Of a DNA stretch of 64,000 nucleotides, positions 1 through 64,000 are shown piece by piece. Where the stretch lies: contig NZ_UGNV01000001.1 of the NCBI RefSeq assembly GCF_900452395.1, forward strand, positions 1,389,501 through 1,453,500, read 5' to 3'. Each line of letters opens with the position of its first letter. The stretch's first letter is position 1. The translations under genes and the position numbers were made by a program. The notes beneath the pieces are model-generated. The model was not told the origin of the DNA. It searched no databases and saw only the letters and a program-made list of their open reading frames with translations. The DNA comes from Legionella beliardensis (GTDB lineage Bacteria; Pseudomonadota; Gammaproteobacteria; Legionellales; Legionellaceae).

Positions 1-575
1 GAGTAGTCACGGCTTGGGTCGCGACGAACGCCCATAACGATACCACCTGAACGCACACCTTCTTCGTAGCGACGAGCTTTATCTTCTGGGATACCCCAAC
101 CAGCTAATGCGCCAATTAATCCGCCAGAAAGGCTGCCAGCACCAGCGCCAGCAAGACCTGCAGCAATTGGGCCTGCGATAACTAAGCCTAAACCAGGAAT
201 AGCTAAGTTAGTGCCAATCGCAGCAATTGCGCCTAACGTAGCGCCTACAATACCACCTATTGCGCCACCAACACCCATGCCTTCTTTCATGCGGTTGTCA
301 TCAGCGCCATTATTCATTGTAGAGTCATTGTCTAAGTCTGATTGGCTTGCACCGGTGCTTGCTCTAGCAATATCAGAATTATAATATTTACTGCGTGTGT
401 CTTCTGACATGATCACATTAATATCTTTAGGGTCATAACCACGATCAATGTAGGAACGGTAAGCTCTTTCGGCAGAGTCTTTATCTTGAAAGTAACCTGT
501 TAGCATTGAGTCATTATGATGAGAGCGAGAAGTATCGCGATTCATCCCTTCATTACGATCCATATAATTGTCCAT
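1..575 (-). CDS. Glycine-rich stress-type protein (3' end missing)
   Basis: The frame is open from an ATG at 573-575 to the window edge, so only the first 191 residues are seen and the C-terminus is missing. AGGAGAG lies six to seven bases before the ATG. The N-terminal part is hydrophilic (MDNYMDRNEGMNRDTSRSHH). Around residues 24-60 it reads like the heat-induced stress protein YflT/DUF1269 fold: LTGYFQDKDSAERAYRSY, then a GYDPKDINVIMSED stretch. Residues about 98-160 are very rich in Gly and Ala, with GGAIGGIVGATLGAIAAIG, a glycine-zipper-like hydrophobic segment that may insert in or lie on a membrane. The last visible part (YEEGVRSGGIVMGV) is typical of the same family. A role in stress response is inferred from family resemblance only. 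It is divergent from zwf and shares the 185-bp region between them. Confidence 0.75.
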   Translation of the reverse strand, partial: MDNYMDRNEGMNRDTSRSHHNDSMLTGYFQDKDSAERAYRSYIDRGYDPKDINVIMSEDTRSKYYNSDIARASTGASQSDLDNDSTMNNGADDNRMKEGMGVGGAIGGIVGATLGAIAAIGTNLAIPGLGLVIAGPIAAGLAGAGAGSLSGGLIGALAGWGIPEDKARRYEEGVRSGGIVMGVRRDPSRDY

Positions 576-680
576 GTCTCTCTCCTAGATTTAAGTTACA
601 ATTAAACATAGACCATAAATTGTAATTCTGCAAATTTTTATTCAAATTCAATAAGTTTAATCAAAATACTTTTAATACGG

Positions 681-708
681 TTGACGGTCAGGCTCACTGG
701 TGTAAAAT
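681..708 (+). promoter_or_regulatory. Probable sigma-70 promoter of the Entner-Doudoroff operon
   Basis: TTGACG at 681-686 and TAAAAT at 703-708 are separated by 16 bases. They lie about 50 bp before the zwf start. This is the best promoter match upstream of the operon. No operator sequence is obvious. Confidence 0.6.
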
Positions 709-759
709 CGGGGCACTTTGCAGTAATTTATTAATGACCAGTTATTGGAAGGAAAATTT

Positions 760-2229
760 ATGCAAGGAACGGCCGAAAATAATAAGGCATGTGATTTAAT
801 TTTATTTGGTACAAAAGGTGATCTTGCAAGCCGAAAGCTTTTACCAGCCCTTTATCAACTGGAAAAGCAAGGTTTGTTACATCCGCGCACGAATATCATT
901 GGTGTTGCACGCGATGCTTTTAGTAAAGACCATTACCTTGAATTTGTAGCAGAGATATTAGAAAAATTTATTAATGAGCCCTTTGATACAGTTGTTTGGG
1001 AGCGGTTGCAACAAAAGTTGCATTATGTGCAAATCGATCTTACACAGATAGCAGACTATAATAAACTTAAAGAGTTTACTGATCCTGAAACGCGTGTTGC
1101 TGTGAGTTATTTTGCCACTTCGTCTTCGTTATTTGGACCTATATGTCAAGGGTTAGCTAGTGTTGAATTAACTCATGAACCTGCTCGCGTTGTTGTAGAA
1201 AAGCCTATTGGACATAATCTAGCCTCTTCTATTGCCATTAATGACCAAATTGCACAGTATTTTAAAGAAAGTCAAATTTATCGTATCGATCATTATTTAG
1301 GCAAAGAAACGGTATTAAATTTATTAGTATTGCGCTTTGCCAATGCGATTTTTGCAACCAATTGGGATTATAAAGCCATTGATCATGTGCAAATTTCGGT
1401 TGCCGAAGAAGTAGGGGTTGAAGGGCGCTGGGGCTATTATGACAGCGCAGGGCAAATGCGTGACATGGTACAAAACCATCTTTTACAGATTTTAACTTTA
1501 GTGGCAATGGAGCCCCCCCTTAGCTTAGACGCTAATAATATTCGTGATGAAAAACTCAAAGTACTCAAGGCGTTAAGGCCAATTAATTTAGAAAATGTTC
1601 ATGAAATGACAGTCCGCGGCCAATATACTAGTGGTTTTGTTGCGGGCAGAACAGTGCCTGGGTATTTAGAAGAAAATGAAGCTAAGACAAGCACCACTGA
1701 AACATTTGTAGCATTAAAAGTATATATTGATAACTGGCGTTGGGCCGGCGTTCCTTTTTATTTGCGCACCGGTAAGCGTATGCCTAGAAAATACAGTGAA
1801 GTATTGATTTCATTTAAACCACAGCCACATAATATATTTCACCAAACGTATAAACATTTAAAAGCAAATAAGTTAATCATCCGCTTACAGCCTGATGAAG
1901 GTGTTGAAATCCAAATCATTAATAAAGTTCCAGGCTTAGGTGAAACGATGTTATTACAGCAAAGCAAACTAGATTTAAGCTTTGATGAAACATTTAAAAC
2001 ACAGCGAATTGCTGATGCTTATGAGCGCTTATTATTAGAAGCGATGCTAGGCAATCAATGTTTATTTGTGCGCCAAGATGAGGTAGAAGAAGCTTGGAAA
2101 TGGGTTGATAGCATTCTTGAGGCTTGGGAAATTTATAATGAACCGCCAATATCTTATCAAGCTGGCACATGGGGACCGGCAGCAGCAACCTCCTTATTAG
2201 CTCGCGATGACAGAAATTGGGATGAGTAG
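760..2229 (+). CDS. zwf: Glucose-6-phosphate 1-dehydrogenase
   Basis: Oxidises glucose 6-phosphate to 6-phosphogluconolactone with NADP+, the entry step of the Entner-Doudoroff route, in the cytosol. The product is 489 aa, the normal family length. The N-terminal nucleotide loop reads FGTKGDLASRKLLP (usual form GASGDLA), and the active-site signature RIDHYLGKE lies near residues 173-181 with the catalytic His. The frame can be extended to a TTG at 745. I prefer the ATG at 760 because GGAAGGAAA sits five to six bases before it. First gene of an operon: pgl overlaps its stop codon, and edd, glk and eda follow with tiny gaps or overlaps. A promoter-like TTGACG-16-TAAAAT lies upstream. Confidence 0.97.
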   Translation: MQGTAENNKACDLILFGTKGDLASRKLLPALYQLEKQGLLHPRTNIIGVARDAFSKDHYLEFVAEILEKFINEPFDTVVWERLQQKLHYVQIDLTQIADYNKLKEFTDPETRVAVSYFATSSSLFGPICQGLASVELTHEPARVVVEKPIGHNLASSIAINDQIAQYFKESQIYRIDHYLGKETVLNLLVLRFANAIFATNWDYKAIDHVQISVAEEVGVEGRWGYYDSAGQMRDMVQNHLLQILTLVAMEPPLSLDANNIRDEKLKVLKALRPINLENVHEMTVRGQYTSGFVAGRTVPGYLEENEAKTSTTETFVALKVYIDNWRWAGVPFYLRTGKRMPRKYSEVLISFKPQPHNIFHQTYKHLKANKLIIRLQPDEGVEIQIINKVPGLGETMLLQQSKLDLSFDETFKTQRIADAYERLLLEAMLGNQCLFVRQDEVEEAWKWVDSILEAWEIYNEPPISYQAGTWGPAAATSLLARDDRNWDE

Positions 2230-2920
2230 TATGCATATACAGCAGTTTAATGATACTGATAGTTTAAATGATTTTCTTTGTAAAAAATTGCAAGCTATTT
2301 TAGCGGAGGCAATAAAAAGTCGCGGCCAAGCTTATTTAGTTGTCTCCGGTGGTAAGACGCCTGCGCCTTTATTTAAGCAACTCTCAGAAATCGATTTAGA
2401 ATGGGATAAAGTAACTATACTTTTAGCAGATGAGCGCTGGCTACCTTCGTCTAGCGAAGATAGCAATGAAGGGATGTTAAAGCGCAATTTATTGATTAAT
2501 AAAGCAAAAAAAGCAAGTTATATTAGTTTGCTTACTAACGCAGAAAGCCCTTATCAAGGTGTTCCAGAAATTCAAGATTGCCTGAGTCATTTACCACAAT
2601 TTGATGTTGTGATTTTAGGCATGGGAGAAGATGGGCATACGGCGTCACTTTTTCCCTGCAGCAACGAAATCGAAGCTGGGTTGACTGATTTACATTCAGC
2701 AGTCATTGCAGTTACGCCAACAACAGCGCCTTATGAGCGTATTTCGTTAACAAAAAATCGGCTAATAAATAGTCGCTTTATTTTTCTACATTTAGTAGGA
2801 GAAAATAAATTAGCTGTGCTTAAGCAGGCAATGGCAGGCCAAGATGCTACTGCTATGCCCATCAGGGCTTTTTTGCACCATCCTTCTACCGATGTGCAAG
2901 TGATGTTTGCACCACAGTAA
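2222..2920 (+). CDS. pgl: 6-phosphogluconolactonase
   Basis: Hydrolyses 6-phosphogluconolactone to 6-phosphogluconate, linking Zwf to Edd. The protein is about 232 aa, of the DevB/Pgl type. It shows VVSGGKTPAPLFKQL near the N-terminus, LADERWLPSSSEDSNEGML in the middle (family DERxVPxxxxxSN motif) and LGMGEDGHTASLFP, the family active-site region. The start is uncertain. An in-frame ATG at 2207 lies inside zwf, while ATGs at 2222 and 2231 straddle the zwf stop (2227-2229). None has a strong ribosome-binding site, so translational coupling to zwf is likely, and I take 2222. edd follows after 19 bp. Confidence 0.95.
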   Translation: MSSMHIQQFNDTDSLNDFLCKKLQAILAEAIKSRGQAYLVVSGGKTPAPLFKQLSEIDLEWDKVTILLADERWLPSSSEDSNEGMLKRNLLINKAKKASYISLLTNAESPYQGVPEIQDCLSHLPQFDVVILGMGEDGHTASLFPCSNEIEAGLTDLHSAVIAVTPTTAPYERISLTKNRLINSRFIFLHLVGENKLAVLKQAMAGQDATAMPIRAFLHHPSTDVQVMFAPQ

Positions 2921-2939
2921 GTTAATACGATAGGATTTT

Positions 2940-4769
2940 ATGAATAACGTAATTAAGCAAGTCACCGAGCGTATTATTAAACGAAGCACTGAAAGTCGCT
3001 CGCATTATTTGGCTCGTATAGAAAAAGCTCGCTTAAAAGGCCCTCATCGGGGCGCTTTACATTGTGGCAATTTAGCACATGGCTTTGCTGCCTGCCGAGA
3101 GGGCGATAAGCTGGTGATGCGTGCATTAGTACAGCCCAACATTGCCATTGTTTCTGCTTATAATGATGTTTTGTCTGCCCATAAGCCCTATGAAAATTAT
3201 CCAATTTTGCTCAAAGAAGCTGTTAGCAAAGTAGGTGGTATCGCTCAATTTGCTGGTGGTGTTCCTGCTATGTGTGACGGGGTAACGCAAGGCCAGATGG
3301 GTATGGATTTAAGCTTGATGAGCAGAGACGTTATTGCTTTGTCAGCTACTATCGCTTTATCACATAATTTATTTGATGGCGGACTAATGCTTGGCATTTG
3401 TGACAAAATCGTTCCGGGTTTGTTAATCGCTGCCTTAACGTTTGGGCATTTACCTTTTGTTTTTGTACCAGCAGGGCCCATGCCGTCGGGGATTTCTAAT
3501 AAAGAAAAAGCACGCATCCGACAATTATATGCAGAAGGAAAAGTCAATAAAGAGGCATTACTCGATGCAGAAGCAGCTTCTTATCATACTTCGGGAACAT
3601 GTACTTTTTTTGGTACAGCTAATTCTAACCAGCTGATAGTAGAAATGATGGGTTTGCATTTACCTGGTGCATCATTTGTTAATCCGGAGGCTCCACTACG
3701 CCAGCATCTTACTGACGCTGCCGCCGAGCAAGTAATGACATTAACTGATTTAGGTGACAATTATTTACCTATTGGCCATTTAATTGAGGCTAAATCTATT
3801 GTTAATGGCATTATTGGTTTATTAGCCACAGGTGGTTCTACTAATCATACTATGCATCTTGTTGCCATTGCGCGAGCTGCGGGCTTTATAATTAATTGGG
3901 ATGATTTTGCTGATTTATCAAAAGTGATTCCGCTTGTTGCGAAAATTTATCCGAATGGAAGCGCTGATATTAATCAGTTTCATCGTGCCGGTGGCATGGC
4001 TTATTTAATTCGTACTCTATTAGACGCTGATTTATTACATGATGATGTGCATACGGTAGTAGGTTATGGGTTACACCGCTATACAGAGCAACCTGTGTTG
4101 CGTGATGGTCGCCTACATTGGGTAGAGGGGCCAAATACGCCTTTAGATGATGACGTGCTCCGATCAGCTAATAATCCCTTTAGTTCACATGGCGGGTTAG
4201 AGGTTTTGTCAGGTAATATTGGGAGAGCAGTTATCAAAACTTCTGCTTTGCATGAAAATAATTTAGTTGTTCAAGCGCAAGCCGAAGTATTTACAAGCCA
4301 GGAAGAATTTATAACTGCTTTTAAAGAAGGGCGATTAAATAAAGATTGTATTATTGTTATTCGCTTCCAAGGTCCTAAAGCTTGTGGAATGCCCGAGTTA
4401 CACCAGTTAACCCCCCAATTATCAGTATTACAAAACAAGGGCTATCGGGTTGCTTTAGTGACAGATGGACGTATGTCAGGCGCTTCAGGAAATGTACCAA
4501 CAGCATTACATGTAACGCCTGAAGCCTTAGATGGCGGCGCTATTGCTAAGATTCAAACGGGTGATCTTATTTTGCTTGATAGTAAGCAAGGTATTTTACA
4601 GCTTCTTATTTCAGAAGATGAATTAGCCCAACGAAAACCAGCAAAATTCGATACCTCGAGCTATTATGTAGGTATGGGGCGTGAACTGTTTGGCTGCCTA
4701 CGTACGCAATTAACTGGTGCTGAGCAGGGCGCTTGTAGTTTGTTTGTTACAGAGGATTACCTACAATGA
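2940..4769 (+). CDS. edd: Phosphogluconate dehydratase
   Basis: First committed Entner-Doudoroff enzyme, converting 6-phosphogluconate to 2-keto-3-deoxy-6-phosphogluconate. The product is 609 aa, full length for the IlvD/Edd dehydratase family. Family signatures are visible: [15 protein letters not shown] in the first third (iron-sulphur cluster Cys region), [20 protein letters not shown] in the middle, and [18 protein letters not shown] near the C-terminus. Other Cys candidates for the 4Fe-4S cluster are in [13 protein letters not shown] and MCDGVTQG. The start ATG is preceded by TAGGA. The stop overlaps the glk start as ATGA, so the two genes are translationally coupled. Confidence 0.97.
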
Positions 4770-5758
4770 GTACACAACAACTTGCTCTTGAGGCATGCGC
4801 CTATGCTATTGTTGCCGATATTGGAGGTACAAATGCACGCTTTAGTTTAGTCGACTTAGTCAATCTTACGGTAGATAAGGTAGCTGTTTTTCCTTGCGCA
4901 AATTTTCCAAACTTAAAAGACGCATTAATTTACTATCGTACAATGCATGATTTATCTGAGATAAAGCATGCGACCATTGCTATTGCTTGTCCAGTGATTA
5001 GCGATAATGTGGTGATGACTAATTGCACTTGGAATTTTTCAATTAGTCAATTGAAAGACGAGCTTGGATTTAGCCACCTACAAGTATTAAATGATTTAAG
5101 TGCTGCAGCAATGAGTTTACCTATTTTAACCGCTGAGGAAAAAGTACAAATCGGTTCTGGTGAACCTGATCTGACTAAGCCCATGGTGATGCTTGGAGTA
5201 GGAACAGGTTTAGGGGTGGCGCATCTAATTCCAACATCTTCTTGTTTTATGCCTTTATCAGGTGAAGGTGGGCATACAGCTTGGGCAGCTCAAAGTGAAC
5301 AAGAATGGTTTATTCAGCGCTTTTTGATGAATAGATTCGGTCATGTTTCTTCTGAACGGCTATTATCAGGGCCTGGGTTAGAAAATTTATATTTAGCCAT
5401 CGCTGCTTATCAAGGCTTAACTATTTCCCCTCTACCAGCGGCAGAAATTGTGCGCTTAGCACTAAATAATGAATCGACTTTAGCAATTGCTGTTGTTGAG
5501 CAATTTTTTGCAAGCTTAGGAAGTTATGCTGGTGATTTAGCCTTAAAATTATGCACTTTTGGGGGCGTGTATATCACAGGTGGCGTTGTACCTAAGCTCT
5601 TATCCTTGATGGAACAGAGTGAATTTAGAGCGCGCTTTGAAACCAAAGGCCGGTTTAGCGCGTTAAATAAACAAGTACCTAGCTATGTGGTTACAGCAAA
5701 ACACCCAGGGTTAGTGGGTGCGGCTCTTTACTTAAAGCAAATTATGGAAAGTGAGTAG
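4766..5758 (+). CDS. glk: Glucokinase
   Basis: Phosphorylates glucose with ATP to give glucose 6-phosphate for Zwf. The 330-aa product matches the bacterial Glk family. It has the N-terminal phosphate-binding loop VADIGGTNARFSL, the sugar-binding region LNDLSAAAMSLP, a second ATP-loop segment GVGTGLGVAHLI, and the GEGGHTAWAAQ motif followed by SERLLSGPGL, which is characteristic of Glk. It overlaps edd by four bases and its stop lies next to the eda start. Its presence in the operon suggests that free glucose is a substrate, fitting the adjacent glucoamylase and sugar porter. Confidence 0.96.
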   Translation: MSTQQLALEACAYAIVADIGGTNARFSLVDLVNLTVDKVAVFPCANFPNLKDALIYYRTMHDLSEIKHATIAIACPVISDNVVMTNCTWNFSISQLKDELGFSHLQVLNDLSAAAMSLPILTAEEKVQIGSGEPDLTKPMVMLGVGTGLGVAHLIPTSSCFMPLSGEGGHTAWAAQSEQEWFIQRFLMNRFGHVSSERLLSGPGLENLYLAIAAYQGLTISPLPAAEIVRLALNNESTLAIAVVEQFFASLGSYAGDLALKLCTFGGVYITGGVVPKLLSLMEQSEFRARFETKGRFSALNKQVPSYVVTAKHPGLVGAALYLKQIMESE

Positions 5759-5759
5759 T

Positions 5760-6440
5760 ATGTCATTAAATAATAGGGCATCATTGCCTCCAGAGGTCTT
5801 ATTTTCACAGGGGCCTATTATTCCCGTCTTAGTGATACGCCATCTTGAAGATGCAATACCTTTAGCCACTGCTTTAATTAGTAGTGGCATTAGTCTCTTG
5901 GAAGTGACCTTAAGAACGGCAACTGCTTTAGAGGCTATTCGTCTATTAAGGCTAGAATTTCCTGATATAATCATAGGCGCAGGAACAGTTACCTCGCCGG
6001 CACAATTAGAGCAAGCCATTCAAGCAGGTGCTCAATTTGCAATTAGCCCTGGCTTAACACGCGAATTATTACAGGCAGGTAAGGACTCGACAATTCCATT
6101 AATTCCTGGTATTGCTAGTATTTCTGAACTGATGGAAGGACTTCAATTTGGTTTTAATCATTTTAAGTTTTTTCCAGCTGAAGTTGCAGGCGGGATTGCT
6201 ATGCTAAAAGCCATTTCTGGGCCATTTCCAAACGTTCATTTTTGTCCTACAGGTGGTATTAATGAACATAACTTTTTAGATTACTTAAACCTCCCTAATG
6301 TGTCTTGTGTTGGAGGTTCATGGATCGTTCCTGATGAAGCAACAAAAACAAAAAATTGGGAGAAAATTAAAATGCTAAGCTCAGCGGCTATAACACAAGC
6401 AATCAGCGCGCTAGGTAAATTTGTACTACAGAAAAACTAA
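5760..6440 (+). CDS. eda: KDPG/KHG aldolase
   Basis: Class I aldolase that splits 2-keto-3-deoxy-6-phosphogluconate into pyruvate and glyceraldehyde 3-phosphate, completing the pathway. The product is about 226 aa, one TIM-barrel domain. GISLLEVTLRT carries the family Glu, GAGTVTSPAQLEQAIQAGAQF is the typical beta3 loop, and FKFFPAEVAGG holds the Schiff-base Lys. GGINEHN and GGSWIVP follow, as in other Eda proteins. A GTG at 5751 would extend it by three residues. I choose the ATG at 5760, two bases after the glk stop, with GGAAAGTGAG upstream. A 187-bp gap separates it from the sugar porter gene. Confidence 0.95.
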   Translation: MSLNNRASLPPEVLFSQGPIIPVLVIRHLEDAIPLATALISSGISLLEVTLRTATALEAIRLLRLEFPDIIIGAGTVTSPAQLEQAIQAGAQFAISPGLTRELLQAGKDSTIPLIPGIASISELMEGLQFGFNHFKFFPAEVAGGIAMLKAISGPFPNVHFCPTGGINEHNFLDYLNLPNVSCVGGSWIVPDEATKTKNWEKIKMLSSAAITQAISALGKFVLQKN

Positions 6441-6627
6441 AGCATTCAGGTAAAAGTATTTAAAATGATTGACGTTACTTAACTCTCAAAATTTTAATGT
6501 TGATAATAAATCTACATAGGTCTTCTATAAAACTAAACTTATGAATTAGTATCTTCATACTAAATTGCGTTATTTAGTATTGTTTTGACTTAAGTATTGA
6601 AGGTTTGAATAAAGATAAGGAATAAAT

Positions 6628-7209
6628 ATGGCTTGGTTGGTAGCGGTTATTGGATCGGTAGCAGGCTTTTTATTTGGTTATGATGAAGGAATCATTGCTG
6701 GTTCTTTAGATCTGGTTAAAAATCACTTTTCACTTAGTCATACCCACGTTGGTATTATGACATCAGCGCTTCCTTTTGGTGCTTTATTTGGCTCAATGTT
6801 TATTGGCGCTTTAATCGCTTCACGTTTTGTTAAATACTTAGGTAGACGTACCACGTTATCGTTTAGTGGCGCTTTCTTTCTCCTAGGTGCTTTAGGTGCT
6901 GCATTTGCTACTACTGAATTAATATTAATAACGTCTCGTTTTATTCTAGGTCTTGCAATTGGTATTGCCGCCGTGACTACGCCTTTATATTTAGCAGAAA
7001 CAGCGCCTGTTAAGCTGCGAGGTGCAATGGTCGCAATTTATCAATTAGCAATCACAATTGGTATTGTTTGTGCCTATGCTGTTAACTATTTACTTATTGA
7101 ACAACAAGCATGGCGAGTTATGTTTGCTTCCAGCGCAATACCAGCCTTAATTTTAATGGTCGGTATTTTATTTTTACCTGAGTCACCCCGTTGGTTATGT
7201 TGTGTCGGT
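6628..7209 (+). pseudogene. ywtG: Sugar/H+ symporter (YwtG-like), 5' part, broken by an IS element
   Basis: N-terminal 194 codons of a sugar porter of the major facilitator superfamily, expected to import glucose or a related sugar across the inner membrane. It starts at an ATG with AAGGAA upstream. Motifs of the family are clear: GFLFGYDEGIIAGSL in TM1, the loop RYLGRR-type KYLGRRTT between TM2 and TM3, and LPESPRWL after TM6. The frame runs into the insertion at 7210 and stops at 7260 after 17 foreign residues. Removing 7210-8310 and one copy of CGGT joins this part in frame to the segment at 8315, restoring a 471-aa protein. As it stands the product has only six membrane segments and is probably non-functional. 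Confidence 0.93.
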
Positions 7210-8310
7210 CTTGGATTCAACAGATTAGTGCAACTTTTGTATATAAAAGAGGCAGGATAAGAGAGTAAACTTCCTGCTGTTTTAGTACAGGAGTTGTAAA
7301 TGAGTTACAAGCATTTGGATTATCTCAAGCGGTGTAAAATTCAAGCGTTTGTGCATGCAGGTTATACGCAGCAACAAATAGCCGATGAGCTAGGGGTCCA
7401 TAAGTCAACGATTAGTAGGGAGCTTAATCGTAATCTAACCTTTATTCGCACGCGCTTAGGATATTGGACCTATAAGGCAAATTACGCGCAGAAGTATGCG
7501 GATGATAGGCAACGAGATAAGCCCAAGTACATCAAAGTCAATGAGGAGATTAAGCAGTTTATTAGGGAAAAGATAAGCCAGGACTGGAGTCCTGAACAAA
7601 TTAGCGGCTATGCTAAACGCAAGCAGTTATTTAGCTTAAGTCATGAGTGGATTTATCAGTTTATTTTAACGGATAAAAAGCACGGCGGTAGCTTATTTAA
7701 ACACTTAAGGCATCAACAAAAGAAGTATCGTAAGCGCTATGGTGGCCCTAAACGTCAAGGGCCAATTAGAAACAGGCGATTCATTGATGAAAGACCTAAA
7801 ATCGTTGATGAAAAAGCGCGAATTGGTGATTGGGAGATTGATACCCTTATTGGCAAGAATCGTAAGCATGCTGTCGTTTCAATCGTTGAACGAAAGACTA
7901 AGTTTACTATCCTTAAAAAGGTTAACCAGAAAACCGCTGAAAACGTAAGCTTAGCCACGATAGATGCTTTAAAACCATATACCAACTCGGTTTTATCCAT
8001 TACAGCTGATAACGGCTCTGAATTTGCTTATCATGAGAAGATAACCGAGCAGTTAAATTCCGATTTTTTCTTCGCTCATCCTTATTCATCTTGGGAACGT
8101 GGACTTAATGAAAATACCAATGGATTGGTACGACAATACTTAAAAAAAGGCGCAAGCTTTGAATCCATAACTGATGAACACTTAAAAGCAATTATGGAAA
8201 AATTGAATGACAGACCTAGAAAAACATTAGGCTTTAAATCACCAGCTATGTTATTTTTACCGCAGACAGCTGATGAAGAAAAGGTGGTTGCATTAGCTTG
8301 TTGAATCCGC
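7210..8310 (+). mobile_element. IS30-family insertion sequence (1101 bp)
   Basis: A complete insertion sequence bounded by imperfect inverted repeats. The left end has GGATTCAACAGATTAGTGC at 7213-7231. The right end, read on the other strand from 8308, has GGATTCAACAAGCTAATGC. The element is flanked by a direct repeat CGGT at 7206-7209 and 8311-8314. Taking out the element and one CGGT restores the sugar porter reading frame exactly, which fixes the boundaries. It carries one intact transposase gene in the same direction as the interrupted gene. The length fits IS30 family elements. A 4-bp duplication is slightly longer than the 2-3 bp common in the family. Confidence 0.92.
7300..8304 (+). 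CDS. IS30-family transposase
   Basis: Intact 334-aa DDE transposase. The N-terminus has the family helix-turn-helix, YTQQQIADELGVHKSTISRE at about residues 22-41, for binding the inverted repeats. The catalytic core begins with GDWEIDTLIG (first Asp), continues with SITADNGSEFAYH (second Asp), and ends with WERGLNENTNGLVRQYLKKG, the IS30 signature carrying the Glu. CAGGAG lies seven bases before the ATG at 7300. The stop at 8302-8304 lies within the right inverted repeat. No frameshift or stop is seen, so the element may still be active. Confidence 0.97.
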   Translation: MSYKHLDYLKRCKIQAFVHAGYTQQQIADELGVHKSTISRELNRNLTFIRTRLGYWTYKANYAQKYADDRQRDKPKYIKVNEEIKQFIREKISQDWSPEQISGYAKRKQLFSLSHEWIYQFILTDKKHGGSLFKHLRHQQKKYRKRYGGPKRQGPIRNRRFIDERPKIVDEKARIGDWEIDTLIGKNRKHAVVSIVERKTKFTILKKVNQKTAENVSLATIDALKPYTNSVLSITADNGSEFAYHEKITEQLNSDFFFAHPYSSWERGLNENTNGLVRQYLKKGASFESITDEHLKAIMEKLNDRPRKTLGFKSPAMLFLPQTADEEKVVALAC

Positions 8311-9148
8311 CGGTAAACATAATTTAGCGTTAAACGCTTTAAAGAGATTGCGGGCTGGAAAGTCTGTGGAACAGGAATTAAATGACATAGAGGTAACTTT
8401 AGCAAGAGAGCCTCACGGGGATAAAAATTGGCGGTTACTCTTTCAGAAACCCTTACTGCCCGTATTACTTTTAGGCGTTACCTTATTCTGTTTACAACAG
8501 CTAAGCGGTATTAATGTAATTATTTATTATGCGCCAGAGATTTTTAAAAACTTAGGTTTTACTAATACGACTGGACAAATTTTAGCGACAATGGGTATTG
8601 GCCTAGTTAATCTACTAGTAACAATAATTGCTATATTTTGTGTCGATAAAATTGGTAGGCGTAAATTACTATTAGTTGGTTTCATTGGTACTTTTTTAAG
8701 TTTAACGGCGTTAAGCTTTTTCTCTTTCTATCAGACCGCATCGTTGGCTTATTTATCTGTATTATGTTTAACAATTTATATTTTTTCCTTTGCTATTAGT
8801 ATTGGCCCTATTCCTCATATTGCAATGGCAGAAATTTTTCCACTTCATGTTCGTGGAGCTGGTATGGGACTATCATCGATGAGTAACTGGGGCTTTAATA
8901 CGTTGATGGTATTTAGCTTTCCTATTTTGTATAGCCAAATTGGTATTGGCTTTACCTTTTTATTATATGGGATCATTTGTTTTCTAGGCTTTATCTATAC
9001 GTATTATTGGATGCCAGAAACTAAAAATATAAGCCTTGAAGCGATTGAACGTTATTTAATGAGTAATAAGCCCTTACGTTATTTAGGTAGGCCGCAAGAA
9101 GACATTAAAAGTAACGTAGAGCAAGTCGAGTTGACGTCTATCATTTAA
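8311..9148 (+). pseudogene. ywtG: Sugar/H+ symporter (YwtG-like), 3' part, broken by an IS element
   Basis: The remaining C-terminal half of the interrupted sugar porter. After the second CGGT copy the frame reads KHNLALNALKRLRAGKSVEQ, the usual cytoplasmic loop that follows SPRWL in this family. Then come TM7-TM12 with QQLSGINVIIYYAPEIF, the sugar-binding QQxSGxNxxxYY motif, VDKIGRRKLLL, and PETKNISLEAIERY after the last membrane segment. It has no start codon of its own with a good ribosome-binding site (a TTG at 8348 is in frame). The decay is recent: apart from the insertion, both halves are free of stops and frameshifts. Confidence 0.92.
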
Positions 9149-9212
9149 TTTTCTACAAGCAAAAAATTCAGCTGATTCCGATTACTGCGTCGATAGTAAC
9201 CGGAACCAGCAG

Positions 9213-9236
9213 TTCTTAAGATAAGTATCTTAACAA
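9213..9236. repeat. Short palindrome between convergent genes
   Basis: TTAAGATA at 9216-9223 and TATCTTAA at 9226-9233 form an 8-bp inverted repeat with a 2-base loop. It lies between the ends of the sugar porter and the glucoamylase gene. It may act as a weak terminator, but no long T run follows. Confidence 0.35.
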
Positions 9237-10517
9237 TTAAATCGTAGCAATCATTGTAGCTAGTTTTTCACGCACTGCTAAAGCCCGCAATATAGAAACA
9301 TAGCTCCAAGTTAGAGAATAAGCGCCTTGTTGCGCGCCTGTATGACGATTAATTTGTTCGCTAATGTATAGTGTTGGCGCATATTCTTTAATTAAACTTA
9401 AATAGCCGTCGCCTTGCCCCATATAAGAAGACAGCTTTGCTTTATTGTTTGCTGGGAGCATTGTGCCTAATGTGTAGTAGTATTCTGCCATGGTTGCTGT
9501 AAGAATAAACCAAGGATTACCTTCACCATTTCCATAACCATCATAAATGTCATCGATGTAGCGGCCAAATAAGATAGCATCGCTGTGATTATCATTGATT
9601 GGATAAGCTTTAAACTGCTCTTTTAAAGCCAGAGCCGTGTTTTTTATATAATCATTAGTTGGTGCAAACACATTATCATGCGTATTACCTAAGAGCGTGG
9701 CTAAAATGACTGATGAATCTAGCTCTTGTGTTTTTTGAGGGCCTGGGTGAGGAGGGCGGGTTGCCTGGATGGTTTTATGACTGTTATCAATGAATTGATT
9801 AAGATCCTCGGTAATTAGCTTTGCTTGAGTTTCATAATATTGTGCTTTTTGGTCATCACGAAGTTCGCGTGCAAATTGTGCGCCCTCGATTAAAGCTTTT
9901 CTTTGTACCATTTCAGTAAAGAAATGATGGCCATAAACTTCTTCCCATAAATCAAAGTTATTGTCTTGCCAATGTTCGGCAACAAAATCTAAGTCTGTTT
10001 TGATAATGCCTGGCGATGCAGATAGGTTATTTTTATTATAAAGATGTGCATTTACATAATCCATTTCCTTATCTTTTAATAAAACTTGGGCAAAATGAAT
10101 GAATGTTAATGCTCTAAGTGCGGGGCCATCATGTTGCGGGCGCCCCCAAGGGCCGTCATAAGGAAAGCCGTTTAAATAAAATTTAGGTTCCCCCAGAATG
10201 TGCTGATCAGGCAGAGAATCAATTTGATTTTGAACTTTTTCAGTCCAACTTACATAATTTAAAAGCCTCGTTTTATCTTGAGCGCTATGGGTATTTTCAT
10301 ACCACGACTCCACTAAGCTCATCGTAATAGCAGCATCACGAATCCAGTCAAAGTAGTAATTAGGATAAATTTGAGAAGGAGAGGCTACTACAGCACCTTC
10401 TTCATTAATGTTAGCAAGAAAATTTTCTTTAAGTGTTTCAATTTCAGCAGTAGAAAAAACAGCCGCATAGCTTTGCCAGGACAACATGCATAAGCTTAAA
10501 ATTAAACTCCTTTTCAT
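9237..10517 (-). CDS. gamA: Secreted glucoamylase (glycoside hydrolase 15)
   Basis: Exo-hydrolase that releases glucose from starch, glycogen or similar glucans. The 426-aa product begins with a signal peptide (MKRSLILSLCMLSWQSYAA), so it is exported and may be a type II secretion substrate like L. pneumophila GamA. GH15 features: YFDWIRDAAITMSLVESWYE near residue 50, DGPALRALTFIHFAQ, DLWEEVYGHHFFTEMVQRKA near 187 with the probable general-acid Glu, ELDSSVILATLLGN, NPWFILTATMAEYYY, and SEQINRHTGAQQGAYSLTWS near 385 with the probable base Glu. AGGAG precedes the ATG. It converges on the sugar porter. Glucose from GamA would feed Glk and the Entner-Doudoroff enzymes, but the adjacent porter is broken here. 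Confidence 0.95.
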   Translation of the reverse strand: MKRSLILSLCMLSWQSYAAVFSTAEIETLKENFLANINEEGAVVASPSQIYPNYYFDWIRDAAITMSLVESWYENTHSAQDKTRLLNYVSWTEKVQNQIDSLPDQHILGEPKFYLNGFPYDGPWGRPQHDGPALRALTFIHFAQVLLKDKEMDYVNAHLYNKNNLSASPGIIKTDLDFVAEHWQDNNFDLWEEVYGHHFFTEMVQRKALIEGAQFARELRDDQKAQYYETQAKLITEDLNQFIDNSHKTIQATRPPHPGPQKTQELDSSVILATLLGNTHDNVFAPTNDYIKNTALALKEQFKAYPINDNHSDAILFGRYIDDIYDGYGNGEGNPWFILTATMAEYYYTLGTMLPANNKAKLSSYMGQGDGYLSLIKEYAPTLYISEQINRHTGAQQGAYSLTWSYVSILRALAVREKLATMIATI

Positions 10518-10845
10518 TAAAACTCCTAGTATAGTTTTTAGCCTAAGCAGAATAGCTTAACGTAAATGAAAAAATCAAGTGATACCTAGACTTTAGAATA
10601 AGCGTCTCATTGATATACAAACTTATAAGATATATATTTAGCACATTACCAAAAATGATTTGTCTAACCCTTAGAATCAATATGAACACAATTTAAAAGA
10701 GTCTAACCACGCCAGAAATTATTCTGCACCATGTAGTGTATTTATATGCGAACTCATTTAAAAAGAACAATTAGGGTAAATTAATTAGCTGTTTTAATAG
10801 TTGTCTGATAAATTTAAAGATAAGCTATATGCAAAAGGATTGAAC
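10518..10845. other. Intergenic region without a recognised gene
   Basis: AT-rich spacer between the divergent glucoamylase and flavoprotein genes. It should contain both promoters. I see no convincing -35/-10 pair, RNA gene or repeat. Confidence 0.4.
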
Positions 10846-12231
10846 ATGCAAACGCGACATTGGAACCAGCATCATATACAGCAGTGCAAGCAAACGTTTT
10901 CACAAAGCTTCTATACCGAAACGTCGCTTCTTAATGCATTTAGCCAGGATTTTGGTAAGTTAATAACATCTGATCCTAACGCCGTATTTATTCCAAAAAA
11001 TGTTGACGAGATACAACAAATTGTCACCTATGCCAATAGCAATGGTTTGCCTATAACCATCCGTGGTAATGGGTTGAGCCAGTGTGGGCAATCTCTCGTA
11101 GTTCCAGGGGGGATCGTATTAAATACGGCTGAATTAAATGCTGTTCACCACCAAAATGAAAAAACAATTTGGGTAGATGGAAATACTAGCTGGGCTGCAT
11201 TAATTGAAGCATCACTGCAGCAAAATAAAATTCCCTATGTTATTCCTTATAATTGTGGGTTATCGGTAGGTGGTGTACTGTCAGTAGGTGGAGTAGGGGC
11301 TGCTTCCTTCAAGTACGGTTGCGCTATAAATCATGTGCAAGCCTTAGAGGTAGTCACAGCAGATGGCGAACTTCAGCAGGTTAAATCAGGTTCACCATTA
11401 TTTCAGGCTTGTTTAGGGGGACAAGGGCAGTTTGGTATTATTACGAAAGCTTGTATTGCATTACGACCTTGTGAAAAACAGGTAAGAACATTTTTTTTAA
11501 CCTATTTAGACGAGAAGCAATGGCTTAATGATTTAACTGAATTGCAACAGGCTGCAGATTACCTAGAATGTTTTTGCTCCCCGGCAGTTCAAGGTGCAAA
11601 GCTAACTAACCAAGGTAGGCGACCTTTTGCCCAATGGTTATTTGCTGTGCATATTTCTATGGAATACACGGGTTCTGCCCCGGAGCTTAGTGATATTTGC
11701 CAACATATAAAGCCATGGAAAGTCTTGCATCAACAAGATGAGTCTATTGAATCTTATCTACACCGGCATGATGGTCGATTTCAATTAATGAAGTTGACTG
11801 GGCAATGGGAATTACAGCATCCTTGGTATGAATGTTTTGTATCTAAGGACGTTTTATTTGAAAATTTTACGGATTTCTTAGCCACCTTACCGCTACACTA
11901 TGTTCCTATTTTGCAACTTGTTCCTATTGCATCTAAAAACTCAAACGGGTTTTTAATGCTACCTGATGAAGATGATGTTTTTGCCGTTATGATTTTAAAC
12001 CCGGGCTTGCCTGCAGCACTTATTCCTAGTTGTTTAGAAACCATTGATGCGCTAGATAAAAGATTTTTACTTAAAGGCGGAAAACGCTATTTATCCGGCT
12101 TTTTAGGTAAAGACTTAAATAGTAATTACTGGAAAAATCATTTTGCTCAGCACTACGATGACTGGGTCGCTTTAAAACGGCGATATGATCCTAAACAATT
12201 GTTTCAATCAGCACTTCACAATTGGCTATAG
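10846..12231 (+). CDS. FAD-linked oxidoreductase, cytokinin-dehydrogenase-like
   Basis: A 461-aa flavoprotein with an N-terminal FAD-binding (PCMH/VAO-type) domain: IPKNVDEIQQIVTYANSNGL, then TIRGNGLSQCGQSLVVPGG, and GGVLSVGGVGAASFKYGCAI with GQFGIITKACIALRP. The layout and C-terminal region (DPKQLFQSALHNWL) resemble cytokinin dehydrogenases. In those enzymes the motif GHGHS carries the His covalently bound to FAD. Here the aligned sequence is GNGLS, so that His is Leu and FAD may be bound non-covalently. The substrate is unknown. A TTG at 10801 extends the frame; I choose the ATG at 10846 because AAAGGA lies seven bases before it. It converges on an O-methyltransferase gene 36 bp away. Confidence 0.82.
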   Translation: MQTRHWNQHHIQQCKQTFSQSFYTETSLLNAFSQDFGKLITSDPNAVFIPKNVDEIQQIVTYANSNGLPITIRGNGLSQCGQSLVVPGGIVLNTAELNAVHHQNEKTIWVDGNTSWAALIEASLQQNKIPYVIPYNCGLSVGGVLSVGGVGAASFKYGCAINHVQALEVVTADGELQQVKSGSPLFQACLGGQGQFGIITKACIALRPCEKQVRTFFLTYLDEKQWLNDLTELQQAADYLECFCSPAVQGAKLTNQGRRPFAQWLFAVHISMEYTGSAPELSDICQHIKPWKVLHQQDESIESYLHRHDGRFQLMKLTGQWELQHPWYECFVSKDVLFENFTDFLATLPLHYVPILQLVPIASKNSNGFLMLPDEDDVFAVMILNPGLPAALIPSCLETIDALDKRFLLKGGKRYLSGFLGKDLNSNYWKNHFAQHYDDWVALKRRYDPKQLFQSALHNWL

Positions 12232-12267
12232 AAAGGCACTATTTTTGAATTAAATGCTTAAGCAATT

Positions 12268-13260
12268 TTAGCTTGGGCTAAATTTCATTAATGTAAATAA
12301 GCTGGTTGTGTTATAGCTTGCTTCAAAATGAAATCCTAATGGCTCAATACTTTGTTGCCATTCCGATAATGTTCGCTGTCTACCTCCTAATAAGACCATC
12401 ATAACAATATCCATCGTTTTATTAGGGTGAGGCGTATTATCATCAGGCATGACTTGTTCTGCAATAAATAACGTTGATTTTTTTGGCATCTGCTGAGCGC
12501 AATTTGTGAGAATTTGCTGCATAGTTGCATCATCAAAGTCATGTAAAACCCCTTTAAATAAATAAGCATCAGCCATTGGGATTTCTTTTAAAAAATCACC
12601 GGCAATTAACCTGGCTTGCGGCGGAAACTCATGAGCGTTTAATTGATTAATAACAGCAGGTGTATCAAAAAGAATCACGTTAACGGTAGGGTAATGCTTA
12701 GCAATAGATTGAACCATACCGCCTCGGCCACCGCCCATATCAACGATACTTGTTAGTTCACCAAAATTATAAGACTTACTTATTGTATCATCATCATAGG
12801 TTGATAATTTAGCCATGCCGCGATCAAAATTAGCCTGCTTTTGGGGGTTTTTACTTAGATAATTAAAAAAATGATCGCCGTGTTGATGATAAAAGGCAGA
12901 CTTACCGGTCTTTAGGCTTTCATCAAACTGAGAAAAAGCTTGCCACCAGCTCTCATCAGCCATACATAACACGTCTCTTATTGAATGCGGATCATCGTCG
13001 CGCAAAGGTTTTGATAATTCTGTTAAAGAGTAACCATTTTGCTGAAAATTAAATAATTTATAGGCACTTAAAAAACGCATTAGCCTAGCTAATAATTCTG
13101 GTTTGGTATTACTTTGTTCTGCTAATTGTTCTATTGAAATAGGTTCATCTGACATATAGTTGGCTAAACCTAGCTGCGCTACAACGTGTATAGCACGAGA
13201 AACGACATACCAACGTGACATCGTTGCTAGTATCATAAAAGGTTCTTGTTCATAAGACAT
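12268..13260 (-). CDS. SAM-dependent O-methyltransferase
   Basis: A 330-aa methyltransferase of the COMT/ASMT type, which usually methylates a hydroxyl group on a small aromatic molecule. The N-terminal winged-helix dimerisation domain spans about residues 10-100 (VVSRAIHVVAQLGLANYM; IEQLAEQSNTKPELLARLMR). The SAM-binding motif is VDMGGGRGGMVQSIAKHYP near residue 180, followed by FDTPAVINQL and KGVLHDFDDATMQQIL, the family VLHDWDD motif. FIAEQVMPDD is the post-core strand. AAGGAA lies nine bases before the ATG. The substrate cannot be told. The neighbouring flavoprotein converges on it and is not in the same transcript, so a shared pathway is only a possibility. Confidence 0.88.
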   Translation of the reverse strand: MSYEQEPFMILATMSRWYVVSRAIHVVAQLGLANYMSDEPISIEQLAEQSNTKPELLARLMRFLSAYKLFNFQQNGYSLTELSKPLRDDDPHSIRDVLCMADESWWQAFSQFDESLKTGKSAFYHQHGDHFFNYLSKNPQKQANFDRGMAKLSTYDDDTISKSYNFGELTSIVDMGGGRGGMVQSIAKHYPTVNVILFDTPAVINQLNAHEFPPQARLIAGDFLKEIPMADAYLFKGVLHDFDDATMQQILTNCAQQMPKKSTLFIAEQVMPDDNTPHPNKTMDIVMMVLLGGRQRTLSEWQQSIEPLGFHFEASYNTTSLFTLMKFSPS

Positions 13261-13311
13261 GCTATTATTTCCTTATTTTATTTTTCCTTGCTACATCCAT
13301 ATTATGGTAAG

Positions 13312-13381
13312 GTAGATTGGGCTAAACGAAGGGCCGCCTAGCCAATGATCATTGGGCGGTATGTTGCTTAGCCTAATCTAC
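13312..13381. repeat. Intergenic nested palindrome (TTGGGCTAA type)
   Basis: A 70-bp inverted repeat: GTAGATTGGGCTAA at 13312-13325 pairs with TTAGCCTAATCTAC at 13368-13381 with one mismatch. An inner stem CCGCC..CCAATGATCATTGG.GCGG lies inside. The outer arm shares TTGGGCTAAACGAAG with the short palindromes at 23529 and 55053 when those are read on the other strand. Confidence 0.75.
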
Positions 13382-13399
13382 AACTCTACACAAATAAAC

Positions 13400-13461
13400 G
13401 TAGCCTGGGCGCAGGCCCAAAGGACCGGAACCCGGGTTTTACTTCGTTTCACCCAGGCTAC
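13400..13461. repeat. GTAGCCTGGG palindromic repeat, copy 1
   Basis: The ends GTAGCCTGGG (13400) and CCCAGGCTAC (to 13461) are inverted repeats, with GGAACCCGGGTT inside. Closely similar copies occur at 17427-17487 and, more diverged, at 29159-29233. It is a dispersed intergenic palindrome rather than a coding sequence. Confidence 0.8.
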
Positions 13462-13467
13462 TTTGCT

Positions 13468-13555
13468 GGATACCGCGGTCAAGCCGCGGTAATTCGTTTT
13501 CCTTTTATCTATAACTTACTTTAACTCGAAATACCGCGGCTTGACCACGGTATCC
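13468..13555. repeat. ATACCGCGG paired-palindrome repeat, copy 1
   Basis: The left arm GGATACCGCGGTCAAGCCGC at 13468 and the right arm ending CCACGGTATCC at 13555 are inverted copies of about 28 bp. Each arm is itself a small palindrome (ACCGCGGT and CCGCGGTA halves around TCAAG). The same pair lies next to the GTAGCCTGGG element again at 17517-17600, so the two units travel together. The rest of the spacer to 13856 is AT-rich and shows nothing clear. Confidence 0.8.
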
Positions 13556-13856
13556 ATCTGGTTCAATATCTTCGCTATCTTACTTCTCAAGTATAAGCTA
13601 CAGTGTCTTTACCGCTTTAAAGTAACTAGTGCTATTGTTTGAATTTTAGCAGAGTCTGATTTACTTTGGCTAAACTCTTCTCAAATTCAAAGCAAATAAT
13701 TCCGTAAAACTTGCATGTTAATTCATTTATTTTTTATAATAAATTGTTTTAATATTGCACAGAGTTTAGTTTTGTATCGTGATCCTTTATAGAAAGTAGG
13801 TTACGTGTGGGGCATAAGTATGGTAGCTTTTAGTGTAAGAATTAATTTATGGAAGT

Positions 13857-14357
13857 TTGAAATTGTTTTTATCATTGTATGAGTCACAAAAGTTAATAGC
13901 TATTATCATCTTTTTAGTGATGGCTAGCTTATTTGCTTATCAACTCATAGATTTTTTACAACAAGATTTAACCAAGATTGTTCAGCCAAAGCCTGCTGTT
14001 ATTAATTCTAAACAAGTGAAAATTACGACTCAATCTATACTTTTCACTAAACCTCTTTTCGGTGATTATATTCCGGTAATTAATGAAGCAGATATTAAAG
14101 AGTCAACGCTTGATGTTGAAATTGTAGGTATTGTATTTTCACCTGATATTGCAGAGTCACAAGTATTAATTAAAGATACCGCGGGAGAGGAGCGTACGTA
14201 TTTTATTGGCGACACTTTACCCGGGGGGGCTGTGATTAAGCGTATCAGCGAAAATGGAATTGTTGTTTTGTATAATGGTTCTTTGGAGAGCTTAAGTTTA
14301 CCTAAAGCTGAATTGCTCTTTGATAAACCAGCAAAGCCTTTAATTAGTGAGGAATAA
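13857..14357 (+). CDS. gspC: Short type II secretion GspC-like protein
   Basis: A 166-aa protein with one N-terminal membrane segment (LIAIIIFLVMASLFAYQLI, residues 12-30) and a periplasmic homology-region domain: SILFTKPLFGDY, then LDVEIVGIVFSPDIAESQVL, the ERTYFIGDTLPGG turn, and VIKRISENGIVVLYNGSLES. This is the GspC pattern that links the inner-membrane platform to the secretin GspD. No PDZ or coiled-coil domain follows, so it is the short form. There is no ATG before residue 21. TTG codons at 13857 and 13863 are candidates, with GGAAG at 13851-13855 better spaced for the second. No other T2S genes are adjacent. A lipoprotein gene follows directly. Confidence 0.72.
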   Translation: MKLFLSLYESQKLIAIIIFLVMASLFAYQLIDFLQQDLTKIVQPKPAVINSKQVKITTQSILFTKPLFGDYIPVINEADIKESTLDVEIVGIVFSPDIAESQVLIKDTAGEERTYFIGDTLPGGAVIKRISENGIVVLYNGSLESLSLPKAELLFDKPAKPLISEE

Positions 14358-14361
14358 CGTT

Positions 14362-14694
14362 ATGCGAGGAGTTGTCCGCTTGGCTCTGTTGGCACTATTA
14401 AGCTTTCTATTAGCAGCTTGTGTTACGCTTAGTAATTATAGTTTTAATGAAGGAATAAGTTGCTTTCGAGCAGGCAATTATCGCAAAGCTTTTATTCGCT
14501 TGTTACCCGCGGCTCAAAAAGGTCAACCTGATGCGCAATATGCAGTGGGTTATATGTATTACTATGGCCAAGGTGTGGTTGAAGATCGTGCAAAAGCTTG
14601 GTATTGGATTAAAAGCGCTGCCTCTAAAGGGCAGCCTGAAGCGGTAGCAGCTGCAAAAATATTATGCACAACGAACACCATTGAAAGTGTTTAA
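14362..14694 (+). CDS. Small Sel1-repeat lipoprotein
   Basis: A 110-aa product with a lipoprotein signal peptide: a hydrophobic stretch LALLALLSFLLAAC with the lipobox LAAC, so the Cys near residue 21 should be acylated. Residues about 35-100 form Sel1-type TPR-like repeats (FRAGNYRKAFIRLLPAAQKG; PDAQYAVGYMYYYGQGVVED; AKAWYWIKSAASKGQPEA), which usually mediate protein contacts. The frame extends to a GTG at 14347, but the ATG at 14362 is preceded by GAGGA with good spacing and follows the gspC-like stop by four bases. The two genes are therefore probably one operon, and a role near the secretion machinery is an inference. Confidence 0.85.
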   Translation: MRGVVRLALLALLSFLLAACVTLSNYSFNEGISCFRAGNYRKAFIRLLPAAQKGQPDAQYAVGYMYYYGQGVVEDRAKAWYWIKSAASKGQPEAVAAAKILCTTNTIESV

Positions 14695-14751
14695 TAAAAT
14701 GAGGGAATAATTAATTTAGATATTCAATAATAAAACTATTCTGTTACTGAT

Positions 14752-15708
14752 TTATCGGTTAGCACTAATAATAAGAGACATGATATAACAACAATAAACT
14801 AAAATTAAAAGCCCGCCATGCCACCTTGTCATTTTTTGATGACGTCTATTAATCCATAAGAGAATAAGTGTGGTTAAAAACATAACTGGCATATCTCGCC
14901 ATAAAAGTGCATGACTAATTAATGAGGGATGAATAATTCCTGGAAAAATAAGTACCGCAAGTAAATTAAATAAATTAGCGCCTAAAATAGTTCCTACCGC
15001 AATGTCGTCTGCTCCTTTTCTTATAGCTAAAATAGCCGTAGTCAACTCAGGCAAACTGCTGCCGATTGCAATAAGAGTTAATCCTATAACTAAATCACTT
15101 AATCCTAATTGTTGCGCTAAATGTGAGCTATTAATAATAAGAAACTTGGCACTAATTGGCACAACAATGAGGCCAATACAAAGACTAAATGCATAGCTTA
15201 GTAAAGAATGTTTACGTAAAACAGCGTGTCGAAATTCCTCTGTAATTTGGTGCTGCACCCTTGAGTGTTTTAATGTATATAGCACATAGCCAATAAACAA
15301 TACGCAAGCCAATAGCGATAAACAGCTATCAATAATACCTATATAGCCATCTAACATAAGAGAATAAATAAATAGCATGGCTAAAAAAAGCATAGGAAAT
15401 TCACGCTGTAAAAAAGTAGGCTGTACTCTAAGTGGTCTTATTAATACAATTAAGCCAAGCACTAAACCGATATTAGCAATATTAGAGCCAATGGCATTAC
15501 CTATAGCCATGTTATTTAGCCCCTCTAGCGATGCCCGAATCGCTATCATAATTTCAGGCGCCGATGTTCCTAGAGCAACTAAGGTAAAACCAATTAACAA
15601 TGGTGGTAAGCGATAATAATAAGCTATTCCTGACGCGCCAGAGACAAGATGGCTTGCTGACCAGAGCAATGCGGCAAAATTAACTAGGATTAAAAAAAAA
15701 CTATACAT
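14752..15708 (-). CDS. Ca2+/Na+ antiporter family protein (YrbG-like)
   Basis: A 318-aa inner-membrane cation antiporter of the CaCA superfamily, with about ten hydrophobic segments in two inverted halves. Both alpha repeats are visible: ALGTSAPEIMIAIRASLEG followed by NMAIGNAIGSNIANIGLVLG, and IAIGSSLPELTTAILAIRKG followed by DDIAVGTILGANLFNLLAV. The acidic residues in GTSAPE and GSSLPE and the Asn in GSN and GAN form the ion site. A TTG at 15720 would add four residues. I choose the ATG at 15708, preceded by GAGAGA. It probably exports Ca2+ in exchange for Na+ or H+. It converges on the gspC-lipoprotein pair. Confidence 0.92.
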   Translation of the reverse strand: MYSFFLILVNFAALLWSASHLVSGASGIAYYYRLPPLLIGFTLVALGTSAPEIMIAIRASLEGLNNMAIGNAIGSNIANIGLVLGLIVLIRPLRVQPTFLQREFPMLFLAMLFIYSLMLDGYIGIIDSCLSLLACVLFIGYVLYTLKHSRVQHQITEEFRHAVLRKHSLLSYAFSLCIGLIVVPISAKFLIINSSHLAQQLGLSDLVIGLTLIAIGSSLPELTTAILAIRKGADDIAVGTILGANLFNLLAVLIFPGIIHPSLISHALLWRDMPVMFLTTLILLWINRRHQKMTRWHGGLLILVYCCYIMSLIISANR

Positions 15709-16176
15709 TTTATCTCTCAACCTTGTAATTGGTTATCAATCAAATTGCGCTTTTAAATGATTTTCAGATGTAACTTTTACTTTCAATAAATCCTAATCAA
15801 ACAATTATGATACTTGATTTAAATAACAACACAAAGCTAGTTGGCTAATCTTTACTGGTATAATTGCAAGGTGTTAGGGTTTGGCAACAAACGATTTTTG
15901 TGTTAATATGGTTCAGATTTTTTTATTTAAACTCATTATGTTTTATATAATAACTTTTTGATAATGTTAACTTCATTCTCATAAATACTATTGTTAGCAA
16001 TAATAACATAATACAAAATCGGGCGCCTTGATCTAAAGTGATTGGAGCCTACGCTCATACAATTTCAAACTACGTACCCTCCTTTTAAGGTACATCAGCT
16101 AAAGATAAATTCCTAATATCTTTGCGAGCGCAGGAAGCAATCTTACCTAGATACGCCCCAAAATAATGGTATTACT
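15709..16176. other. Intergenic region with a partial REP-like repeat
   Basis: A 468-bp AT-rich spacer between divergent genes. At about 16130-16145 it contains TTTGCGAGCGCAGGAAGCAA, which matches one arm of the inverted repeat at 29034-29130 without the other arm, so it looks like a remnant. A small stem GTACC..GGTAC lies near 16074-16093. No gene is seen. Confidence 0.5.
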
Positions 16177-17400
16177 ATGTTTAAAGAACAATATCGCCTG
16201 ATGCGCCAAAGTAGCTTTAGGCGTTTTACACTAAGCTGTATGTTAGCTATGTTTGGTAGTGGCTTAACCTATATTATTATGGTTTGGGTTTTGATGCGTT
16301 ATGATGCATCTGTGGTATCGACTGCTATATTAATGACTTGCTTTTGGTTACCTAATGTTTTATTGGGCTCTTTCTTTGGCGTGCTTGCTGATAGATGGAA
16401 TCGCCATTACATATTAATTGTTGTAACCTTAGCTAGGGCTCTGTGTCTGTTTATTTTCGCCTGTTTAGGACAAACCTATGATACACCTCTAGCTGTTTAT
16501 TTATTAGCAACGCTGATGGGGGTGTTTCTAGCTGCTTATGTTCCAGCCGCTATGAGCTTTGTGCGTGAATTAATTCCTGAAGAAGATTTACTTTATGGTA
16601 ATGCACTAGGCGACATGGCTTATGAGGTAGGAGGTGTCGCCGGGATGGGCTGTGCGGGATTTGTTTTAGCCACAACCTCATTTAAAACTTGTTTTGTAAT
16701 AAATGGTCTTTGCTATTTATTTGCAGCCATCATTCTAATGAGGATTAAACTGTCCGATGCGCAGCAAGCACCTTTAAGAAAAGAATCCTTCTGGACACAA
16801 TTTGTTAAAGGGTGGCGCTATATTAAACGCAGGCCACCCTTATTGCTTGTCTACCTAACGCAAGGTTTATTTTTTGTAAGCTATATGACTGCACCAGTGT
16901 TATTGGCGCCGTATGCTAAAACAGTTCTCCATAGTAGTGTGAGTCAATTTGGCTGGCTTGAGTCAGGGTTATCCCTGGGAATTATCCTAGGTAGTTTTAT
17001 TGCACCTTACTGTGCTTCTTATTTCTCAACGTTTAAAGTAATCGTTGGGCAAATTATTTTAGGCGTCATAGGCTTTTACTTATTTAGCCATACTACCAGT
17101 AATAATTTAGCTATTTTTTATCATCTTTTAATTGGCTTTTCTTTTTCATCTTGGGCGCTAATTACAACGTTGGCACAAGAGATGACAGATATTAATTATC
17201 AAGGGCGCGTACAATCATTATTTAATAGCTTATCCGGTGTGGTCATTATTTTATTTTATTATTTACTCGTTCAATGGAAAAATTTACCAATCGCTAATTT
17301 ATATTTTGGAGAAATTGGCATTTTAGTCATTGCGATAATGATATTAATTTATGTAGGGATTAATAATAAAGATGAAATAGAGGTTAGCAATTATCAATAA
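16177..17400 (+). CDS. MFS exporter (MFS_3/EntS-like)
   Basis: A 407-aa inner-membrane protein with about 12 hydrophobic segments. The first half reads like the EntS/MFS_3 group of drug and siderophore exporters: SGLTYIIMVWVLMRY, LPNVLLGSFFGVLADRWNR with the family loop between TM2 and TM3, and VPAAMSFVRELIPEEDLLYG, a segment typical of this group. The second half has LFFVSYMTAPVLLAPYAKT and QGRVQSLFNSLSGVV. The substrate cannot be assigned; no biosynthetic gene adjoins it. The ribosome-binding site is weak. A cluster of palindromic repeats follows its stop codon. Confidence 0.85.
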   Translation: MFKEQYRLMRQSSFRRFTLSCMLAMFGSGLTYIIMVWVLMRYDASVVSTAILMTCFWLPNVLLGSFFGVLADRWNRHYILIVVTLARALCLFIFACLGQTYDTPLAVYLLATLMGVFLAAYVPAAMSFVRELIPEEDLLYGNALGDMAYEVGGVAGMGCAGFVLATTSFKTCFVINGLCYLFAAIILMRIKLSDAQQAPLRKESFWTQFVKGWRYIKRRPPLLLVYLTQGLFFVSYMTAPVLLAPYAKTVLHSSVSQFGWLESGLSLGIILGSFIAPYCASYFSTFKVIVGQIILGVIGFYLFSHTTSNNLAIFYHLLIGFSFSSWALITTLAQEMTDINYQGRVQSLFNSLSGVVIILFYYLLVQWKNLPIANLYFGEIGILVIAIMILIYVGINNKDEIEVSNYQ

Positions 17401-17426
17401 CGTCTTATCACAGCTTGGCTGCGATC

Positions 17427-17600
17427 GTAGCCTGGGTGCAGGCCAAAAGGCCGGAACCCGGGTTGCATTTCATTTCACTCAGGCTACTTACTGTTAATGT
17501 ACCTCAAGAGCTATAGATACTATGGTCAAGCCACGGTATTTCGATAGGTGGCCTAGAATCAATCAAAATAACGAATTACCGCGGCTTGACCGCGGTATCC
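17427..17600. repeat. Composite palindromic repeat, copy 2
   Basis: The first unit, 17427-17487, has GTAGCCTGGGTG and CTCAGGCTAC ends and shares GGAACCCGGGTT with the copy at 13400. The second unit, 17517-17600, has arms TATGGTCAAGCCACGGTATT and ACCGCGGCTTGACCGCGGTA, matching the copy at 13468-13555. The order of the two units is the same in both places. This one lies between the convergent ends of the MFS exporter and mutY. Confidence 0.8.
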
Positions 17601-17618
17601 AGCGATGTTACTAAGTTC

Positions 17619-18686
17619 TTACGTTAATTCTAAAAAGTTTGAGATAATTTGATAGATGGGCTTAGCAAGACCAATAGACGTTAATTCCTGCGGCGCAAAC
17701 CATTTACCTGCACCTTCCGCGACATAACAGCTCTTATGTTCGATTTTAAACGCAGTTGGATTAATATAAAGATGAAAATGGCTAAAGGTATGCTTGAAAT
17801 TTGGTAAAGGTTTTGCTTGCATCAACGTAATGTCATACCACTGTGCTAGGTAATCGATAGGCTCTTCTTCTATGTCTAAAGTAGGTAAACACCATAACCC
17901 ACCCCAAAGCCCAGTTGGCGGGCGCTTTTCTAAATAAATTTTATTATCGTCAGTATGCAGTAGTAAGAAATGCTGTGTTTTAGTAGGTAGCACTTTTTTC
18001 ACTTTCCGAAAGGGATAATGCGCCACTTTCTTATTTAAATAAGCAAGGCATGTTTCCTGTACTGGACAATGAGAACAAGCTGGCCGTTTAACCGTACAGC
18101 AAGTGGCTCCTAAATCCATAATTGCTTGCGTGTAATCCGCGCAGCGCTTTGACGGCATGCATTGATTAGCAAGCTGCCATAGTTGATTTTTTATCTGAGC
18201 CTGCTCAGGCCAGCCATCAATCATAAAATAACGCGTTAGCACCCGCTTGACATTGCCATCTAAAATGGCAGTAGGTTGATTAAATGCTAATGAGGCAATA
18301 GCTGCAGCGGTAGATGGCCCTATGCCGGGTAACTGCATTAACTGATTGAGGTCTGCTGGAAATTGGCCGTTGAAATCGGAGGTAATTATTTTGGCAGCTT
18401 TATGCATATTGCGTGCGCGACTATAATAACCTAACCCAGACCAGTGGGATAAAAGTGTATCTTCATCAGCACAAGCAAGATGTTTGACCGTGGGAAAACT
18501 TGTCATAAAGCGTTCAAAATACGGTATGACAGTTTGCACCTGAGTTTGCTGTAACATGATTTCGGAAACCCAAACTCGGTAGGCTGATTTTGGGTATTGC
18601 CAAGGTAAATTCTTACGCCCATGGTGATCAAACCAAGCTAAGAGTGGATAGCTGAAATTTTGGTAAATAGCTTCGTTATTCATCAT
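17619..18686 (-). CDS. mutY: A/G-specific adenine glycosylase
   Basis: Removes adenine mispaired with 8-oxoguanine, preventing G:C to T:A changes. The 355-aa product is full length. The N-terminal catalytic domain has VWVSEIMLQQTQVQTVIPYF with the catalytic Glu near residue 42. The helix-hairpin-helix is LPGIGPSTAAAIASLAF, followed by ILDGNVKRVLTR with the catalytic Asp. The iron-sulphur cluster Cys residues are in CCTVKRPACSHCPVQETC. The C-terminal Nudix-like domain recognises 8-oxoG (LEKRPPTGLWGGLWCLPTLD). The ATG at 18686 overlaps the stop of the AsmA-like gene by one base, so the two are co-transcribed, an arrangement common in gamma-proteobacteria. Confidence 0.97.
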   Translation of the reverse strand: MMNNEAIYQNFSYPLLAWFDHHGRKNLPWQYPKSAYRVWVSEIMLQQTQVQTVIPYFERFMTSFPTVKHLACADEDTLLSHWSGLGYYSRARNMHKAAKIITSDFNGQFPADLNQLMQLPGIGPSTAAAIASLAFNQPTAILDGNVKRVLTRYFMIDGWPEQAQIKNQLWQLANQCMPSKRCADYTQAIMDLGATCCTVKRPACSHCPVQETCLAYLNKKVAHYPFRKVKKVLPTKTQHFLLLHTDDNKIYLEKRPPTGLWGGLWCLPTLDIEEEPIDYLAQWYDITLMQAKPLPNFKHTFSHFHLYINPTAFKIEHKSCYVAEGAGKWFAPQELTSIGLAKPIYQIISNFLELT

Positions 18687-20224
18687 TAATGATTAAAAAA
18701 TGAAACAAATTGATCTTTAATTTTTAGTACGGGTTTCACTAAGTTAGTCTTAATCCAAAATTTAGCCAAATTTGCGTTTATTTTTTTTAAATCAGGTAAC
18801 ACCGTAGGGTGGTTTAAATTACCTTGAATTATTAACGGGAAACTACCGCCTAGTGATTGCTGTATGTTGCTTATTTTATCATCTTCTGCGGTAAGCGTTG
18901 CCATAAGATGACTGGTTAAACGATAGTCTGTTAAGCTAAGTTTACCATCACCTTTCAATTGTAGCATGGCTGTTTGCAGTACGATTGCATCGCTTGATAA
19001 AAGCGTATGGTCTAGTTGATATTGAATTGACATGAGCTTAAGTGGTGTTGTTCCACGAAAAAACGTTGGATAATTAAATGCTTCAGCTTCTAAAGGTGGT
19101 GCTGCTTGATTCTCTTGATTTTGGCTAATAGCATTACTTAGTTTTTTAACTACTTTATTTAAATCAATTATTTCAAGCGTGCCTTGATGAAGACTAATAT
19201 TGCCGCTACCCGTTGTTTGGTTTAACCAGTTATCTTGGCTCAAATTTGATTGTGAATGAAGAGATAGATCAAGTTTTCCCTGCAATAATTTTTGATTAAA
19301 TAAAGCAGCCGTAAAGCGCGCGCTATTTATTCCTGTTGCTGTTTGATTAATTTTGAGCAACTTAGAAAAGAAATTGTAATTTAAGTCACCAATGGCTTCG
19401 CCTTGATAAAGATTAAGCGTCAGGGGATTTAAAGAAATAACACCATGTTTCATAATGGTATTGGCACTTAATTTATTGATTTTGAAATTATCAACTTGCA
19501 GATTTTGGAGAAGGAGTTGCCCTTTTAGAACAATCGATTTAAGAAGAGCATCTAATTCAGTCAGTGCCCTAAGAGGAGCACCTACTTCACCCTTAAATTG
19601 CAGTTGGGTAGAAGCATGTTTTTGATTAAAAACATAGTCAATTGCTGCTTTGAGTTGAAAGGAAAATAAATCTTGCTGTAAATTAATGCTCTCAGCGCCT
19701 AGCTGTAAAGAAGTGACATGAAGAACATTATTATCCATATTAATACTTAGTTTACCATGAGTCATTAATAGTCTCTCAATAGCAAATTGCTCTTCTAACT
19801 TCTTAGCAGGTGGAGTAATTGTTAATGGGGTTGTAGGTGCAGATACTACTAAAGGTGGCTTTTTATTTAAATTTATTACCGCTGTGACATTATCAATTTT
19901 AATTTCATTAAATACTATTTTACCCTGTAATAAGGCTGAGATTTTTAAATTAAAAAGTAATTGCCCTAATTTTATAGCACAGGGGCTTTGTGCAGTTTGA
20001 TTGCCGATACAAATATTTTCTATTTTAATTCCTGGATGAGGGAATAGCTGCCAATTAATAGCCCCTTTTATCTCGCTAGGTTGCGTAGTCAGTGTGGTTA
20101 TTTTCTGGTTGACAAAGCTTTTCATTAATTCTGGACTTACTGATTTGGTTAAAATCCAAAGAGAAAGAGCAACGAATGAAATGAAAGCTAAAAAGGTAAC
20201 TATAAATTTTTTTAAAAACGGCAT
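18686..20224 (-). CDS. AsmA-family protein
   Basis: A 512-aa envelope protein with one N-terminal membrane anchor (FIVTFLAFISFVALSLWIL) and a long beta-rich periplasmic part. The AsmA pattern is seen in the N-terminal region (KGAINWQLFPHPGIKIENIC; SALLQGKIVFNEIKIDNVTA) and in the C-terminal AsmA-like repeat (DLSLHSQSNLSQDNWLNQTT; GSGNISLHQGTLEIIDLNKV; LQLKGDGKLSLTDYRLTSHL). AsmA proteins are related to bridge-like lipid transporters and affect outer-membrane assembly or phospholipid transport. The gene lies directly upstream of mutY. The ribosome-binding site before its ATG is poor. Confidence 0.87.
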   Translation of the reverse strand: MPFLKKFIVTFLAFISFVALSLWILTKSVSPELMKSFVNQKITTLTTQPSEIKGAINWQLFPHPGIKIENICIGNQTAQSPCAIKLGQLLFNLKISALLQGKIVFNEIKIDNVTAVINLNKKPPLVVSAPTTPLTITPPAKKLEEQFAIERLLMTHGKLSINMDNNVLHVTSLQLGAESINLQQDLFSFQLKAAIDYVFNQKHASTQLQFKGEVGAPLRALTELDALLKSIVLKGQLLLQNLQVDNFKINKLSANTIMKHGVISLNPLTLNLYQGEAIGDLNYNFFSKLLKINQTATGINSARFTAALFNQKLLQGKLDLSLHSQSNLSQDNWLNQTTGSGNISLHQGTLEIIDLNKVVKKLSNAISQNQENQAAPPLEAEAFNYPTFFRGTTPLKLMSIQYQLDHTLLSSDAIVLQTAMLQLKGDGKLSLTDYRLTSHLMATLTAEDDKISNIQQSLGGSFPLIIQGNLNHPTVLPDLKKINANLAKFWIKTNLVKPVLKIKDQFVSFFNH

Positions 20225-20651
20225 AAAAACGACAAAAGGTCAAAACGCAAGCATAGCGCTAACTTAAAGCATGTCAAGTTTTATTCAATGTGTTCTTAAA
20301 GGAATATTATCAATTTTCAAGAAATCTATTTTTATTTTTAAACGTTTAATTCAGTTAAAAGCGCAAATTAGCCTGCTAGTTCTGCATTTTTTGTCTATAT
20401 TTATTGGTTCTTAGTGATTTATTCTATTTTTAAGGAATTTTTATATTAAATTTACGTTTAAGAATTCACAAATAAAAAGTATGAATTAAAAAAAATTAAA
20501 AAAAGCAAGTAATTACTATTGCTATTAAGCAAAGCTAAGTTTAATCTAAAGTCTTCCATATAAAAAGGTTAACTTATGGAAGGTTGTAGACGTAGGATTT
20601 AGTTTTTTAGATGTACTCAGGATGAGTCAAATAAAAATCAAGGAGAACGTC
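20225..20651. other. Intergenic region with a hairpin before an operon of unknown function
   Basis: A very AT-rich spacer. CTTCCATA at 20553-20560 and TATGGAAG at 20575-20582 form an 8-bp inverted repeat about 70 bp upstream of the next start codon. This could be an operator or a leader hairpin. An ATG at 20622 is in frame with the next gene but has no good ribosome-binding site. Confidence 0.4.
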
Positions 20652-21305
20652 ATGCAATTTAGTGAGTGGGAAATCATTATCCTCAAGCCAACCTATGTTT
20701 TTTCTTCATTTCTAGCTTCACAATTACCCGATATAGAATTACCTGATCCCCATATGTTAAGTGTTGATAATACAGCTTATGTTATTACAAAACAAAAAAA
20801 TGATGAGGAAACTTTAAATGAAATAGAACGTCATTTTAAGTTTATGTTCCATCATGAAATTAGCCGCTGGCTAGGTGACACTGTACACAATGAGATTGAG
20901 AGTAGTTTTCTAGATTTCCTCTGTTGTTTCAAATTTGAGCTGCACTCACATATTGTTTTGATGGAAGAGTCCATGTCTCATGGTAAGCAATTAATGCGTG
21001 TTAAGCCTCGTTCTGTCTTATTAAAATGGATGAAATCTACTGTAGAAGAGCAAAGAGAATTAACTAGTATTATAGAAGAAGTAACGGTCTCTCATTTGGC
21101 TGAAAATGCTACAGTAATCATTAAGAATTTTAATGACTTATCAGAAGTAAAGCCCTTTCTTCAAGTACATTATCCACAAATCTTTGAAGCTGAGATGTTT
21201 AGAATGTGTGATGAAGCAGATCAGTGGCCAAAGATTGACTCTTATGAAACCTTCAGTCGTTATTTTTCTATAGATATACATACACAATTAATTCATCTGC
21301 ACTAA
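20652..21305 (+). CDS. Unknown protein, first gene of a two-gene operon
   Basis: I do not recognise this 217-aa protein. It has no signal peptide or membrane segment and looks like a soluble, acidic, mixed alpha/beta cytosolic protein. His-rich patches occur (RHFKFMFHHEISRWLGD; FKFELHSHIVLMEESMSHG), and Cys pairs lie in LDFLCCFKFE. The C-terminal part has HYPQIFEAEMFRMCDEADQW. The start is the ATG at 20652 because AAGGAG precedes it by about six bases; an upstream in-frame ATG at 20622 lacks such a site. The next gene begins 11 bp after its stop, with its ribosome-binding site overlapping the stop codon, so the two products are probably made together. Confidence 0.75.
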   Translation: MQFSEWEIIILKPTYVFSSFLASQLPDIELPDPHMLSVDNTAYVITKQKNDEETLNEIERHFKFMFHHEISRWLGDTVHNEIESSFLDFLCCFKFELHSHIVLMEESMSHGKQLMRVKPRSVLLKWMKSTVEEQRELTSIIEEVTVSHLAENATVIIKNFNDLSEVKPFLQVHYPQIFEAEMFRMCDEADQWPKIDSYETFSRYFSIDIHTQLIHLH

Positions 21306-21316
21306 GGAGGTTGGCT

Positions 21317-22183
21317 ATGGGGCCAATAGCAATAGCTGTTATTTGTGCAACTGTTTTTGGTGTAATTAGCAGCATCGGCGCTTTTATACACCAAATGTTG
21401 AGTAGTCGAGATAAGCGCTTAAATGATTTAGCCCAACAAAGAGCATTGGGTCAAGAAACGACAGAATTAAAAAAATTACGTGATGAAATGCTCAATTTCA
21501 AGCGCTATAATGCCTATTATCAAGTTTTAGGTGAAAATAAGGAAGCAGTTCAGTATCTGGATCAAAAGATAGAAGAAATCTTAAAAAAGAAATCAGCGCT
21601 CATAGACCGTTACGCTCAGGCTATTATTAAAGAATCAAATGCCATTGTAGCTGGGGACTTGTCTTTAGCCCGCAAAGAAGTTTGTGATAAATTAAAAGAT
21701 GAGATTGATAGCCAATGTAAAGCTTATGATCTAGAAATTGAGCAGTTGCAAAAAAGGCGTGCCAGCTTATGGGATTCACACAAAGAATTACAAGCTTATA
21801 TTCTTGACCAAGAAAAAAAGCGCAATGAGCATATGGATGCTGTTTACCAACAACACTCAGCTTTACTTGAAAAAATCTTCCTTCGTCATAATGAGAATAG
21901 TGAACATACTGCTAAATCGCTTATAGAATCATCTACACAAGTGTTTAAATCCTTTATTGCTGCACCTATTGAATTTTTAGCTTCTTGTTTTAACTTATCC
22001 CAAGGGATATCATTAAAAGCCGCGCAGCAAGAAAAATTACGAAGACAAACGATTGCAGCCTTACAAGCCTCCATTAATAATGAACAAGACACGTTTGGCA
22101 GTCATAGCTTGGATAAGAAAAATCAGCATGACTCTGAAACTGCCGATAGAGGATACCCTGCGCAATTTTCTTTTACAGCATAG
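21317..22183 (+). CDS. Unknown membrane-anchored coiled-coil protein
   Basis: A 288-aa protein of no recognised family. Residues 1-26 (MGPIAIAVICATVFGVISSI) form a single membrane anchor or uncleaved signal. Residues about 30-185 are a long charged coiled coil (QKIEEILKKKSALIDRYAQA; YDLEIEQLQKRRASLWDSHK; AYILDQEKKRNEHMDAVYQQ). A second, weakly hydrophobic patch SFIAAPIEFLASCFNLSQG lies near 220. The tail is polar. AAGGAGG lies six bases before the ATG at 21317, overlapping the stop of the preceding gene; a TTG at 21311 is in frame but lies too close to that site. A terminator follows. The pair could be a membrane complex with a cytosolic partner, but no function can be assigned. Confidence 0.75.
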   Translation: MGPIAIAVICATVFGVISSIGAFIHQMLSSRDKRLNDLAQQRALGQETTELKKLRDEMLNFKRYNAYYQVLGENKEAVQYLDQKIEEILKKKSALIDRYAQAIIKESNAIVAGDLSLARKEVCDKLKDEIDSQCKAYDLEIEQLQKRRASLWDSHKELQAYILDQEKKRNEHMDAVYQQHSALLEKIFLRHNENSEHTAKSLIESSTQVFKSFIAAPIEFLASCFNLSQGISLKAAQQEKLRRQTIAALQASINNEQDTFGSHSLDKKNQHDSETADRGYPAQFSFTA

Positions 22184-22198
22184 CATATTTAAGGAATT

Positions 22199-22231
22199 CA
22201 CGGTTAAAATATGTTAATCGTGGATTTTTTT
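22199..22231 (+). terminator. Rho-independent terminator
   Basis: CACGGTTAA at 22199-22207 pairs with TTAATCGTG (one G-T pair), and a run of seven T follows. It lies just after the coiled-coil gene and ends the two-gene unit. Confidence 0.75.
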
Positions 22232-22452
22232 CTACCAATTTTGATCAAATTAGTGCATAATCTCGTTCTTCATAAATCTTAATTAGAATTATTTGGCTTG
22301 TTAAGTTAATTGAGGTCCAACGTCGTTAATAGACTCTTATGATAAATTTAAAGAGTTATTGCAGCTTTTTTAACTTAGTTTTAGCATAAGAAAAGACTGA
22401 ACATCAGGTCAACAAATAATCAATTAAGACAGGCTTATTATGGAGTTCTAAG

Positions 22453-23520
22453 ATGAGAAATAAGATTTGGAAGCATGTTTTTATTTGTTTTTTTAGTCTT
22501 TTAGCTTGTAATGCTATAGCAGGCAATCTAGGTGATCTTTTAAATTATGAACGAAACACGGTAGAAATTTTTCAAAAATTTTCTCCTAAAGTTGTTTCTG
22601 TTCATCGATTAGCAAGAGTGCAGCATGCTTATACCAAGATGCGTGTTCCTGCTGGTGCAGGGTCTGGAATTATCTGGGATAAACGGGGACACATAGTCAC
22701 CAATTACCATGTCGTAAAAGGCGCTGATGATCTTGCCGTGACAATTGGTAATGTGACGGTACCGGCAAAAGTGATTGGTGCTGAGCCGCGTAAAGATATT
22801 GCCGTCCTTGCCATTTCATCAGCAAAAGCATTAGATCTGTTAAAGACATATACCCCATTTGAATTGATTCATAGTCGCGATTTATTAGTCGGACAAAAAG
22901 CAATTGCTATTGGCAACCCATTTGGTTTAGATCATAGCTTAACAATCGGTGTTATTTCTGCATTAGGTCGCCAAGTACCTGGGGCTGGGGGCGTTACCAT
23001 TCGTGAAATGATTCAAACTGATGCCTCAATTAACCCCGGTAACTCAGGAGGGCCGTTACTAGATAGTCGCGGGCGTCTAATAGGGCTTAATACGGCGATT
23101 TACTCTAATTCAGGCTCTTCTGCGGGTATTGGCTTTGCAGTTCCTTCTGATGATGTAGAGCGCATTGTGCCGCAGTTGATAAAAAATGGTCGGGTTGTTT
23201 TAGCAGGTATTGGTATTCGTCGTGTTGAGCCTAGCATTGCTAAACGCTTTGGCATTACTAAAGGTATTTTAATATTAGACATCTTACCTCATTCACCAGG
23301 GGCTGCGGCGGGTTTGCGTGGTACATACCGCGATGCAGATGGAAGAATCCATTTAGGTGACATCATTACGGCAGTTAATGGCCATCCTGTACCTAATTAT
23401 GATGCTTTTTATAATTTACTGACTGACATTAAAGTTGGTGAAGAAATTACTGTAACTGTTAAGCGTGGTAGTAGGTATGTTGATCATAAATTAAAAACGA
23501 TTGATATCGCTAGTTATTAA
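22453..23520 (+). CDS. HtrA/Deg-type serine protease with one PDZ domain
   Basis: A 355-aa periplasmic trypsin-like protease. It begins with a signal peptide (IWKHVFICFFSLLACNAIAG). The triad is visible: His86 in VTNYHVVKG, Asp115 in RKDIAVLAI, and Ser198 in NPGNSGGPLLDS. Residues about 250-350 form one PDZ domain (GILILDILPHSPGAAAGLRG; LGDIITAVNGHPVP). The single PDZ places it nearer DegS or plant Deg1 than DegP, but there is no membrane anchor beyond the signal peptide. A second, two-PDZ homologue lies at 58347-59756. A GGAG lies before the ATG. It is a stand-alone gene that converges on pyrE. Confidence 0.93.
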   Translation: MRNKIWKHVFICFFSLLACNAIAGNLGDLLNYERNTVEIFQKFSPKVVSVHRLARVQHAYTKMRVPAGAGSGIIWDKRGHIVTNYHVVKGADDLAVTIGNVTVPAKVIGAEPRKDIAVLAISSAKALDLLKTYTPFELIHSRDLLVGQKAIAIGNPFGLDHSLTIGVISALGRQVPGAGGVTIREMIQTDASINPGNSGGPLLDSRGRLIGLNTAIYSNSGSSAGIGFAVPSDDVERIVPQLIKNGRVVLAGIGIRRVEPSIAKRFGITKGILILDILPHSPGAAAGLRGTYRDADGRIHLGDIITAVNGHPVPNYDAFYNLLTDIKVGEEITVTVKRGSRYVDHKLKTIDIASY

Positions 23521-23528
23521 AGGAAGAT

Positions 23529-23559
23529 AGGTTGGGCTGCACTTTGTTTAGCCCAACCT
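23529..23559. terminator. TTGGGCT palindrome, probable bidirectional terminator
   Basis: AGGTTGGGCT and AGCCCAACCT form a perfect 10-bp stem around GCACTTTGTTT. It sits between the convergent htrA-type gene and pyrE. The same stem and loop, with one loop change, occurs at 55053-55079, so it is a repeated element used at gene ends. Confidence 0.65.
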
Positions 23560-23566
23560 ACCATAC

Positions 23567-24223
23567 TTAAGCGCCATAGTCTTCTTGATACGTTTTTAAT
23601 CGTTCTAACTCTTCTACTAATTGTCTTTTTTCTAAATAATCCATCAAATCATGTACATTAATAATAGATAATACATTGATACCTTGATCTTGTATTTCGT
23701 TGATTGCTGATTGTGTGGTTAATCCACGCTCACAGCGATCTAGGGCAATAATGACTGTTGTTAGCTTCCCGCCATTGGTTTTTATTAAATGCTGTGCTTC
23801 ACGAAAAGCAGTGCCTGCGGTAATCACATCGTCAATCATGATTGTCTCACCTATTAATGGTGCGCCAATAAGCACGCCGCCTTCACCATGGTCTTTAACT
23901 TCTTTACGATTAAACGTGACGGTAGCATCGATGCCTTGGCCTGCTAAGGCAATAGCTGTTGCAGTAGCTAATGGTAATCCTTTATAAGCCGGCCCAAATA
24001 AATGCTGGCAATTTATTTTATGCTCTATAAGCGTTTGCGCATAAAATTGGCCAAGTTTTTTTAAGGCTTGACCCTGGTAAAATAAACCAGCATTAAAAAA
24101 GTAGGGGCTTTGACGTCCCGATTTTAATAAAAAATTGCCAAACTTAAGTACATTGTTACTTATGGCTAAATCAATAAAGTCCTCTTTAGAATAGGTTTGT
24201 GGCGTTTTAACTAGGTTAACCAA
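23567..24223 (-). CDS. pyrE: Orotate phosphoribosyltransferase
   Basis: Joins orotate to PRPP to give OMP in pyrimidine synthesis. The 218-aa product is the normal length. [19 protein letters not shown] near the N-terminus and [20 protein letters not shown] are typical PyrE segments, and [16 protein letters not shown] is the PRPP-binding motif. There is no ATG before residue 128. The start is a TTG at 24223 with AGGAG about ten bases upstream, so low translation is expected. The gene stands alone between a shared terminator and the cold-shock gene. Confidence 0.96.
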
Positions 24224-24442
24224 AATAAAATCACTCCTATATTACAAAAAAACCTTAACAATCAACAAAAAAATGCTATGCTAATCTTAATGCTAATTAT
24301 TTTTAGCATTGTTAGGTATTTATTCTAACTTAAAATTTCTTTTAATTAGAGGATTTAAAAGGAATGGTGTTTAATTAGTTTAATAAATACGCGTGTGGTT
24401 AGATTTTCGATTACGAAGCTTCAGATGGAAAGGAGATAGCAA

Positions 24443-24661
24443 ATGTCGCAAGTAGAGACTGGCCGTGTAAAATGGTTCAATGAAAAAAAGGGATTTGGAT
24501 TTATTGTTAATCAAAATGGTGACGACATCTTTATTCATTATCGAGATATTAATGGCACTGGGTTTTTAACATTGCATGAGAACGAGCTTGTTTCTTATAC
24601 TGTTGCTAAAGGGCCTAAAGGATATAAAGCTCAAGATGTTACTGTTATTCGTGATGAATAG
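24443..24661 (+). CDS. Cold-shock domain protein
   Basis: A 72-aa single cold-shock domain protein, a small beta-barrel that binds single-stranded RNA or DNA. RNP1 is KGFGFIV at residues 16-22. RNP2 reads DIFIHYRD instead of the usual DVFVHFSA, so its aromatic face has a Tyr in place of Phe. The opening GRVKWFNEKKGFGFI is canonical. AAGGAGA lies about eight bases before the ATG. The leader is AT-rich, but I cannot show a cold-shock thermosensor. It probably acts as an RNA chaperone; I cannot tell whether it is cold-induced. Confidence 0.93.
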   Translation: MSQVETGRVKWFNEKKGFGFIVNQNGDDIFIHYRDINGTGFLTLHENELVSYTVAKGPKGYKAQDVTVIRDE

Positions 24662-24999
24662 TTAAGTTAGGTAATTTATTGCCTTTAAATGGTTAACTAA
24701 TCTAATACGAATTAGATTAATTGGTCTTTGTTAATAACATCATTGCTTAATTTACTAAGTAAAGCACAGCGATGATACTATCTAGCTATTGGCTAAATAA
24801 GCATATCTAAAGGCAGCATCTTAGAATAATACCAGCTAACATAGCGTAGTAGGCTGGCCTATTTCTTTTTTTCAAAAAATACTTGGCTTTGTATTCAGCA
24901 TGTCTGATAATGACATTGAACTAGATAAGAATATTTTCAACTGTTAAGAGTTCTTAATCATGTCTTATAAAATCCCCCAATTCTCCAGGAGCCAAAATC
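24662..24999. other. Intergenic region with a short palindrome
   Basis: TAATCTAAT at 24698-24706 and ATTAGATTA at 24711-24719 form a 9-bp stem with a 4-base loop after the cold-shock gene. No T run follows. The rest shows no gene or clear promoter. Confidence 0.4.
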
Positions 25000-25863
25000 A
25001 TGGAAACTTCTAAGCAAGTAGCTGTGATTACTGGTGCTGCAAATGGTATTGGTTTTGCTTTAACAAAAAATTGCTTGCAACGTGGCATTAATGTGGTTAT
25101 GGCAGATCATGCGATATCGACTTTATGTGATCGTGTTGAGCAATTAAGTGGCCAAAATCAAGCAGACGTTTTTGGGGTTACCTGTGATGTAACCAAACCT
25201 GAGGGGTTAAAGCATTTGGCTAAGCAAACGCTTGAGCGTTTTGGTCGTGTTGATTGGTTATTTAATAACGCTGGGATTTGCGGGCATTTTGAGCCAGTAT
25301 GGGAATTAACAAGCGAGCATATCCGTAAAGTGATGGATGTTAATCTGTATGGTGTCATTCATGCCTTACATGCTTTTTTACCGATTATGTTTAATCAATC
25401 GCATCGTTCCTACGTTATCAATATGGCAAGTTTTTATGGTTTATGTAGCGGTTCGCAATTATCAGCTTATGCTATGTCAAAACATGCCCTAGTCGCGCTT
25501 TCTGAATCTCTTTATTTTGATTTAAACCGCCTAAATAAACCAGTTGATGTTTCTGTGGTTTGTCCTTCGTTCACTAACACACAGCTCTTAACTAATTCGA
25601 CGCCATTAAATAACAATAAGCTTCATGAAATGATGAGTCATTTAATTGAAAGAAGCAGGCCAGCGGATGATGTAGCCAAGCATATTCTTAATGAATTAGA
25701 AAAGAAGACTTTTTATATTTTGCCTGATAAAGAGGTGAAAGAATATTGCACACAACGAACGGAAGCAATTATTAACCAGACCGAACCCCATCAACATAAC
25801 ATTGAAAAACTTATTGCATCATTAAGCAATCGCGCTTTAAAAGCGAATTCTTCAGTTACGTGA
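25000..25863 (+). CDS. Short-chain dehydrogenase/reductase
   Basis: A 287-aa NAD(P)-dependent oxidoreductase of the classical SDR family. The cofactor loop is TGAANGIGFALTKNC near residue 10, followed by CDVTKPEG and LFNNAGICG (NNAG motif). The catalytic residues are the Ser in INMASFYGL and the Tyr and Lys of YAMSKHALVALSESL. VSVVCPSFTNTQLL is the usual post-catalytic loop. AGGAG lies before the ATG. The substrate cannot be read from the sequence. The MFS gene that follows after 58 bp may share its transcript. Confidence 0.9.
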   Translation: METSKQVAVITGAANGIGFALTKNCLQRGINVVMADHAISTLCDRVEQLSGQNQADVFGVTCDVTKPEGLKHLAKQTLERFGRVDWLFNNAGICGHFEPVWELTSEHIRKVMDVNLYGVIHALHAFLPIMFNQSHRSYVINMASFYGLCSGSQLSAYAMSKHALVALSESLYFDLNRLNKPVDVSVVCPSFTNTQLLTNSTPLNNNKLHEMMSHLIERSRPADDVAKHILNELEKKTFYILPDKEVKEYCTQRTEAIINQTEPHQHNIEKLIASLSNRALKANSSVT

Positions 25864-25921
25864 GTCTATCAATCCATGTTTTTAACCCTTTTCAGTAATT
25901 TTAAAAACCGAATGATAAAAC

Positions 25922-27205
25922 ATGCAGTTATTAAGAAGTAGATTATTTTTGCCGTTATTTTTAACTCAATTCTTTGGCGCATTTAACGATAATGTCTTTA
26001 AATTAGCCATGCTTACCTTGATTAGTTACCATTTAAGCACATCGCAAGCTAATTCTGAGCATTATCAATCAATAGCAGGTATTTTATTTACCTTGCCCTT
26101 TTTCTTATTTTCAGCGACAGCAGGTCAGTTAGCAGATGCGTATGATAAAGCAATGTTGACACGTTTAGTTAAGATTGTTGAAATAATATTAATGTTGATA
26201 GGTAGTATTGGGCTCTTAAAAAGTAATATTCCTTTGATGTTATTTACTTTAGCAGGACTAGGCATTCATTCTACGTTTTTTGGCCCAATTAAATATGCAA
26301 TATTGCCTGATCACTTACCACGTCCGCAGTTGCTTAAGGCCACGGGTTTAATTGAAGCGAGTACGTTTTTCGCTATTCTAACAGGCACTATTTTGGGAAC
26401 TTTATCCATAGGTAACGATAAAAATCATGTTCATTATGCTATTTATTTAATAAATGTTGCCTCTTTAAGCGGCTTTATCGCCAGTTTATTTATCCTGTCT
26501 GCTCCTTCTTCAGAGCTAAATCGAACGAAAATAGATTATAATATTTGGCGCGCTACCATAAACATGCTTAAGCGTGTACTAACTAATAAACAGATTTATC
26601 CTGCCGTCTTGCTAATATCTTGGTTTTGGTTAGTAGGCGCGGTTGTGGTCACTAAGCTTCCTGATTATGCCCATTATGTTTTAAGAGCCGATACAACTGT
26701 ATTTGCCATGTTTTTAGGCATTTTTTCTATTGGTATTGCTGCGGGATCCCTGGCCATTACCAAATTTTTAGCCGGAAAAATTACACTTCGCTATGTCCCA
26801 TTGGCTATGTTTTTTTTATCTTTATTTGCTCTGGATTTGTATTGGATATCGCCTATTGAAAATCCTGATTTACCCTTAGTAAATTTATGGCAATTTTTAA
26901 TGTCGTTATCCCATTGGCGCATCACTATTGATTTTTTTCTCTTTTCCTTTTGTGGCGGTTTATTTGTCGTGCCGCTTTATACTTATTTACAAGTCATAAG
27001 CAAAGAAAGCCAACGTGCACAAACCATTGCCGCAAATAATATTTATAATGCCTTAGCGATGGTTTTAGGGGGAATTTTGGTCATCGTTATGCTTAAGCTT
27101 AAATTTTCGATTGCCGATGTTTTTTTAGTGATTGCTATACTAAATATTATCGTAGCAACCGTTTTAAATTATATTTATAAAATTAATCGCATAGCCAGTC
27201 TTTAG
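25922..27205 (+). CDS. MFS transporter, LplT-like lysophospholipid transporter
   Basis: A 427-aa inner-membrane protein with about 12 hydrophobic segments. It matches the LplT group and the N-terminal half of Aas-type fusions: [18 protein letters not shown] in TM1, [20 protein letters not shown] after TM2, and [17 protein letters not shown], which is diagnostic of the group. LplT flips lysophospholipids inward for re-acylation. No acyltransferase or acyl-ACP synthetase domain is fused or adjacent, so this is the stand-alone form. Its last 23 bases overlap the 3' end of the convergent hemF gene. Confidence 0.83.
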
Positions 27206-28121
27206 CAGGTAAAAAATCGGTGTAAAGTTTTGCTTCTGGACTATTTGCTTCAGGCTGCCAATTGTAAAGCCAATTTACCTCAGGTGGAAGGGACATAAGT
27301 ATCGATTCTGTTCGCCCTCCTGACTGTAAACCAAACAGCGTTCCTCTGTCATAAATAAGATTAAATTCTACATAACGGCCACGACGGTATAATTGAAATG
27401 CTTTTTCGCGCGCGCCGTAAGGGTGGTCTTTGCGTTTGTTAATAATAGGTTCATAAGCTTTAATAAAATGATTACCTATGCTTTGCATGAAAGCAAAGCT
27501 ATGCTCAAAGCTTACCTCATTAAAGTCATCAAAAAATAAGCCGCCAATTCCTCGTGCTTCTTGTCTATGCTTCAAAAAGAAGTAGTCATCACACCAGGCT
27601 TTAAACTTAGGATAAAGGTGCTCGCCAAAGCTTACGCAGGCTTGTCTGGCGGTGTAGTGCCAATGCTTGCAATCTTCGAGAAAGCCATAATAGGGGGTTA
27701 AGTCAAAACCGCCGCCAAACCACCAAATAGGGGGAAAGCCTTCCTTTTCAGCAATGAAGAAACGTATATTGGCATGCGTAGTAGGAGCATAAGGATTTTC
27801 TGGATGTAGCACAATAGATACGCCTAACGCATTAAATGTTCTGCCTGCAAGCTCAGGTCGTAATGCACTAGCTGCAGGAGGTAGTTTTTCACCTGAAACG
27901 TGGGAAAAATTTACACCAGCTTTAGCAAAGACATTGCCTTTTTCCATAACACGTGTGATTCCGCCACCACCAAGCGGTCTAGTCCAAATGTCTTCATGAA
28001 AGGCTTTACCATCCATGTTACTTAACGTAAGGCAAAGGCTATTTTGCAGATTAAGTAGGTAAGTTTTCACCAATTCAATGGCATTTTCAGGCAAAGGAAG
28101 GTTATTCACAGGATTCCTCAT
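27183..28121 (-). CDS. hemF: Oxygen-dependent coproporphyrinogen III oxidase
   Basis: Converts coproporphyrinogen III to protoporphyrinogen IX using O2, a late step of haem synthesis. The roughly 310-aa product is full length, with family signatures [46 protein letters not shown] and [15 protein letters not shown], plus [21 protein letters not shown] and [17 protein letters not shown]. The start is uncertain: an ATG at 28121 has no good ribosome-binding site, while a GTG at 28109 has GAGGA five bases upstream and would remove four residues. The 3' end overlaps the convergent LplT-like gene by 23 bp. Confidence 0.96.
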
Positions 28122-28289
28122 CAATCAGTTTTGCCCAATAGTACTATAGTCTGATTAAAAAACCAGAGACTTAGTAATTTTCTCGCAACATCTTCTAGGT
28201 CAGACTTTGTTTGTTTGTAAATTAGTAGTTTAATTTGCTGGCATAGCGCTTGCATCTTAAAGATTAAGTATACCATTGGAGCGCACATT

Positions 28290-28907
28290 GTGTTTGATTT
28301 AGATGGTTATCTTGAAAACTATGACGATTTAAATCAATTAGATACACAAATGCGGTTTCCTGACCAAAAATCAAATTCTTTTTTGCCGAGTGGCGATACA
28401 ACGTGGGCATTACTGACCTGGTATCATTTGAATTACATAGTGCCAGATTTTAGCAAATGCTTAGCATCTACCTTTCAATCTAACCAAGTTTTACAGGCAT
28501 CAGCGTTAGTTGGCCGTAAAGTCATTGTTACCGCAAATTATTTATTAATAAATAAAGAGCTTTCTTGCCAAATGCTTATTGAAGTCATTACCCATGTCAA
28601 TAAAGCAATGGCCGTTATCTATGATTGTACCGGCAGGATAATTCGTAAGTTGCTATTAGGAGAGCAGCCTGCTGGTTTTTTAGAATTTGAATGGGATTTG
28701 TTAAACTACCAAGGCTTACGCATCCCCCCAGGTAAGTACTTATTACAAGCCAGTGGCTTTGTAGCAGACAAGAAAATCCCACTAAAAACTCTAATCATAG
28801 CGAATGTAAATGGAGTGAATTTAGAGCAGAAAACAGGTGAAATTAAATTAAGTATTGCAGGTCTTGGTGATGTTACCCTTGAGCAAGTCGAATTCATCTC
28901 TAATTAA
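28290..28907 (+). CDS. Orphan FlgD-like hook-cap protein
   Basis: A 205-aa protein whose C-terminal two thirds read like FlgD, the cap needed for flagellar hook assembly. LQASALVGRKVIV at about 70-82 corresponds to the LQAASLVGK segment of FlgD. MAVIYDCTGRIIRKLLLGEQ, AGFLEFEWDLLNYQGLRIPP, GKYLLQASG and IANVNGVNLE follow in FlgD order, and LSIAGLGDVTLEQVEFI matches its end. The N-terminal part is diverged and lacks the usual LLVxQLxxQDP motif. No flagellar gene is nearby, whereas flgD normally sits in the flgBCDE operon. The start is a GTG at 28290 with GGAG eight bases upstream. It may be a paralogue with a changed role, or the only copy displaced. Confidence 0.7.
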   Translation: MFDLDGYLENYDDLNQLDTQMRFPDQKSNSFLPSGDTTWALLTWYHLNYIVPDFSKCLASTFQSNQVLQASALVGRKVIVTANYLLINKELSCQMLIEVITHVNKAMAVIYDCTGRIIRKLLLGEQPAGFLEFEWDLLNYQGLRIPPGKYLLQASGFVADKKIPLKTLIIANVNGVNLEQKTGEIKLSIAGLGDVTLEQVEFISN

Positions 28908-29033
28908 CTTAAATTTGTCATGCCCGTGTGGCATTGTTGCGTGGATCAACTAAGCGGCTTATATTATTAATTAAAGGTTAAACAACCTAGTCAGCTTGGC
29001 CTTAAAACCGCCAGTTGCTTTAATCCATTCGCT

Positions 29034-29130
29034 CGTCTTTGCGAGCGCAGCGAAGCAATCCAGGTCAGATGTTGTAAGTAGCACTGTTCTGGATTGCTTC
29101 ACCTTTACGGTGTAAAGGTTCGCAATGACG
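29034..29130. repeat. REP-like inverted repeat
   Basis: CGTCTTTGCGAGCG..GAAGCAATCCAG on the left is mirrored by CTGGATTGCTTC..TTCGCAATGACG on the right. The two imperfect arms of about 30 bp lie around a 26-bp centre. One arm alone occurs near 16130. Repeats of this kind (GCGAGC..GAAGCAATC) are widespread between genes in Legionella and other bacteria. Confidence 0.8.
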
Positions 29131-29158
29131 GGGTGTTTTAGCAAGCACTCCAGATACC

Positions 29159-29233
29159 GTAGCCTGGCTGCAAGCAAGCGGGGATTAAATCTTAGTTACC
29201 TAACCAGATCCCAGCTGCTAGCAGCCGGGCTAC
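29159..29233. repeat. GTAGCCTGGCTGC palindromic repeat, copy 3
   Basis: GTAGCCTGGCTGC at 29159-29171 pairs with GCAGCCGGGCTAC at 29221-29233 with one mismatch. It belongs to the same family as the elements at 13400 and 17427 but has a different interior. It stands directly after the REP-like repeat in the 573-bp gene-free stretch 28908-29480. The rest of that stretch shows no gene. Confidence 0.75.
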
Positions 29234-29480
29234 AAGGTCGCTTTGACCATGCAACAAAGCCACGCGGAGATGACAATACAGGAAAGCTGTATAAAGCATT
29301 ATCGAATGATCATTTTTATATTACTAAACGAATGTCATCTGCCAAAATGAGCAGTCATTATACTGAATCTAAGTTAAAAAGCTCTCTTAAATAAATAGTT
29401 GAAACTATTTATTTTTTAAACCTTATCGTCTAAAAAAAATTAAGATAGTATAAGCAAATTCTAAATAATTGTGAGTTATA

Positions 29481-30773
29481 ATGGCTGAGCCGGTAATTCA
29501 TTGTCCAAGTTGTAAAAATGAAGTCAAGTTAACTGAATCATTAGCTGCGCCTTTAGTCGAATCAATAAAAAAACAATATCAATTAGAATTGGCTCAAAAA
29601 GATTTAGCTATCGCCAATCGCGAAGAAATTTATAAAAGGAAAGAAGAACAATTAAAAGAAGCACAAAAAAAGCTCAATGAACAGATCGAAACGCAAGTCC
29701 AAGAGCAACTCAAGAAGGAACGCAATATTGTTGCTGCTGAGGAAGCAAAAAAGGCAAGGCTTGCTTTAGGAAATGAATTAGAAAGTAAAGCAAGTGAGGT
29801 CATGGAGTTACAAGCTATTCTAAAAGCGCGGGAAGAAAAGCTCGCTGCTGCACAAAAAGTTCAAGCTGATTTGCTAAGACAGCAGCGCGAGCTTGAAGAT
29901 GCTAAGCGCGAAATGGATTTGACGATAGAAAAAAGTATTCAAGAAGGTTTAGCTGAAATTAGAGAAAAAGCGAGACGTGAAGCTGAAGGGGCATTGCAAC
30001 TTAAAGTACAAGAAAAAGAAGAGACAATTCTTGCCATGCAAAAGCAAATTGAGCAATTGAAACAAAAAGCTGAGCAAGGCTCGCAGCAATTACAAGGTGA
30101 AGTACAAGAATTAATGTTAGAAAACATGTTGCAGGCTAAATTTCCAACTGATGTAATTGAATCTGTGCCTAAAGGTGAATTTGGCGGCGATATTCTACAA
30201 CGTGTGTTTGCTTTCAATGGCCAAGATTGTGGCACTATTTTATGGGAATCAAAGCGTACCAAACATTGGAATGAACAATGGCTCACGAAATTACGTGATG
30301 ATCAACGTGCTGCCAAAGCTGAAATTTGTGTCATTGTCAGTCAGGCCTTGCCTGTAAATGTCGAAACATTTGAACAAATAGATGGCGTTTGGGTCACTCA
30401 TCCCCGAGCAGCCTTTCCTGTTGCTATGGTGTTAAGACAAACACTTTTAGACATTGCTATGGTTCGTAAAGCATCAGAGGGTCAGCAAACTAAAACCGAA
30501 CTAGTCTATCAGTATTTAACTGGTCCCCGTTTTCGCCAGCGCATTGAGGCGATTGTAGAAGCCTTTTCTGCCATGCAAACTGATTTAGATAAAGAGCGTA
30601 AAGCCATTCTTAAGCAATGGGCTAAGCGCCATGAACAAATTGAGCGCGTTATGCTAGCAACTGTTGGCATGTATGGCGATCTTCAAGGTATTGCAGGTAA
30701 ATCACTGCAAGAAATAGCTGGTTTAGATTTTGCTGCTTTAGAAGACGATAAGACAGTAGAAGTGATTCTTTGA
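29481..30773 (+). CDS. DUF2130 protein with coiled coil and nuclease-like domain
   Basis: A 430-aa protein of the DUF2130 family, function unknown. The N-terminus has CPSCKNEV, a possible half zinc site. Residues about 25-215 are a long coiled coil rich in Lys, Glu and Gln. The C-terminal domain starts near 225 and contains FGGDILQRVF, then GTILWESKRTKHWNEQWLTK. The spacing of the Asp, Glu and Lys (GD, then WESK) fits a PD-(D/E)xK nuclease active site. ETFEQIDGVWVTHP and YQYLTGPRFRQRIEAIVEAF are typical family segments. It is a single gene between repeat-rich spacers. DNA binding or cleavage is inferred from the motif only. Confidence 0.85.
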   Translation: MAEPVIHCPSCKNEVKLTESLAAPLVESIKKQYQLELAQKDLAIANREEIYKRKEEQLKEAQKKLNEQIETQVQEQLKKERNIVAAEEAKKARLALGNELESKASEVMELQAILKAREEKLAAAQKVQADLLRQQRELEDAKREMDLTIEKSIQEGLAEIREKARREAEGALQLKVQEKEETILAMQKQIEQLKQKAEQGSQQLQGEVQELMLENMLQAKFPTDVIESVPKGEFGGDILQRVFAFNGQDCGTILWESKRTKHWNEQWLTKLRDDQRAAKAEICVIVSQALPVNVETFEQIDGVWVTHPRAAFPVAMVLRQTLLDIAMVRKASEGQQTKTELVYQYLTGPRFRQRIEAIVEAFSAMQTDLDKERKAILKQWAKRHEQIERVMLATVGMYGDLQGIAGKSLQEIAGLDFAALEDDKTVEVIL

Positions 30774-30846
30774 TCATATAAAGAAGTATTTATAACCGTA
30801 GTTTGGGCCACTCGGCCCAACAAATGATTTCAATTCCAAGTTGTAG

Positions 30847-31104
30847 GTCGGGCCTTTGGCCTATAGCCGTCAGGCTAAGCAAATAGCTCTCTTAGAACCG
30901 TAGAAAATAATATGCTTAGAGTACTTACGGCCTCGCAGCAGAGGTAAGTTTGGGCGCTTTTTGGAACGTGGTTGTGCATGGATGCACAACATCGAGCCGC
31001 ATGGACGGTTTTGGCGCTTCCAAAAAGTGCCCAAACTTACCTCTGCCTGCATCGATCTTGACTCTTGGCCGCTTAGCCTGACGGCCATGGGCCCTTGGCC
31101 CGAC
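30847..31104. mobile_element. 258-bp nested palindromic MITE-like element
   Basis: Outer inverted repeats of about 34 bp: GTCGGGCCTTTGGCCTATAG at 30847 is mirrored by the sequence ending CCCTTGGCCCGAC at 31104. Both arms contain GCCGTCAGGCTAAGC or its complement. A second, nearly perfect inverted repeat of 29 bp lies inside: GCAGAGGTAAGTTTGGGC at 30938 and GCCCAAACTTACCTCTGC to 31046. At the centre is GTTGTGCAT/ATGCACAAC (30971-30990). There is no coding potential. The element fills the gap between the DUF2130 gene and the helicase gene. A small TTGGGCC/GGCCCAA stem at 30803-30820 precedes it. Confidence 0.7.
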
Positions 31105-31116
31105 GCTTCGCTCTAA

Positions 31117-32355
31117 TTATTTAAACGGATATCGACCTTTATTTTTTCGCTCCATTTTAGAATGTTCATGAGCTTTTCTCGCTTTTACTGCAGATGCTTT
31201 AGGCGCTTGTGTAGGAAGGCGATGGTTAGGTTCAAAATCATCGACCTCTATTCGTTTAAGGCGATGATTAATTACTTTTTCAATAGCTTGTAATTGTTTA
31301 AATTCATCAGCGCACACTAACGAGACAGCTAGGCCTTGATGACCCGCGCGCCCAGTACGGCCTATACGGTGTACGTAGTCATGAGGTACATCAGGTAAAT
31401 CAAAATTAACCACTAAAGGCAATTGCTCAATGTCAATTCCCCGTGCTGCAATGTCTGTGGCAACCAAAATTTGTACTTTGCCATTTTTAAAATCATTCAG
31501 TGCTTTAATGCGTTGGGGCTGGCTTTTATTACCATGAATAGCTAACGCTGGAACATTGGCTGAAGTTAAACCTTTAACAAGCTTATTAGCGCCATGTTTG
31601 GTGCGCGAAAAAACAAGTGCTTGCTGCCAATTTTCTTTGTGAATTAAATGACAAAGTAGGGCTGTTTTTCGTGCTTTATCGACAGGGAAAATAATCTGAT
31701 TGACCTTAACTGCAGTGGCATTACGAGTAGCTACCGAAACTTCAACGGGATTTACAAGCAATTTTTTCGCTAATTTTCGAATATCATCTGAAAAAGTGGC
31801 TGAAAATAATAAATTTTGTCGTACACGCGGCAGTAATGCAATAATCCGTTTAATATCGTGAATAAATCCCATATCCAACATGCGGTCTGCTTCATCTAAA
31901 ACCAAGGTTTGAATATCGGTAAAATGAATGGCATTTTGCTGGTGTAGATCAAGTAGCCGACCTGGGGTAGCTACCAATATTTCAACACCTTCTTGTAATG
32001 CTGCTATTTGAGCGTTAATTTTAACGCCACCGTAAACGACTGCTGAGCGAAGCTTAAGGTGCTGGCTATATTGCACCACATTGGTATGTATTTGAATTGC
32101 TAGTTCACGCGTAGGTGTTAATATCAGAGCTTGTGCCTGCTTTGCTTTTGCCTGCGGCTTCTCGGTTAATTTTTGTAAAATTGGCAGAGTAAAGGCTGCC
32201 GTTTTTCCTGTACCAGTTTGTGCTGATGCTAACAAATCAACGCCTTTTAATATGAAAGGAATTGCTTTTTCTTGTATGGGTGAAGGTGTTTCATAGCCTT
32301 GTTCACGAATTGCGCGCAACAAAGGTTTTATTAAATTTAAATTTTCAAAACTCAT
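31117..32355 (-). CDS. rhlE: DEAD-box RNA helicase (RhlE-like)
   Basis: ATP-dependent RNA helicase, 412 aa. All core motifs are visible: the Q motif ([14 protein letters not shown]), [18 protein letters not shown] (motif I), PTRELAIQI (Ia), VATPGRLLD (Ib), [13 protein letters not shown] (II, DEAD), LLFSATF (III), [12 protein letters not shown] (V) and [12 protein letters not shown] (VI). The short basic tail ([18 protein letters not shown]) fits RhlE, which acts in ribosome assembly and RNA turnover. A TTG at 32373 extends the frame; I prefer the ATG at 32355, which gives the usual N-terminus MSFENLNLI. The MITE-like element lies 12 bp beyond the stop. Confidence 0.93.
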
Positions 32356-32736
32356 GTAGTTTTCTCGTTTCAATCAGACATGTTCAATATAAATTAGTTC
32401 ATAATCGCTCTTTCTAGCTCTTTACTTAAAAGGCATGGAAAGTAGCGTCGTAAGAATAATATCTAGTGGTTAATCATAAAATAGAAAGCAACTATTTAGT
32501 CGCTTTGAAGGTTTTTATAAGGGCTTTTCTCAAAGATAATTAAAGAACTTCAATGTCTTGTGGTCCATTTTGGCCTTGCTAAACCATTAAACCTTTTAAG
32601 AGATTTATTTGACCTGTCTTTTTATTAAAAGCTAATTATAACAAATTTTTAATGGTTTAAATAGTAGCATCTAGCTTGCTAGCACCGCTGACAGCTACTA
32701 TTCATGCGATAGATAACTTTATTACCCAGCTTGGCA
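32356..32736. other. Intergenic region with a 12-bp inverted repeat
   Basis: TAAACCATTAAA at 32580-32591 and TTTAATGGTTTA at 32648-32659 are perfect inverted copies 56 bp apart. Otherwise an AT-rich spacer holding the helicase promoter. I see no gene. Confidence 0.4.
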
Positions 32737-33423
32737 TTAAGATTTTAAATTATATAAAATTCGTTTCGCTTCTTCAGTTAAAACAGGATCTACTTTTATA
32801 TCTTGTGCTTTTTCATAAGCTCGCTGAACAGCGGGTCTTGCTTGTATTCTTAAAAACCATTGTTTTAAATTGGGAAAATCATCTAAATTTTGGCTTTGTT
32901 TTTCAAAGGGAACAATCCAAGGGTAACAAGCCATATCAGCAATGGAGTAATCACCGGTAATGTAATCACGATTTGTTAATTGTTTATTTAAAACCCCATA
33001 CAAACGAGTTGTTTCACGGATGTAGCGTTCAATTGCATATTGCAGTTTATCGTCTTCTTTAAATTGGCTGAAGTGATGATTTTGGCCAGCCATAGGGCCT
33101 AAGCCTGCTACTTGCCAAAATAGCCATTGCAAGGCTTCATAACGAGAGTAAAGGTCTTGTGGTAAAAAATGGCCTGTCTTTTCTGCTAAATAAATTAAGA
33201 TTGCACCGGATTCAAAGATAGCTAAAGGTTTTCCGTCTTTTATAACGTCATGATCAACGATAGCTGGCATGCGGTTATTAGGGGAAATTGATAAAAAATG
33301 CTCGCTAAACTGGTCACCTTTCGTAATGTCTATAGGCTTAATTTCATAGGGTATGCCGCATTCTTCTAAAAAAATGGTAATTTTATGTCCATTTGGCGTC
33401 GGCCAATAGTAAAGGTCTATCAT
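32737..33423 (-). CDS. Glutathione S-transferase (YfcG/Ure2p-like)
   Basis: A 228-aa cytosolic GST. The thioredoxin-like N-terminal domain reads IDLYYWPTPNGHKITIFLEE, with the TPNGHK segment typical of the Nu-class/YfcG disulfide-bond oxidoreductases, followed by SPNNRMPAIVDHD (cis-Pro) and IFESGAILIYLAEKTG (glutathione gamma-Glu site, ESGAI). The C-terminal helical domain has GDYSIADMACYPWI, the usual N-capping box. Two adjacent ATGs occur; AAAGGAAA favours the second at 33423. It is probably a glutathione-dependent thiol-disulfide enzyme. It is divergent from the phosphomannomutase gene. Confidence 0.92.
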   Translation of the reverse strand: MIDLYYWPTPNGHKITIFLEECGIPYEIKPIDITKGDQFSEHFLSISPNNRMPAIVDHDVIKDGKPLAIFESGAILIYLAEKTGHFLPQDLYSRYEALQWLFWQVAGLGPMAGQNHHFSQFKEDDKLQYAIERYIRETTRLYGVLNKQLTNRDYITGDYSIADMACYPWIVPFEKQSQNLDDFPNLKQWFLRIQARPAVQRAYEKAQDIKVDPVLTEEAKRILYNLKS

Positions 33424-33605
33424 CATTTTCCTTTTATTTTTGTATAAAAATTTGTCATCTATGAACTATAGTAAAAAGAACTTACATTGTTATCATTGAT
33501 AATGACGTAAATGAGCAAATGTATCAAATTAATCATTAATAACTAAGGCTATTAATTAAGTAGCTAGCATGGTGAGATTAATTTTTATTGTTTTAGGAGG
33601 TTGTG

Positions 33606-34994
33606 ATGCACTATCGAGCTAAACAAATAAATCAATCGGTATTTTGTGCTTACGATATACGCGGCATCATTGATGAAAATTTTGATGAGCATGCTTTTTA
33701 CAGTATTGGTCGTGCTATTGGTTGCCGTTTACATGCTTTAAATCGTCAAAAAATAATTGTTGCTCGCGATGGTCGTTTAACAAGTATGGGTTTATCAGCG
33801 GCTTTAAAGCAAGGACTACTCGATAGTGGCATAACGACGATAGACATAGGTGAGGTGCCTACGCCAGTGATGTATTTTGCCACATTTAAGTATGGCGTTG
33901 ATAGTGGGGTTATTGTAACGGGAAGTCATAATCCTGCCGATTATAATGGGATTAAGATTGTTTTAGCGGGTAAAACCTTAGTTCAAGAAGATATTAATAT
34001 ACTCTATAATCTTGTCTTAAATCAGACATTTATTAACGGCCAGGGTCAATCTGATTATTTGGATGTTGTTCCTGATTATATAGAGCGTATTCTTAACGAT
34101 GTTGTATTAAGGCGCCGCTTAAAAGTGGTTGTTGATTGTGGCAATGGGGTAGCTGGCGGAATTATTCCACAACTTCTGCAAAAGCTAGGTTGCGAGGTTA
34201 TCTCGCTTTATTGTGATGTCGATGGCCGTTTTCCTAATCATCATCCCGATCCATCCATTGAAGAAAACTTAGTAACGTTGCAACAAACCGTTCTCCAAAA
34301 TCAAGCAGACATTGGGCTTGCGTTTGATGGGGATGCTGATCGATTGGGTGTGGTAACTAACACAGGTAAAGTAATTTGGCCTGATCGCTTAATGATGCTT
34401 TATGCTCGTCACCTTTTAAAATCTAAACCGGGCGCTACCATTGTTTATGATGTGAAATGCTCGTCGCATTTAACAGATGTGATTACCGCTGCTGGCGGAC
34501 AGGCTCATATGTGTCCAACAGGACACTCAATTGTTAAAGGCGTAATGAAAAGTACGCAAGCAGCGCTAGCAGGTGAGATGAGCGGCCATCTTTTTTTTAA
34601 AGACAGATGGTATGGTTTTGATGATGCGCTGTATAGCGCTTGTCGTTTATTAGAAATAATTAGTGAGAATCCTTTATCAGCAGACGCGCAATTTCTTACA
34701 GTTCCTGATAGCGTAAATACGCCTGAGATTAAAATTCCTATTAGTAATAGTCAGAAATTTAACTTCATGCAACAATTTATTGAACATGCTGTATTTGATG
34801 CTATCAGAAAAATAAAGATTGATGGTTTGCGAGTTGAGTTTGAGCATGGTTGGGGGCTTATACGTGCTTCTAATACCACACCTTGTCTAGTCGCGCGTTT
34901 TGAAGCTCGAGACCACCTTAGTTTAAAAGCAATTCAGGAATTATTTAAGCAGCAATTGCATAGTATTGCAAAAGATCTTGTTATTCCTTTCTAG
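33606..34994 (+). CDS. Phosphomannomutase/phosphoglucomutase
   Basis: Interconverts hexose 6- and 1-phosphates; here probably mannose 6-phosphate to mannose 1-phosphate for GDP-mannose. The 462-aa product matches the AlgC/ManB type. Its four domains are marked by VFCAYDIRGIIDENF, the active-site serine loop TGSHNPADYNGIKI, the metal site AFDGDADRLGVV, the sugar-specificity loop GEMSGHLFFKDRWYGFDDA, and RASNTTPCLVARFEA (phosphate site). AGGAGG lies five bases before the ATG at 33606. It precedes the GDP-mannose pyrophosphorylase and glycosyltransferase genes, which suggests supply of an activated mannose donor to this locus. Confidence 0.94.
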   Translation: MHYRAKQINQSVFCAYDIRGIIDENFDEHAFYSIGRAIGCRLHALNRQKIIVARDGRLTSMGLSAALKQGLLDSGITTIDIGEVPTPVMYFATFKYGVDSGVIVTGSHNPADYNGIKIVLAGKTLVQEDINILYNLVLNQTFINGQGQSDYLDVVPDYIERILNDVVLRRRLKVVVDCGNGVAGGIIPQLLQKLGCEVISLYCDVDGRFPNHHPDPSIEENLVTLQQTVLQNQADIGLAFDGDADRLGVVTNTGKVIWPDRLMMLYARHLLKSKPGATIVYDVKCSSHLTDVITAAGGQAHMCPTGHSIVKGVMKSTQAALAGEMSGHLFFKDRWYGFDDALYSACRLLEIISENPLSADAQFLTVPDSVNTPEIKIPISNSQKFNFMQQFIEHAVFDAIRKIKIDGLRVEFEHGWGLIRASNTTPCLVARFEARDHLSLKAIQELFKQQLHSIAKDLVIPF

Positions 34995-35042
34995 CAAGAA
35001 TTGGGTTTAGATTAATAAATAAGAATATATAAAAGTAGTCTT

Positions 35043-36212
35043 CTATAGCCCTTTGTAAAGGGCCTCATAACGAGCTAACGTATTTTTGATATCATGCTGT
35101 GCTGCCATTTCAAAGCTTGCTTGGCCCATTTTTAAGCGTAATGCTTCCGATAAGTTCTTTATTATCTCTATTTTTTCAGCCAACTCAGAACTATTTCCTG
35201 GTTGAAAAAGGTAGCCATTTTTACCTTCTATAACTAAGTGAGGAAGCGCTAAAGCATCGGCTAAGATAACCGGTAAAGAAGCGGACATTGCTTCTAATGT
35301 TGCCAGGGATTGTAACTCGGCTGTGCTCGGCATACAAAATAGAGATGCTCGAAGATAGGCTTTACGTAAATCCTCTTCACTAATTACACCTAGAAATGCT
35401 ACTTTATCAGCAATATTTAAGCTTTTTGCCAGGTTTTTTAATTTATCACAAATTTCGCCATCGCCTACTATTTCTAAATAGATATTTAAATGAGATGGTG
35501 ACTTAGCAATAGCCTTAATGAGTATATCAATATGCTTTTCCTCAGCGATCCTGCCTACAAAAAGAACGATAAATTTATTATTTTTATCAATATACTCATT
35601 AGGCTTTAATTGATAGTGTTCTGAATTAATGCCGTTTGAAATAGTGATTATTGGTAAATTTAATTCCTTACTAACAGACTTTGCCGCTAAATCAGTAGGC
35701 ATAGTAATAGTTTGAACTTTGCTTAATACATTACGCATATCATAAAATAAGTATCTAATTAGCAAATTAATCAGCCAATTTGGTAGCGGTAAATAAGGTA
35801 TAATATTTTCTGGCACGACATGGACGGTGGCTATGATAGGTATCTGACGACGGTTAGATTCCTTGATAGCTAATCTACCAATTGTAAAATGACATTGAAT
35901 ATGTACTACATCCGGTTGCACTTGGTCAAAAATCTTTTTTACTTCTTTTTTAATTTGCCAAGGAAAACACATACGAAAAGTAGAGTGAGTCAGTATAGGG
36001 TGAGAACGTAAACGATATTCTGTGACGCCATGATTAGATGTGCTAAAACTTTTCCCTTTTTCACTAGCAGGCGCAATGACATAAACATCATGTCCTAACT
36101 GGCATAAGCCTTCTGCCAAACGTTGGCCAAAGCGTGCAGCGCCATTAATTTCCGGAGGATAAGTCTCAGCTACAATAATAATTTTTAATTTTTGCTTAGC
36201 AGTGCTAGACAT
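35043..36212 (-). CDS. Glycosyltransferase family 4 (copy A)
   Basis: A 389-aa GT-B fold retaining glycosyltransferase. The N-terminal half has VAETYPPEINGAARFGQRLA, the acceptor-side glycine loop, and VHIQCHFTIGRLAIKE. The C-terminal half has VLFVGRIAEEKHIDILIKAI and the donor site FCMPSTAELQSLATLEAMSA, where the usual ExxGxxxLEAM appears as ELQSLATLEAM. This resembles PimB-like GDP-mannose-dependent mannosyltransferases. It is a clear paralogue of the gene at 40792-42027. No signal or membrane segment is seen, so it acts at the cytosolic face. It is divergent from manC with an 81-bp gap, so the two promoters overlap. Mannosyl transfer is inferred from neighbours. Confidence 0.9.
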   Translation of the reverse strand: MSSTAKQKLKIIIVAETYPPEINGAARFGQRLAEGLCQLGHDVYVIAPASEKGKSFSTSNHGVTEYRLRSHPILTHSTFRMCFPWQIKKEVKKIFDQVQPDVVHIQCHFTIGRLAIKESNRRQIPIIATVHVVPENIIPYLPLPNWLINLLIRYLFYDMRNVLSKVQTITMPTDLAAKSVSKELNLPIITISNGINSEHYQLKPNEYIDKNNKFIVLFVGRIAEEKHIDILIKAIAKSPSHLNIYLEIVGDGEICDKLKNLAKSLNIADKVAFLGVISEEDLRKAYLRASLFCMPSTAELQSLATLEAMSASLPVILADALALPHLVIEGKNGYLFQPGNSSELAEKIEIIKNLSEALRLKMGQASFEMAAQHDIKNTLARYEALYKGL

Positions 36213-36293
36213 TTTGTAAGTAGTTGGCTAAAAAACCTTATCTCTAAATATAGCTTATAATAATTATTATTTACCTACCTATCAGGATGCTTG

Positions 36294-37748
36294 ATGATAT
36301 TGCCTATAATTTTAGCAGGTGGTACTGGAAGTCGTCTTTGGCCCTTATCGAGAGAACTCTATCCCAAACAATTTTTAAAGCTTTTTGAAACACAAACTAT
36401 GTTGCAAATGACGCTAGCCCGTTTACAAGGCTTAGAGCATAAGCCACCAGTTATTATTTGTAATGAGGAACATCGCTTTCTTGTTGCCGAGCAATTAAGG
36501 CAGGTAAATAGTGAGGGCTCAATTATTCTTGAGCCCTTTGGAAGAAATACTGCCCCAACGATTGCCATTGGCGCTTTATTAGCCTTAAAACAAGATGATG
36601 ATCCTGTTTTACTGACTCTTCCAGCTGATCATATGATTAGCGATATAGATAAATTTCATCAGGCAGTCAATGAAGCGTTAGTTTATGCTAACCAAGGTAA
36701 ATTAGTTGCTTTTGGGGTATCTCCAGATAAACCTGAAATAGGTTATGGTTATATTAAAGCTTCTAAAAATAACCAAGCAATGGCTATTGAGCAATTCATA
36801 GAAAAGCCTGATTTACAAACTGCGCAATCTTTTTTGCAAAGCGGAGATTACTATTGGAATAGTGGGATATTTATGTTCCGCGCTAGTGTTTATTTAAATG
36901 AGTTACAACAATATAGAAGCGACATTTATGCAAGTTGTGTAGAAGCAGTTAATCATGGGCATAAAAATAATGGGTATATTTATATTAGTAAAGAGCATTT
37001 TTTAGAATGCCCAAGTCAGTCAATAGATTATGCCGTAATGGAAAAAACTACTCACGGTGTTGTTGTTCCTTTAAATGCTAATTGGTCAGATGTAGGCTCG
37101 TGGTGTTCAATTTGGGACATTTCGCAAAAAGATTTACAAAATAATGTACAACTCGGGGGGGATGTTGTGCATTTTGATAGTTCTAATAATTTAGTCAATA
37201 GCGAAGATAAATTAGTCGTAACGATGGGGCTTAAGGACACCATCATCATTAATACTAAAGATGTCTTACTTGTGGCGACCAAAGATAATGTGCAAAAAAT
37301 TAAGCAGGTAGTTGAGGAGCTTAATAAAAAGGAGCGTAAAGAAGTTAAAATACACCGCGAAGTGCATCGACCATGGGGAAAATTTGATTCACTTGAGAAT
37401 GGGAAACGTTATCAAGTAAAACATCTAACCATCTTACCAGGTCAAAAGATTTCTACACAAATGCACCATCATCGCGCTGAGCACTGGATAATCGTCTCAG
37501 GCTCCGCTTTAATTACTAAAGGCGAAGATACTTTTTTATTAACTGAAAATGAATCCACCTATATTCCAGTAGGTAAAGTACATACTTTGGAAAATCCGGG
37601 AATTATTCCTCTGGAAGTGATTGAGGTGCAAACAGGGTCTTACTTAGGAGAAGATGATATCGTTCGCTTTGAAGACCGGTATGGACGTGATACTTCCGAA
37701 GATGATTCGCCAGAGCTCTTAGAGCCGCAAGATAATAACATTAAATAA
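36294..37748 (+). CDS. manC: Mannose-1-phosphate guanylyltransferase / mannose-6-phosphate isomerase
   Basis: Bifunctional enzyme for GDP-mannose, 484 aa, full length for the AlgA/ManC type II class. The N-terminal nucleotidyltransferase domain has ILAGGTGSRLWPLSRELYPK with the GTP loop and the Lys, LTLPADHMI, IEKPDLQTAQSFL and YYWNSGIFMFRA. The C-terminal cupin domain, about residues 345-470, is the isomerase: RPWGKFDSLENGKRYQVKHL and MHHHRAEHWIIVSGSA with metal-binding His residues. The start is the ATG at 36294 with AGGA six bases upstream (a TTG at 36291 is in frame). Its stop overlaps an ATG of the next gene, so it heads an operon with the ABC exporter genes. Confidence 0.95.
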   Translation: MILPIILAGGTGSRLWPLSRELYPKQFLKLFETQTMLQMTLARLQGLEHKPPVIICNEEHRFLVAEQLRQVNSEGSIILEPFGRNTAPTIAIGALLALKQDDDPVLLTLPADHMISDIDKFHQAVNEALVYANQGKLVAFGVSPDKPEIGYGYIKASKNNQAMAIEQFIEKPDLQTAQSFLQSGDYYWNSGIFMFRASVYLNELQQYRSDIYASCVEAVNHGHKNNGYIYISKEHFLECPSQSIDYAVMEKTTHGVVVPLNANWSDVGSWCSIWDISQKDLQNNVQLGGDVVHFDSSNNLVNSEDKLVVTMGLKDTIIINTKDVLLVATKDNVQKIKQVVEELNKKERKEVKIHREVHRPWGKFDSLENGKRYQVKHLTILPGQKISTQMHHHRAEHWIIVSGSALITKGEDTFLLTENESTYIPVGKVHTLENPGIIPLEVIEVQTGSYLGEDDIVRFEDRYGRDTSEDDSPELLEPQDNNIK

Positions 37749-37783
37749 TGTTATTTAATGTAAGCTTTAAAAGGGAAAATAAT

Positions 37784-38659
37784 ATGGCAAAGTCTGTACT
37801 TCAGGCAAAATATGATAGAAATTCACTTTTTTATTTAAAGCTATTGCTTTTGTTAGTGATTCTACAATTAGTTGCCTGCTCCCGTCCCTCTAAGCCTGTG
37901 ATATCAGGGTATGTGGAAGGCCAGTATATTTATATCTCTACCTTATCTGCAGGTACCTTAAAATCATTACAAGTTACGCCTGGCATGCAGATTAAAAAAA
38001 ATCAGGTGCTATTTACCTTAGAGCCGTTACTTACTGATGAAAATTTAACAATCGCGAAAGCTCGCGTTCAAGCTGCACTTATTGAAATAAAAAAGGCTGA
38101 AACACGCTACAAATTATTAGAAACTAATAAGAATAGAAATGCGCTTTTATTGAAAAAAGATATTATTTCTAAAGAAGTGTTTGAACAGAGTGTGATGGAA
38201 TATCAGCAAGCTTTGGAGGATAAGAATAATGCATTAGCAAATCTTACTTCATTTAAAGCAGAAGAGAAAAAGGCGCATTGGGAAATACAACAGAAAACAG
38301 TTAGCGCGCCTAAAGATGGTATTGTTTTCGATACCTACTATGCGGCTGGAGAAAATATACAAGCAGGTTCACCTATATTATCTTTACTTGAGCCAGCTCA
38401 AATTAAAATTGTATTTTTTGTTCCTGAAATATTATTAGGTAAGCTACGTATTAATCAGCCAATCAAGGTGCATTATGACGGCGCTCAAGCGCCCATCGAC
38501 GCTAAAATTACTTATATTTCACCTAAGGCTTCTTATAATCCGCCGATGATTTATAGTACTGAAGAAAGACAACGATTAGTGTTTCGTATTGAAGCGTCAC
38601 CTGTGTTAAAAACAAAAATAACAGCTCATCCAGGGCAACCTGTTTCTATTGATTTATGA
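37784..38659 (+). CDS. HlyD-family membrane fusion lipoprotein
   Basis: A 291-aa periplasmic adaptor linking an ABC exporter to an outer-membrane channel. The N-terminal signal ends in a lipobox LVAC, so the protein is probably a lipoprotein. Biotinyl-lipoyl halves surround a coiled-coil hairpin: VEGQYIYISTLSAGTLKSLQ and VTPGMQIKKNQVLFTLEP, the helices near 95-165, then KTVSAPKDGIVFDTYYAAGE. IKVHYDGAQAPIDAKITYIS is the beta-barrel domain. It resembles YbhG/YhiI. The frame begins at 37748, overlapping the manC stop; I prefer the ATG at 37784 with AAGGGAA upstream. The ABC ATPase gene follows after 13 bp. Confidence 0.9.
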   Translation: MAKSVLQAKYDRNSLFYLKLLLLLVILQLVACSRPSKPVISGYVEGQYIYISTLSAGTLKSLQVTPGMQIKKNQVLFTLEPLLTDENLTIAKARVQAALIEIKKAETRYKLLETNKNRNALLLKKDIISKEVFEQSVMEYQQALEDKNNALANLTSFKAEEKKAHWEIQQKTVSAPKDGIVFDTYYAAGENIQAGSPILSLLEPAQIKIVFFVPEILLGKLRINQPIKVHYDGAQAPIDAKITYISPKASYNPPMIYSTEERQRLVFRIEASPVLKTKITAHPGQPVSIDL

Positions 38660-38672
38660 ATTAGGACAATTA

Positions 38673-39584
38673 ATGGAAAAAACCAATTTAATTATTGATG
38701 CCAATAATTTATACAAAAGTTTTTCTAATGTTCCTACCATTAAAAATGTCAGCATTAAGGTTGAGTATGGTGAAATTTTCGGTTTTTTAGGGCCTAATGG
38801 CTCTGGAAAAACCACAATTATTAGAATGTTATGTGGCTTATTAACGCCAGACGCAGGTTCTGGCACCTTTATGAATTACGACATTCTTACCGAAATAAAT
38901 GCTATAAAAAAACACATAGGCTATGTCCCGCAGTTTTTTAGCTTATATAAACAATTAACAGTGTATCAAAATATTCTACTGACTGCAGAGTTATACAGTG
39001 TTCCGCATCGTTATGAACGTGTTGAGCAGGTGATACAACAATTAGGGCTATCTAGTGTGCGTAATCAATTGTCAGGAACGCTTTCAGGCGGCTGGAAGCA
39101 AAGATTAGCATTAGCAGCAGCAATTGTTCATGAACCGCTCCTCTTATTGTTAGATGAGCCTACTGCCAATGTGGATCCAGAGTCTAGCCAACGGTTTTGG
39201 CGCCTTATGCATCATTTATCCTCGGAAGGTATGACCATTTTACTAAGCTCGCATAATATGAATGAAGTACAGCACTGCAATCAAATTGCTTATATTTGCG
39301 AAGGGCAGGTAATTGTGCAGGGTAAGATAAATGAAATTATTAAGCATTTAAACCTTACAACCTGGGAAGTTCAGGGACCAAATATTATTAATTTAGCCAA
39401 AGAGCTTGAAGTGATTCCGGGCATTGAACAAATCAACGTTTATTTTAATAGACTCCATATCAGTGGGAAAGACTCGCATGCTCTCGCGCAGGCGATTAAT
39501 CCCTATATGAAAGACCCACAGCTAGTATGGACTAAAATTACGCCTGAGCTGGAAGACGCTTTTATTTGGTTAGCTAAATATTAA
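38673..39584 (+). CDS. ABC transporter ATP-binding protein
   Basis: A 303-aa ATPase of the DrrA/YbhF type that powers the ABC-2 permease next to it. Walker A is GPNGSGKTTIIRML near residue 40, the Q loop is VPQFFSLYKQLTV, the signature is LSGGWKQRLALA (WKQ in place of the common QQQ), Walker B is LLLLDEPTANVDP near 158, and the switch His is in LLSSHNMNEV. One ATPase unit is present, unlike YbhF, which has two. The start is the ATG at 38673 with AGGA six bases upstream, 13 bp after the adaptor gene's stop. The C-terminal 70 residues form the usual small accessory domain. Confidence 0.95.
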   Translation: MEKTNLIIDANNLYKSFSNVPTIKNVSIKVEYGEIFGFLGPNGSGKTTIIRMLCGLLTPDAGSGTFMNYDILTEINAIKKHIGYVPQFFSLYKQLTVYQNILLTAELYSVPHRYERVEQVIQQLGLSSVRNQLSGTLSGGWKQRLALAAAIVHEPLLLLLDEPTANVDPESSQRFWRLMHHLSSEGMTILLSSHNMNEVQHCNQIAYICEGQVIVQGKINEIIKHLNLTTWEVQGPNIINLAKELEVIPGIEQINVYFNRLHISGKDSHALAQAINPYMKDPQLVWTKITPELEDAFIWLAKY

Positions 39585-39695
39585 GTTGAGTCAAGTGCAT
39601 TAATAAGATAAATTAAATTAATCAGGAATTTAGTTACTATTGTTCTTAGCGCTGTAGAGCATTAATTTTATTAAAAATTAACCGTAAGAGTCTAA

Positions 39696-40835
39696 ATGTC
39701 TAAAATTAATAATATGGCGTTACGCTTTTTCGCAATTCAGAAAAAAGAATTCATTGTCATGATGCGCGAAAAAAGAACTTATTTTTTCCTCGTTTTAATT
39801 CCTTTAATTCAAGTCGTTTTATTTGGATTTATCATTAATAGTGACGCGAAAAACCTCCCTACGGTCGTAGTAACTCAAGATACATCCCCCTTTGTTAATA
39901 GCATTGTTCATTCGTTTATTAATTCAGGCTATTTTAAAATATTACCTTTTAGTGGTAATGCCAAAGAAGCAGAAAATTTGATGGCGGCAGGAAAGGTAAA
40001 ATTTATTATTTATATTCCTGAGCATTTTTCGCGAGATTTAGTCAATAATAAGCAACCCCATTTGTTATTAGAAGGTGATGCCAGTGATCCTATGGTCGTA
40101 GGTAATGCTTTTGCTGCTGCTAATATTATTGCAAGCGAGGCGCTTAACAGAGATGCTGTAGGGCATTTAAGTTATCTTGCTAGTAAAGAGCCAAGTTTTA
40201 TTATTGACAGGCATGCTAAATATAATCCTGCTGCCAAAGCACAATTCCATACGCTGCCGGGTTTACTGGCTTCTATCACTACCATCTCATTAACCATGTT
40301 AACGGCAATCTCCATTATTAGCGAGTATGAGGCAGGTAATATGGAAATGTTGTTAATCTCGCCTATTCACCCTTTGGAAGTCATTTTTGGTAAAATTTTC
40401 CCTAATCTTATATTAGGCTATATCTTATTTTATTTAATTTTAATTATTACCCGATGGTTATTCCATGTGCCATTTCATGGCAGCCTATTACTCCTGTCGA
40501 TAGTCGTTTTTCCTTTTTTTATCGCGAACTTAGGTATAGGAATAATAACGTCAGCCATATCAAAAACCCAATTTCAGGCAGCAAATATTGCCAGTACCTA
40601 TGCGCTACCGGCCATTTTATTTTCAGGGTTTATGTTTCCTTTTGCAGCCATGCCTTATTGGGCGCAGTGGTTAGGTAATTTACTACCGCCTACCTATTTT
40701 TTGCGAATTACCAGTAACATCATGTTAAAAGATGCTAATTTAAAAGCTATTTGGCCGGATTTTTGGCCTATTTTACTGTTTGCTTGCATTGTTATTGTTG
40801 TTGGTGATCGCTTGTATCGGCAAACGTTAGACTAG
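39696..40835 (+). CDS. ABC-2 type permease
   Basis: A 379-aa inner-membrane permease of the YbhR/YhhJ type. The first membrane segment is YFFLVLIPLIQVVLFGFII, followed by a large periplasmic loop of about 140 residues. Five more segments follow from residue about 190 (LPGLLASITTISLTMLTAIS; FPNLILGYILFYLILIIT). YEAGNMEMLLISPIHPLEVI is the signature loop of the family, and FSGFMFPFAAMPYWAQWLGN is the late helix pair. It should form a dimer driven by the preceding ATPase. It starts 111 bp after the ATPase gene. Its last 44 bases overlap the 3' end of the convergent glycosyltransferase gene. Confidence 0.92.
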   Translation: MSKINNMALRFFAIQKKEFIVMMREKRTYFFLVLIPLIQVVLFGFIINSDAKNLPTVVVTQDTSPFVNSIVHSFINSGYFKILPFSGNAKEAENLMAAGKVKFIIYIPEHFSRDLVNNKQPHLLLEGDASDPMVVGNAFAAANIIASEALNRDAVGHLSYLASKEPSFIIDRHAKYNPAAKAQFHTLPGLLASITTISLTMLTAISIISEYEAGNMEMLLISPIHPLEVIFGKIFPNLILGYILFYLILIITRWLFHVPFHGSLLLLSIVVFPFFIANLGIGIITSAISKTQFQAANIASTYALPAILFSGFMFPFAAMPYWAQWLGNLLPPTYFLRITSNIMLKDANLKAIWPDFWPILLFACIVIVVGDRLYRQTLD

Positions 40836-42027
40836 TCGTATTGTAGTTAGTAGGAGAGAAATATAGCCTTTCAAAGGCATTGAGTGTTTCACCCATACTG
40901 TGCTTTTTAGCTATTTCTAAGCTAGCTTTACCCATTGCCATTCGTTCTTCTTCTGAAAGCTGTACCATTTTACTGATTTTATCAGCTAACTCTGTACTGT
41001 CATCAGGGGAAAATAAATAGCCATTTTTGTTATCATTAATAAGATGTGGTAGGGCCATTGCATTTGCTAATATGACAGGCTTCGCTGCAGCCATGGCTTC
41101 TAATGTTGCAATTGATTGCAATTCTACTGTTCCTGGCATGCAAAATAAAGTGGCAGATAAATAGGCTTCTCGAAGCGTGTTTTCACTAACATGTCCTAAA
41201 AAATGGACCCTATCGGCGATATTTAATATTTTCGCTTCTTGTTCGAGCGTATGACGTATTAAACCGTCGCCAACAATGACTAAATTGATATTTAAATGAC
41301 TTGGAGTTTGGGCAATTGCTTTTATTAGGACGCTAATGCATTTATCGGGATCAAGGCGTCCTACGAAAAGAACAGTGGGGTATGGCGGTCTAGGTATCTC
41401 TTCATTGGGTAATACCTGGTACTGAGCTAGATCTATCCCATTTGAAATAGCAATCACTTCTTTCAAGGACGTGTTTGTTTGTAACGATTCAGCTGCCAAG
41501 GGCGATGGTGTTGTGACTACGTTTGCCTGGCTAAACACTTTGCCGATGTCACGCCAAGAATAATTGGCAATTTTATTTCTAAGCCATGAAGGAAGTGGTA
41601 AAAAAGGAGACAAGCATTCTGGAACAAAGTGATTAGTCGCAATTAAACGCAAATTTCGTTTTACAGCTTCTTTAATCGTAACTCGGCCAATGATGTAATG
41701 ACATTGTGCATGAACAACGTCTGGCTTAATTGAATCAAACAGAGCAGCGATGTCTTTTTTTATTTCCCATGGGAAACAAATCCGATATGTTTTATGGGTT
41801 GGTACGGCATGAGAGCGTAACCGATGCTCGGTGATATTTTCTGATTTTATTGTGTAGCTTTTACCTTTTTTATAGGATGGCGCTAGGACGTGTACTTCAT
41901 AATTTCTTGCACTCAATCCTTTAGCTAAACGATAGCTAAAGTGAGCAGAGCCATTAATATCAGGAAGATAAGTATCGGCCGCAATAATGATTTTTTTCTT
42001 ATTAATATTAATAGGTTCCTTAGCCAT
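40792..42027 (-). CDS. Glycosyltransferase family 4 (copy B)
   Basis: A 411-aa GT-B glycosyltransferase, paralogous to the gene at 35043-36212 over its whole length: AADTYLPDINGSAHFSYRLA, HAQCHYIIGRVTIKEAVKRN, VLFVGRLDPDKCISVLIKAI and FCMPGTVELQSIATLEAMAA. The C-terminal tail is longer and polar. The likely donor is GDP-mannose, given manC nearby, so copies A and B may add two sugars in sequence. It is co-transcribed with the alpha/beta hydrolase gene: its ATGGCTAA start overlaps the stop of that gene by eight bases. The 3' end overlaps the convergent permease gene by 44 bp. Confidence 0.9.
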   Translation of the reverse strand: MAKEPININKKKIIIAADTYLPDINGSAHFSYRLAKGLSARNYEVHVLAPSYKKGKSYTIKSENITEHRLRSHAVPTHKTYRICFPWEIKKDIAALFDSIKPDVVHAQCHYIIGRVTIKEAVKRNLRLIATNHFVPECLSPFLPLPSWLRNKIANYSWRDIGKVFSQANVVTTPSPLAAESLQTNTSLKEVIAISNGIDLAQYQVLPNEEIPRPPYPTVLFVGRLDPDKCISVLIKAIAQTPSHLNINLVIVGDGLIRHTLEQEAKILNIADRVHFLGHVSENTLREAYLSATLFCMPGTVELQSIATLEAMAAAKPVILANAMALPHLINDNKNGYLFSPDDSTELADKISKMVQLSEEERMAMGKASLEIAKKHSMGETLNAFERLYFSPTNYNTTSLTFADTSDHQQQ

Positions 42028-42904
42028 AATGAGTTGATTCCTCTAAAAAGTCCTTTATTTTCTTTGCTACAGCCTCAGGTGCTTCATAGTGTAAAAGATG
42101 GCCATAGCTGGGAATAATATGTAATTTAATATTAGGCGATAAATTAGCTAATTTTCTTTGTTTAGAAGGAGAAGAAATGTTATCTTTTTCAGCAGCAATA
42201 ATTAGACACGGGGTAGAAATATCTTTGGCGTATTGACTTACTGAATGGTTTTTAATCATTTGAAAGGTATGTAATATTGTCTTTTTTGAGGCGATATTAG
42301 TAAAGTGTTGATCATGCTGGCCATGTATCCATTTTTTTACTTTTTTGTTTTTGGTTTTAATCATGGCTTTACTCATGGCTTTGACGATGAATTTGCTTTG
42401 CAATAAATTCAAGCCTGAGCGCTCAGGTAAAATGCCTGCAAGCCAGTAATAAAATACTGTTAATTGTGCTATAGGGTTGTAACGAGGCAGAGTTTCTGCA
42501 AGTGGATTGACTAAAATAACTTGGTCAACAGGTAAACTTAACGCCAGCGCAGCTGAGACAATCAGTGTACCAAAAGAATGGCCAAAAATAATTACTTTAC
42601 CCTGATTATGGATGTGCAGAATAAATTGTTGTAGCCAGTGAGTATAAGCATGGTTATGATGTTCAACGAAGGGTTCCGATAAGCCAAAGCCAGGTAAGTC
42701 AGGGACTATAACTCGGTATTCATTAAGCGCTTCGGCAATTAATTCAAGGCCATGATGATCACCGCGGAACCCATGGATAAGCACCAGGGTTGTGTCGGCA
42801 TGAGGGTTACCATAAGTCCAATAATATGTTTTAGTTTGAAAGATAGTGACAGAATCTTTTTGGGGCAAAATAGACGAAGAAGACAGCATCTCTTTACAAC
42901 TCAC
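42020..42904 (-). CDS. Alpha/beta-fold hydrolase
   Basis: A 294-aa hydrolase. The oxyanion strand is LVLIHGFRGDHHGLELIAEA, and PDLPGFGLSEPF follows. The nucleophile elbow is FGHSFGTLIVSA, the acid is probably the Asp in AAEKDNISSPSKQ, and the catalytic His is in PSYGHLLHYEAPE. No signal peptide is seen. The family includes esterases, lipases and acyltransferases, and the sequence does not say which. Its place upstream of a glycosyltransferase and beside the acyl assembly line suggests a role in trimming or transferring an acyl group. The start is a GTG at 42904 with a weak ribosome-binding site; an ATG at 42889 is the alternative. Confidence 0.87.
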   Translation of the reverse strand: MSCKEMLSSSSILPQKDSVTIFQTKTYYWTYGNPHADTTLVLIHGFRGDHHGLELIAEALNEYRVIVPDLPGFGLSEPFVEHHNHAYTHWLQQFILHIHNQGKVIIFGHSFGTLIVSAALALSLPVDQVILVNPLAETLPRYNPIAQLTVFYYWLAGILPERSGLNLLQSKFIVKAMSKAMIKTKNKKVKKWIHGQHDQHFTNIASKKTILHTFQMIKNHSVSQYAKDISTPCLIIAAEKDNISSPSKQRKLANLSPNIKLHIIPSYGHLLHYEAPEAVAKKIKDFLEESTHYG

Positions 42905-43169
42905 ATATTTATAACAATAAGTATAACATTAGTACATTTTAAGTGTTATATGAAAAATTAATTAGCTAAATGATCAAATAAATTGGCGTTTTATAAAATA
43001 ATTTAATAAGTTAATTGCTAAAAATTAAGAGGTTAAAGGCAATAAATTCGATAAAAATCACAATTTTTTTATCCAAGTGTTTTTTAATGCTTAAAACGAT
43101 TTATAGGCCTATTAAAGGCTAAATTAAGCCTGACATTGCGATAAAAATGCTGTATCAAGGACGTTATAA

Positions 43170-44543
43170 ATGAAAAAGATTTCTTTACTTGTGCTTTATT
43201 TTTGCTTAACCAGTTCCAGTTGGGCAGTTAACTTATTGGAAGTATTTCAGGATGCTTTGGAAAATGATCCTCAATACCAAGAAGAGATGATCAAAACTCA
43301 AATCTCGCTCAATGATATAAGAATTAGTGCCTCTACCTTATTGCCTCATGTCGGTTTTACAGCACAACCATTGACTGATAATCAGACTAGCGAGGGCGCT
43401 ATTACTGCTAATGGGCTGCAGCCTGCTAATAATGTGTATCGAGTGATGGACATGAGATTGAGTGTCGCTCAACCCGTTTTTAATATGAGAAATTTTTTAC
43501 GTCTATCTGCTGCTAAATTATCTCACCAAGCTGCGTGTGCGCATTTAAATGCCGAGTTTCAAAATCTCATGTTAAAGGTTGTCAAAGCTTATTTTAACAC
43601 CTTGTTTTATGAGAATAATTTAATCTATTATGATCTACATAAAAGAACCATGGCAAAACAGCTGCGGCAAGTACAAGAAAGGCATCGATTAGGAAAAGCT
43701 AATGGCAGAGATGTAAGTAATGCTCAATCTGCATTGAGCGTTGCTGAATCTGATTACATTGATATGCAAATGCAATTAATGGATAGGCAGCAGGAATTAG
43801 CTCAAATCACTAATCATGATTATACCCATCTTAGTTTTTTAAATGATAGTTTTCCTTTGCTTTCTCCTCAACCCTCAAATCTTAAGGTGTGGATTGCCAT
43901 TGCTTTAAAGCAAAACTGGACGATTAAAACCAATCAATTGCTTGTGAGGGTCGCGAAAGAACGAGTTAAACAACAGTTTGCCGGCCATCTACCAGTCATT
44001 AATGCCTACATAGATTATGATAGTCAAAATTTTCATGCCAAAAAGGGAAGTTTAATTGTTGCTCAAGGTTCAAGTAGTCAGAAGAATATGGCTGCTTACT
44101 TAAACCTAACTGTGCCTATTTATTCGGGCGGCTTAATTACCGCAACAACGAAGAAATTTTATAATATGGCCAAAATGGATAGATTAAGGCTTGATTTTTC
44201 CCTACGTGAAACTGTTTTAATGGTTAAGCAAAACTACATGAGGATTTTAGCTGACCTACAGCGAATAAAAAATGACAAACAAGCCATCTTAAGTGCTAAA
44301 AAATTACTGCGCGCCTCTCAAGAGCAATATGAACTTGGTAGTGGAAATATAATGGATGTCATTCAACAACAAAATCAATTAATTCGTACACAAATAAATT
44401 ATAACCGCGATAAATATAACTATATCATCGAGTTGTTAAGTCTTAAAAAAGCAGCTGGGACCTTATCTATTGAGGATCTTAAGGTAGTAAATTGTTGGTT
44501 AAAAAATAACGCAAAGTATCAGATAATGCTTAAAAAACCTTGA
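43170..44543 (+). CDS. TolC-family outer-membrane efflux protein
   Basis: A 457-aa outer-membrane channel protein with a signal peptide (ISLLVLYFCLTSSSWA). Two tandem OEP halves are visible: NLLEVFQDALENDPQYQEEM and LPHVGFTAQP in the first; NWTIKTNQLLVRVAKERVKQ, GHLPVINAYIDY and TVPIYSGGLITATTKKFYNM in the second. YELGSGNIMDVIQQQNQLIR is the conserved near-C-terminal helix. It completes a tripartite exporter with the adaptor, ATPase and permease at 37784-40835, although it lies on a separate transcript beside the FAAL genes (122 bp upstream of the first). It is divergent from the hydrolase gene across 265 bp. Confidence 0.93.
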   Translation: MKKISLLVLYFCLTSSSWAVNLLEVFQDALENDPQYQEEMIKTQISLNDIRISASTLLPHVGFTAQPLTDNQTSEGAITANGLQPANNVYRVMDMRLSVAQPVFNMRNFLRLSAAKLSHQAACAHLNAEFQNLMLKVVKAYFNTLFYENNLIYYDLHKRTMAKQLRQVQERHRLGKANGRDVSNAQSALSVAESDYIDMQMQLMDRQQELAQITNHDYTHLSFLNDSFPLLSPQPSNLKVWIAIALKQNWTIKTNQLLVRVAKERVKQQFAGHLPVINAYIDYDSQNFHAKKGSLIVAQGSSSQKNMAAYLNLTVPIYSGGLITATTKKFYNMAKMDRLRLDFSLRETVLMVKQNYMRILADLQRIKNDKQAILSAKKLLRASQEQYELGSGNIMDVIQQQNQLIRTQINYNRDKYNYIIELLSLKKAAGTLSIEDLKVVNCWLKNNAKYQIMLKKP

Positions 44544-44665
44544 TTTAATACTAAAATAGGGAGTTTTTTTGATCTTAAATTAAATTTATTATTTAAATAA
44601 ATATCTTTCATTTTTACACAAAACTGATTTTAACTACTACACTGTTTTATAAGTGTGGAGGTTAG

Positions 44666-47600
44666 ATGTTTAATAAGTATCCAAAGATTGAATACCAACA
44701 TTTATGTGACATACTCGCTTACCGCAATACGCACAACCCCGAAAGCATTGCCTATCGTTTTTTAGGGCCTGATGAGCAAGAGGAATTATTAACCTCAGGG
44801 GAATTATTTATTGAAGTTGCGAAGCTTGCTAATTTGCTTTTAGAGTATGCCAAACCAGGTGACCGGGTTATTTTAGCAGCACAACCTGGGTTAGAGTACA
44901 TTATTGGCTTTTTTGCCTGCTTACGCGCTGGGATGATCGCGGTACCTGTTTTTCCGCCAGCTAATCCACAAATGGCCTCTCGTTTGTTACATATCATTGC
45001 TGATGCCAAGCCGAGCTTGATTTTAGGCGATAAGCCCGTTGTAAGCTCACTTAAAAAAGGTCAGCTAGCAACGCGCTTTTTACCCAATCGCCTAGGTAAG
45101 CTGATGGGTTTATCAGGTGAACTCGCAAGTTTATTTGACGTTTTTAAGCAACAGCAGTTGCCAGTGATTGCGACTAGCCAGCGCAAGCACTACACCACGA
45201 CCTTACCGCCGGTAACCATTGGCGCAGGCACCATTGCATTTTTGCAATACACTTCAGGCTCAACGGATAATCCCAAAGGGGTGGTGTTAACGCATAAAAA
45301 TTTATTAGCCAACTTCGCGATCATGAAGCAGGCCACACGGCAAACCCCAGAAAGCCATATTTATTCTTGGCTGCCGCCTTATCATGACATGGGACTCATT
45401 GGCAGTATCTTAGAGCCGCTTTACGCTAACATCATGACCACTTTTATGTCGCCGCAGGATTTTATTAAGGATCCAGTCAGGTGGGTTAAGCATATATCTA
45501 AGTACCGCTGCACAATTACCAGTGGCCCTAACTTTGCCTATGAACTTTGTGCAAGGCGCGTCTCAGAGGCAGTGCTGGCTACTTTGGATTTAAGTTGCTT
45601 GGATGTGGCTGTTAATGGGGCAGAACCGGTCTCAGCTAAAACATTGGCGCTCTTTTATGACACGTTTAAACAGGCAGGTTTAAAGCAAAGTGCGTTATTT
45701 CCTTGCTACGGCTTAGCAGAAGCCACGTTAATGGTGACTGCGGAAGCGGACTTTTCCCCAAAAAAAGTGATTCAGGTTTCTTTGCAAGATTTAAGTGCGC
45801 ATCGGGTTGTCTTAGAAGAAAAATCAGCCACCCGTGTGGAGTTGGTGAGCTCTGGTAAAGCTCATTTGGATGTAGCCATTGTTGACCCTAACACCCAAAC
45901 ACGCTGCCGAAGTGATGAAGTAGGTGAAATTTGGGTGCATGGGGACTCGGTTGCCCAAGGGTATTATCGGAATGAACAAGAAACGCACAAGATTTTTAAA
46001 AATCGAATTAAAGACAGCAATGACCCTAAGGAGTACCTAAAAACCGGTGATTTAGGCTTTTTTCATGATAATCATTTATTCGTTTGCGGACGCGTTAAAG
46101 ATTTAATCATCATCAATGGCCAAAACTATTACCCCCAAGATTTAGAAAAAGTGGTCGCCCATGCCAATGCCCACATTAAAAAAGGCAATGTCATTGCCTT
46201 TGCGAAACCAGGTCAGGTCACCGAGCGCTTAGTGATTGTGGCAGAGTTAAAAGGACCGGCCGATGAGGAGGTGTATCAAGCCATTATTACTGACATACAA
46301 AAAGCGCTATCAGCGGCGTTCTACCTCACCGCGCAATGTATTTATTTAATGCCTAAGCGCAGCATCCCTAAAACCACCAGTGGCAAATTACAGCGGCGCA
46401 AGTGTGCTGAATTAATTGCCGATGATAAAATAAAAGCGCTTTTTACTTATTGTGCTACAGAAGAAAGCCAACCTTCTGACCAACAAGCCAGTGCCACGTG
46501 GCTTCAAGCCCTTTTAAATACCCCTGAAGCGCTGCGACAAGACAAGCTTATTGCTGAGCTACAACAGCTGCTTGCCCAAGTGCTTAATTTACCGAACTCG
46601 CAAGATATTGATCCCAAAATGAGTTTATTTGAATTAGGGATTGATTCCTTAACTGCTGCAACATTAAATGAAAGGTTAAAAGAAAGACTATTAATTAATT
46701 TAAGTTTAAACGAACTATTTAAAAATCATACCTTAGTTAATTTAAGTCATTATCTATTAAGTAAGATACCAGCAACTGTTAAATTACCAGCGGTGAACGC
46801 TTCTATTTTACCGCTTGATAGCAACCAAAAATACCCATGCTCTTTTACACAAGAATCGATTTTAAAACATTATTCTATAAATAAAGAAGTGGCAAAATAT
46901 AATCTATACACCTCCGTTCTATTAGATAAACAGGTCAGTCATGATGCAATAATTGAAAAAATTAGAGCGTTCATCACTAGCCATGACTCCCTGGCTATAA
47001 AATTTGTTAAAGACCATGATACTTATCAACTGTTTTACTCAAAGCAATTAGATGACGCCTGCATTTACTCGTTTAAATTAGCTAATAATCTTGATGCCCG
47101 AGATAAGGCTTTTCAAGAACAAGTACTGACTCAATTTGATTTACTAGGTGGCTTATTATTTCGATTTGTAATTTTTGAGTATGATTCAGGTGAGCATGAG
47201 ATACTTTTTGTAGTAAATCATATTATATCTGACGTCTATTCCTTAATAGTAGCCCAGCAAGAATTAATCAATTCTGGCGGCATGAAAAAGCAGTTAGCCC
47301 AGGCCGAATTTAATATCGCCGAGCGATCACTTTATAGCCGGGATAATAGTGATGTTTACCAGTTAAAAGACTATGGGTTGCGCAGATTAGCTAGCCTGAA
47401 ACCTATAAAGCTACATACACAGTCTAAAACAAAGAATGAATTGTTTAAGACGCAGACATTTAAATTATGCCCTACAAATACCATGCATACGCTCATGAAT
47501 CAGTTTCACACCACCGGTTTTAGTGTATGCGTCGCTTTAATGAGCCTGTTACTAAATGCTCTGTCTCTAAATGAAAAAATTCAATTATTAATTCCGTTGA

Positions 47601-48541
47601 GTAAACGGAAATCTCACAATGATAGCCAAGGTTTGTTTGCGACTAATTTGCTAATTTGTCCATCCATTGACTGGAATATTGGTTTTAAACACTTATGTAC
47701 GGCTACTCAAGATGAAATGCTTGCTATGCAAGAAAACTACTATCCACTTGAAGAGCTGCTGTCTGACTTAGTAATGACTAAGGGAATTAATATCAATCTA
47801 CCGGTTGTAATAGGTTATCTAGGTGATTTTTCTGACTCATTCTCACAATTAGCAAATATTGGCGCTACTAGTATGGGCCTTGAATTAATGATTTATTACG
47901 CCATTGATCATAATAATCAGTGGACGATGCATATTAACTACGTAGAGGGAAATTTTTCATCCGTACTTATCAACGAAATAGGTATGTGTTTTAGGAAAAT
48001 GTTAACTCAAGCCATTGATACCCCAAAGTTATTAACCTATGAGTTATATTCTAAATTTTCAAATAATAAAGCATTGCATGACTATGCGGAGTCACTGCAT
48101 TCTTCTGCAATTACCGTAAAGACAAACATGGAAGGCGACATTCTAAGTGATGCATTGCATTTATTTTTTGAAACTTATCCATCCATTCATTTAACTGTTA
48201 ATAAGGGGTCTAAAAATGACGCGTTGTTTAGATTGAGTAGCCTAGATAAACGCTTGGTTCAAGTAGTCATTATAGATGCTAATAGTTATGCGAAATCGGA
48301 AAACCTATCTGATGAGGAAGGCTTATTAAAACTTATAGACCAGATAAATCATTTATTTGTTGATGATAATCAGTTTTCACCAGTTATTGTTGGAATCATG
48401 GGTAGTCAAGTTTTAGATACAAATGCCTTTAAAAATAAACATAGCATTTTCCTGCAAGCATTAGACTCAAGCCAATATGAATTAAATTTAATTGAACTAA
48501 TAAAAAAAATAACACCTCAAATTGTAAATAAAATATCCTAA
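44666..48541 (+). CDS. Assembly-line protein 1: FAAL - carrier - condensation domain
   Basis: A 1291-aa multidomain enzyme. Residues about 9-580 are a fatty acyl-AMP ligase: FLQYTSGSTDNPKGVVLTHK (ATP loop), SWLPPYHDMGLIG and GPNFAYELCARRVSE (FAAL type), and YLKTGDLGF. It should activate a fatty acid and load it on the carrier at about 630-700 (FELGIDSLTAATL, Ser near 660). Residues about 715-1160 resemble a condensation domain, but HHxxxDG is NHIISDV: the second, catalytic His is kept and the first His and the Gly are lost. The tail, about 1160-1291, weakly resembles the N-terminal half of the FkbH-type unit in the next protein. GGAGG precedes the ATG. The next gene starts within 20 bp, forming an operon. 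Confidence 0.92.
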   Translation: MFNKYPKIEYQHLCDILAYRNTHNPESIAYRFLGPDEQEELLTSGELFIEVAKLANLLLEYAKPGDRVILAAQPGLEYIIGFFACLRAGMIAVPVFPPANPQMASRLLHIIADAKPSLILGDKPVVSSLKKGQLATRFLPNRLGKLMGLSGELASLFDVFKQQQLPVIATSQRKHYTTTLPPVTIGAGTIAFLQYTSGSTDNPKGVVLTHKNLLANFAIMKQATRQTPESHIYSWLPPYHDMGLIGSILEPLYANIMTTFMSPQDFIKDPVRWVKHISKYRCTITSGPNFAYELCARRVSEAVLATLDLSCLDVAVNGAEPVSAKTLALFYDTFKQAGLKQSALFPCYGLAEATLMVTAEADFSPKKVIQVSLQDLSAHRVVLEEKSATRVELVSSGKAHLDVAIVDPNTQTRCRSDEVGEIWVHGDSVAQGYYRNEQETHKIFKNRIKDSNDPKEYLKTGDLGFFHDNHLFVCGRVKDLIIINGQNYYPQDLEKVVAHANAHIKKGNVIAFAKPGQVTERLVIVAELKGPADEEVYQAIITDIQKALSAAFYLTAQCIYLMPKRSIPKTTSGKLQRRKCAELIADDKIKALFTYCATEESQPSDQQASATWLQALLNTPEALRQDKLIAELQQLLAQVLNLPNSQDIDPKMSLFELGIDSLTAATLNERLKERLLINLSLNELFKNHTLVNLSHYLLSKIPATVKLPAVNASILPLDSNQKYPCSFTQESILKHYSINKEVAKYNLYTSVLLDKQVSHDAIIEKIRAFITSHDSLAIKFVKDHDTYQLFYSKQLDDACIYSFKLANNLDARDKAFQEQVLTQFDLLGGLLFRFVIFEYDSGEHEILFVVNHIISDVYSLIVAQQELINSGGMKKQLAQAEFNIAERSLYSRDNSDVYQLKDYGLRRLASLKPIKLHTQSKTKNELFKTQTFKLCPTNTMHTLMNQFHTTGFSVCVALMSLLLNALSLNEKIQLLIPLSKRKSHNDSQGLFATNLLICPSIDWNIGFKHLCTATQDEMLAMQENYYPLEELLSDLVMTKGININLPVVIGYLGDFSDSFSQLANIGATSMGLELMIYYAIDHNNQWTMHINYVEGNFSSVLINEIGMCFRKMLTQAIDTPKLLTYELYSKFSNNKALHDYAESLHSSAITVKTNMEGDILSDALHLFFETYPSIHLTVNKGSKNDALFRLSSLDKRLVQVVIIDANSYAKSENLSDEEGLLKLIDQINHLFVDDNQFSPVIVGIMGSQVLDTNAFKNKHSIFLQALDSSQYELNLIELIKKITPQIVNKIS

Positions 48542-48558
48542 CATAGGAAATGAAGTTT

Positions 48559-51500
48559 ATGCACATAGATAGCTTTAATGATCCATACCAACATTTATGT
48601 GACATACTCGCTTACCGCAACGCGAATAACCCCGAAGGTCTTGCCTACCGATTTTTAGGGCCTGATGAGCATGAGGAATTATTAACCTCTAGGGAATTGT
48701 TTATTGAGGTTGCGAAGCTTGCTAATTTGCTCTTAGAGTATGCCAAACCAGGTAATCGGGTTATTTTAGCAGCGCAACCTGGGCTAGAGTATATTATTGG
48801 TTTTTTTGCCTGCTTGCGCGCTGGGATGATTGCGGTGCCTGTTTTTCCGCCCGCTAATCCGCAAATGACCGCTCGCTTACTACACATTATTGCCGATGCC
48901 AAACCGAGTTTGATTTTAGGCGATAAGCCTGTTGTAAGCTCACTTAAAAAAGGTCAGTTGGCGACTCGCTTTTTACCCAATCGCCTAGGTAAGCTGATGG
49001 GTTTATCAGGTGAACTCGCAAGCTTATTTGACGTCTTTAAGCAGCAGCAGTTGCCGGTGATTGCGACTAACCAGCGCAAGCACTACACCACGACCTTACC
49101 ACCGGTAACCATCGACGCAAACACCATCGCGTTTTTGCAATACACTTCAGGGTCCACGGGTAATCCCAAAGGGGTGGTGTTAACGCATAAAAATTTATTA
49201 GCCAATATGGCGATTATAAAGCAGGCGACACGCCAAACTCCACAAAGCCATCTTTATTCTTGGTTGCCGCCTTACCATGATATGGGGTTAATAGCTGGTC
49301 TCCTAGAGCCCCTATACGCCAATATTATGACTACCTATACGTCGCCACAGGATTTTATTAGGGATCCAGTCAGGTGGGTTAAGCATATATCTAAGTACCG
49401 TTGTACAATGACTGGCGGCCCTAATTTTGCCTATGAACTTTGCGCACGACGCGTCTCAGAGGCAGTGCTGGCCACCTTGGATTTAAGCTGTTTGGATGTG
49501 GCTGTCAATGGGGCTGAGCCAGTTTCAGCAAAAACTATGGCGCTATTTTATGACACGTTTAAACAGGCAGGCTTAAAGCAAAGTGCGTTATTTCCTTGCT
49601 ACGGCTTAGCAGAAGCTACGTTAATGGTGTCGGCGGAAGCGGATTTTTCGCCCAAGAAAGTGATTCAGGTGGCCTTACAAGACTTAAGCGCGCATCGGGT
49701 CGTCTTAGAAGACAAATCAACCACCAGTGTGGAGTTGGTGAGCTCAGGTAAGGCCTGTGTGGATGTGCAAATTGTGGATCCTAACACCCAAACACGTTGC
49801 CAAAGCGATGAGGTGGGCGAAATCTGGGTGCATGGTGATTCAATTGCTCAAGGGTATTATCAAAATGAAAAAGAAACCTACAAGATTTTTAAAAATCAAA
49901 TTAAAGACAGCAATGAGCCGAAGGAGTACCTCAAGACCGGCGATTTAGGTTTTTTTCATGATAACCATTTATTCGTTTGTGGACGCGTTAAAGATTTAAT
50001 CATCATCAACGGCCAAAATTATTACCCTCAAGATCTAGAAAAAGTGGTCACCCATGCTAATGCCCACATTAAAAAAGGCAATGTCATTGCTTTTGCGAAA
50101 CCTGGACAAGTCACCGAGCGCTTAGTGATTGTGGCCGAATTAAAAGGACCGGCCGATGAGGAGGTGTATCAAGCCATCATTACCGACATACAAAAAGCGC
50201 TATCAGCGGCGTTCCACCTCACTGCGCAATTTATTTATTTAATGCCTAAGCGCAGCATTCCTAAAACCACCAGTGGCAAATTACAGCGGCGTAAGTGTGC
50301 GGAATTAATTGCCGATGACAAAATAAAAGCACTTTTTGCTTATTGTGCTGCAGAGGACAGCCAGCCCGTCACTGATCAACAAGCCAATGCCACTTGGCTG
50401 CAAGCACTCTTAAGTACCCCTGAAGTGCTGCGACAAGACAAACTTATCGCTGAGCTACAACAGTTGCTAGCCCAAGTGCTTAATCTACCGAACGCACACA
50501 ACATTGATCCTAAAATGAATCTTTTTGAGTTAGGGATTGATTCGCTGCAGCTCGGTGAGCTATTAACTAAACTCAATGCTAAGCTTCACAGCCTTTGTAA
50601 TTTAAATGCAGCGTTAATTCTTGATAACCCAACCATTCTACATTTAGCCGATGTTATTGAAAAAGCTGTTAAAAAACTAGACTATAATGAAATTGAGCAA
50701 ATATTATCTAAGCATTCACTAGCTAGCCAATTTGAGTACTCAACTTTTTACCCTATGACGGATAGACAACTCAATTTCTATTTAAGCGATAAGTTAGCAC
50801 CTAGTAAAGGTGCTTATAATATTGCAGTTGCCGTAAAATTAAATTTTAAAATTGACCTTTCTAAACTTAAAAGTACGCTATTAAAACTCATTACAGCCCA
50901 TTCAGTATTTAAATCTAAAGTTAAGCTGCAAAATGATAAATTATATGTTAATGAAGAAGGTAAAGCGCTTTCTCTTGCGCAATTTTTTATAAATATAAAA
51001 TGCGAGGACAAAGAACTTAACTCCTTATTTAATCAATACACCATTGAGCCCTTCGAAACTGAGCAGGGGCTTTTATTTAGAATTATATTGATTGAATGCC
51101 AAGGGAATTATTATTTACAATTAGTAGCGCACCACTTAATTGCTGATGGGATATCATTAAAGCTATTTGTAGAGCAATTTTTACGGCTTTATCATCAAAA
51201 TAAACTTAGCAGAGCGCACCAATATGCAGAATTTGCTTCTTGGCTTAAACAATATAAATCATTGCCGCAATATAATCAGGCTCAAGTCTATTGGAATAAT
51301 TTAATTGAGCATGCGTCTTCTAAGAGTTATTTAAATCAGCCAAAGGGATGGGATATTGCCTTAAATCAAGATGAAATTAATTATGAGCAAAGCGAGCAAA
51401 TTAAGCAATTTTGTCGAGCACATCATATTAGTGTGCAAAATTTATTAATGTATAGTTATTATTTAGTGCTAAGCAGGAAACTTGCAACGACCCAATTAAC

Positions 51501-53532
51501 GATAGGAACTTTATTTTCTGGACGAATCTCTGAGCGTTGGCAAAATACTTTGGGGGTCTTTGTAAATCTATTACCAGTGGTATTTAATTACACATCCTAC
51601 CCAGATGTTTTACAAGGTATTAAGAATTTACAAAAGCAAATTATTCATTCTGGCGAATATGCTGATTATACCCAGCCAAATCGTTTATTAAACAGTAAAA
51701 ATAAAAAGCTTTTTGAATTTGTTTTTGTTTATCAAGTGACAAGTCAAGCAAATCAAGGCATTGACATTGTTTATAAAAACAATGGCCTAGGCCTAGATCC
51801 GTTTGTTTTAGAGGTGCGCAATGATGGCACAATAGAGCTACTTGTTAAATATAACCAAACCTTATTTTCTGCTAAGGACATTGAAAGCTTTATTAAAGAA
51901 ATGAAAAACGTATGCCTAGCTATTGTCAACAATACCTTAGTGCACCAAAATTCTTTCCCCGTAGAGAAATTTGACCATTTAACATCGCCAAAAAAATCGA
52001 TTGGCTTATTATCAACATTTACCATTGAACCAATTAAGCCATTTATAGAATATTGGTTTGACCAAATTGACCAGCACTATGATTTAGAAATTGGTGATTT
52101 TAATCAAGTGATTCAGAATTTAATTAATGTAAATAGCCTACTTTATAAACACAAAGTTAACTTTCTTTTTATTTCTCTTTATGATTGGTTTAAGGATAAA
52201 TTAGATGAAAGCATAATCACTGATTTAATCAATGCGCTTGAGTTTTATGCACACAATACTACCTATCCCATTTTCTTAATGTTTACCCCACCGCCGCCAG
52301 ATTTAACAGCAGAGATAAATTTTAATGACATGGAATTAACGGTGCAAAATCATTTTAAACAAGTTGGAACTGTTTATGTTAAAACCCATGCTGATTTCTT
52401 AAGTGTTTCTGCAGTCGCTAATTATTTTGACCAGTTAACTTACCAGCAGGGCAGCATACCCTATACCCAAGAACTATATCTGGCTTTAGCTACCTATTCG
52501 GTAAGGCAATTACACTGCCTACAACGAGCCCCTAAAAAAGTGATTGTGATTGATTGTGATAATACTTTATGGGAAGGAGAAATTGGCGAAGTAAGTTTTA
52601 AAGGAATAAAAATTAATCCTAATCATTTGCAATTACAAGCTAAGCTAAAAGAGTTAAGATCAAATGGATTTTTATTGGCATTAAGCAGTAAAAATACCTT
52701 AGAGGATGTGCAGTTAGCGTTTGAAAAGCGCAAGGAAATGGTTCTTAAATGGAGCGATATTGTACTTGCTAAGGTTGATTGGAATAATAAAGCAACTAAC
52801 ATTCTAGCTATAGCCGAGGCGCTTAATCTAAGCTTAAATTCATTTATTTTTATTGATGATAATCCCTTGGAGTGCCATGCCGTAAAAACTGCTCTTCCGG
52901 ACGTTGAGGTTATCCAATTTCCTAAAGAACAAGCTGATATTAAACAGTTTTTAGCGAATATTTGGAGCTTTGATTTACCTAAAAAAACCAAAGAAGATTC
53001 ATTAAGAACTGAATTTTATAACCAAGAGAAATACCGAGAGAGTATTAAAAAATCTGCACTTAATCTTAATGAGTTTATTAAGCAGCTTAATTTACAAATT
53101 AATATTGCTCCTTTAAAACAAGAAGATATTTCTCGAGTTTCTCAGTTATCTATGAGAACAAATCAATTCAATACAACGACTATCCGGCGTGATGAAAGTC
53201 AAATTATTGATTTTGTAAAACAAGAAAATTCAAATATATATACTGTGAGTGTTGCAGATAAGTTTGGAGATTATGGGTTAGTCGGTGTTCTCATGATTTA
53301 TTGGCTTAAAGACCGTCTAGTGGTAGACAGCATGCTATTAAGTTGCCGCGCTTTAGGTCGTGGCGTTGAGCAACAAATGCAGCAAAAACTAATTGATTTG
53401 TGTCAGCAAAATCAAGTCAAAACGATTGAATATAAATTTATAAAAACTAAAAGAAACGATCCGGCGCAGCAATTTTTAGATTCTATCTATACTAAACTAA
53501 ATTTGGATAATTATTTAGTTATTTTAAGTTGA
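48559..53532 (+). CDS. Assembly-line protein 2: FAAL - carrier - condensation - FkbH-type HAD
   Basis: A 1657-aa multidomain enzyme. Residues about 9-580 are a FAAL nearly identical to that of protein 1 (ATP loop here FLQYTSGSTGNPKGVVLTHK), followed by a carrier with Ser near 661 (FELGIDSLQLGEL). A canonical condensation domain follows (VAHHLIADGISLKLFVEQFL near 857). Residues about 1150-1657 form an FkbH-like unit: an SGNH-like N-terminal part (LLSTFTIEPIKPFIEYWF), the HAD site VIDCDNTLWEGEIGE near 1330, FIFIDDNPLECHAVK, and a GNAT-like end (SMRTNQFNTTTIRR; RALGRGVEQQMQQ). FkbH enzymes make glyceryl-ACP from 1,3-bisphosphoglycerate. The start is the ATG at 48559, ten bases after AGGA; 48550 is an alternative. 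The stop overlaps a TTG of the next frame. Confidence 0.92.
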   Translation: MHIDSFNDPYQHLCDILAYRNANNPEGLAYRFLGPDEHEELLTSRELFIEVAKLANLLLEYAKPGNRVILAAQPGLEYIIGFFACLRAGMIAVPVFPPANPQMTARLLHIIADAKPSLILGDKPVVSSLKKGQLATRFLPNRLGKLMGLSGELASLFDVFKQQQLPVIATNQRKHYTTTLPPVTIDANTIAFLQYTSGSTGNPKGVVLTHKNLLANMAIIKQATRQTPQSHLYSWLPPYHDMGLIAGLLEPLYANIMTTYTSPQDFIRDPVRWVKHISKYRCTMTGGPNFAYELCARRVSEAVLATLDLSCLDVAVNGAEPVSAKTMALFYDTFKQAGLKQSALFPCYGLAEATLMVSAEADFSPKKVIQVALQDLSAHRVVLEDKSTTSVELVSSGKACVDVQIVDPNTQTRCQSDEVGEIWVHGDSIAQGYYQNEKETYKIFKNQIKDSNEPKEYLKTGDLGFFHDNHLFVCGRVKDLIIINGQNYYPQDLEKVVTHANAHIKKGNVIAFAKPGQVTERLVIVAELKGPADEEVYQAIITDIQKALSAAFHLTAQFIYLMPKRSIPKTTSGKLQRRKCAELIADDKIKALFAYCAAEDSQPVTDQQANATWLQALLSTPEVLRQDKLIAELQQLLAQVLNLPNAHNIDPKMNLFELGIDSLQLGELLTKLNAKLHSLCNLNAALILDNPTILHLADVIEKAVKKLDYNEIEQILSKHSLASQFEYSTFYPMTDRQLNFYLSDKLAPSKGAYNIAVAVKLNFKIDLSKLKSTLLKLITAHSVFKSKVKLQNDKLYVNEEGKALSLAQFFINIKCEDKELNSLFNQYTIEPFETEQGLLFRIILIECQGNYYLQLVAHHLIADGISLKLFVEQFLRLYHQNKLSRAHQYAEFASWLKQYKSLPQYNQAQVYWNNLIEHASSKSYLNQPKGWDIALNQDEINYEQSEQIKQFCRAHHISVQNLLMYSYYLVLSRKLATTQLTIGTLFSGRISERWQNTLGVFVNLLPVVFNYTSYPDVLQGIKNLQKQIIHSGEYADYTQPNRLLNSKNKKLFEFVFVYQVTSQANQGIDIVYKNNGLGLDPFVLEVRNDGTIELLVKYNQTLFSAKDIESFIKEMKNVCLAIVNNTLVHQNSFPVEKFDHLTSPKKSIGLLSTFTIEPIKPFIEYWFDQIDQHYDLEIGDFNQVIQNLINVNSLLYKHKVNFLFISLYDWFKDKLDESIITDLINALEFYAHNTTYPIFLMFTPPPPDLTAEINFNDMELTVQNHFKQVGTVYVKTHADFLSVSAVANYFDQLTYQQGSIPYTQELYLALATYSVRQLHCLQRAPKKVIVIDCDNTLWEGEIGEVSFKGIKINPNHLQLQAKLKELRSNGFLLALSSKNTLEDVQLAFEKRKEMVLKWSDIVLAKVDWNNKATNILAIAEALNLSLNSFIFIDDNPLECHAVKTALPDVEVIQFPKEQADIKQFLANIWSFDLPKKTKEDSLRTEFYNQEKYRESIKKSALNLNEFIKQLNLQINIAPLKQEDISRVSQLSMRTNQFNTTTIRRDESQIIDFVKQENSNIYTVSVADKFGDYGLVGVLMIYWLKDRLVVDSMLLSCRALGRGVEQQMQQKLIDLCQQNQVKTIEYKFIKTKRNDPAQQFLDSIYTKLNLDNYLVILS

Positions 53533-53540
53533 GGATCAGG

Positions 53541-55037
53541 ATGATGGAAAAAAATTTTTCGGATTTACAAAAAATGTCTCCCGCGGAGTTACTCCAAGAG
53601 ATTCAAAAGCGTAAAACGAATAAAGTGAATGAGTTAGTCACTGACAATGAATTCGAACAATTTTTAATTGATTTATGGCAATCCTATTTTCCAGACAGTC
53701 ATTTTGATACACACACTGATTTTTTTTCTCTTGGCGGGACGTCATTGCAAGCGGTCATGTTCTTATCAAAAATTAAGAGCAAATATAATATTGAATTTGA
53801 CTTAATTGACATGTTTAAAGCCACAACAATTGCAGCGCAAGCTAAGTTAATTAAGGATACTTTAGATAATCATAAAGAAGAGGGTAAGTCCTTTGATTAC
53901 CAAGCAGATATTAATTTAATAAAGCAAATTAATTTGAGCAGTGACATTAAACCTGTTTCGAATAAATTAGATAATATTTTGCTAACTGGTGCTTCTGGGT
54001 TTTTAGGTATTCATTTGCTTAAAGAATTGCTAACCAACACAGACGCAGTTATTTTTTGTATTATGCGTGCAACATCGAAAGAGGAGGGCTTAGCTCGATT
54101 ATTAAAAATTGCTAAAGCTAATAAAATTACTTTGACTACGGCTGAGCAATGTAGAATTCAGTGTTTATGCGGCGACATAGCTCAAAAAAATTTAGGGTTA
54201 TCGGAACCTGATCTGACATATGTAACCGAATGTTGCGATTTAATTATTCATTCTGCAGCCGCTGTGAACTTTGTTTATCCTTATGAGCGCTTGCGTGAAA
54301 CGAATGTGTTAAGCCTTATTGAGTTAATTAAAATCGCCGCAACCTATAAATTAAAATCCATTCATTTAATATCAACCATTGGCGTATTTAATAATCAGTT
54401 TAATTCTTTAAATAAAATTAATGAAAATACACCCTTATTAGAATCAGCGCATCTTAATGGTTATTTTCAGTCAAAATGGGTAATTGAAAAGATAAGTGAG
54501 ATTGCCAAAGAAAAGGGATTACCGATAGCAATTTATAGACCAAGTGGTATTACCATTAACTCTAAAACGAAAGCTCTAGGCTCAGAGGATCTAACGTATC
54601 AACTCATGAAATTATCGATGAAAATGGGTGCCTTTGCCGATTTAAATACTATCATTGATGTAGTGCCTGTAGATTATGTAGCCGAAGCTATCACTAAACT
54701 CGTAGCTAATCATCCTTTTCAAAGTAATATTTATCATCTCACCTCAGGGGAGGCGTTAAGTAGTAAAGAGTTGATTAATCAATTACCTAAATCAAAATTT
54801 ATTAAAATATTATCTTATAAAGAGTATATCGAGCAGGCGAATAAGTTAGTGGCTAATACTGAGGATAAAGAATTACAAAGATTAGGAACCTTATTGATTA
54901 GTCATTTAGTTGTTAATTCTAATGCCACCGATAATCTCCCTACATTTAATTCCACTTTTACCGACTCTTTATTAAACTTAAAGAAAAAGCCTAAGCTTAA
55001 AGATACGTTATTATTAATTATGAAGGCTGCAAGTTAG
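53541..55037 (+). CDS. Assembly-line protein 3: carrier - thioester reductase
   Basis: A 498-aa protein with an N-terminal carrier domain (FFSLGGTSLQAVMFLSKIKS, phosphopantetheine Ser68) and a C-terminal NAD(P)H-dependent thioester reductase of the extended SDR type. The cofactor loop is LLTGASGFLGIHLLKELL near 148, IHSAAAVNFVYPYE and HLISTIGVFN follow, the catalytic Tyr308 and Lys312 lie in GYFQSKWVIEKI, and AIYRPSGITINSKT and DVVPVDYVAEAI are family segments. It should release the carrier-bound product as an aldehyde or alcohol, which explains the lack of a thioesterase. The start is the ATG at 53541, eight bases after the previous stop, with GAGGA upstream. It is the last gene of the operon. 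Confidence 0.93.
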   Translation: MMEKNFSDLQKMSPAELLQEIQKRKTNKVNELVTDNEFEQFLIDLWQSYFPDSHFDTHTDFFSLGGTSLQAVMFLSKIKSKYNIEFDLIDMFKATTIAAQAKLIKDTLDNHKEEGKSFDYQADINLIKQINLSSDIKPVSNKLDNILLTGASGFLGIHLLKELLTNTDAVIFCIMRATSKEEGLARLLKIAKANKITLTTAEQCRIQCLCGDIAQKNLGLSEPDLTYVTECCDLIIHSAAAVNFVYPYERLRETNVLSLIELIKIAATYKLKSIHLISTIGVFNNQFNSLNKINENTPLLESAHLNGYFQSKWVIEKISEIAKEKGLPIAIYRPSGITINSKTKALGSEDLTYQLMKLSMKMGAFADLNTIIDVVPVDYVAEAITKLVANHPFQSNIYHLTSGEALSSKELINQLPKSKFIKILSYKEYIEQANKLVANTEDKELQRLGTLLISHLVVNSNATDNLPTFNSTFTDSLLNLKKKPKLKDTLLLIMKAAS

Positions 55038-55052
55038 AATCAGAGAGAAGAT

Positions 55053-55079
55053 GTTGGGCTGCACTTCGTTTAGCCCAAC
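55053..55079. terminator. TTGGGCT palindrome at the end of the assembly-line operon
   Basis: GTTGGGCT at 55053-55060 and AGCCCAAC at 55072-55079 form an 8-bp stem around GCACTTCGTTT. This is the same element as at 23529-23559. It lies between convergent genes and probably ends both transcripts. Confidence 0.6.
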
Positions 55080-55085
55080 TTACTT

Positions 55086-57878
55086 TTAACAGTTAAATGT
55101 TGGGTTTTTATCTGTAGTTTGATCTACTATCTCATGTTGGTTTAACTTAAAAGTTTCTTTTATAAATTGTATTCGACGAGCTAAGGATCCCGTAGGGTTT
55201 ATCAAGGTAATATCATGGAGTTCATTAACTGCTTCTTGTAGAGTATTAAGCTGTCCACTATCAATTTTATTAACTAATTTGGTAACTTCTTTACAGTGAT
55301 GTCGATTTAAGTGGCCAGAAAAAAACCGCTTAATCCAGGAATCATCTTTTGTATAATCAATCAATAGTGCTTTTAATTGATCCAATGGATTTTGGCTTGA
55401 GCACGCATGTATTTTTATTTCATAAGAGCTAGGTATTTTAAGATGGTTAATTAAAATATTTTTGATATTAAGTTTTGTAGAATCAGATAAGCAATCTGAA
55501 ATTATTTTATTTATACAAGGTAAAGAGGGTTGGGTTATTGAATTTAAATTCAATAACCATTGCACCACATTTTCATCATTATCAAACGCAGCCCTTGCTA
55601 AGGCTTTATCTATTCCTTCTTGAGACGGCATAAGTTGATAGGGTTGGTCACATAAGAATTCAATTAAATCTTTATGCTTACTTATTACGGCTGAATACAA
55701 TGCTTTATCGATTCCTTTCTGTGAGGGGGAGTGAGTAAGCAATTTTTTGATTATAGCCTGGCAATTGTGAAACCCAGCTGTAGACAGCGCGTCATCAATT
55801 CCTTGCTGTGAAGGCTTATATTTAGTGGAGGCCAGCAAAATTGCTAAGATTGTCTGTTTATCCTGCGATGCTGCTGTATTTAATGCTTTATCGATTCCTT
55901 TCTGTGAGAGCTTGTTCGCAGGCAATAGTGTCAGTAAAAGGTTAACAGTTGCAGCTTGATCATTTAATATTGCTGATGATAATGCTTCATCGAATCCGTG
56001 TTGAGAAGGTTGCATCGGCAAGGATTGGGTAAGAATCCATTCAATTAAAATTTGCTGGCCATAAAAGGCAGCTGAGGCTAGAGCTTCATCTATTCCCTGC
56101 TGCGAGGGCTTAATTTCACTTTGTGCAAAGCAAAGCTCAAACAAAGCTTGTGAGCCATTTATAGCAGCTATCCTTAGTAATCTATTCAATCGGATTTGTA
56201 GAACATGAAGCTCTGTATCTTGAGCAAGCAATTGTGTAACACGATTGCAATGCTCTTGAATAGCTTCTAATTCTAGAACTTTGCCTATCATTTGTTGTGA
56301 GGGTTTAAGCTTAGATGATTTTGCCAACAAAATATTAAAAATAGTCTGATTATCGGTTAACGCGCCTTGCTCTAGTAGATTATCGATAGCCTGTTGCGAA
56401 GGTCGTAACTCGGAAATTGGTGTTAGTAAAAGAGAAATAATTGGACAATTAGAATAATTGAAATTTTCTCCTAATAATTTTAGTGTATTGTCAATAATCT
56501 GTTGTGATAATTTAGGCTCAGAGGGCTGGATAAGAAATAACTGAACAATTCCTTTGTGACCTCTTTGTGCAGCAGCTGTAAAACCATTATCTATATCTTG
56601 CTGAGATGGATTGAAAATGGATAAATCTGCAAGAAAAAATTCAACGATGGGCTGATGGCCATTTTCGGAAGCTAAAACAAAGGCTTTGTTTTTTGCTAGA
56701 GACGATACTTTAGGCGCTGATGAGTGTTTTAATAATAGCTTAACCATATTTAGATGGCCATGATTTGCAGCGCGCACAAGTGCCTCATCTACTCCTGGCT
56801 GCTCTGGTAGGTTAGATGCAGATAAACGCTTAAGAAGTAAGTTAACCGCTCTTCGATGGTTAGCTTCCGCAGCCATCGCTAACGCATTATTTATCCCTTT
56901 CGGGGAAGGCTTGTTTTTAGAAAGTGTAAGTAATAGCTTAATTATGGCCTGATGACCTCTCCAAGCAGCCTCAGATAACGCTATATCTATACTTTCTTGT
57001 GAAAAAATTATTTCCGGTGAGGTAAGTAATAATTTAGCGATATCCTTATGGTTTTTTCTCGCAGCTGAAAACAGTACTTCCCTTATTACACCTTGCGATG
57101 GTTTAGGATCTGACAAATGGGTAAATATTAAATTAACTATTTTTTGATATCCTCGACGTGAGCCTAATAATACTGTTTCATCTAGGCACTCCTGTGAGAA
57201 TTTGAAATGGGGAGAAGCGGCTAATATTATATTAACTATAGTGTATTGTTCGTTATCTACTGCTACTCTTAATGCACTTTCTACTCCCTGCTGTGAAGGG
57301 CTTGGGCTAAATTCCGCAGTTAATATGTTTTGTACAAGCTTCTTATTATTTAGCTTTATAGCCGTGTTTAGAGCAATGTCAGAATCACTCGCATCAGTCG
57401 GTAACTCAATCATTTCATTTTGTGGTTGGCGGCAGATGATTGCCCATTCTATAATCGATAAGCCCAGACTGTTTTTAATTTCTTCATTAATATACAACTT
57501 ATTTAAAGTAGATTGATTATTTCCTTGGTGTATAGCATAAAGAAGAGAAAAGCCATTTTTCGTTTTTAATTTTAAACTCCTTAAAGCTAAATCTTCTTCA
57601 TCTATAATTTTTCCCTCTAATGCTTTGCAAAATAATTTTTGCTCTTCTTTTGCAAGCTGACCAAATTGTGTTTGATAAAGTTGCCAAAATTGTTCAACAG
57701 CAGTGTATTTAGGATTGTGTAAAATGTTAGGAAAATATTGCCTTATTTTTTTAGTCCACAACTCTTTATTTTTAAATAATTGCTCAAGCCCTGTATCGGT
57801 TTGCTCTAAATGAGTACTAAGCTCAGGAAATAATTCTTCAATTTCTGCTCGGGACGGTAGGGATGTAGGTTTAGGCAT
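55086..57878 (-). CDS. Large ankyrin-like repeat protein, candidate effector
   Basis: A 930-aa soluble protein. From residue about 160 to 800 it consists of some 18 helical repeats of 34-38 residues, in the style of ankyrin repeats: PSQQGIDEALASAAFYGQQI, then LIEWILTQS and a proline-containing link. PSQxGID or a variant opens most units (KPSQQGIDDALSTAGFHNCQ; MPSQEGIDKALARAAFDNDE). The N-terminal 150 residues and a C-terminal domain (WIKRFFSGHLNRHHCKEVTK; LINPTGSLARRIQFI) are not repeats. There is no signal peptide or membrane segment. Ankyrin-type proteins of this size in Legionella are often Dot/Icm substrates. The C-terminal tail (HEIVDQTTDKNPTFNC) is acidic and polar but not decisive. Host-cell action is therefore inferred. 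The gene stands alone with a poor ribosome-binding site. Confidence 0.8.
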   Translation of the reverse strand: MPKPTSLPSRAEIEELFPELSTHLEQTDTGLEQLFKNKELWTKKIRQYFPNILHNPKYTAVEQFWQLYQTQFGQLAKEEQKLFCKALEGKIIDEEDLALRSLKLKTKNGFSLLYAIHQGNNQSTLNKLYINEEIKNSLGLSIIEWAIICRQPQNEMIELPTDASDSDIALNTAIKLNNKKLVQNILTAEFSPSPSQQGVESALRVAVDNEQYTIVNIILAASPHFKFSQECLDETVLLGSRRGYQKIVNLIFTHLSDPKPSQGVIREVLFSAARKNHKDIAKLLLTSPEIIFSQESIDIALSEAAWRGHQAIIKLLLTLSKNKPSPKGINNALAMAAEANHRRAVNLLLKRLSASNLPEQPGVDEALVRAANHGHLNMVKLLLKHSSAPKVSSLAKNKAFVLASENGHQPIVEFFLADLSIFNPSQQDIDNGFTAAAQRGHKGIVQLFLIQPSEPKLSQQIIDNTLKLLGENFNYSNCPIISLLLTPISELRPSQQAIDNLLEQGALTDNQTIFNILLAKSSKLKPSQQMIGKVLELEAIQEHCNRVTQLLAQDTELHVLQIRLNRLLRIAAINGSQALFELCFAQSEIKPSQQGIDEALASAAFYGQQILIEWILTQSLPMQPSQHGFDEALSSAILNDQAATVNLLLTLLPANKLSQKGIDKALNTAASQDKQTILAILLASTKYKPSQQGIDDALSTAGFHNCQAIIKKLLTHSPSQKGIDKALYSAVISKHKDLIEFLCDQPYQLMPSQEGIDKALARAAFDNDENVVQWLLNLNSITQPSLPCINKIISDCLSDSTKLNIKNILINHLKIPSSYEIKIHACSSQNPLDQLKALLIDYTKDDSWIKRFFSGHLNRHHCKEVTKLVNKIDSGQLNTLQEAVNELHDITLINPTGSLARRIQFIKETFKLNQHEIVDQTTDKNPTFNC

Positions 57879-58129
57879 TATAAATTACAAATTGTTTTTT
57901 TAATTTCGCCTACTATATCAAGTAGTAAAAAAAAATGTAATTATTTTGGTCTTCAATTATATAATTGGATCATAATAAATATTAACTTGTTGATCTTTTA
58001 TAAACTTAAGAATAAAAACCTATATATCTTAGGGTGAGAAGATCTTAAAAAGTTAAGCATTCAGCTTGCAGCGCCGTGCGGCCTATAAGAGAGGATGAGG
58101 GAGTAAGGGAGAAATGATAAGTGTTTGAA

Positions 58130-58206
58130 TGGTGGCTATGGGTAGACTCGAACTACCGACCTCAGCATTATGAGTGCCGCGCTCTAACCGGCTGAGCTAC
58201 ATAGCC
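58130..58206 (-). tRNA. tRNA-Met (CAT), elongator type
   Basis: A full cloverleaf on the minus strand. The acceptor stem GGCTATG/CATAGCC has an encoded CCA end at 58130-58132. D arm TAGCTCAGCCGGTTAGAGC, anticodon loop CTCATAA with anticodon CAT at 58170-58172, T arm GTAGTTCGAGTCTAC. The first acceptor bases (GGCTA.G TAGCTCAG) match elongator tRNA-Met of E. coli rather than initiator tRNA, which has a mismatched first pair. A lysidine-modified tRNA-Ile cannot be fully excluded. Confidence 0.95.
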
Positions 58207-58218
58207 ACAAGAGGCGTG

Positions 58219-58247
58219 ATTTTGGCTTTTTATAGGCGTTATGTCAA
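58219..58247 (-). promoter_or_regulatory. Probable promoter of the tRNA gene
   Basis: Read on the minus strand, TTGACA (58247-58242) and CAAAAT (58224-58219) are 17 bases apart. They end 12 bases before the tRNA start. Confidence 0.5.
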
Positions 58248-58279
58248 TAGTGTGTAAGCAAATTTTTAAAAAGATACAG

Positions 58280-58320
58280 TAATGAAAAAAATAAACCTCC
58301 ATAATGGAGGTTTATTTAAA
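58280..58320 (-). terminator. Rho-independent terminator of the miaB-rluD-pgeF-degP operon
   Basis: AATAAACCTCC at 58290-58300 and GGAGGTTTATT at 58306-58316 form an 11-bp stem with loop ATAAT. On the minus strand it is followed by a run of T (58283-58289). It lies just past the degP stop codon. Confidence 0.9.
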
Positions 58321-58346
58321 GCAAGGCACATGTTTTTTTATATTAA

Positions 58347-59756
58347 TTAAATAATTAATAAGAAGAGGGCACCAGGTCCACGCAATACTTGTACTAATAG
58401 GCGTTGCTTTTGTTGTTGGGCAACAGTTTGTAGTGTTTTCACATTTGGTGTGGTTAGTTTATTGGCTGAAACAATTACATCGCCTGGCCTTAAGCCAGCG
58501 CGCCAACCTGCACTATTTTCTGAAGCACCGACTACTTGAACGCCAATAATATTACCATGGGTAGGGGAATCTTGTTCAAAGTTTCTTAATGCGAGCCCAT
58601 ATAGAAAAGGATTACTTGCTTGCAGTCTTTGTTCATGTTTTTTGATATCAGTGACTACTGCATTTAATGTCATTTCTTTGCCATCTCGCAAAACATTGAT
58701 TTTAGCATCACTACCAACGCGTAAGAGGCTAATGGTTGTTTTTACTTGGGTTGCTTGCGTAATTTTAGTGTTATTAATTTGTGTAATAATATCACCTGGT
58801 TTTAAACCGGCTTTTTCAGCAGGAGAGCCTTCATTAACTTGAGAGACCAAAGCACCTTGAAAATCTTCATTGTAACCCATCGCTTGAGCTAATTCTGGCG
58901 TTAAATGTTGCACAAAAATGCCCATTAATCCACGATGAATAGAACCAAACTTAAGAAGTTGCATAACAACGTCTTTAGCCATATTAATGGGTATAGCAAA
59001 GCCAATACCAACATTACCACCATAAGGAGAAATGATTGCGGTATTAATACCTATTAATTCACCTTTGGCATTCACTAAGGCACCACCTGAATTACCAGGA
59101 TTGATAGCGGCATCAGTTTGGATAAAGTTTTCAACGCCTTCAATATTTAAATCACTGCGTTTCATAGCGCTAATAATACCAAACGTAGCTGATTGGCTAT
59201 TACCAAAGCTATTTAAGCCAAAAGGATTGCCGATAGCAACGACAAAATCACCAACCTCGGCTTTATCAGAGTCACCTATGGGTAGGCTTTTAAGATTTTT
59301 TGCATCTACCTTTAAAACAGCTAAATCGGTTTCACTATCGCTACCAATTAATTTAGCTTTTAAGCGGCGGCCATCATTTAAGGTTACAGTAATTAAATTA
59401 GCATTGCGGATTACGTGATCATTGGTAATAATAACGCCATTATTAGGATCAATAATTACACCTGAACCTATACTTTGAAATTTTCTAGGTTTTTCGGGCA
59501 TGAGCTGCTGGTTTTCTGGTGGGCTATTATTATTACCGCCCTCATTATCTTCTTCTTCAGTATTAGCAGCAGGCGTTTGAATAATTCCTTGTACCGCGAT
59601 ATTCACAATAGCAGGCATAGCATTTTTAAGCACTGGTGCTAAAGAAGGGATTGATTGCGAAGCAGGAACTTCAACTAAAGGTGCTTCAGCAAAGAGCGAT
59701 AAAGGAAGTAAGTTCAATGCAATAGAACTTATTAAAAGTGGGAGATAACGTTGCAT
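58347..59756 (-). CDS. degP: Periplasmic serine protease, Do/DegP family
   Basis: A 469-aa protease-chaperone for misfolded envelope proteins. The signal peptide is YLPLLISSIALNLLPLSLFA. The protease domain has the usual long Q-linker, then GSGVIIDPNNGVIITNDHVI with His114, SDSETDLAVLKVD with the Asp, and INPGNSGGALVNAKGELIGI with Ser223. Two PDZ domains follow: FQGALVSQVNEGSPAEKAGL with KPGDIITQIN, and GVQVVGASENSAGWRAGLRP with GDVIVSANK. Two PDZ domains make it the DegP/DegQ type. It starts 10 bp after the pgeF stop, so it is probably the last gene of the miaB operon, and a strong terminator follows. Confidence 0.95.
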   Translation of the reverse strand: MQRYLPLLISSIALNLLPLSLFAEAPLVEVPASQSIPSLAPVLKNAMPAIVNIAVQGIIQTPAANTEEEDNEGGNNNSPPENQQLMPEKPRKFQSIGSGVIIDPNNGVIITNDHVIRNANLITVTLNDGRRLKAKLIGSDSETDLAVLKVDAKNLKSLPIGDSDKAEVGDFVVAIGNPFGLNSFGNSQSATFGIISAMKRSDLNIEGVENFIQTDAAINPGNSGGALVNAKGELIGINTAIISPYGGNVGIGFAIPINMAKDVVMQLLKFGSIHRGLMGIFVQHLTPELAQAMGYNEDFQGALVSQVNEGSPAEKAGLKPGDIITQINNTKITQATQVKTTISLLRVGSDAKINVLRDGKEMTLNAVVTDIKKHEQRLQASNPFLYGLALRNFEQDSPTHGNIIGVQVVGASENSAGWRAGLRPGDVIVSANKLTTPNVKTLQTVAQQQKQRLLVQVLRGPGALFLLII

Positions 59757-59766
59757 AGATTTAATC

Positions 59767-60492
59767 CTAGTTATTTGTTAACCAAATTAGTGTAACTATT
59801 CTACCTGTTTGTGCTTCTCGACGATAGGAATAGAAGTCATTTTTCTGTTCAAAAGTGCATAAATGTGACTGATAAACCCTAGAAACGGCTAATTTTTTAA
59901 GAACTTCCTCAGCAATACCTGGGATATCGCTAAGCCATTTTTGACCATAACGCTTAAAAAATGGCGTAGAAAATGGATAAGTTGCTTTATAAGTTTCGTA
60001 AACCTCATCACCTACTTCATAGCATTTAGAGCAAATAGATGGGCCAATCCAAGCACATAAATCACTTGGCAAGCTTGTCATTTGGGTTAGCGTGTTTTCT
60101 ATAATACCATTCACTAGTCCACGCCAACCAGCATGAATAGCAGCAATCTCTGTTCCTTGTTTATTACAAAGCAAAATAGGCAAACAATCAGCAGTCATAA
60201 TAGCTAAAACACGATTAGCAGTTCTAGTGATGGATGCATCGGCTTGGCGTAAGGTTGTATTTTCTATAGTGACACAAGTTGTGCTATGAGTTTGTTCTAG
60301 CCATTCAGGCTCGTTAGGCAAGGTAGCACTTAAAGCGCTACGATTGGCTTTAACATGATTAGGATCATCACCTACATGCAGCCCTAAATTGTTACTAGCA
60401 TACAGACCTTCACTAAAACCGCCATGACGTTGGGTGGTGAAGGCAGATATGTTTGAAGGCGCCGCCCAATTGGGATAAGTATTAGTGAGCAT
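59767..60492 (-). CDS. pgeF: Peptidoglycan editing factor / YfiH multicopper-like protein
   Basis: A 241-aa YfiH (DUF152) protein. Family members act on purine nucleosides or edit peptidoglycan precursors carrying a wrong amino acid. The metal-binding residues are seen in EWLEQTHSTTC (His), MTADCLPILLC (Cys) and AAIHAGWRGLVNGIIE (His). FTTQRHGGFSEGLYASNNLG is the usual N-terminal segment, and CAWIGPSICSKCYEVGDEVY follows the active site. The start overlaps the end of rluD by 11 bases, a common operon partnership. Confidence 0.94.
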   Translation of the reverse strand: MLTNTYPNWAAPSNISAFTTQRHGGFSEGLYASNNLGLHVGDDPNHVKANRSALSATLPNEPEWLEQTHSTTCVTIENTTLRQADASITRTANRVLAIMTADCLPILLCNKQGTEIAAIHAGWRGLVNGIIENTLTQMTSLPSDLCAWIGPSICSKCYEVGDEVYETYKATYPFSTPFFKRYGQKWLSDIPGIAEEVLKKLAVSRVYQSHLCTFEQKNDFYSYRREAQTGRIVTLIWLTNN

Positions 60493-61423
60493 AATTATCC
60501 AATAAAATTAAAAGTTGTTGAAAATCATCAGGCAAAGGTGCTTTTAAAGTCAAGGGTTGCTGATTAGTTGGATGGGTTAATGTTAGAGTGTGTGCATGTA
60601 GCGCTTGGCGTTTAAATTGCTGCAGCGTTAAAAGCAGCTCAGCACTTGCTTCCTTTGGCATACGCATGCGACCGCCATAAAGCGGATCACCAACAATAGG
60701 GTGATTGATATAGGCCATATGAACTCTAATTTGGTGTGTTCTGCCGGTAAGAAGCTCTACATCCAATAACGTGTAAACCTGATACTGTTTTGCCACAGTA
60801 AAACGGGTAACTGCTTGTTTACCTTGCTCGCATACTGCCATTTTTAAGCGATTACGGGGATGGCGGCCGTATAAAGTATCTATCTCTTCACCCGCAATAA
60901 CATGGCCTTGAACTAAGGCTAAATAACGACGTTTAATTTGCCGTGCTTGCATTTGTCTTACTAAATAAGTGTGAGCTGTAAGCGTTTTAGCAATAAGGAG
61001 TAAGCCTGTTGTATCTTTATCTAGTCGATGGACAATACCTGCACGTGGTAAGCATTCTAAGGGAGGATGATAATGCAAGAGGGCGTTAACTAAAGTATGC
61101 GTCGGATTACCTGCGCCTGGATGAACGACAAAACCTGCAGGCTTATTAATGACAATAAGGTCTTCATCCTCAAAGATAATAGTTAAGGGAATGGCTTCAG
61201 GTTGAATATGTTCTAGTTTCGTGTCAAGGAAATCGAGATTAACATCAAAATCGATAAATTCACCACCAAGAATTTTATCTTTGGGCTTTAGTTGATGGTG
61301 ATTTACTTTAATTTTACCTTCTTTTAACCACTGGCTCAATTGTGAGCGTGAGTAATCAGGGTATAATTGGGCAAGGACAACGTCAATGCGCTGCCCATGC
61401 ATTTCTTTCGGAATACTAGTCAT
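60482..61423 (-). CDS. rluD: 23S rRNA pseudouridine synthase RluD
   Basis: Makes pseudouridines in helix 69 of 23S rRNA. The 313-aa product has an N-terminal S4 domain (QRIDVVLAQLYPDYSRSQLS; WLKEGKIKVNHHQLKP) and a catalytic domain with VVHPGAGNPTHTLVNALLHY, the active-site motif RAGIVHRLDKDTTGLLLIAK (catalytic Asp in RLDKDT), and LLTGRTHQIRVHMAYINHPI. RluC-like enzymes share this layout; length, the motif and linkage to pgeF favour RluD. One base separates its start from the miaB stop. Confidence 0.94.
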   Translation of the reverse strand: MTSIPKEMHGQRIDVVLAQLYPDYSRSQLSQWLKEGKIKVNHHQLKPKDKILGGEFIDFDVNLDFLDTKLEHIQPEAIPLTIIFEDEDLIVINKPAGFVVHPGAGNPTHTLVNALLHYHPPLECLPRAGIVHRLDKDTTGLLLIAKTLTAHTYLVRQMQARQIKRRYLALVQGHVIAGEEIDTLYGRHPRNRLKMAVCEQGKQAVTRFTVAKQYQVYTLLDVELLTGRTHQIRVHMAYINHPIVGDPLYGGRMRMPKEASAELLLTLQQFKRQALHAHTLTLTHPTNQQPLTLKAPLPDDFQQLLILLDNYAH

Positions 61424-61424
61424 A

Positions 61425-62768
61425 TTAAGCGGTTACACATGCCTCTTCTTCATAACGAGCGCGCAGCGAATTAGGTAGTGCCTCAGTAATTACTACCGAT
61501 ACAAATTGACCAATAAGCTCGGCCGGCCCGTCAAAATTAACGACTCGATTACATTCAGTTCTTCCAGCCACCTGGGCGGCATTTTTCTTAGATTGACCTG
61601 TTACCAGTACGCGCTGCCTACTACCAACCATCGACTGGCTATAACGAGATGCATTTAAAGCTAGTCTATTTTGTAAAATTTGCAAACGTTGTTTTTTAAC
61701 TTCCATTGGAATTTCGTCATGGAGGTTTGCTGCTGGCGTACCAGGACGAGGGCTATAAATAAAGCTAAACGAGGTATCAAACCCTATTTCATGCACTAAA
61801 TCCATTGTATCTTGGAAGTCTTTGTCTGTTTCACCAGGAAAGCCAACAATAATGTCAGTAGATAAACGAATATCAGGCCGCACTTTACGCAGTTTACGTA
61901 TTTTAGATTTATATTCTAAAGCGGTATAACCACGCTTCATTAATGATAAAATCCTGTCTGAACCACTTTGTACTGGTAAATGCAGGTGATTAGCAAGTTC
62001 TGGTACTTCTGCAAAGGCATTAATTAAATTATCAGAAAAAGCGAGTGGATGAGACGTGGTAAAACGTATTCGGCCTATGCCTTTAATGGCGGCAAGATAG
62101 TGAATTAAAATTGCCAAATCAGCAATATCACCATTTTCCATCTGGCCACGGTAATCATTAACATTTTGTCCTAACAAATTAATTTCTCGCACACCTTGCA
62201 AAGCGAGCTGATAGCATTCTGCTAATACGTCATCAAAAGGTCGGCTAATTTCTTCGCCACGTGTATAGGGAACAACGCAATAACTGCAATATTTACTACA
62301 GCCTTCCATAATAGACACAAATGCAACAGGTCCTTCAGCACGTGGAGCTGGTAGATGATCAAATTTTTCGATTTCAGGAAAGCTGATATCAACGACGGGT
62401 TTTTTTGATTTAAGGCGCTCTTCTAATAAAGCAGGAAGGCGATGTAAAGTCTGGGGCCCAAAAACTAAATCCACAAAAGGCGCACGTTTGATGATATCAC
62501 CACCTTCTTGGCTAGCTACACAGCCGCCAACACCAATAATGACATTTGGCTTAGCCTTTTTAAATTCTCGCCACTGACCAAGTTGAGAAAAAACCTTTTC
62601 TTGCGCCTTTTCTCTAATGGAACACGTGTTTAAGAGTATCACATCTGCTTCTTCTACCTTATCTGTTTTCTCTAAACCATGTGAATGTAATAAGACTTCT
62701 GCCATTTTTGATGAGTCATATTCATTCATTTGGCAACCATTGGTTTTAATAAAAAGTTTTTTAGACAT
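61425..62768 (-). CDS. miaB: tRNA-2-methylthio-N6-dimethylallyladenosine synthase
   Basis: Radical-SAM methylthiotransferase that adds a methylthio group to i6A37 of tRNAs reading UNN codons. The 447-aa product is full length. The N-terminal UPF0004 domain carries the first cluster Cys residues in [26 protein letters not shown] and [11 protein letters not shown]. The radical-SAM motif is [17 protein letters not shown] (CxxxCxxC). [13 protein letters not shown] and [19 protein letters not shown] are typical, and a C-terminal TRAM domain follows ([20 protein letters not shown]). It is the first gene of the operon with rluD, pgeF and probably degP. Confidence 0.97.
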
Positions 62769-62795
62769 AGTTTCTCTACTAATTGCTTTATTAAT

Positions 62796-64000
62796 CTAAT
62801 GTTCGTGATGGATATTATGGCAGTATGTTTCTTTAATCCGTGGCAAAATAAGTAGGGCAATTAACATACCAAGCGGTAAAATACTAAGAGCTAGATAATA
62901 GGCTTCTAGAGGATAAACCCTAACTTTATCGACTAGTTGACCTTGCCACATCTTATCTAAAATTAAACCGACAAAGGGTTGGGCAAGCGCAATGCCTATC
63001 ATATTCATCATATTCATGAAGCTTAAGCCCGTTGCCACATATTGTCTGCTGCATAATTCTTTTGCAATAGCAAAAGCTGGCAGAAAGCCTGCAGAAAAAA
63101 TGCCAAATAATAACAATAGCAAGTGCATTAAAAAGCCCGAACTAATCGGTGCATAAATAAATAACAAGCTAGTCGCTAAAGCGCCTATACTGCCAATATA
63201 CAAAGGCGGTTTACGCAGTCCAATGCGGTTAGAATAAATCCCCCATAACGGGCTGGCAATGGCCCAGCCAATAAAAACGAAGGAAATATAATTGGCGGCT
63301 ACCGCTTTTGCAAGATTCATTTTATACATTAAAAAAGGCACACCCCATAATCCACAGAAAACAGGCGTTGCCATGTACATTAATCCGCCGTATACAGCAA
63401 CTAACCAGAGTTGCCTGTTTTTGATTAATTTCAATAAACTAGGCCATAAATGCTCTTCATTGTCATGTGGTATATGAGCTGTAGTTGATTGGTTTGGCGC
63501 ATCTTTAGCAATTAAGAGAATAAGAATGGCTAAGAAAATACCTAATGTACCCAGAATAAACATGCTTTCCCGCCAGCCATAGGTATCTATTAACAAGGCT
63601 AAAGGTACTTCTCCGCCAATAGCACCAAGCATGCCTACTGTTACCATAATGCCTGTTAATAAAGCAAATCGATTTGCTGGAAACCAGTTGGCTGCCAACT
63701 TCATTGTACCGACGGCAGCAAACGCCGATCCAAAACCAATCATTAAGCGGGCAAAGCAGGCTGTGTAGAAACTATTGGTATAGCCAAAGGCGATAGTGCT
63801 TAAAGAACAAATTAAAGTCGCAATAGTAAGTAGGCGTTGTGGGCCAAAATAATCCATTAAAACCCCGCCAGGAAGCTGCATCGCTGCATAAGAATAAAAA
63901 TAAATTCCTGATAAAAGCCCTAAGGTTTGACTGGTAACGGCAAAATCCCGCATCAATTCATTGCTCATCACACTAGGTGAGACTTGTAATAAGCATTCAT
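62796..64000 (-). CDS. MFS transporter (5' end outside the window)
   Basis: The last 401 or so residues of an inner-membrane major facilitator transporter. The frame stays open to the window edge: upstream of the GTG at 63971 it reads LLQVSPSVMSNELMRDF, a normal N-terminal TM1 region, so the true start lies beyond 64000. Eleven or so hydrophobic segments are visible. GIYFYSYAAMQLPGGVLMDY and FGPQRLLTIATLICSLSTIA give the loop between TM2 and TM3, and ARLMIGFGSAFAAVGTMKLA precedes NWFPANRFALLTGIMVTVGM. This resembles organic-anion or glucarate-type permeases common in Legionella. The substrate is unknown. It ends 27 bp before the miaB start region on the same strand. Confidence 0.88.
   Translation of the reverse strand, partial: ECLLQVSPSVMSNELMRDFAVTSQTLGLLSGIYFYSYAAMQLPGGVLMDYFGPQRLLTIATLICSLSTIAFGYTNSFYTACFARLMIGFGSAFAAVGTMKLAANWFPANRFALLTGIMVTVGMLGAIGGEVPLALLIDTYGWRESMFILGTLGIFLAILILLIAKDAPNQSTTAHIPHDNEEHLWPSLLKLIKNRQLWLVAVYGGLMYMATPVFCGLWGVPFLMYKMNLAKAVAANYISFVFIGWAIASPLWGIYSNRIGLRKPPLYIGSIGALATSLLFIYAPISSGFLMHLLLLLFGIFSAGFLPAFAIAKELCSRQYVATGLSFMNMMNMIGIALAQPFVGLILDKMWQGQLVDKVRVYPLEAYYLALSILPLGMLIALLILPRIKETYCHNIHHEH

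What the first reader, a model, noticed from the sequence alone, without database searches (positions are those of the whole stretch)
33606..55037. Putative assembly line for a mannosylated acyl-glycerol-type lipid with its own exporter
Seen: three adjacent genes give FAAL-ACP-C, FAAL-ACP-C-FkbH and ACP-reductase, with no amino-acid adenylation domain and no thioesterase. Beside them lie phosphomannomutase, manC, two GT4 paralogues, an alpha/beta hydrolase and a complete adaptor/ATPase/permease/TolC set. Known: FAALs load fatty acids on carriers, FkbH proteins load glycerate on a carrier, C domains can form esters, and SDR reductases release aldehydes or alcohols. Inference: two fatty acids are esterified to the two hydroxyls of carrier-bound glycerate, the product is released by reduction as a diacyl glyceraldehyde or diacylglycerol, two mannoses are added, and the lipid is exported. 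That would be a route to a glycerolipid independent of glycerol-phosphate acyltransferases. I know of no described system with this exact set.
Basis: partly seen in the sequence, partly recalled or inferred. Interest (0 to 1): 0.88.

Follow-up and report, generated by a model that had tools for sequence, protein, structure and literature searches.

The report
Legionella assembly line for a glycolipid
A Legionella relative carries a conserved set of genes that looks built to join fatty acids to glycerate on carrier proteins, release the product by reduction, add mannose and export it, which would be an unusual way for bacteria to make a sugar lipid; the product itself has not been seen.

Summary
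The gene set is real: FAAL-ACP-C, FAAL-ACP-C-FkbH and ACP-reductase, with no amino-acid adenylation or thioesterase domain found by Pfam in the three, beside ManC, PMM, two GT4, a hydrolase and HlyD/ABC/ABC-2/TolC. Expected motifs are present, though C1 reads NHxxSD. Nine of the twelve genes lie together, in another order, in two further Legionellaceae, G071 and Legionella brunensis (there split over two contigs); PMM, GT4b and the hydrolase do not. Close permease and full-length GT4a orthologues occur in the same 4 of 143 family genomes, the synthase in 3 of them; the fourth, G162, has the mannose/export set without synthase.

FAAL-ACP-C-FkbH-T is known: in vioprolide it links a fatty acid to carrier-bound glycerate by an ester (PMC8949500, PMC10099666, passages). 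So one ester is well founded. New are a second FAAL-ACP-C arm, an end by reduction instead of peptide extension, and linked mannose and export genes. Whether the second acyl goes on glycerate (diacyl) or on a hydroxyacyl chain, and whether release gives alcohol or aldehyde, is open. New variant of a known kind.

The parts
44666..48541 (+). Synthase protein 1: FAAL1-ACP1-C1 plus C-terminal tail (1291 aa)
   Evidence: Pfam/NCBIfam; orthologue in G071 47% over nearly full length
44699..46438 (+). FAAL1 domain (residues 12-591)
   Evidence: PRK05850 match; 3kxw best solved relative; 91.9% identical to FAAL2
46556..46756 (+). ACP1 (carrier Ser in GIDSL)
   Evidence: PF00550; motif
46823..48037 (+). 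Condensation domain C1, motif NHIISDV (NHIISD kept in G071 and G182)
   Evidence: PF00668 93 bits; motif
48038..48538 (+). Tail of protein 1, possibly related to the lobe in front of FkbH in protein 2
   Evidence: hhalign of A2 to A1, 502 columns, probability 66.9, E 5.2e-05, (weak)
48550..53532 (+). Synthase protein 2: FAAL2-ACP2-C2-FkbH (1660 aa)
   Evidence: orthologue in G071 52% over full length
48595..50331 (+). FAAL2 domain (residues 16-594)
   Evidence: PRK05850 match
50452..50658 (+). ACP2 (carrier Ser in GIDSL)
   Evidence: PF00550; motif
50743..51948 (+). Condensation domain C2, motif HHLIADG; expected ester-forming domain
   Evidence: PF00668 187.7 bits; motif; HHxxxDG kept in G071 and G182
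51997..52524 (+). N-terminal lobe of the FkbH protein (family label from recall)
   Evidence: found in front of FkbH in other genomes too
52534..53487 (+). FkbH (HAD) domain, motif DCDNTLW, expected glyceryl loader
   Evidence: TIGR01686 300.8 bits; motif
53529..55037 (+). Synthase protein 3: ACP3 (carrier Ser in GGTSL) and terminal thioester reductase; overlaps gene 2 by 4 bases if the TTG start is used
   Evidence: nearest solved relative MxaA
53973..54908 (+). Reductase domain with GASGFLG and YFQSK
   Evidence: TIGR01746 257.1 bits; motifs
36291..37748 (+). ManC: mannose-1-P guanylyltransferase / mannose-6-P isomerase
   Evidence: TIGR01479; kept in G071 and G182
37748..38659 (+). HlyD-type periplasmic adaptor
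   Evidence: PF13437; kept
38649..39584 (+). ABC ATPase
   Evidence: PF00005; kept
39696..40835 (+). ABC-2 permease
   Evidence: PF12698; orthologues at 70-72% in 3 other family genomes
43170..44543 (+). TolC-type outer-membrane channel
   Evidence: PF02321; TIGR01844 just under cut-off (211 against 225 bits); kept
35043..36212 (-). GT4a, the conserved glycosyltransferase of the set
   Evidence: PF00534; full-length orthologues in G071, G182, G162 and a broken copy in G142
40792..42027 (-). GT4b, accessory glycosyltransferase (window and G162 loci)
42020..42904 (-). Alpha/beta hydrolase with GHSFG, next to GT4b (window and G162 loci)
33603..34994 (+). Phosphomannomutase/phosphoglucomutase, one of two close copies in this genome
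   Evidence: other copy 77% identical at G000:C1:448589

Best explanation
The locus encodes an NRPS-like assembly line for a fatty-acyl glycerol lipid that is mannosylated and exported. FAAL2 loads a fatty acid on ACP2. FkbH loads and dephosphorylates a D-glyceryl unit on ACP3. C2 joins them by an ester. FAAL1-ACP1-C1 delivers a second acyl group, most simply to the other glycerate hydroxyl. The ACP3-linked reductase releases the product, most likely down to the alcohol, giving a diacylglycerol. GT4a then adds a GDP-mannose-derived sugar and the HlyD/ABC-2/TolC exporter carries the glycolipid out; GT4b and the hydrolase are an optional second step. Shown: domains, motifs, conserved gene set. 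Inferred from the vioprolide precedent: FAAL2, FkbH and C2 steps. Inferred only: site of the second acyl, alcohol release, sugar, order of steps, export. If the unit is D-glycerate, reduction of its C1 leaves acyl groups at sn-1 and sn-2 with sn-3 free, the usual bacterial stereochemistry (from general knowledge). Odds I give: acyl-glycerol glycolipid made this way 0.55; exactly diacyl 0.35.
For: Domain calls above curated cut-offs for FkbH and thioester reductase, and Pfam AMP-binding, PP-binding and Condensation above gathering scores. Expected motifs present. The same nine genes lie together in G071 in another order. In L. brunensis (G182) seven lie on one contig, and C2-FkbH plus reductase on a 5.2 kb contig that starts inside FAAL2, as expected if near-identical FAALs broke the assembly. 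Precedent for FAAL-ACP-C-FkbH-T making an acyl-glycerate ester. FAAL1 and FAAL2 are 91.9% identical in the window and 86.5% in G071 but 56-58% across the two genomes, while C1 and C2 are 19-22% alike and each has its own orthologue: same acid pool, two different acceptor jobs. Nearest solved relative of the reductase is MxaA (its four-electron activity is recalled). The best NCBIfam model for GT4a is an alpha-monoglucosyldiacylglycerol synthase, far below its cut-off (118.1 against 400 bits), a weak hint of a lipid acceptor. ManC overlaps the adaptor gene by one base.
Against: G162 keeps adaptor, ATPase, permease, TolC, a ManC, both GT4 and the hydrolase with no synthase gene in the 40 kb read, and has no C2-FkbH match at 1e-50, so the sugar/export module is not tied to this synthase. 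GT4a's best solved matches are listed only as group 1 glycosyltransferases. C1's motif is NHxxSD, not HHxxxDG. The C-domain tree held no characterised ester-forming domain and left the place of C2 open. No product, substrate or expression data.
Confidence: 0.55

Rival explanations
1. Collinear reading: FAAL1-ACP1 is the loading module, C1-FAAL2-ACP2 is an extension module whose unit is a hydroxy fatty acid, and C2-FkbH-ACP3 adds glycerate. The product is an acyloxyacyl (estolide) ester with one glycerol hydroxyl used, then reduced, glycosylated and exported.
For: Gene order in the window is FAAL1-C1, FAAL2-C2-FkbH, ACP-R, exactly collinear. FAAL2 stands where an A domain would stand after C1. 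C1 and C2 are unlike enough to have different acceptors.
Against: In G071 protein 1 is encoded after proteins 2 and 3, so it need not act first. Among the twelve genes none looks like a fatty-acid hydroxylase. Both near-identical FAALs would have to take hydroxy acids.
Confidence: 0.25
2. The synthase and the mannose/export genes make two different things that travel together; the synthase product is an acyl-glyceraldehyde or aldehyde-derived signal, and the GT4/exporter act on ordinary lipid or a saccharide.
For: G162 has the mannose/export module without synthase beside it, and G142 a broken copy of it, also without synthase in the 40 kb read. The window's PMM is one of two close copies, so the sugar genes may serve another glycan.
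Against: In the two other synthase loci the same exporter, GT4a and ManC are beside the synthase, with order changed; 3 of 3 synthase genomes in the family carry them.
Confidence: 0.15
3. The three proteins are the lipid-loading end of a longer lipopeptide pathway; an amino-acid module elsewhere in the genome takes the acyl-glycerate on, as in corramycin.
For: Vioprolide and corramycin, the described FAAL-ACP-C-FkbH-T systems, continue into peptides, as do the C-FkbH-ACP-C-A proteins of G115 and G318. The window's genome has other FAAL-bearing long proteins, up to an open frame of 2185 codons, that I did not read.
Against: The carrier that should take glycerate is fused to a terminal reductase, and Pfam found no further AMP-binding domain among the twelve genes of the window locus.
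Confidence: 0.05

Closest known systems
Vioprolide / corramycin starter modules (FAAL-ACP-C-FkbH/HAD-T), seen as passages in PMC8949500 and PMC10099666
   Same: Same domain order FAAL-ACP-C-FkbH followed by a carrier; in vioprolide a fatty acid is esterified to carrier-bound glycerate by an ester-forming C domain
   Different: There the chain goes on into a peptide (corramycin: a 12-module NRPS-PKS whose legend lists a thioesterase). Here the carrier sits on a separate protein fused to a reductase, there is a second FAAL-ACP-C arm, and sugar and export genes are attached
   Same: C-FkbH-ACP-R in one polypeptide next to a FAAL, a glycosyltransferase and an exporter
   Different: Ketosynthase before the C domain, one FAAL, no ManC among the 8 ORFs of 250 aa or more, RND instead of ABC-2 exporter; 1 of 398 phylum genomes matched over the whole FkbH-ACP-R query, with 2 candidates scored per genome
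Terminal thioester reductases of NRPS/PKS (TIGR01746; nearest solved MxaA)
   Same: Above family cut-off, ACP fused in front
   Different: Expected substrate is acyl-glyceryl, not peptide or polyketide
Tripartite ABC-2 exporters with HlyD adaptor and TolC (NCBIfam PRK03598 'secretion protein HlyD' among the adaptor's hits, below cut-off; the names YbhG and, for glycolipid export, DevBCA-TolC are recalled)
   Same: Adaptor, ATPase, permease and channel present together
   Different: A separate clade: permease 70-72% identical in only three other family genomes, next best 58%; substrate untested
Legionella legionellol and surfactant loci (lpg2223-41 and bbc genes, from passages of PMC5126622 and PMC6598767)
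   Same: Lipid-related secreted metabolites of Legionella
   Different: [quoted passage not shown] sequences were not compared here

Membership tests
Vioprolide-type acyl-glycerate module | FAAL-ACP-C-FkbH in one polypeptide | tested here: met
Vioprolide-type acyl-glycerate module | Intact catalytic motifs in C and FkbH | tested here: met
   C2 HHLIADG, FkbH DCDNTLW
Vioprolide-type acyl-glycerate module | Acceptor carrier follows FkbH in the same polypeptide | tested here: not met
   Carrier starts the next, overlapping gene
Vioprolide-type acyl-glycerate module | Chain goes on to amino-acid modules | tested here: not met
   No amino-acid A domain found in the locus; reductase follows
Vioprolide-type acyl-glycerate module | Glyceryl loading and ester formation | not testable with these tools
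   needs enzymes
Terminal thioester reductase (TIGR01746) | Score above curated cut-off | tested here: met
   257.1 against 213.35 bits
Terminal thioester reductase (TIGR01746) | Rossmann GxxGxxG and Y-x3-K | tested here: met
   GASGFLG, YFQSK
Terminal thioester reductase (TIGR01746) | Four-electron release to alcohol | not testable with these tools
   only nearest solved relative MxaA
Tripartite HlyD/ABC-2/TolC exporter | Adaptor, ATPase, ABC-2 permease and channel in one locus | tested here: met
Tripartite HlyD/ABC-2/TolC exporter | Lipid substrate | not testable with these tools
GDP-mannose-dependent GT4 | GT4 domains and E-x7-E motif | tested here: met
GDP-mannose-dependent GT4 | Mannose donor used | not testable with these tools
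   ManC next to it supports it only by position
Ester-forming C domain clade | C2 groups with C domains that precede FkbH | tested here: inconclusive
   Such domains are scattered over the tree and the forks near C2 are open
Legionellol / Legionella surfactant loci | Homology of the gene sets | not tested
   known only from passages

The most novel reading that the evidence does not exclude
A dedicated carrier-protein assembly line that builds sn-1,2-diacylglycerol (or a close analogue) from phosphoglycerate and two free fatty acids, with no glycerol-phosphate acyltransferase, and hands it to its own mannosyltransferases and TolC exporter to make a secreted glycolipid.
Probability: 0.3. Interest if true: 0.82.

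Novelty: new variant of a known kind. Interest (0 to 1): 0.64.

Why it matters
Membrane-type glycerolipids are thought to come from glycerol phosphate and acyl-CoA or acyl-ACP transferases (general knowledge). An NRPS-like line that starts from phosphoglycerate and free fatty acids and ends in reduction would be a second, modular route to acyl-glycerols, with chain identity set by FAALs. In Legionellaceae it would point to a secreted glycolipid whose role (surfactant, surface or host contact) could be tested. The distant C-FkbH-ACP-R fusion beside a FAAL, a glycosyltransferase and an exporter in G518 suggests that such lines may be a wider, unrecognised kind.

Tried and rejected
Structure of C1 plus tail: AlphaFold2 on a three-row alignment gave mean pLDDT 33.4, so no fold search was made. 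C-domain tree, 37 rows: C1 and C2 are each a fully supported orthologue group, but neither falls in a clade that tells its acceptor; C domains before FkbH are scattered. Row choice: 53 motif matches, 46 kept by a homology filter; of the 46 I dropped 10 as false motif matches or duplicates and added G182's C1, giving 37. Exporter as evidence by itself: rejected, because 128 of 143 family genomes have some related permease at 1e-40; only the 70%+ clade is informative. The 51-58% permease relatives whose surroundings I read (7 loci) have no FAAL synthase beside them; one (G152) has an ORF with 22% identity to FAAL1 some 15 kb off; in the 4 of them scanned the gene upstream is a cNMP-binding protein. 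Whole-set search outside the family: 369 class genomes (14 hits at 1e-60) and 398 phylum genomes (9 hits at 1e-100), own genome included in both. Besides the window, G115, G318 and G628 match C2 and FkbH together; C-domain motifs before FkbH were also seen in G518, G543, G549, G569, G573, G590 and G738. I read the surroundings of G115, G318, G628, G518 and G543 only. These searches scored 2 candidates per genome, so absences are soft. The genome-contig scan used two narrow peptide patterns and found only L. brunensis. Plasmids: 192 records match protein 2, 0 over 80% of it; 14 match the G518 FkbH-ACP-R query, 0 over 80%. I did not test whether this genome has the ordinary glycerol-phosphate acyltransferases. 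Ten literature searches (listings seen) showed no paper describing this set; 'not in print' is limited to that library and those terms.
Full report
What was checked. The window is position 1389501-1453500 of contig 1 of a 3.54 Mb genome. Its family is that of Legionella: G182 of the same family has a contig 21 of 5234 bases with the same match as contig 21 (5234 bases) of Legionella brunensis ATCC 43878. The species of the window is not known.

Anatomy of the synthase. Protein 1 (44666-48541) is FAAL-ACP-C with a ~165-residue tail. Protein 2 (48550-53532) is FAAL-ACP-C followed by the two lobes of an FkbH protein. Protein 3 (53529-55037) is ACP-thioester reductase. FkbH and the reductase pass their curated cut-offs. 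Motifs: carrier Ser in GIDSL, GIDSL and GGTSL; C1 NHIISDV, C2 HHLIADG; FkbH DCDNTLW; reductase GASGFLG and YFQSK. C1 keeps the second His and the Asp, and NHIISD is the same in G071 and G182, so I treat C1 as active but unusual. Genes 1 to 3 are packed (8 bases between genes 1 and 2, then a 4-base overlap if the TTG start of gene 3 is used), and ManC overlaps the adaptor gene by one base.

Conservation. C2-FkbH was sought in 143 family genomes: 15 match at 1e-50, of which 3 match over the whole query (window, G071, G182; 53-54% between the window and the others) and 12 only in the FkbH part. In G071 both FAAL proteins, the reductase, adaptor, ATPase, permease, TolC, one GT4 (best match GT4a, 66%) and ManC lie within 18.5 kb in another order and orientation. 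In G182 FAAL1-C1 (in two frames around a run of N), adaptor, ATPase, permease, TolC, GT4a and ManC are on one contig, and C2-FkbH plus reductase on the 5234-base contig, which begins inside FAAL2. The likely cause is collapse of near-identical FAALs. The other 10 genomes of the window's own genus have no hit, so the locus is sporadic; transfer between lineages is plausible but was not tested by trees.

Co-occurrence. Permease at 70% or more: 4 of 143 family genomes (window, G071, G182, G162); the next best is 58%. GT4a at 58% or more over full length: the same 4 of 143, plus a broken copy in G142. Synthase: 3 of these 4. G162 has adaptor, ATPase, permease, GT4b, hydrolase, TolC, a ManC at 40% and GT4a in one stretch but no FAAL, FkbH or reductase in the 40 kb read. 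G162 does have 6 FAAL-like matches elsewhere; the one I read is FAAL-ACP-C followed by a weak AMP-binding match and a carrier, lipopeptide-like, some 160 kb away. So the sugar/export module can exist alone. One reading is that it acts on ordinary diacylglycerol in G162 and on the assembly-line product in the others, which would fit a diacylglycerol-like product; the other is that the two halves are independent. PMM, GT4b and the hydrolase are absent from the G071 and G182 loci (40 kb read of each); PMM has a close second copy in the window's genome, and one elsewhere in G071 and G182.

Two alike FAALs, two unlike C domains. FAAL1 and FAAL2 are 91.9% identical in the window and 86.5% in G071 but 56-58% between the genomes; C1 and C2 are 19-22% alike, while C1-C1 is 43.8% and C2-C2 47.5%. 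At DNA level the window tract is 88.6% identical over 1959 columns and stops inside the ACP; in G071 it is 89.5% over 1869 columns. The simplest explanation is repeated gene conversion of the FAAL part (inference). It suggests that both arms load the same acids and that the two C domains do different jobs. A weak profile match aligns the tail of protein 1 with the first lobe of FkbH, which would fit protein 1 being a protein-2-type gene that lost its HAD lobe.

Mechanism. Passages of two papers (PMC8949500, PMC10099666) say that vioprolide and corramycin have FAAL-ACP-C-FkbH-T first modules, that FkbH domains load and dephosphorylate D-1,3-bisphosphoglycerate (the vioprolide FkbH was shown to activate D-3-phosphoglycerate), and that in vioprolide an ester-bond-forming C domain links the fatty acid to glycerate. 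The original report (Auerbach 2018) was seen only as a citation. Protein 2 plus the ACP of protein 3 is that architecture, split over two genes. The reductase then stands where peptide extension would follow. The second arm can be read in two ways: acylation of the second glycerate hydroxyl (diacyl), or a collinear module C1-FAAL2-ACP2 that makes an acyloxyacyl chain. I prefer the first because protein 1 is encoded last in G071 and none of the twelve genes looks like a hydroxylase, but the margin is small. The reductase's best solved relative is MxaA; that MxaA reduces to the alcohol is recalled. A glycosyltransferase needs a hydroxyl acceptor, so alcohol release fits the GT4 genes better than aldehyde.

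Wider relatives. In G115 and G318 (same class) C-FkbH-ACP is followed by C-A-ACP-C-thioesterase; a ketosynthase and ketoreductase stand before it, in G115 in the same protein with a row of carriers, in G318 in the neighbouring protein. In G518 (another class) one protein has KS-ACP-C-FkbH-ACP-reductase beside a FAAL gene, a radical SAM protein, a weakly scored GT, a methyltransferase and an RND transporter. With the FkbH-ACP-R part of G518 as query, 9 of 398 phylum genomes match at 1e-80 and 7 of 48 genomes of its class, but only G518 itself over the whole query. So gene sets of this shape, an acyl-glyceryl line ended by a reductase, occur at least twice.

Literature. Ten searches of the open library listed no description of this set. 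A comparative study of 15 Legionella species (PMC5126622; outline with abstract, first of two parts of the results, one discussion section read) reports many clusters and names legioliulin, legiobactin and legionellol as the only solved structures. The FAAL review PMC11837247 (two passages seen) has no occurrence of glycerol, reductase or diacyl in its main text. A secreted surfactant of L. pneumophila is called TolC-dependent in a title cited by PMC6598767, which makes an exported lipid plausible in this family.

Verdict. Observation confirmed; interpretation partly supported. It is a new variant of a known kind: the vioprolide-type acyl-glycerate starter turned into a stand-alone, reductively ended line with its own sugar and export genes.

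Noticed in passing
window 55086-57878 (-): 930-aa ankyrin-repeat protein with DUF5617; weak match to NCBIfam's T4SS AnkG model (41.4 bits against a cut-off of 500), so it may be a Dot/Icm-effector type protein; it lies between the reductase gene and tRNA-Met (58130-58206).
   Followed up: no
L124/L125 (G142 C1:2498001-2538000): A remnant of the mannose/export module: adaptor and ManC near full length, ATPase match ends at residue 76, GT4a split by an insert; ORFs of 281 and 286 aa recur, like insertion sequences; no FAAL, FkbH or reductase match.
   Followed up: partly
L113 (G518 C45): FAAL gene plus KS-ACP-C-FkbH-ACP-reductase protein with radical SAM, GT, methyltransferase and RND genes: a second acyl-glyceryl-type line ended by a reductase.
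   Followed up: partly
window 44692-46647 and 48585-50543: Near-identical DNA tract (88.6%) of the two FAAL genes that stops inside the ACP; same pattern in G071 (89.5%): looks like gene conversion, and probably broke the L. brunensis assembly.
   Followed up: yes
L042, L063 (G115, G318): Ketosynthase-ketoreductase (with a row of carriers in G115) and C-FkbH-ACP-C-A-ACP-C-thioesterase: polyketide-glycerate-amino-acid type lines.
   Followed up: no
L090, L094, L095, L096: Related HlyD/ABC/ABC-2 exporters with TolC nearby lie next to a gene for a cyclic-nucleotide-binding protein in these four loci; L090 also has an enolase gene there.
   Followed up: no
window 37748-38659: The adaptor has a lipoprotein-like start (LVAC after a hydrophobic stretch; lipobox label from recall).
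   Followed up: no
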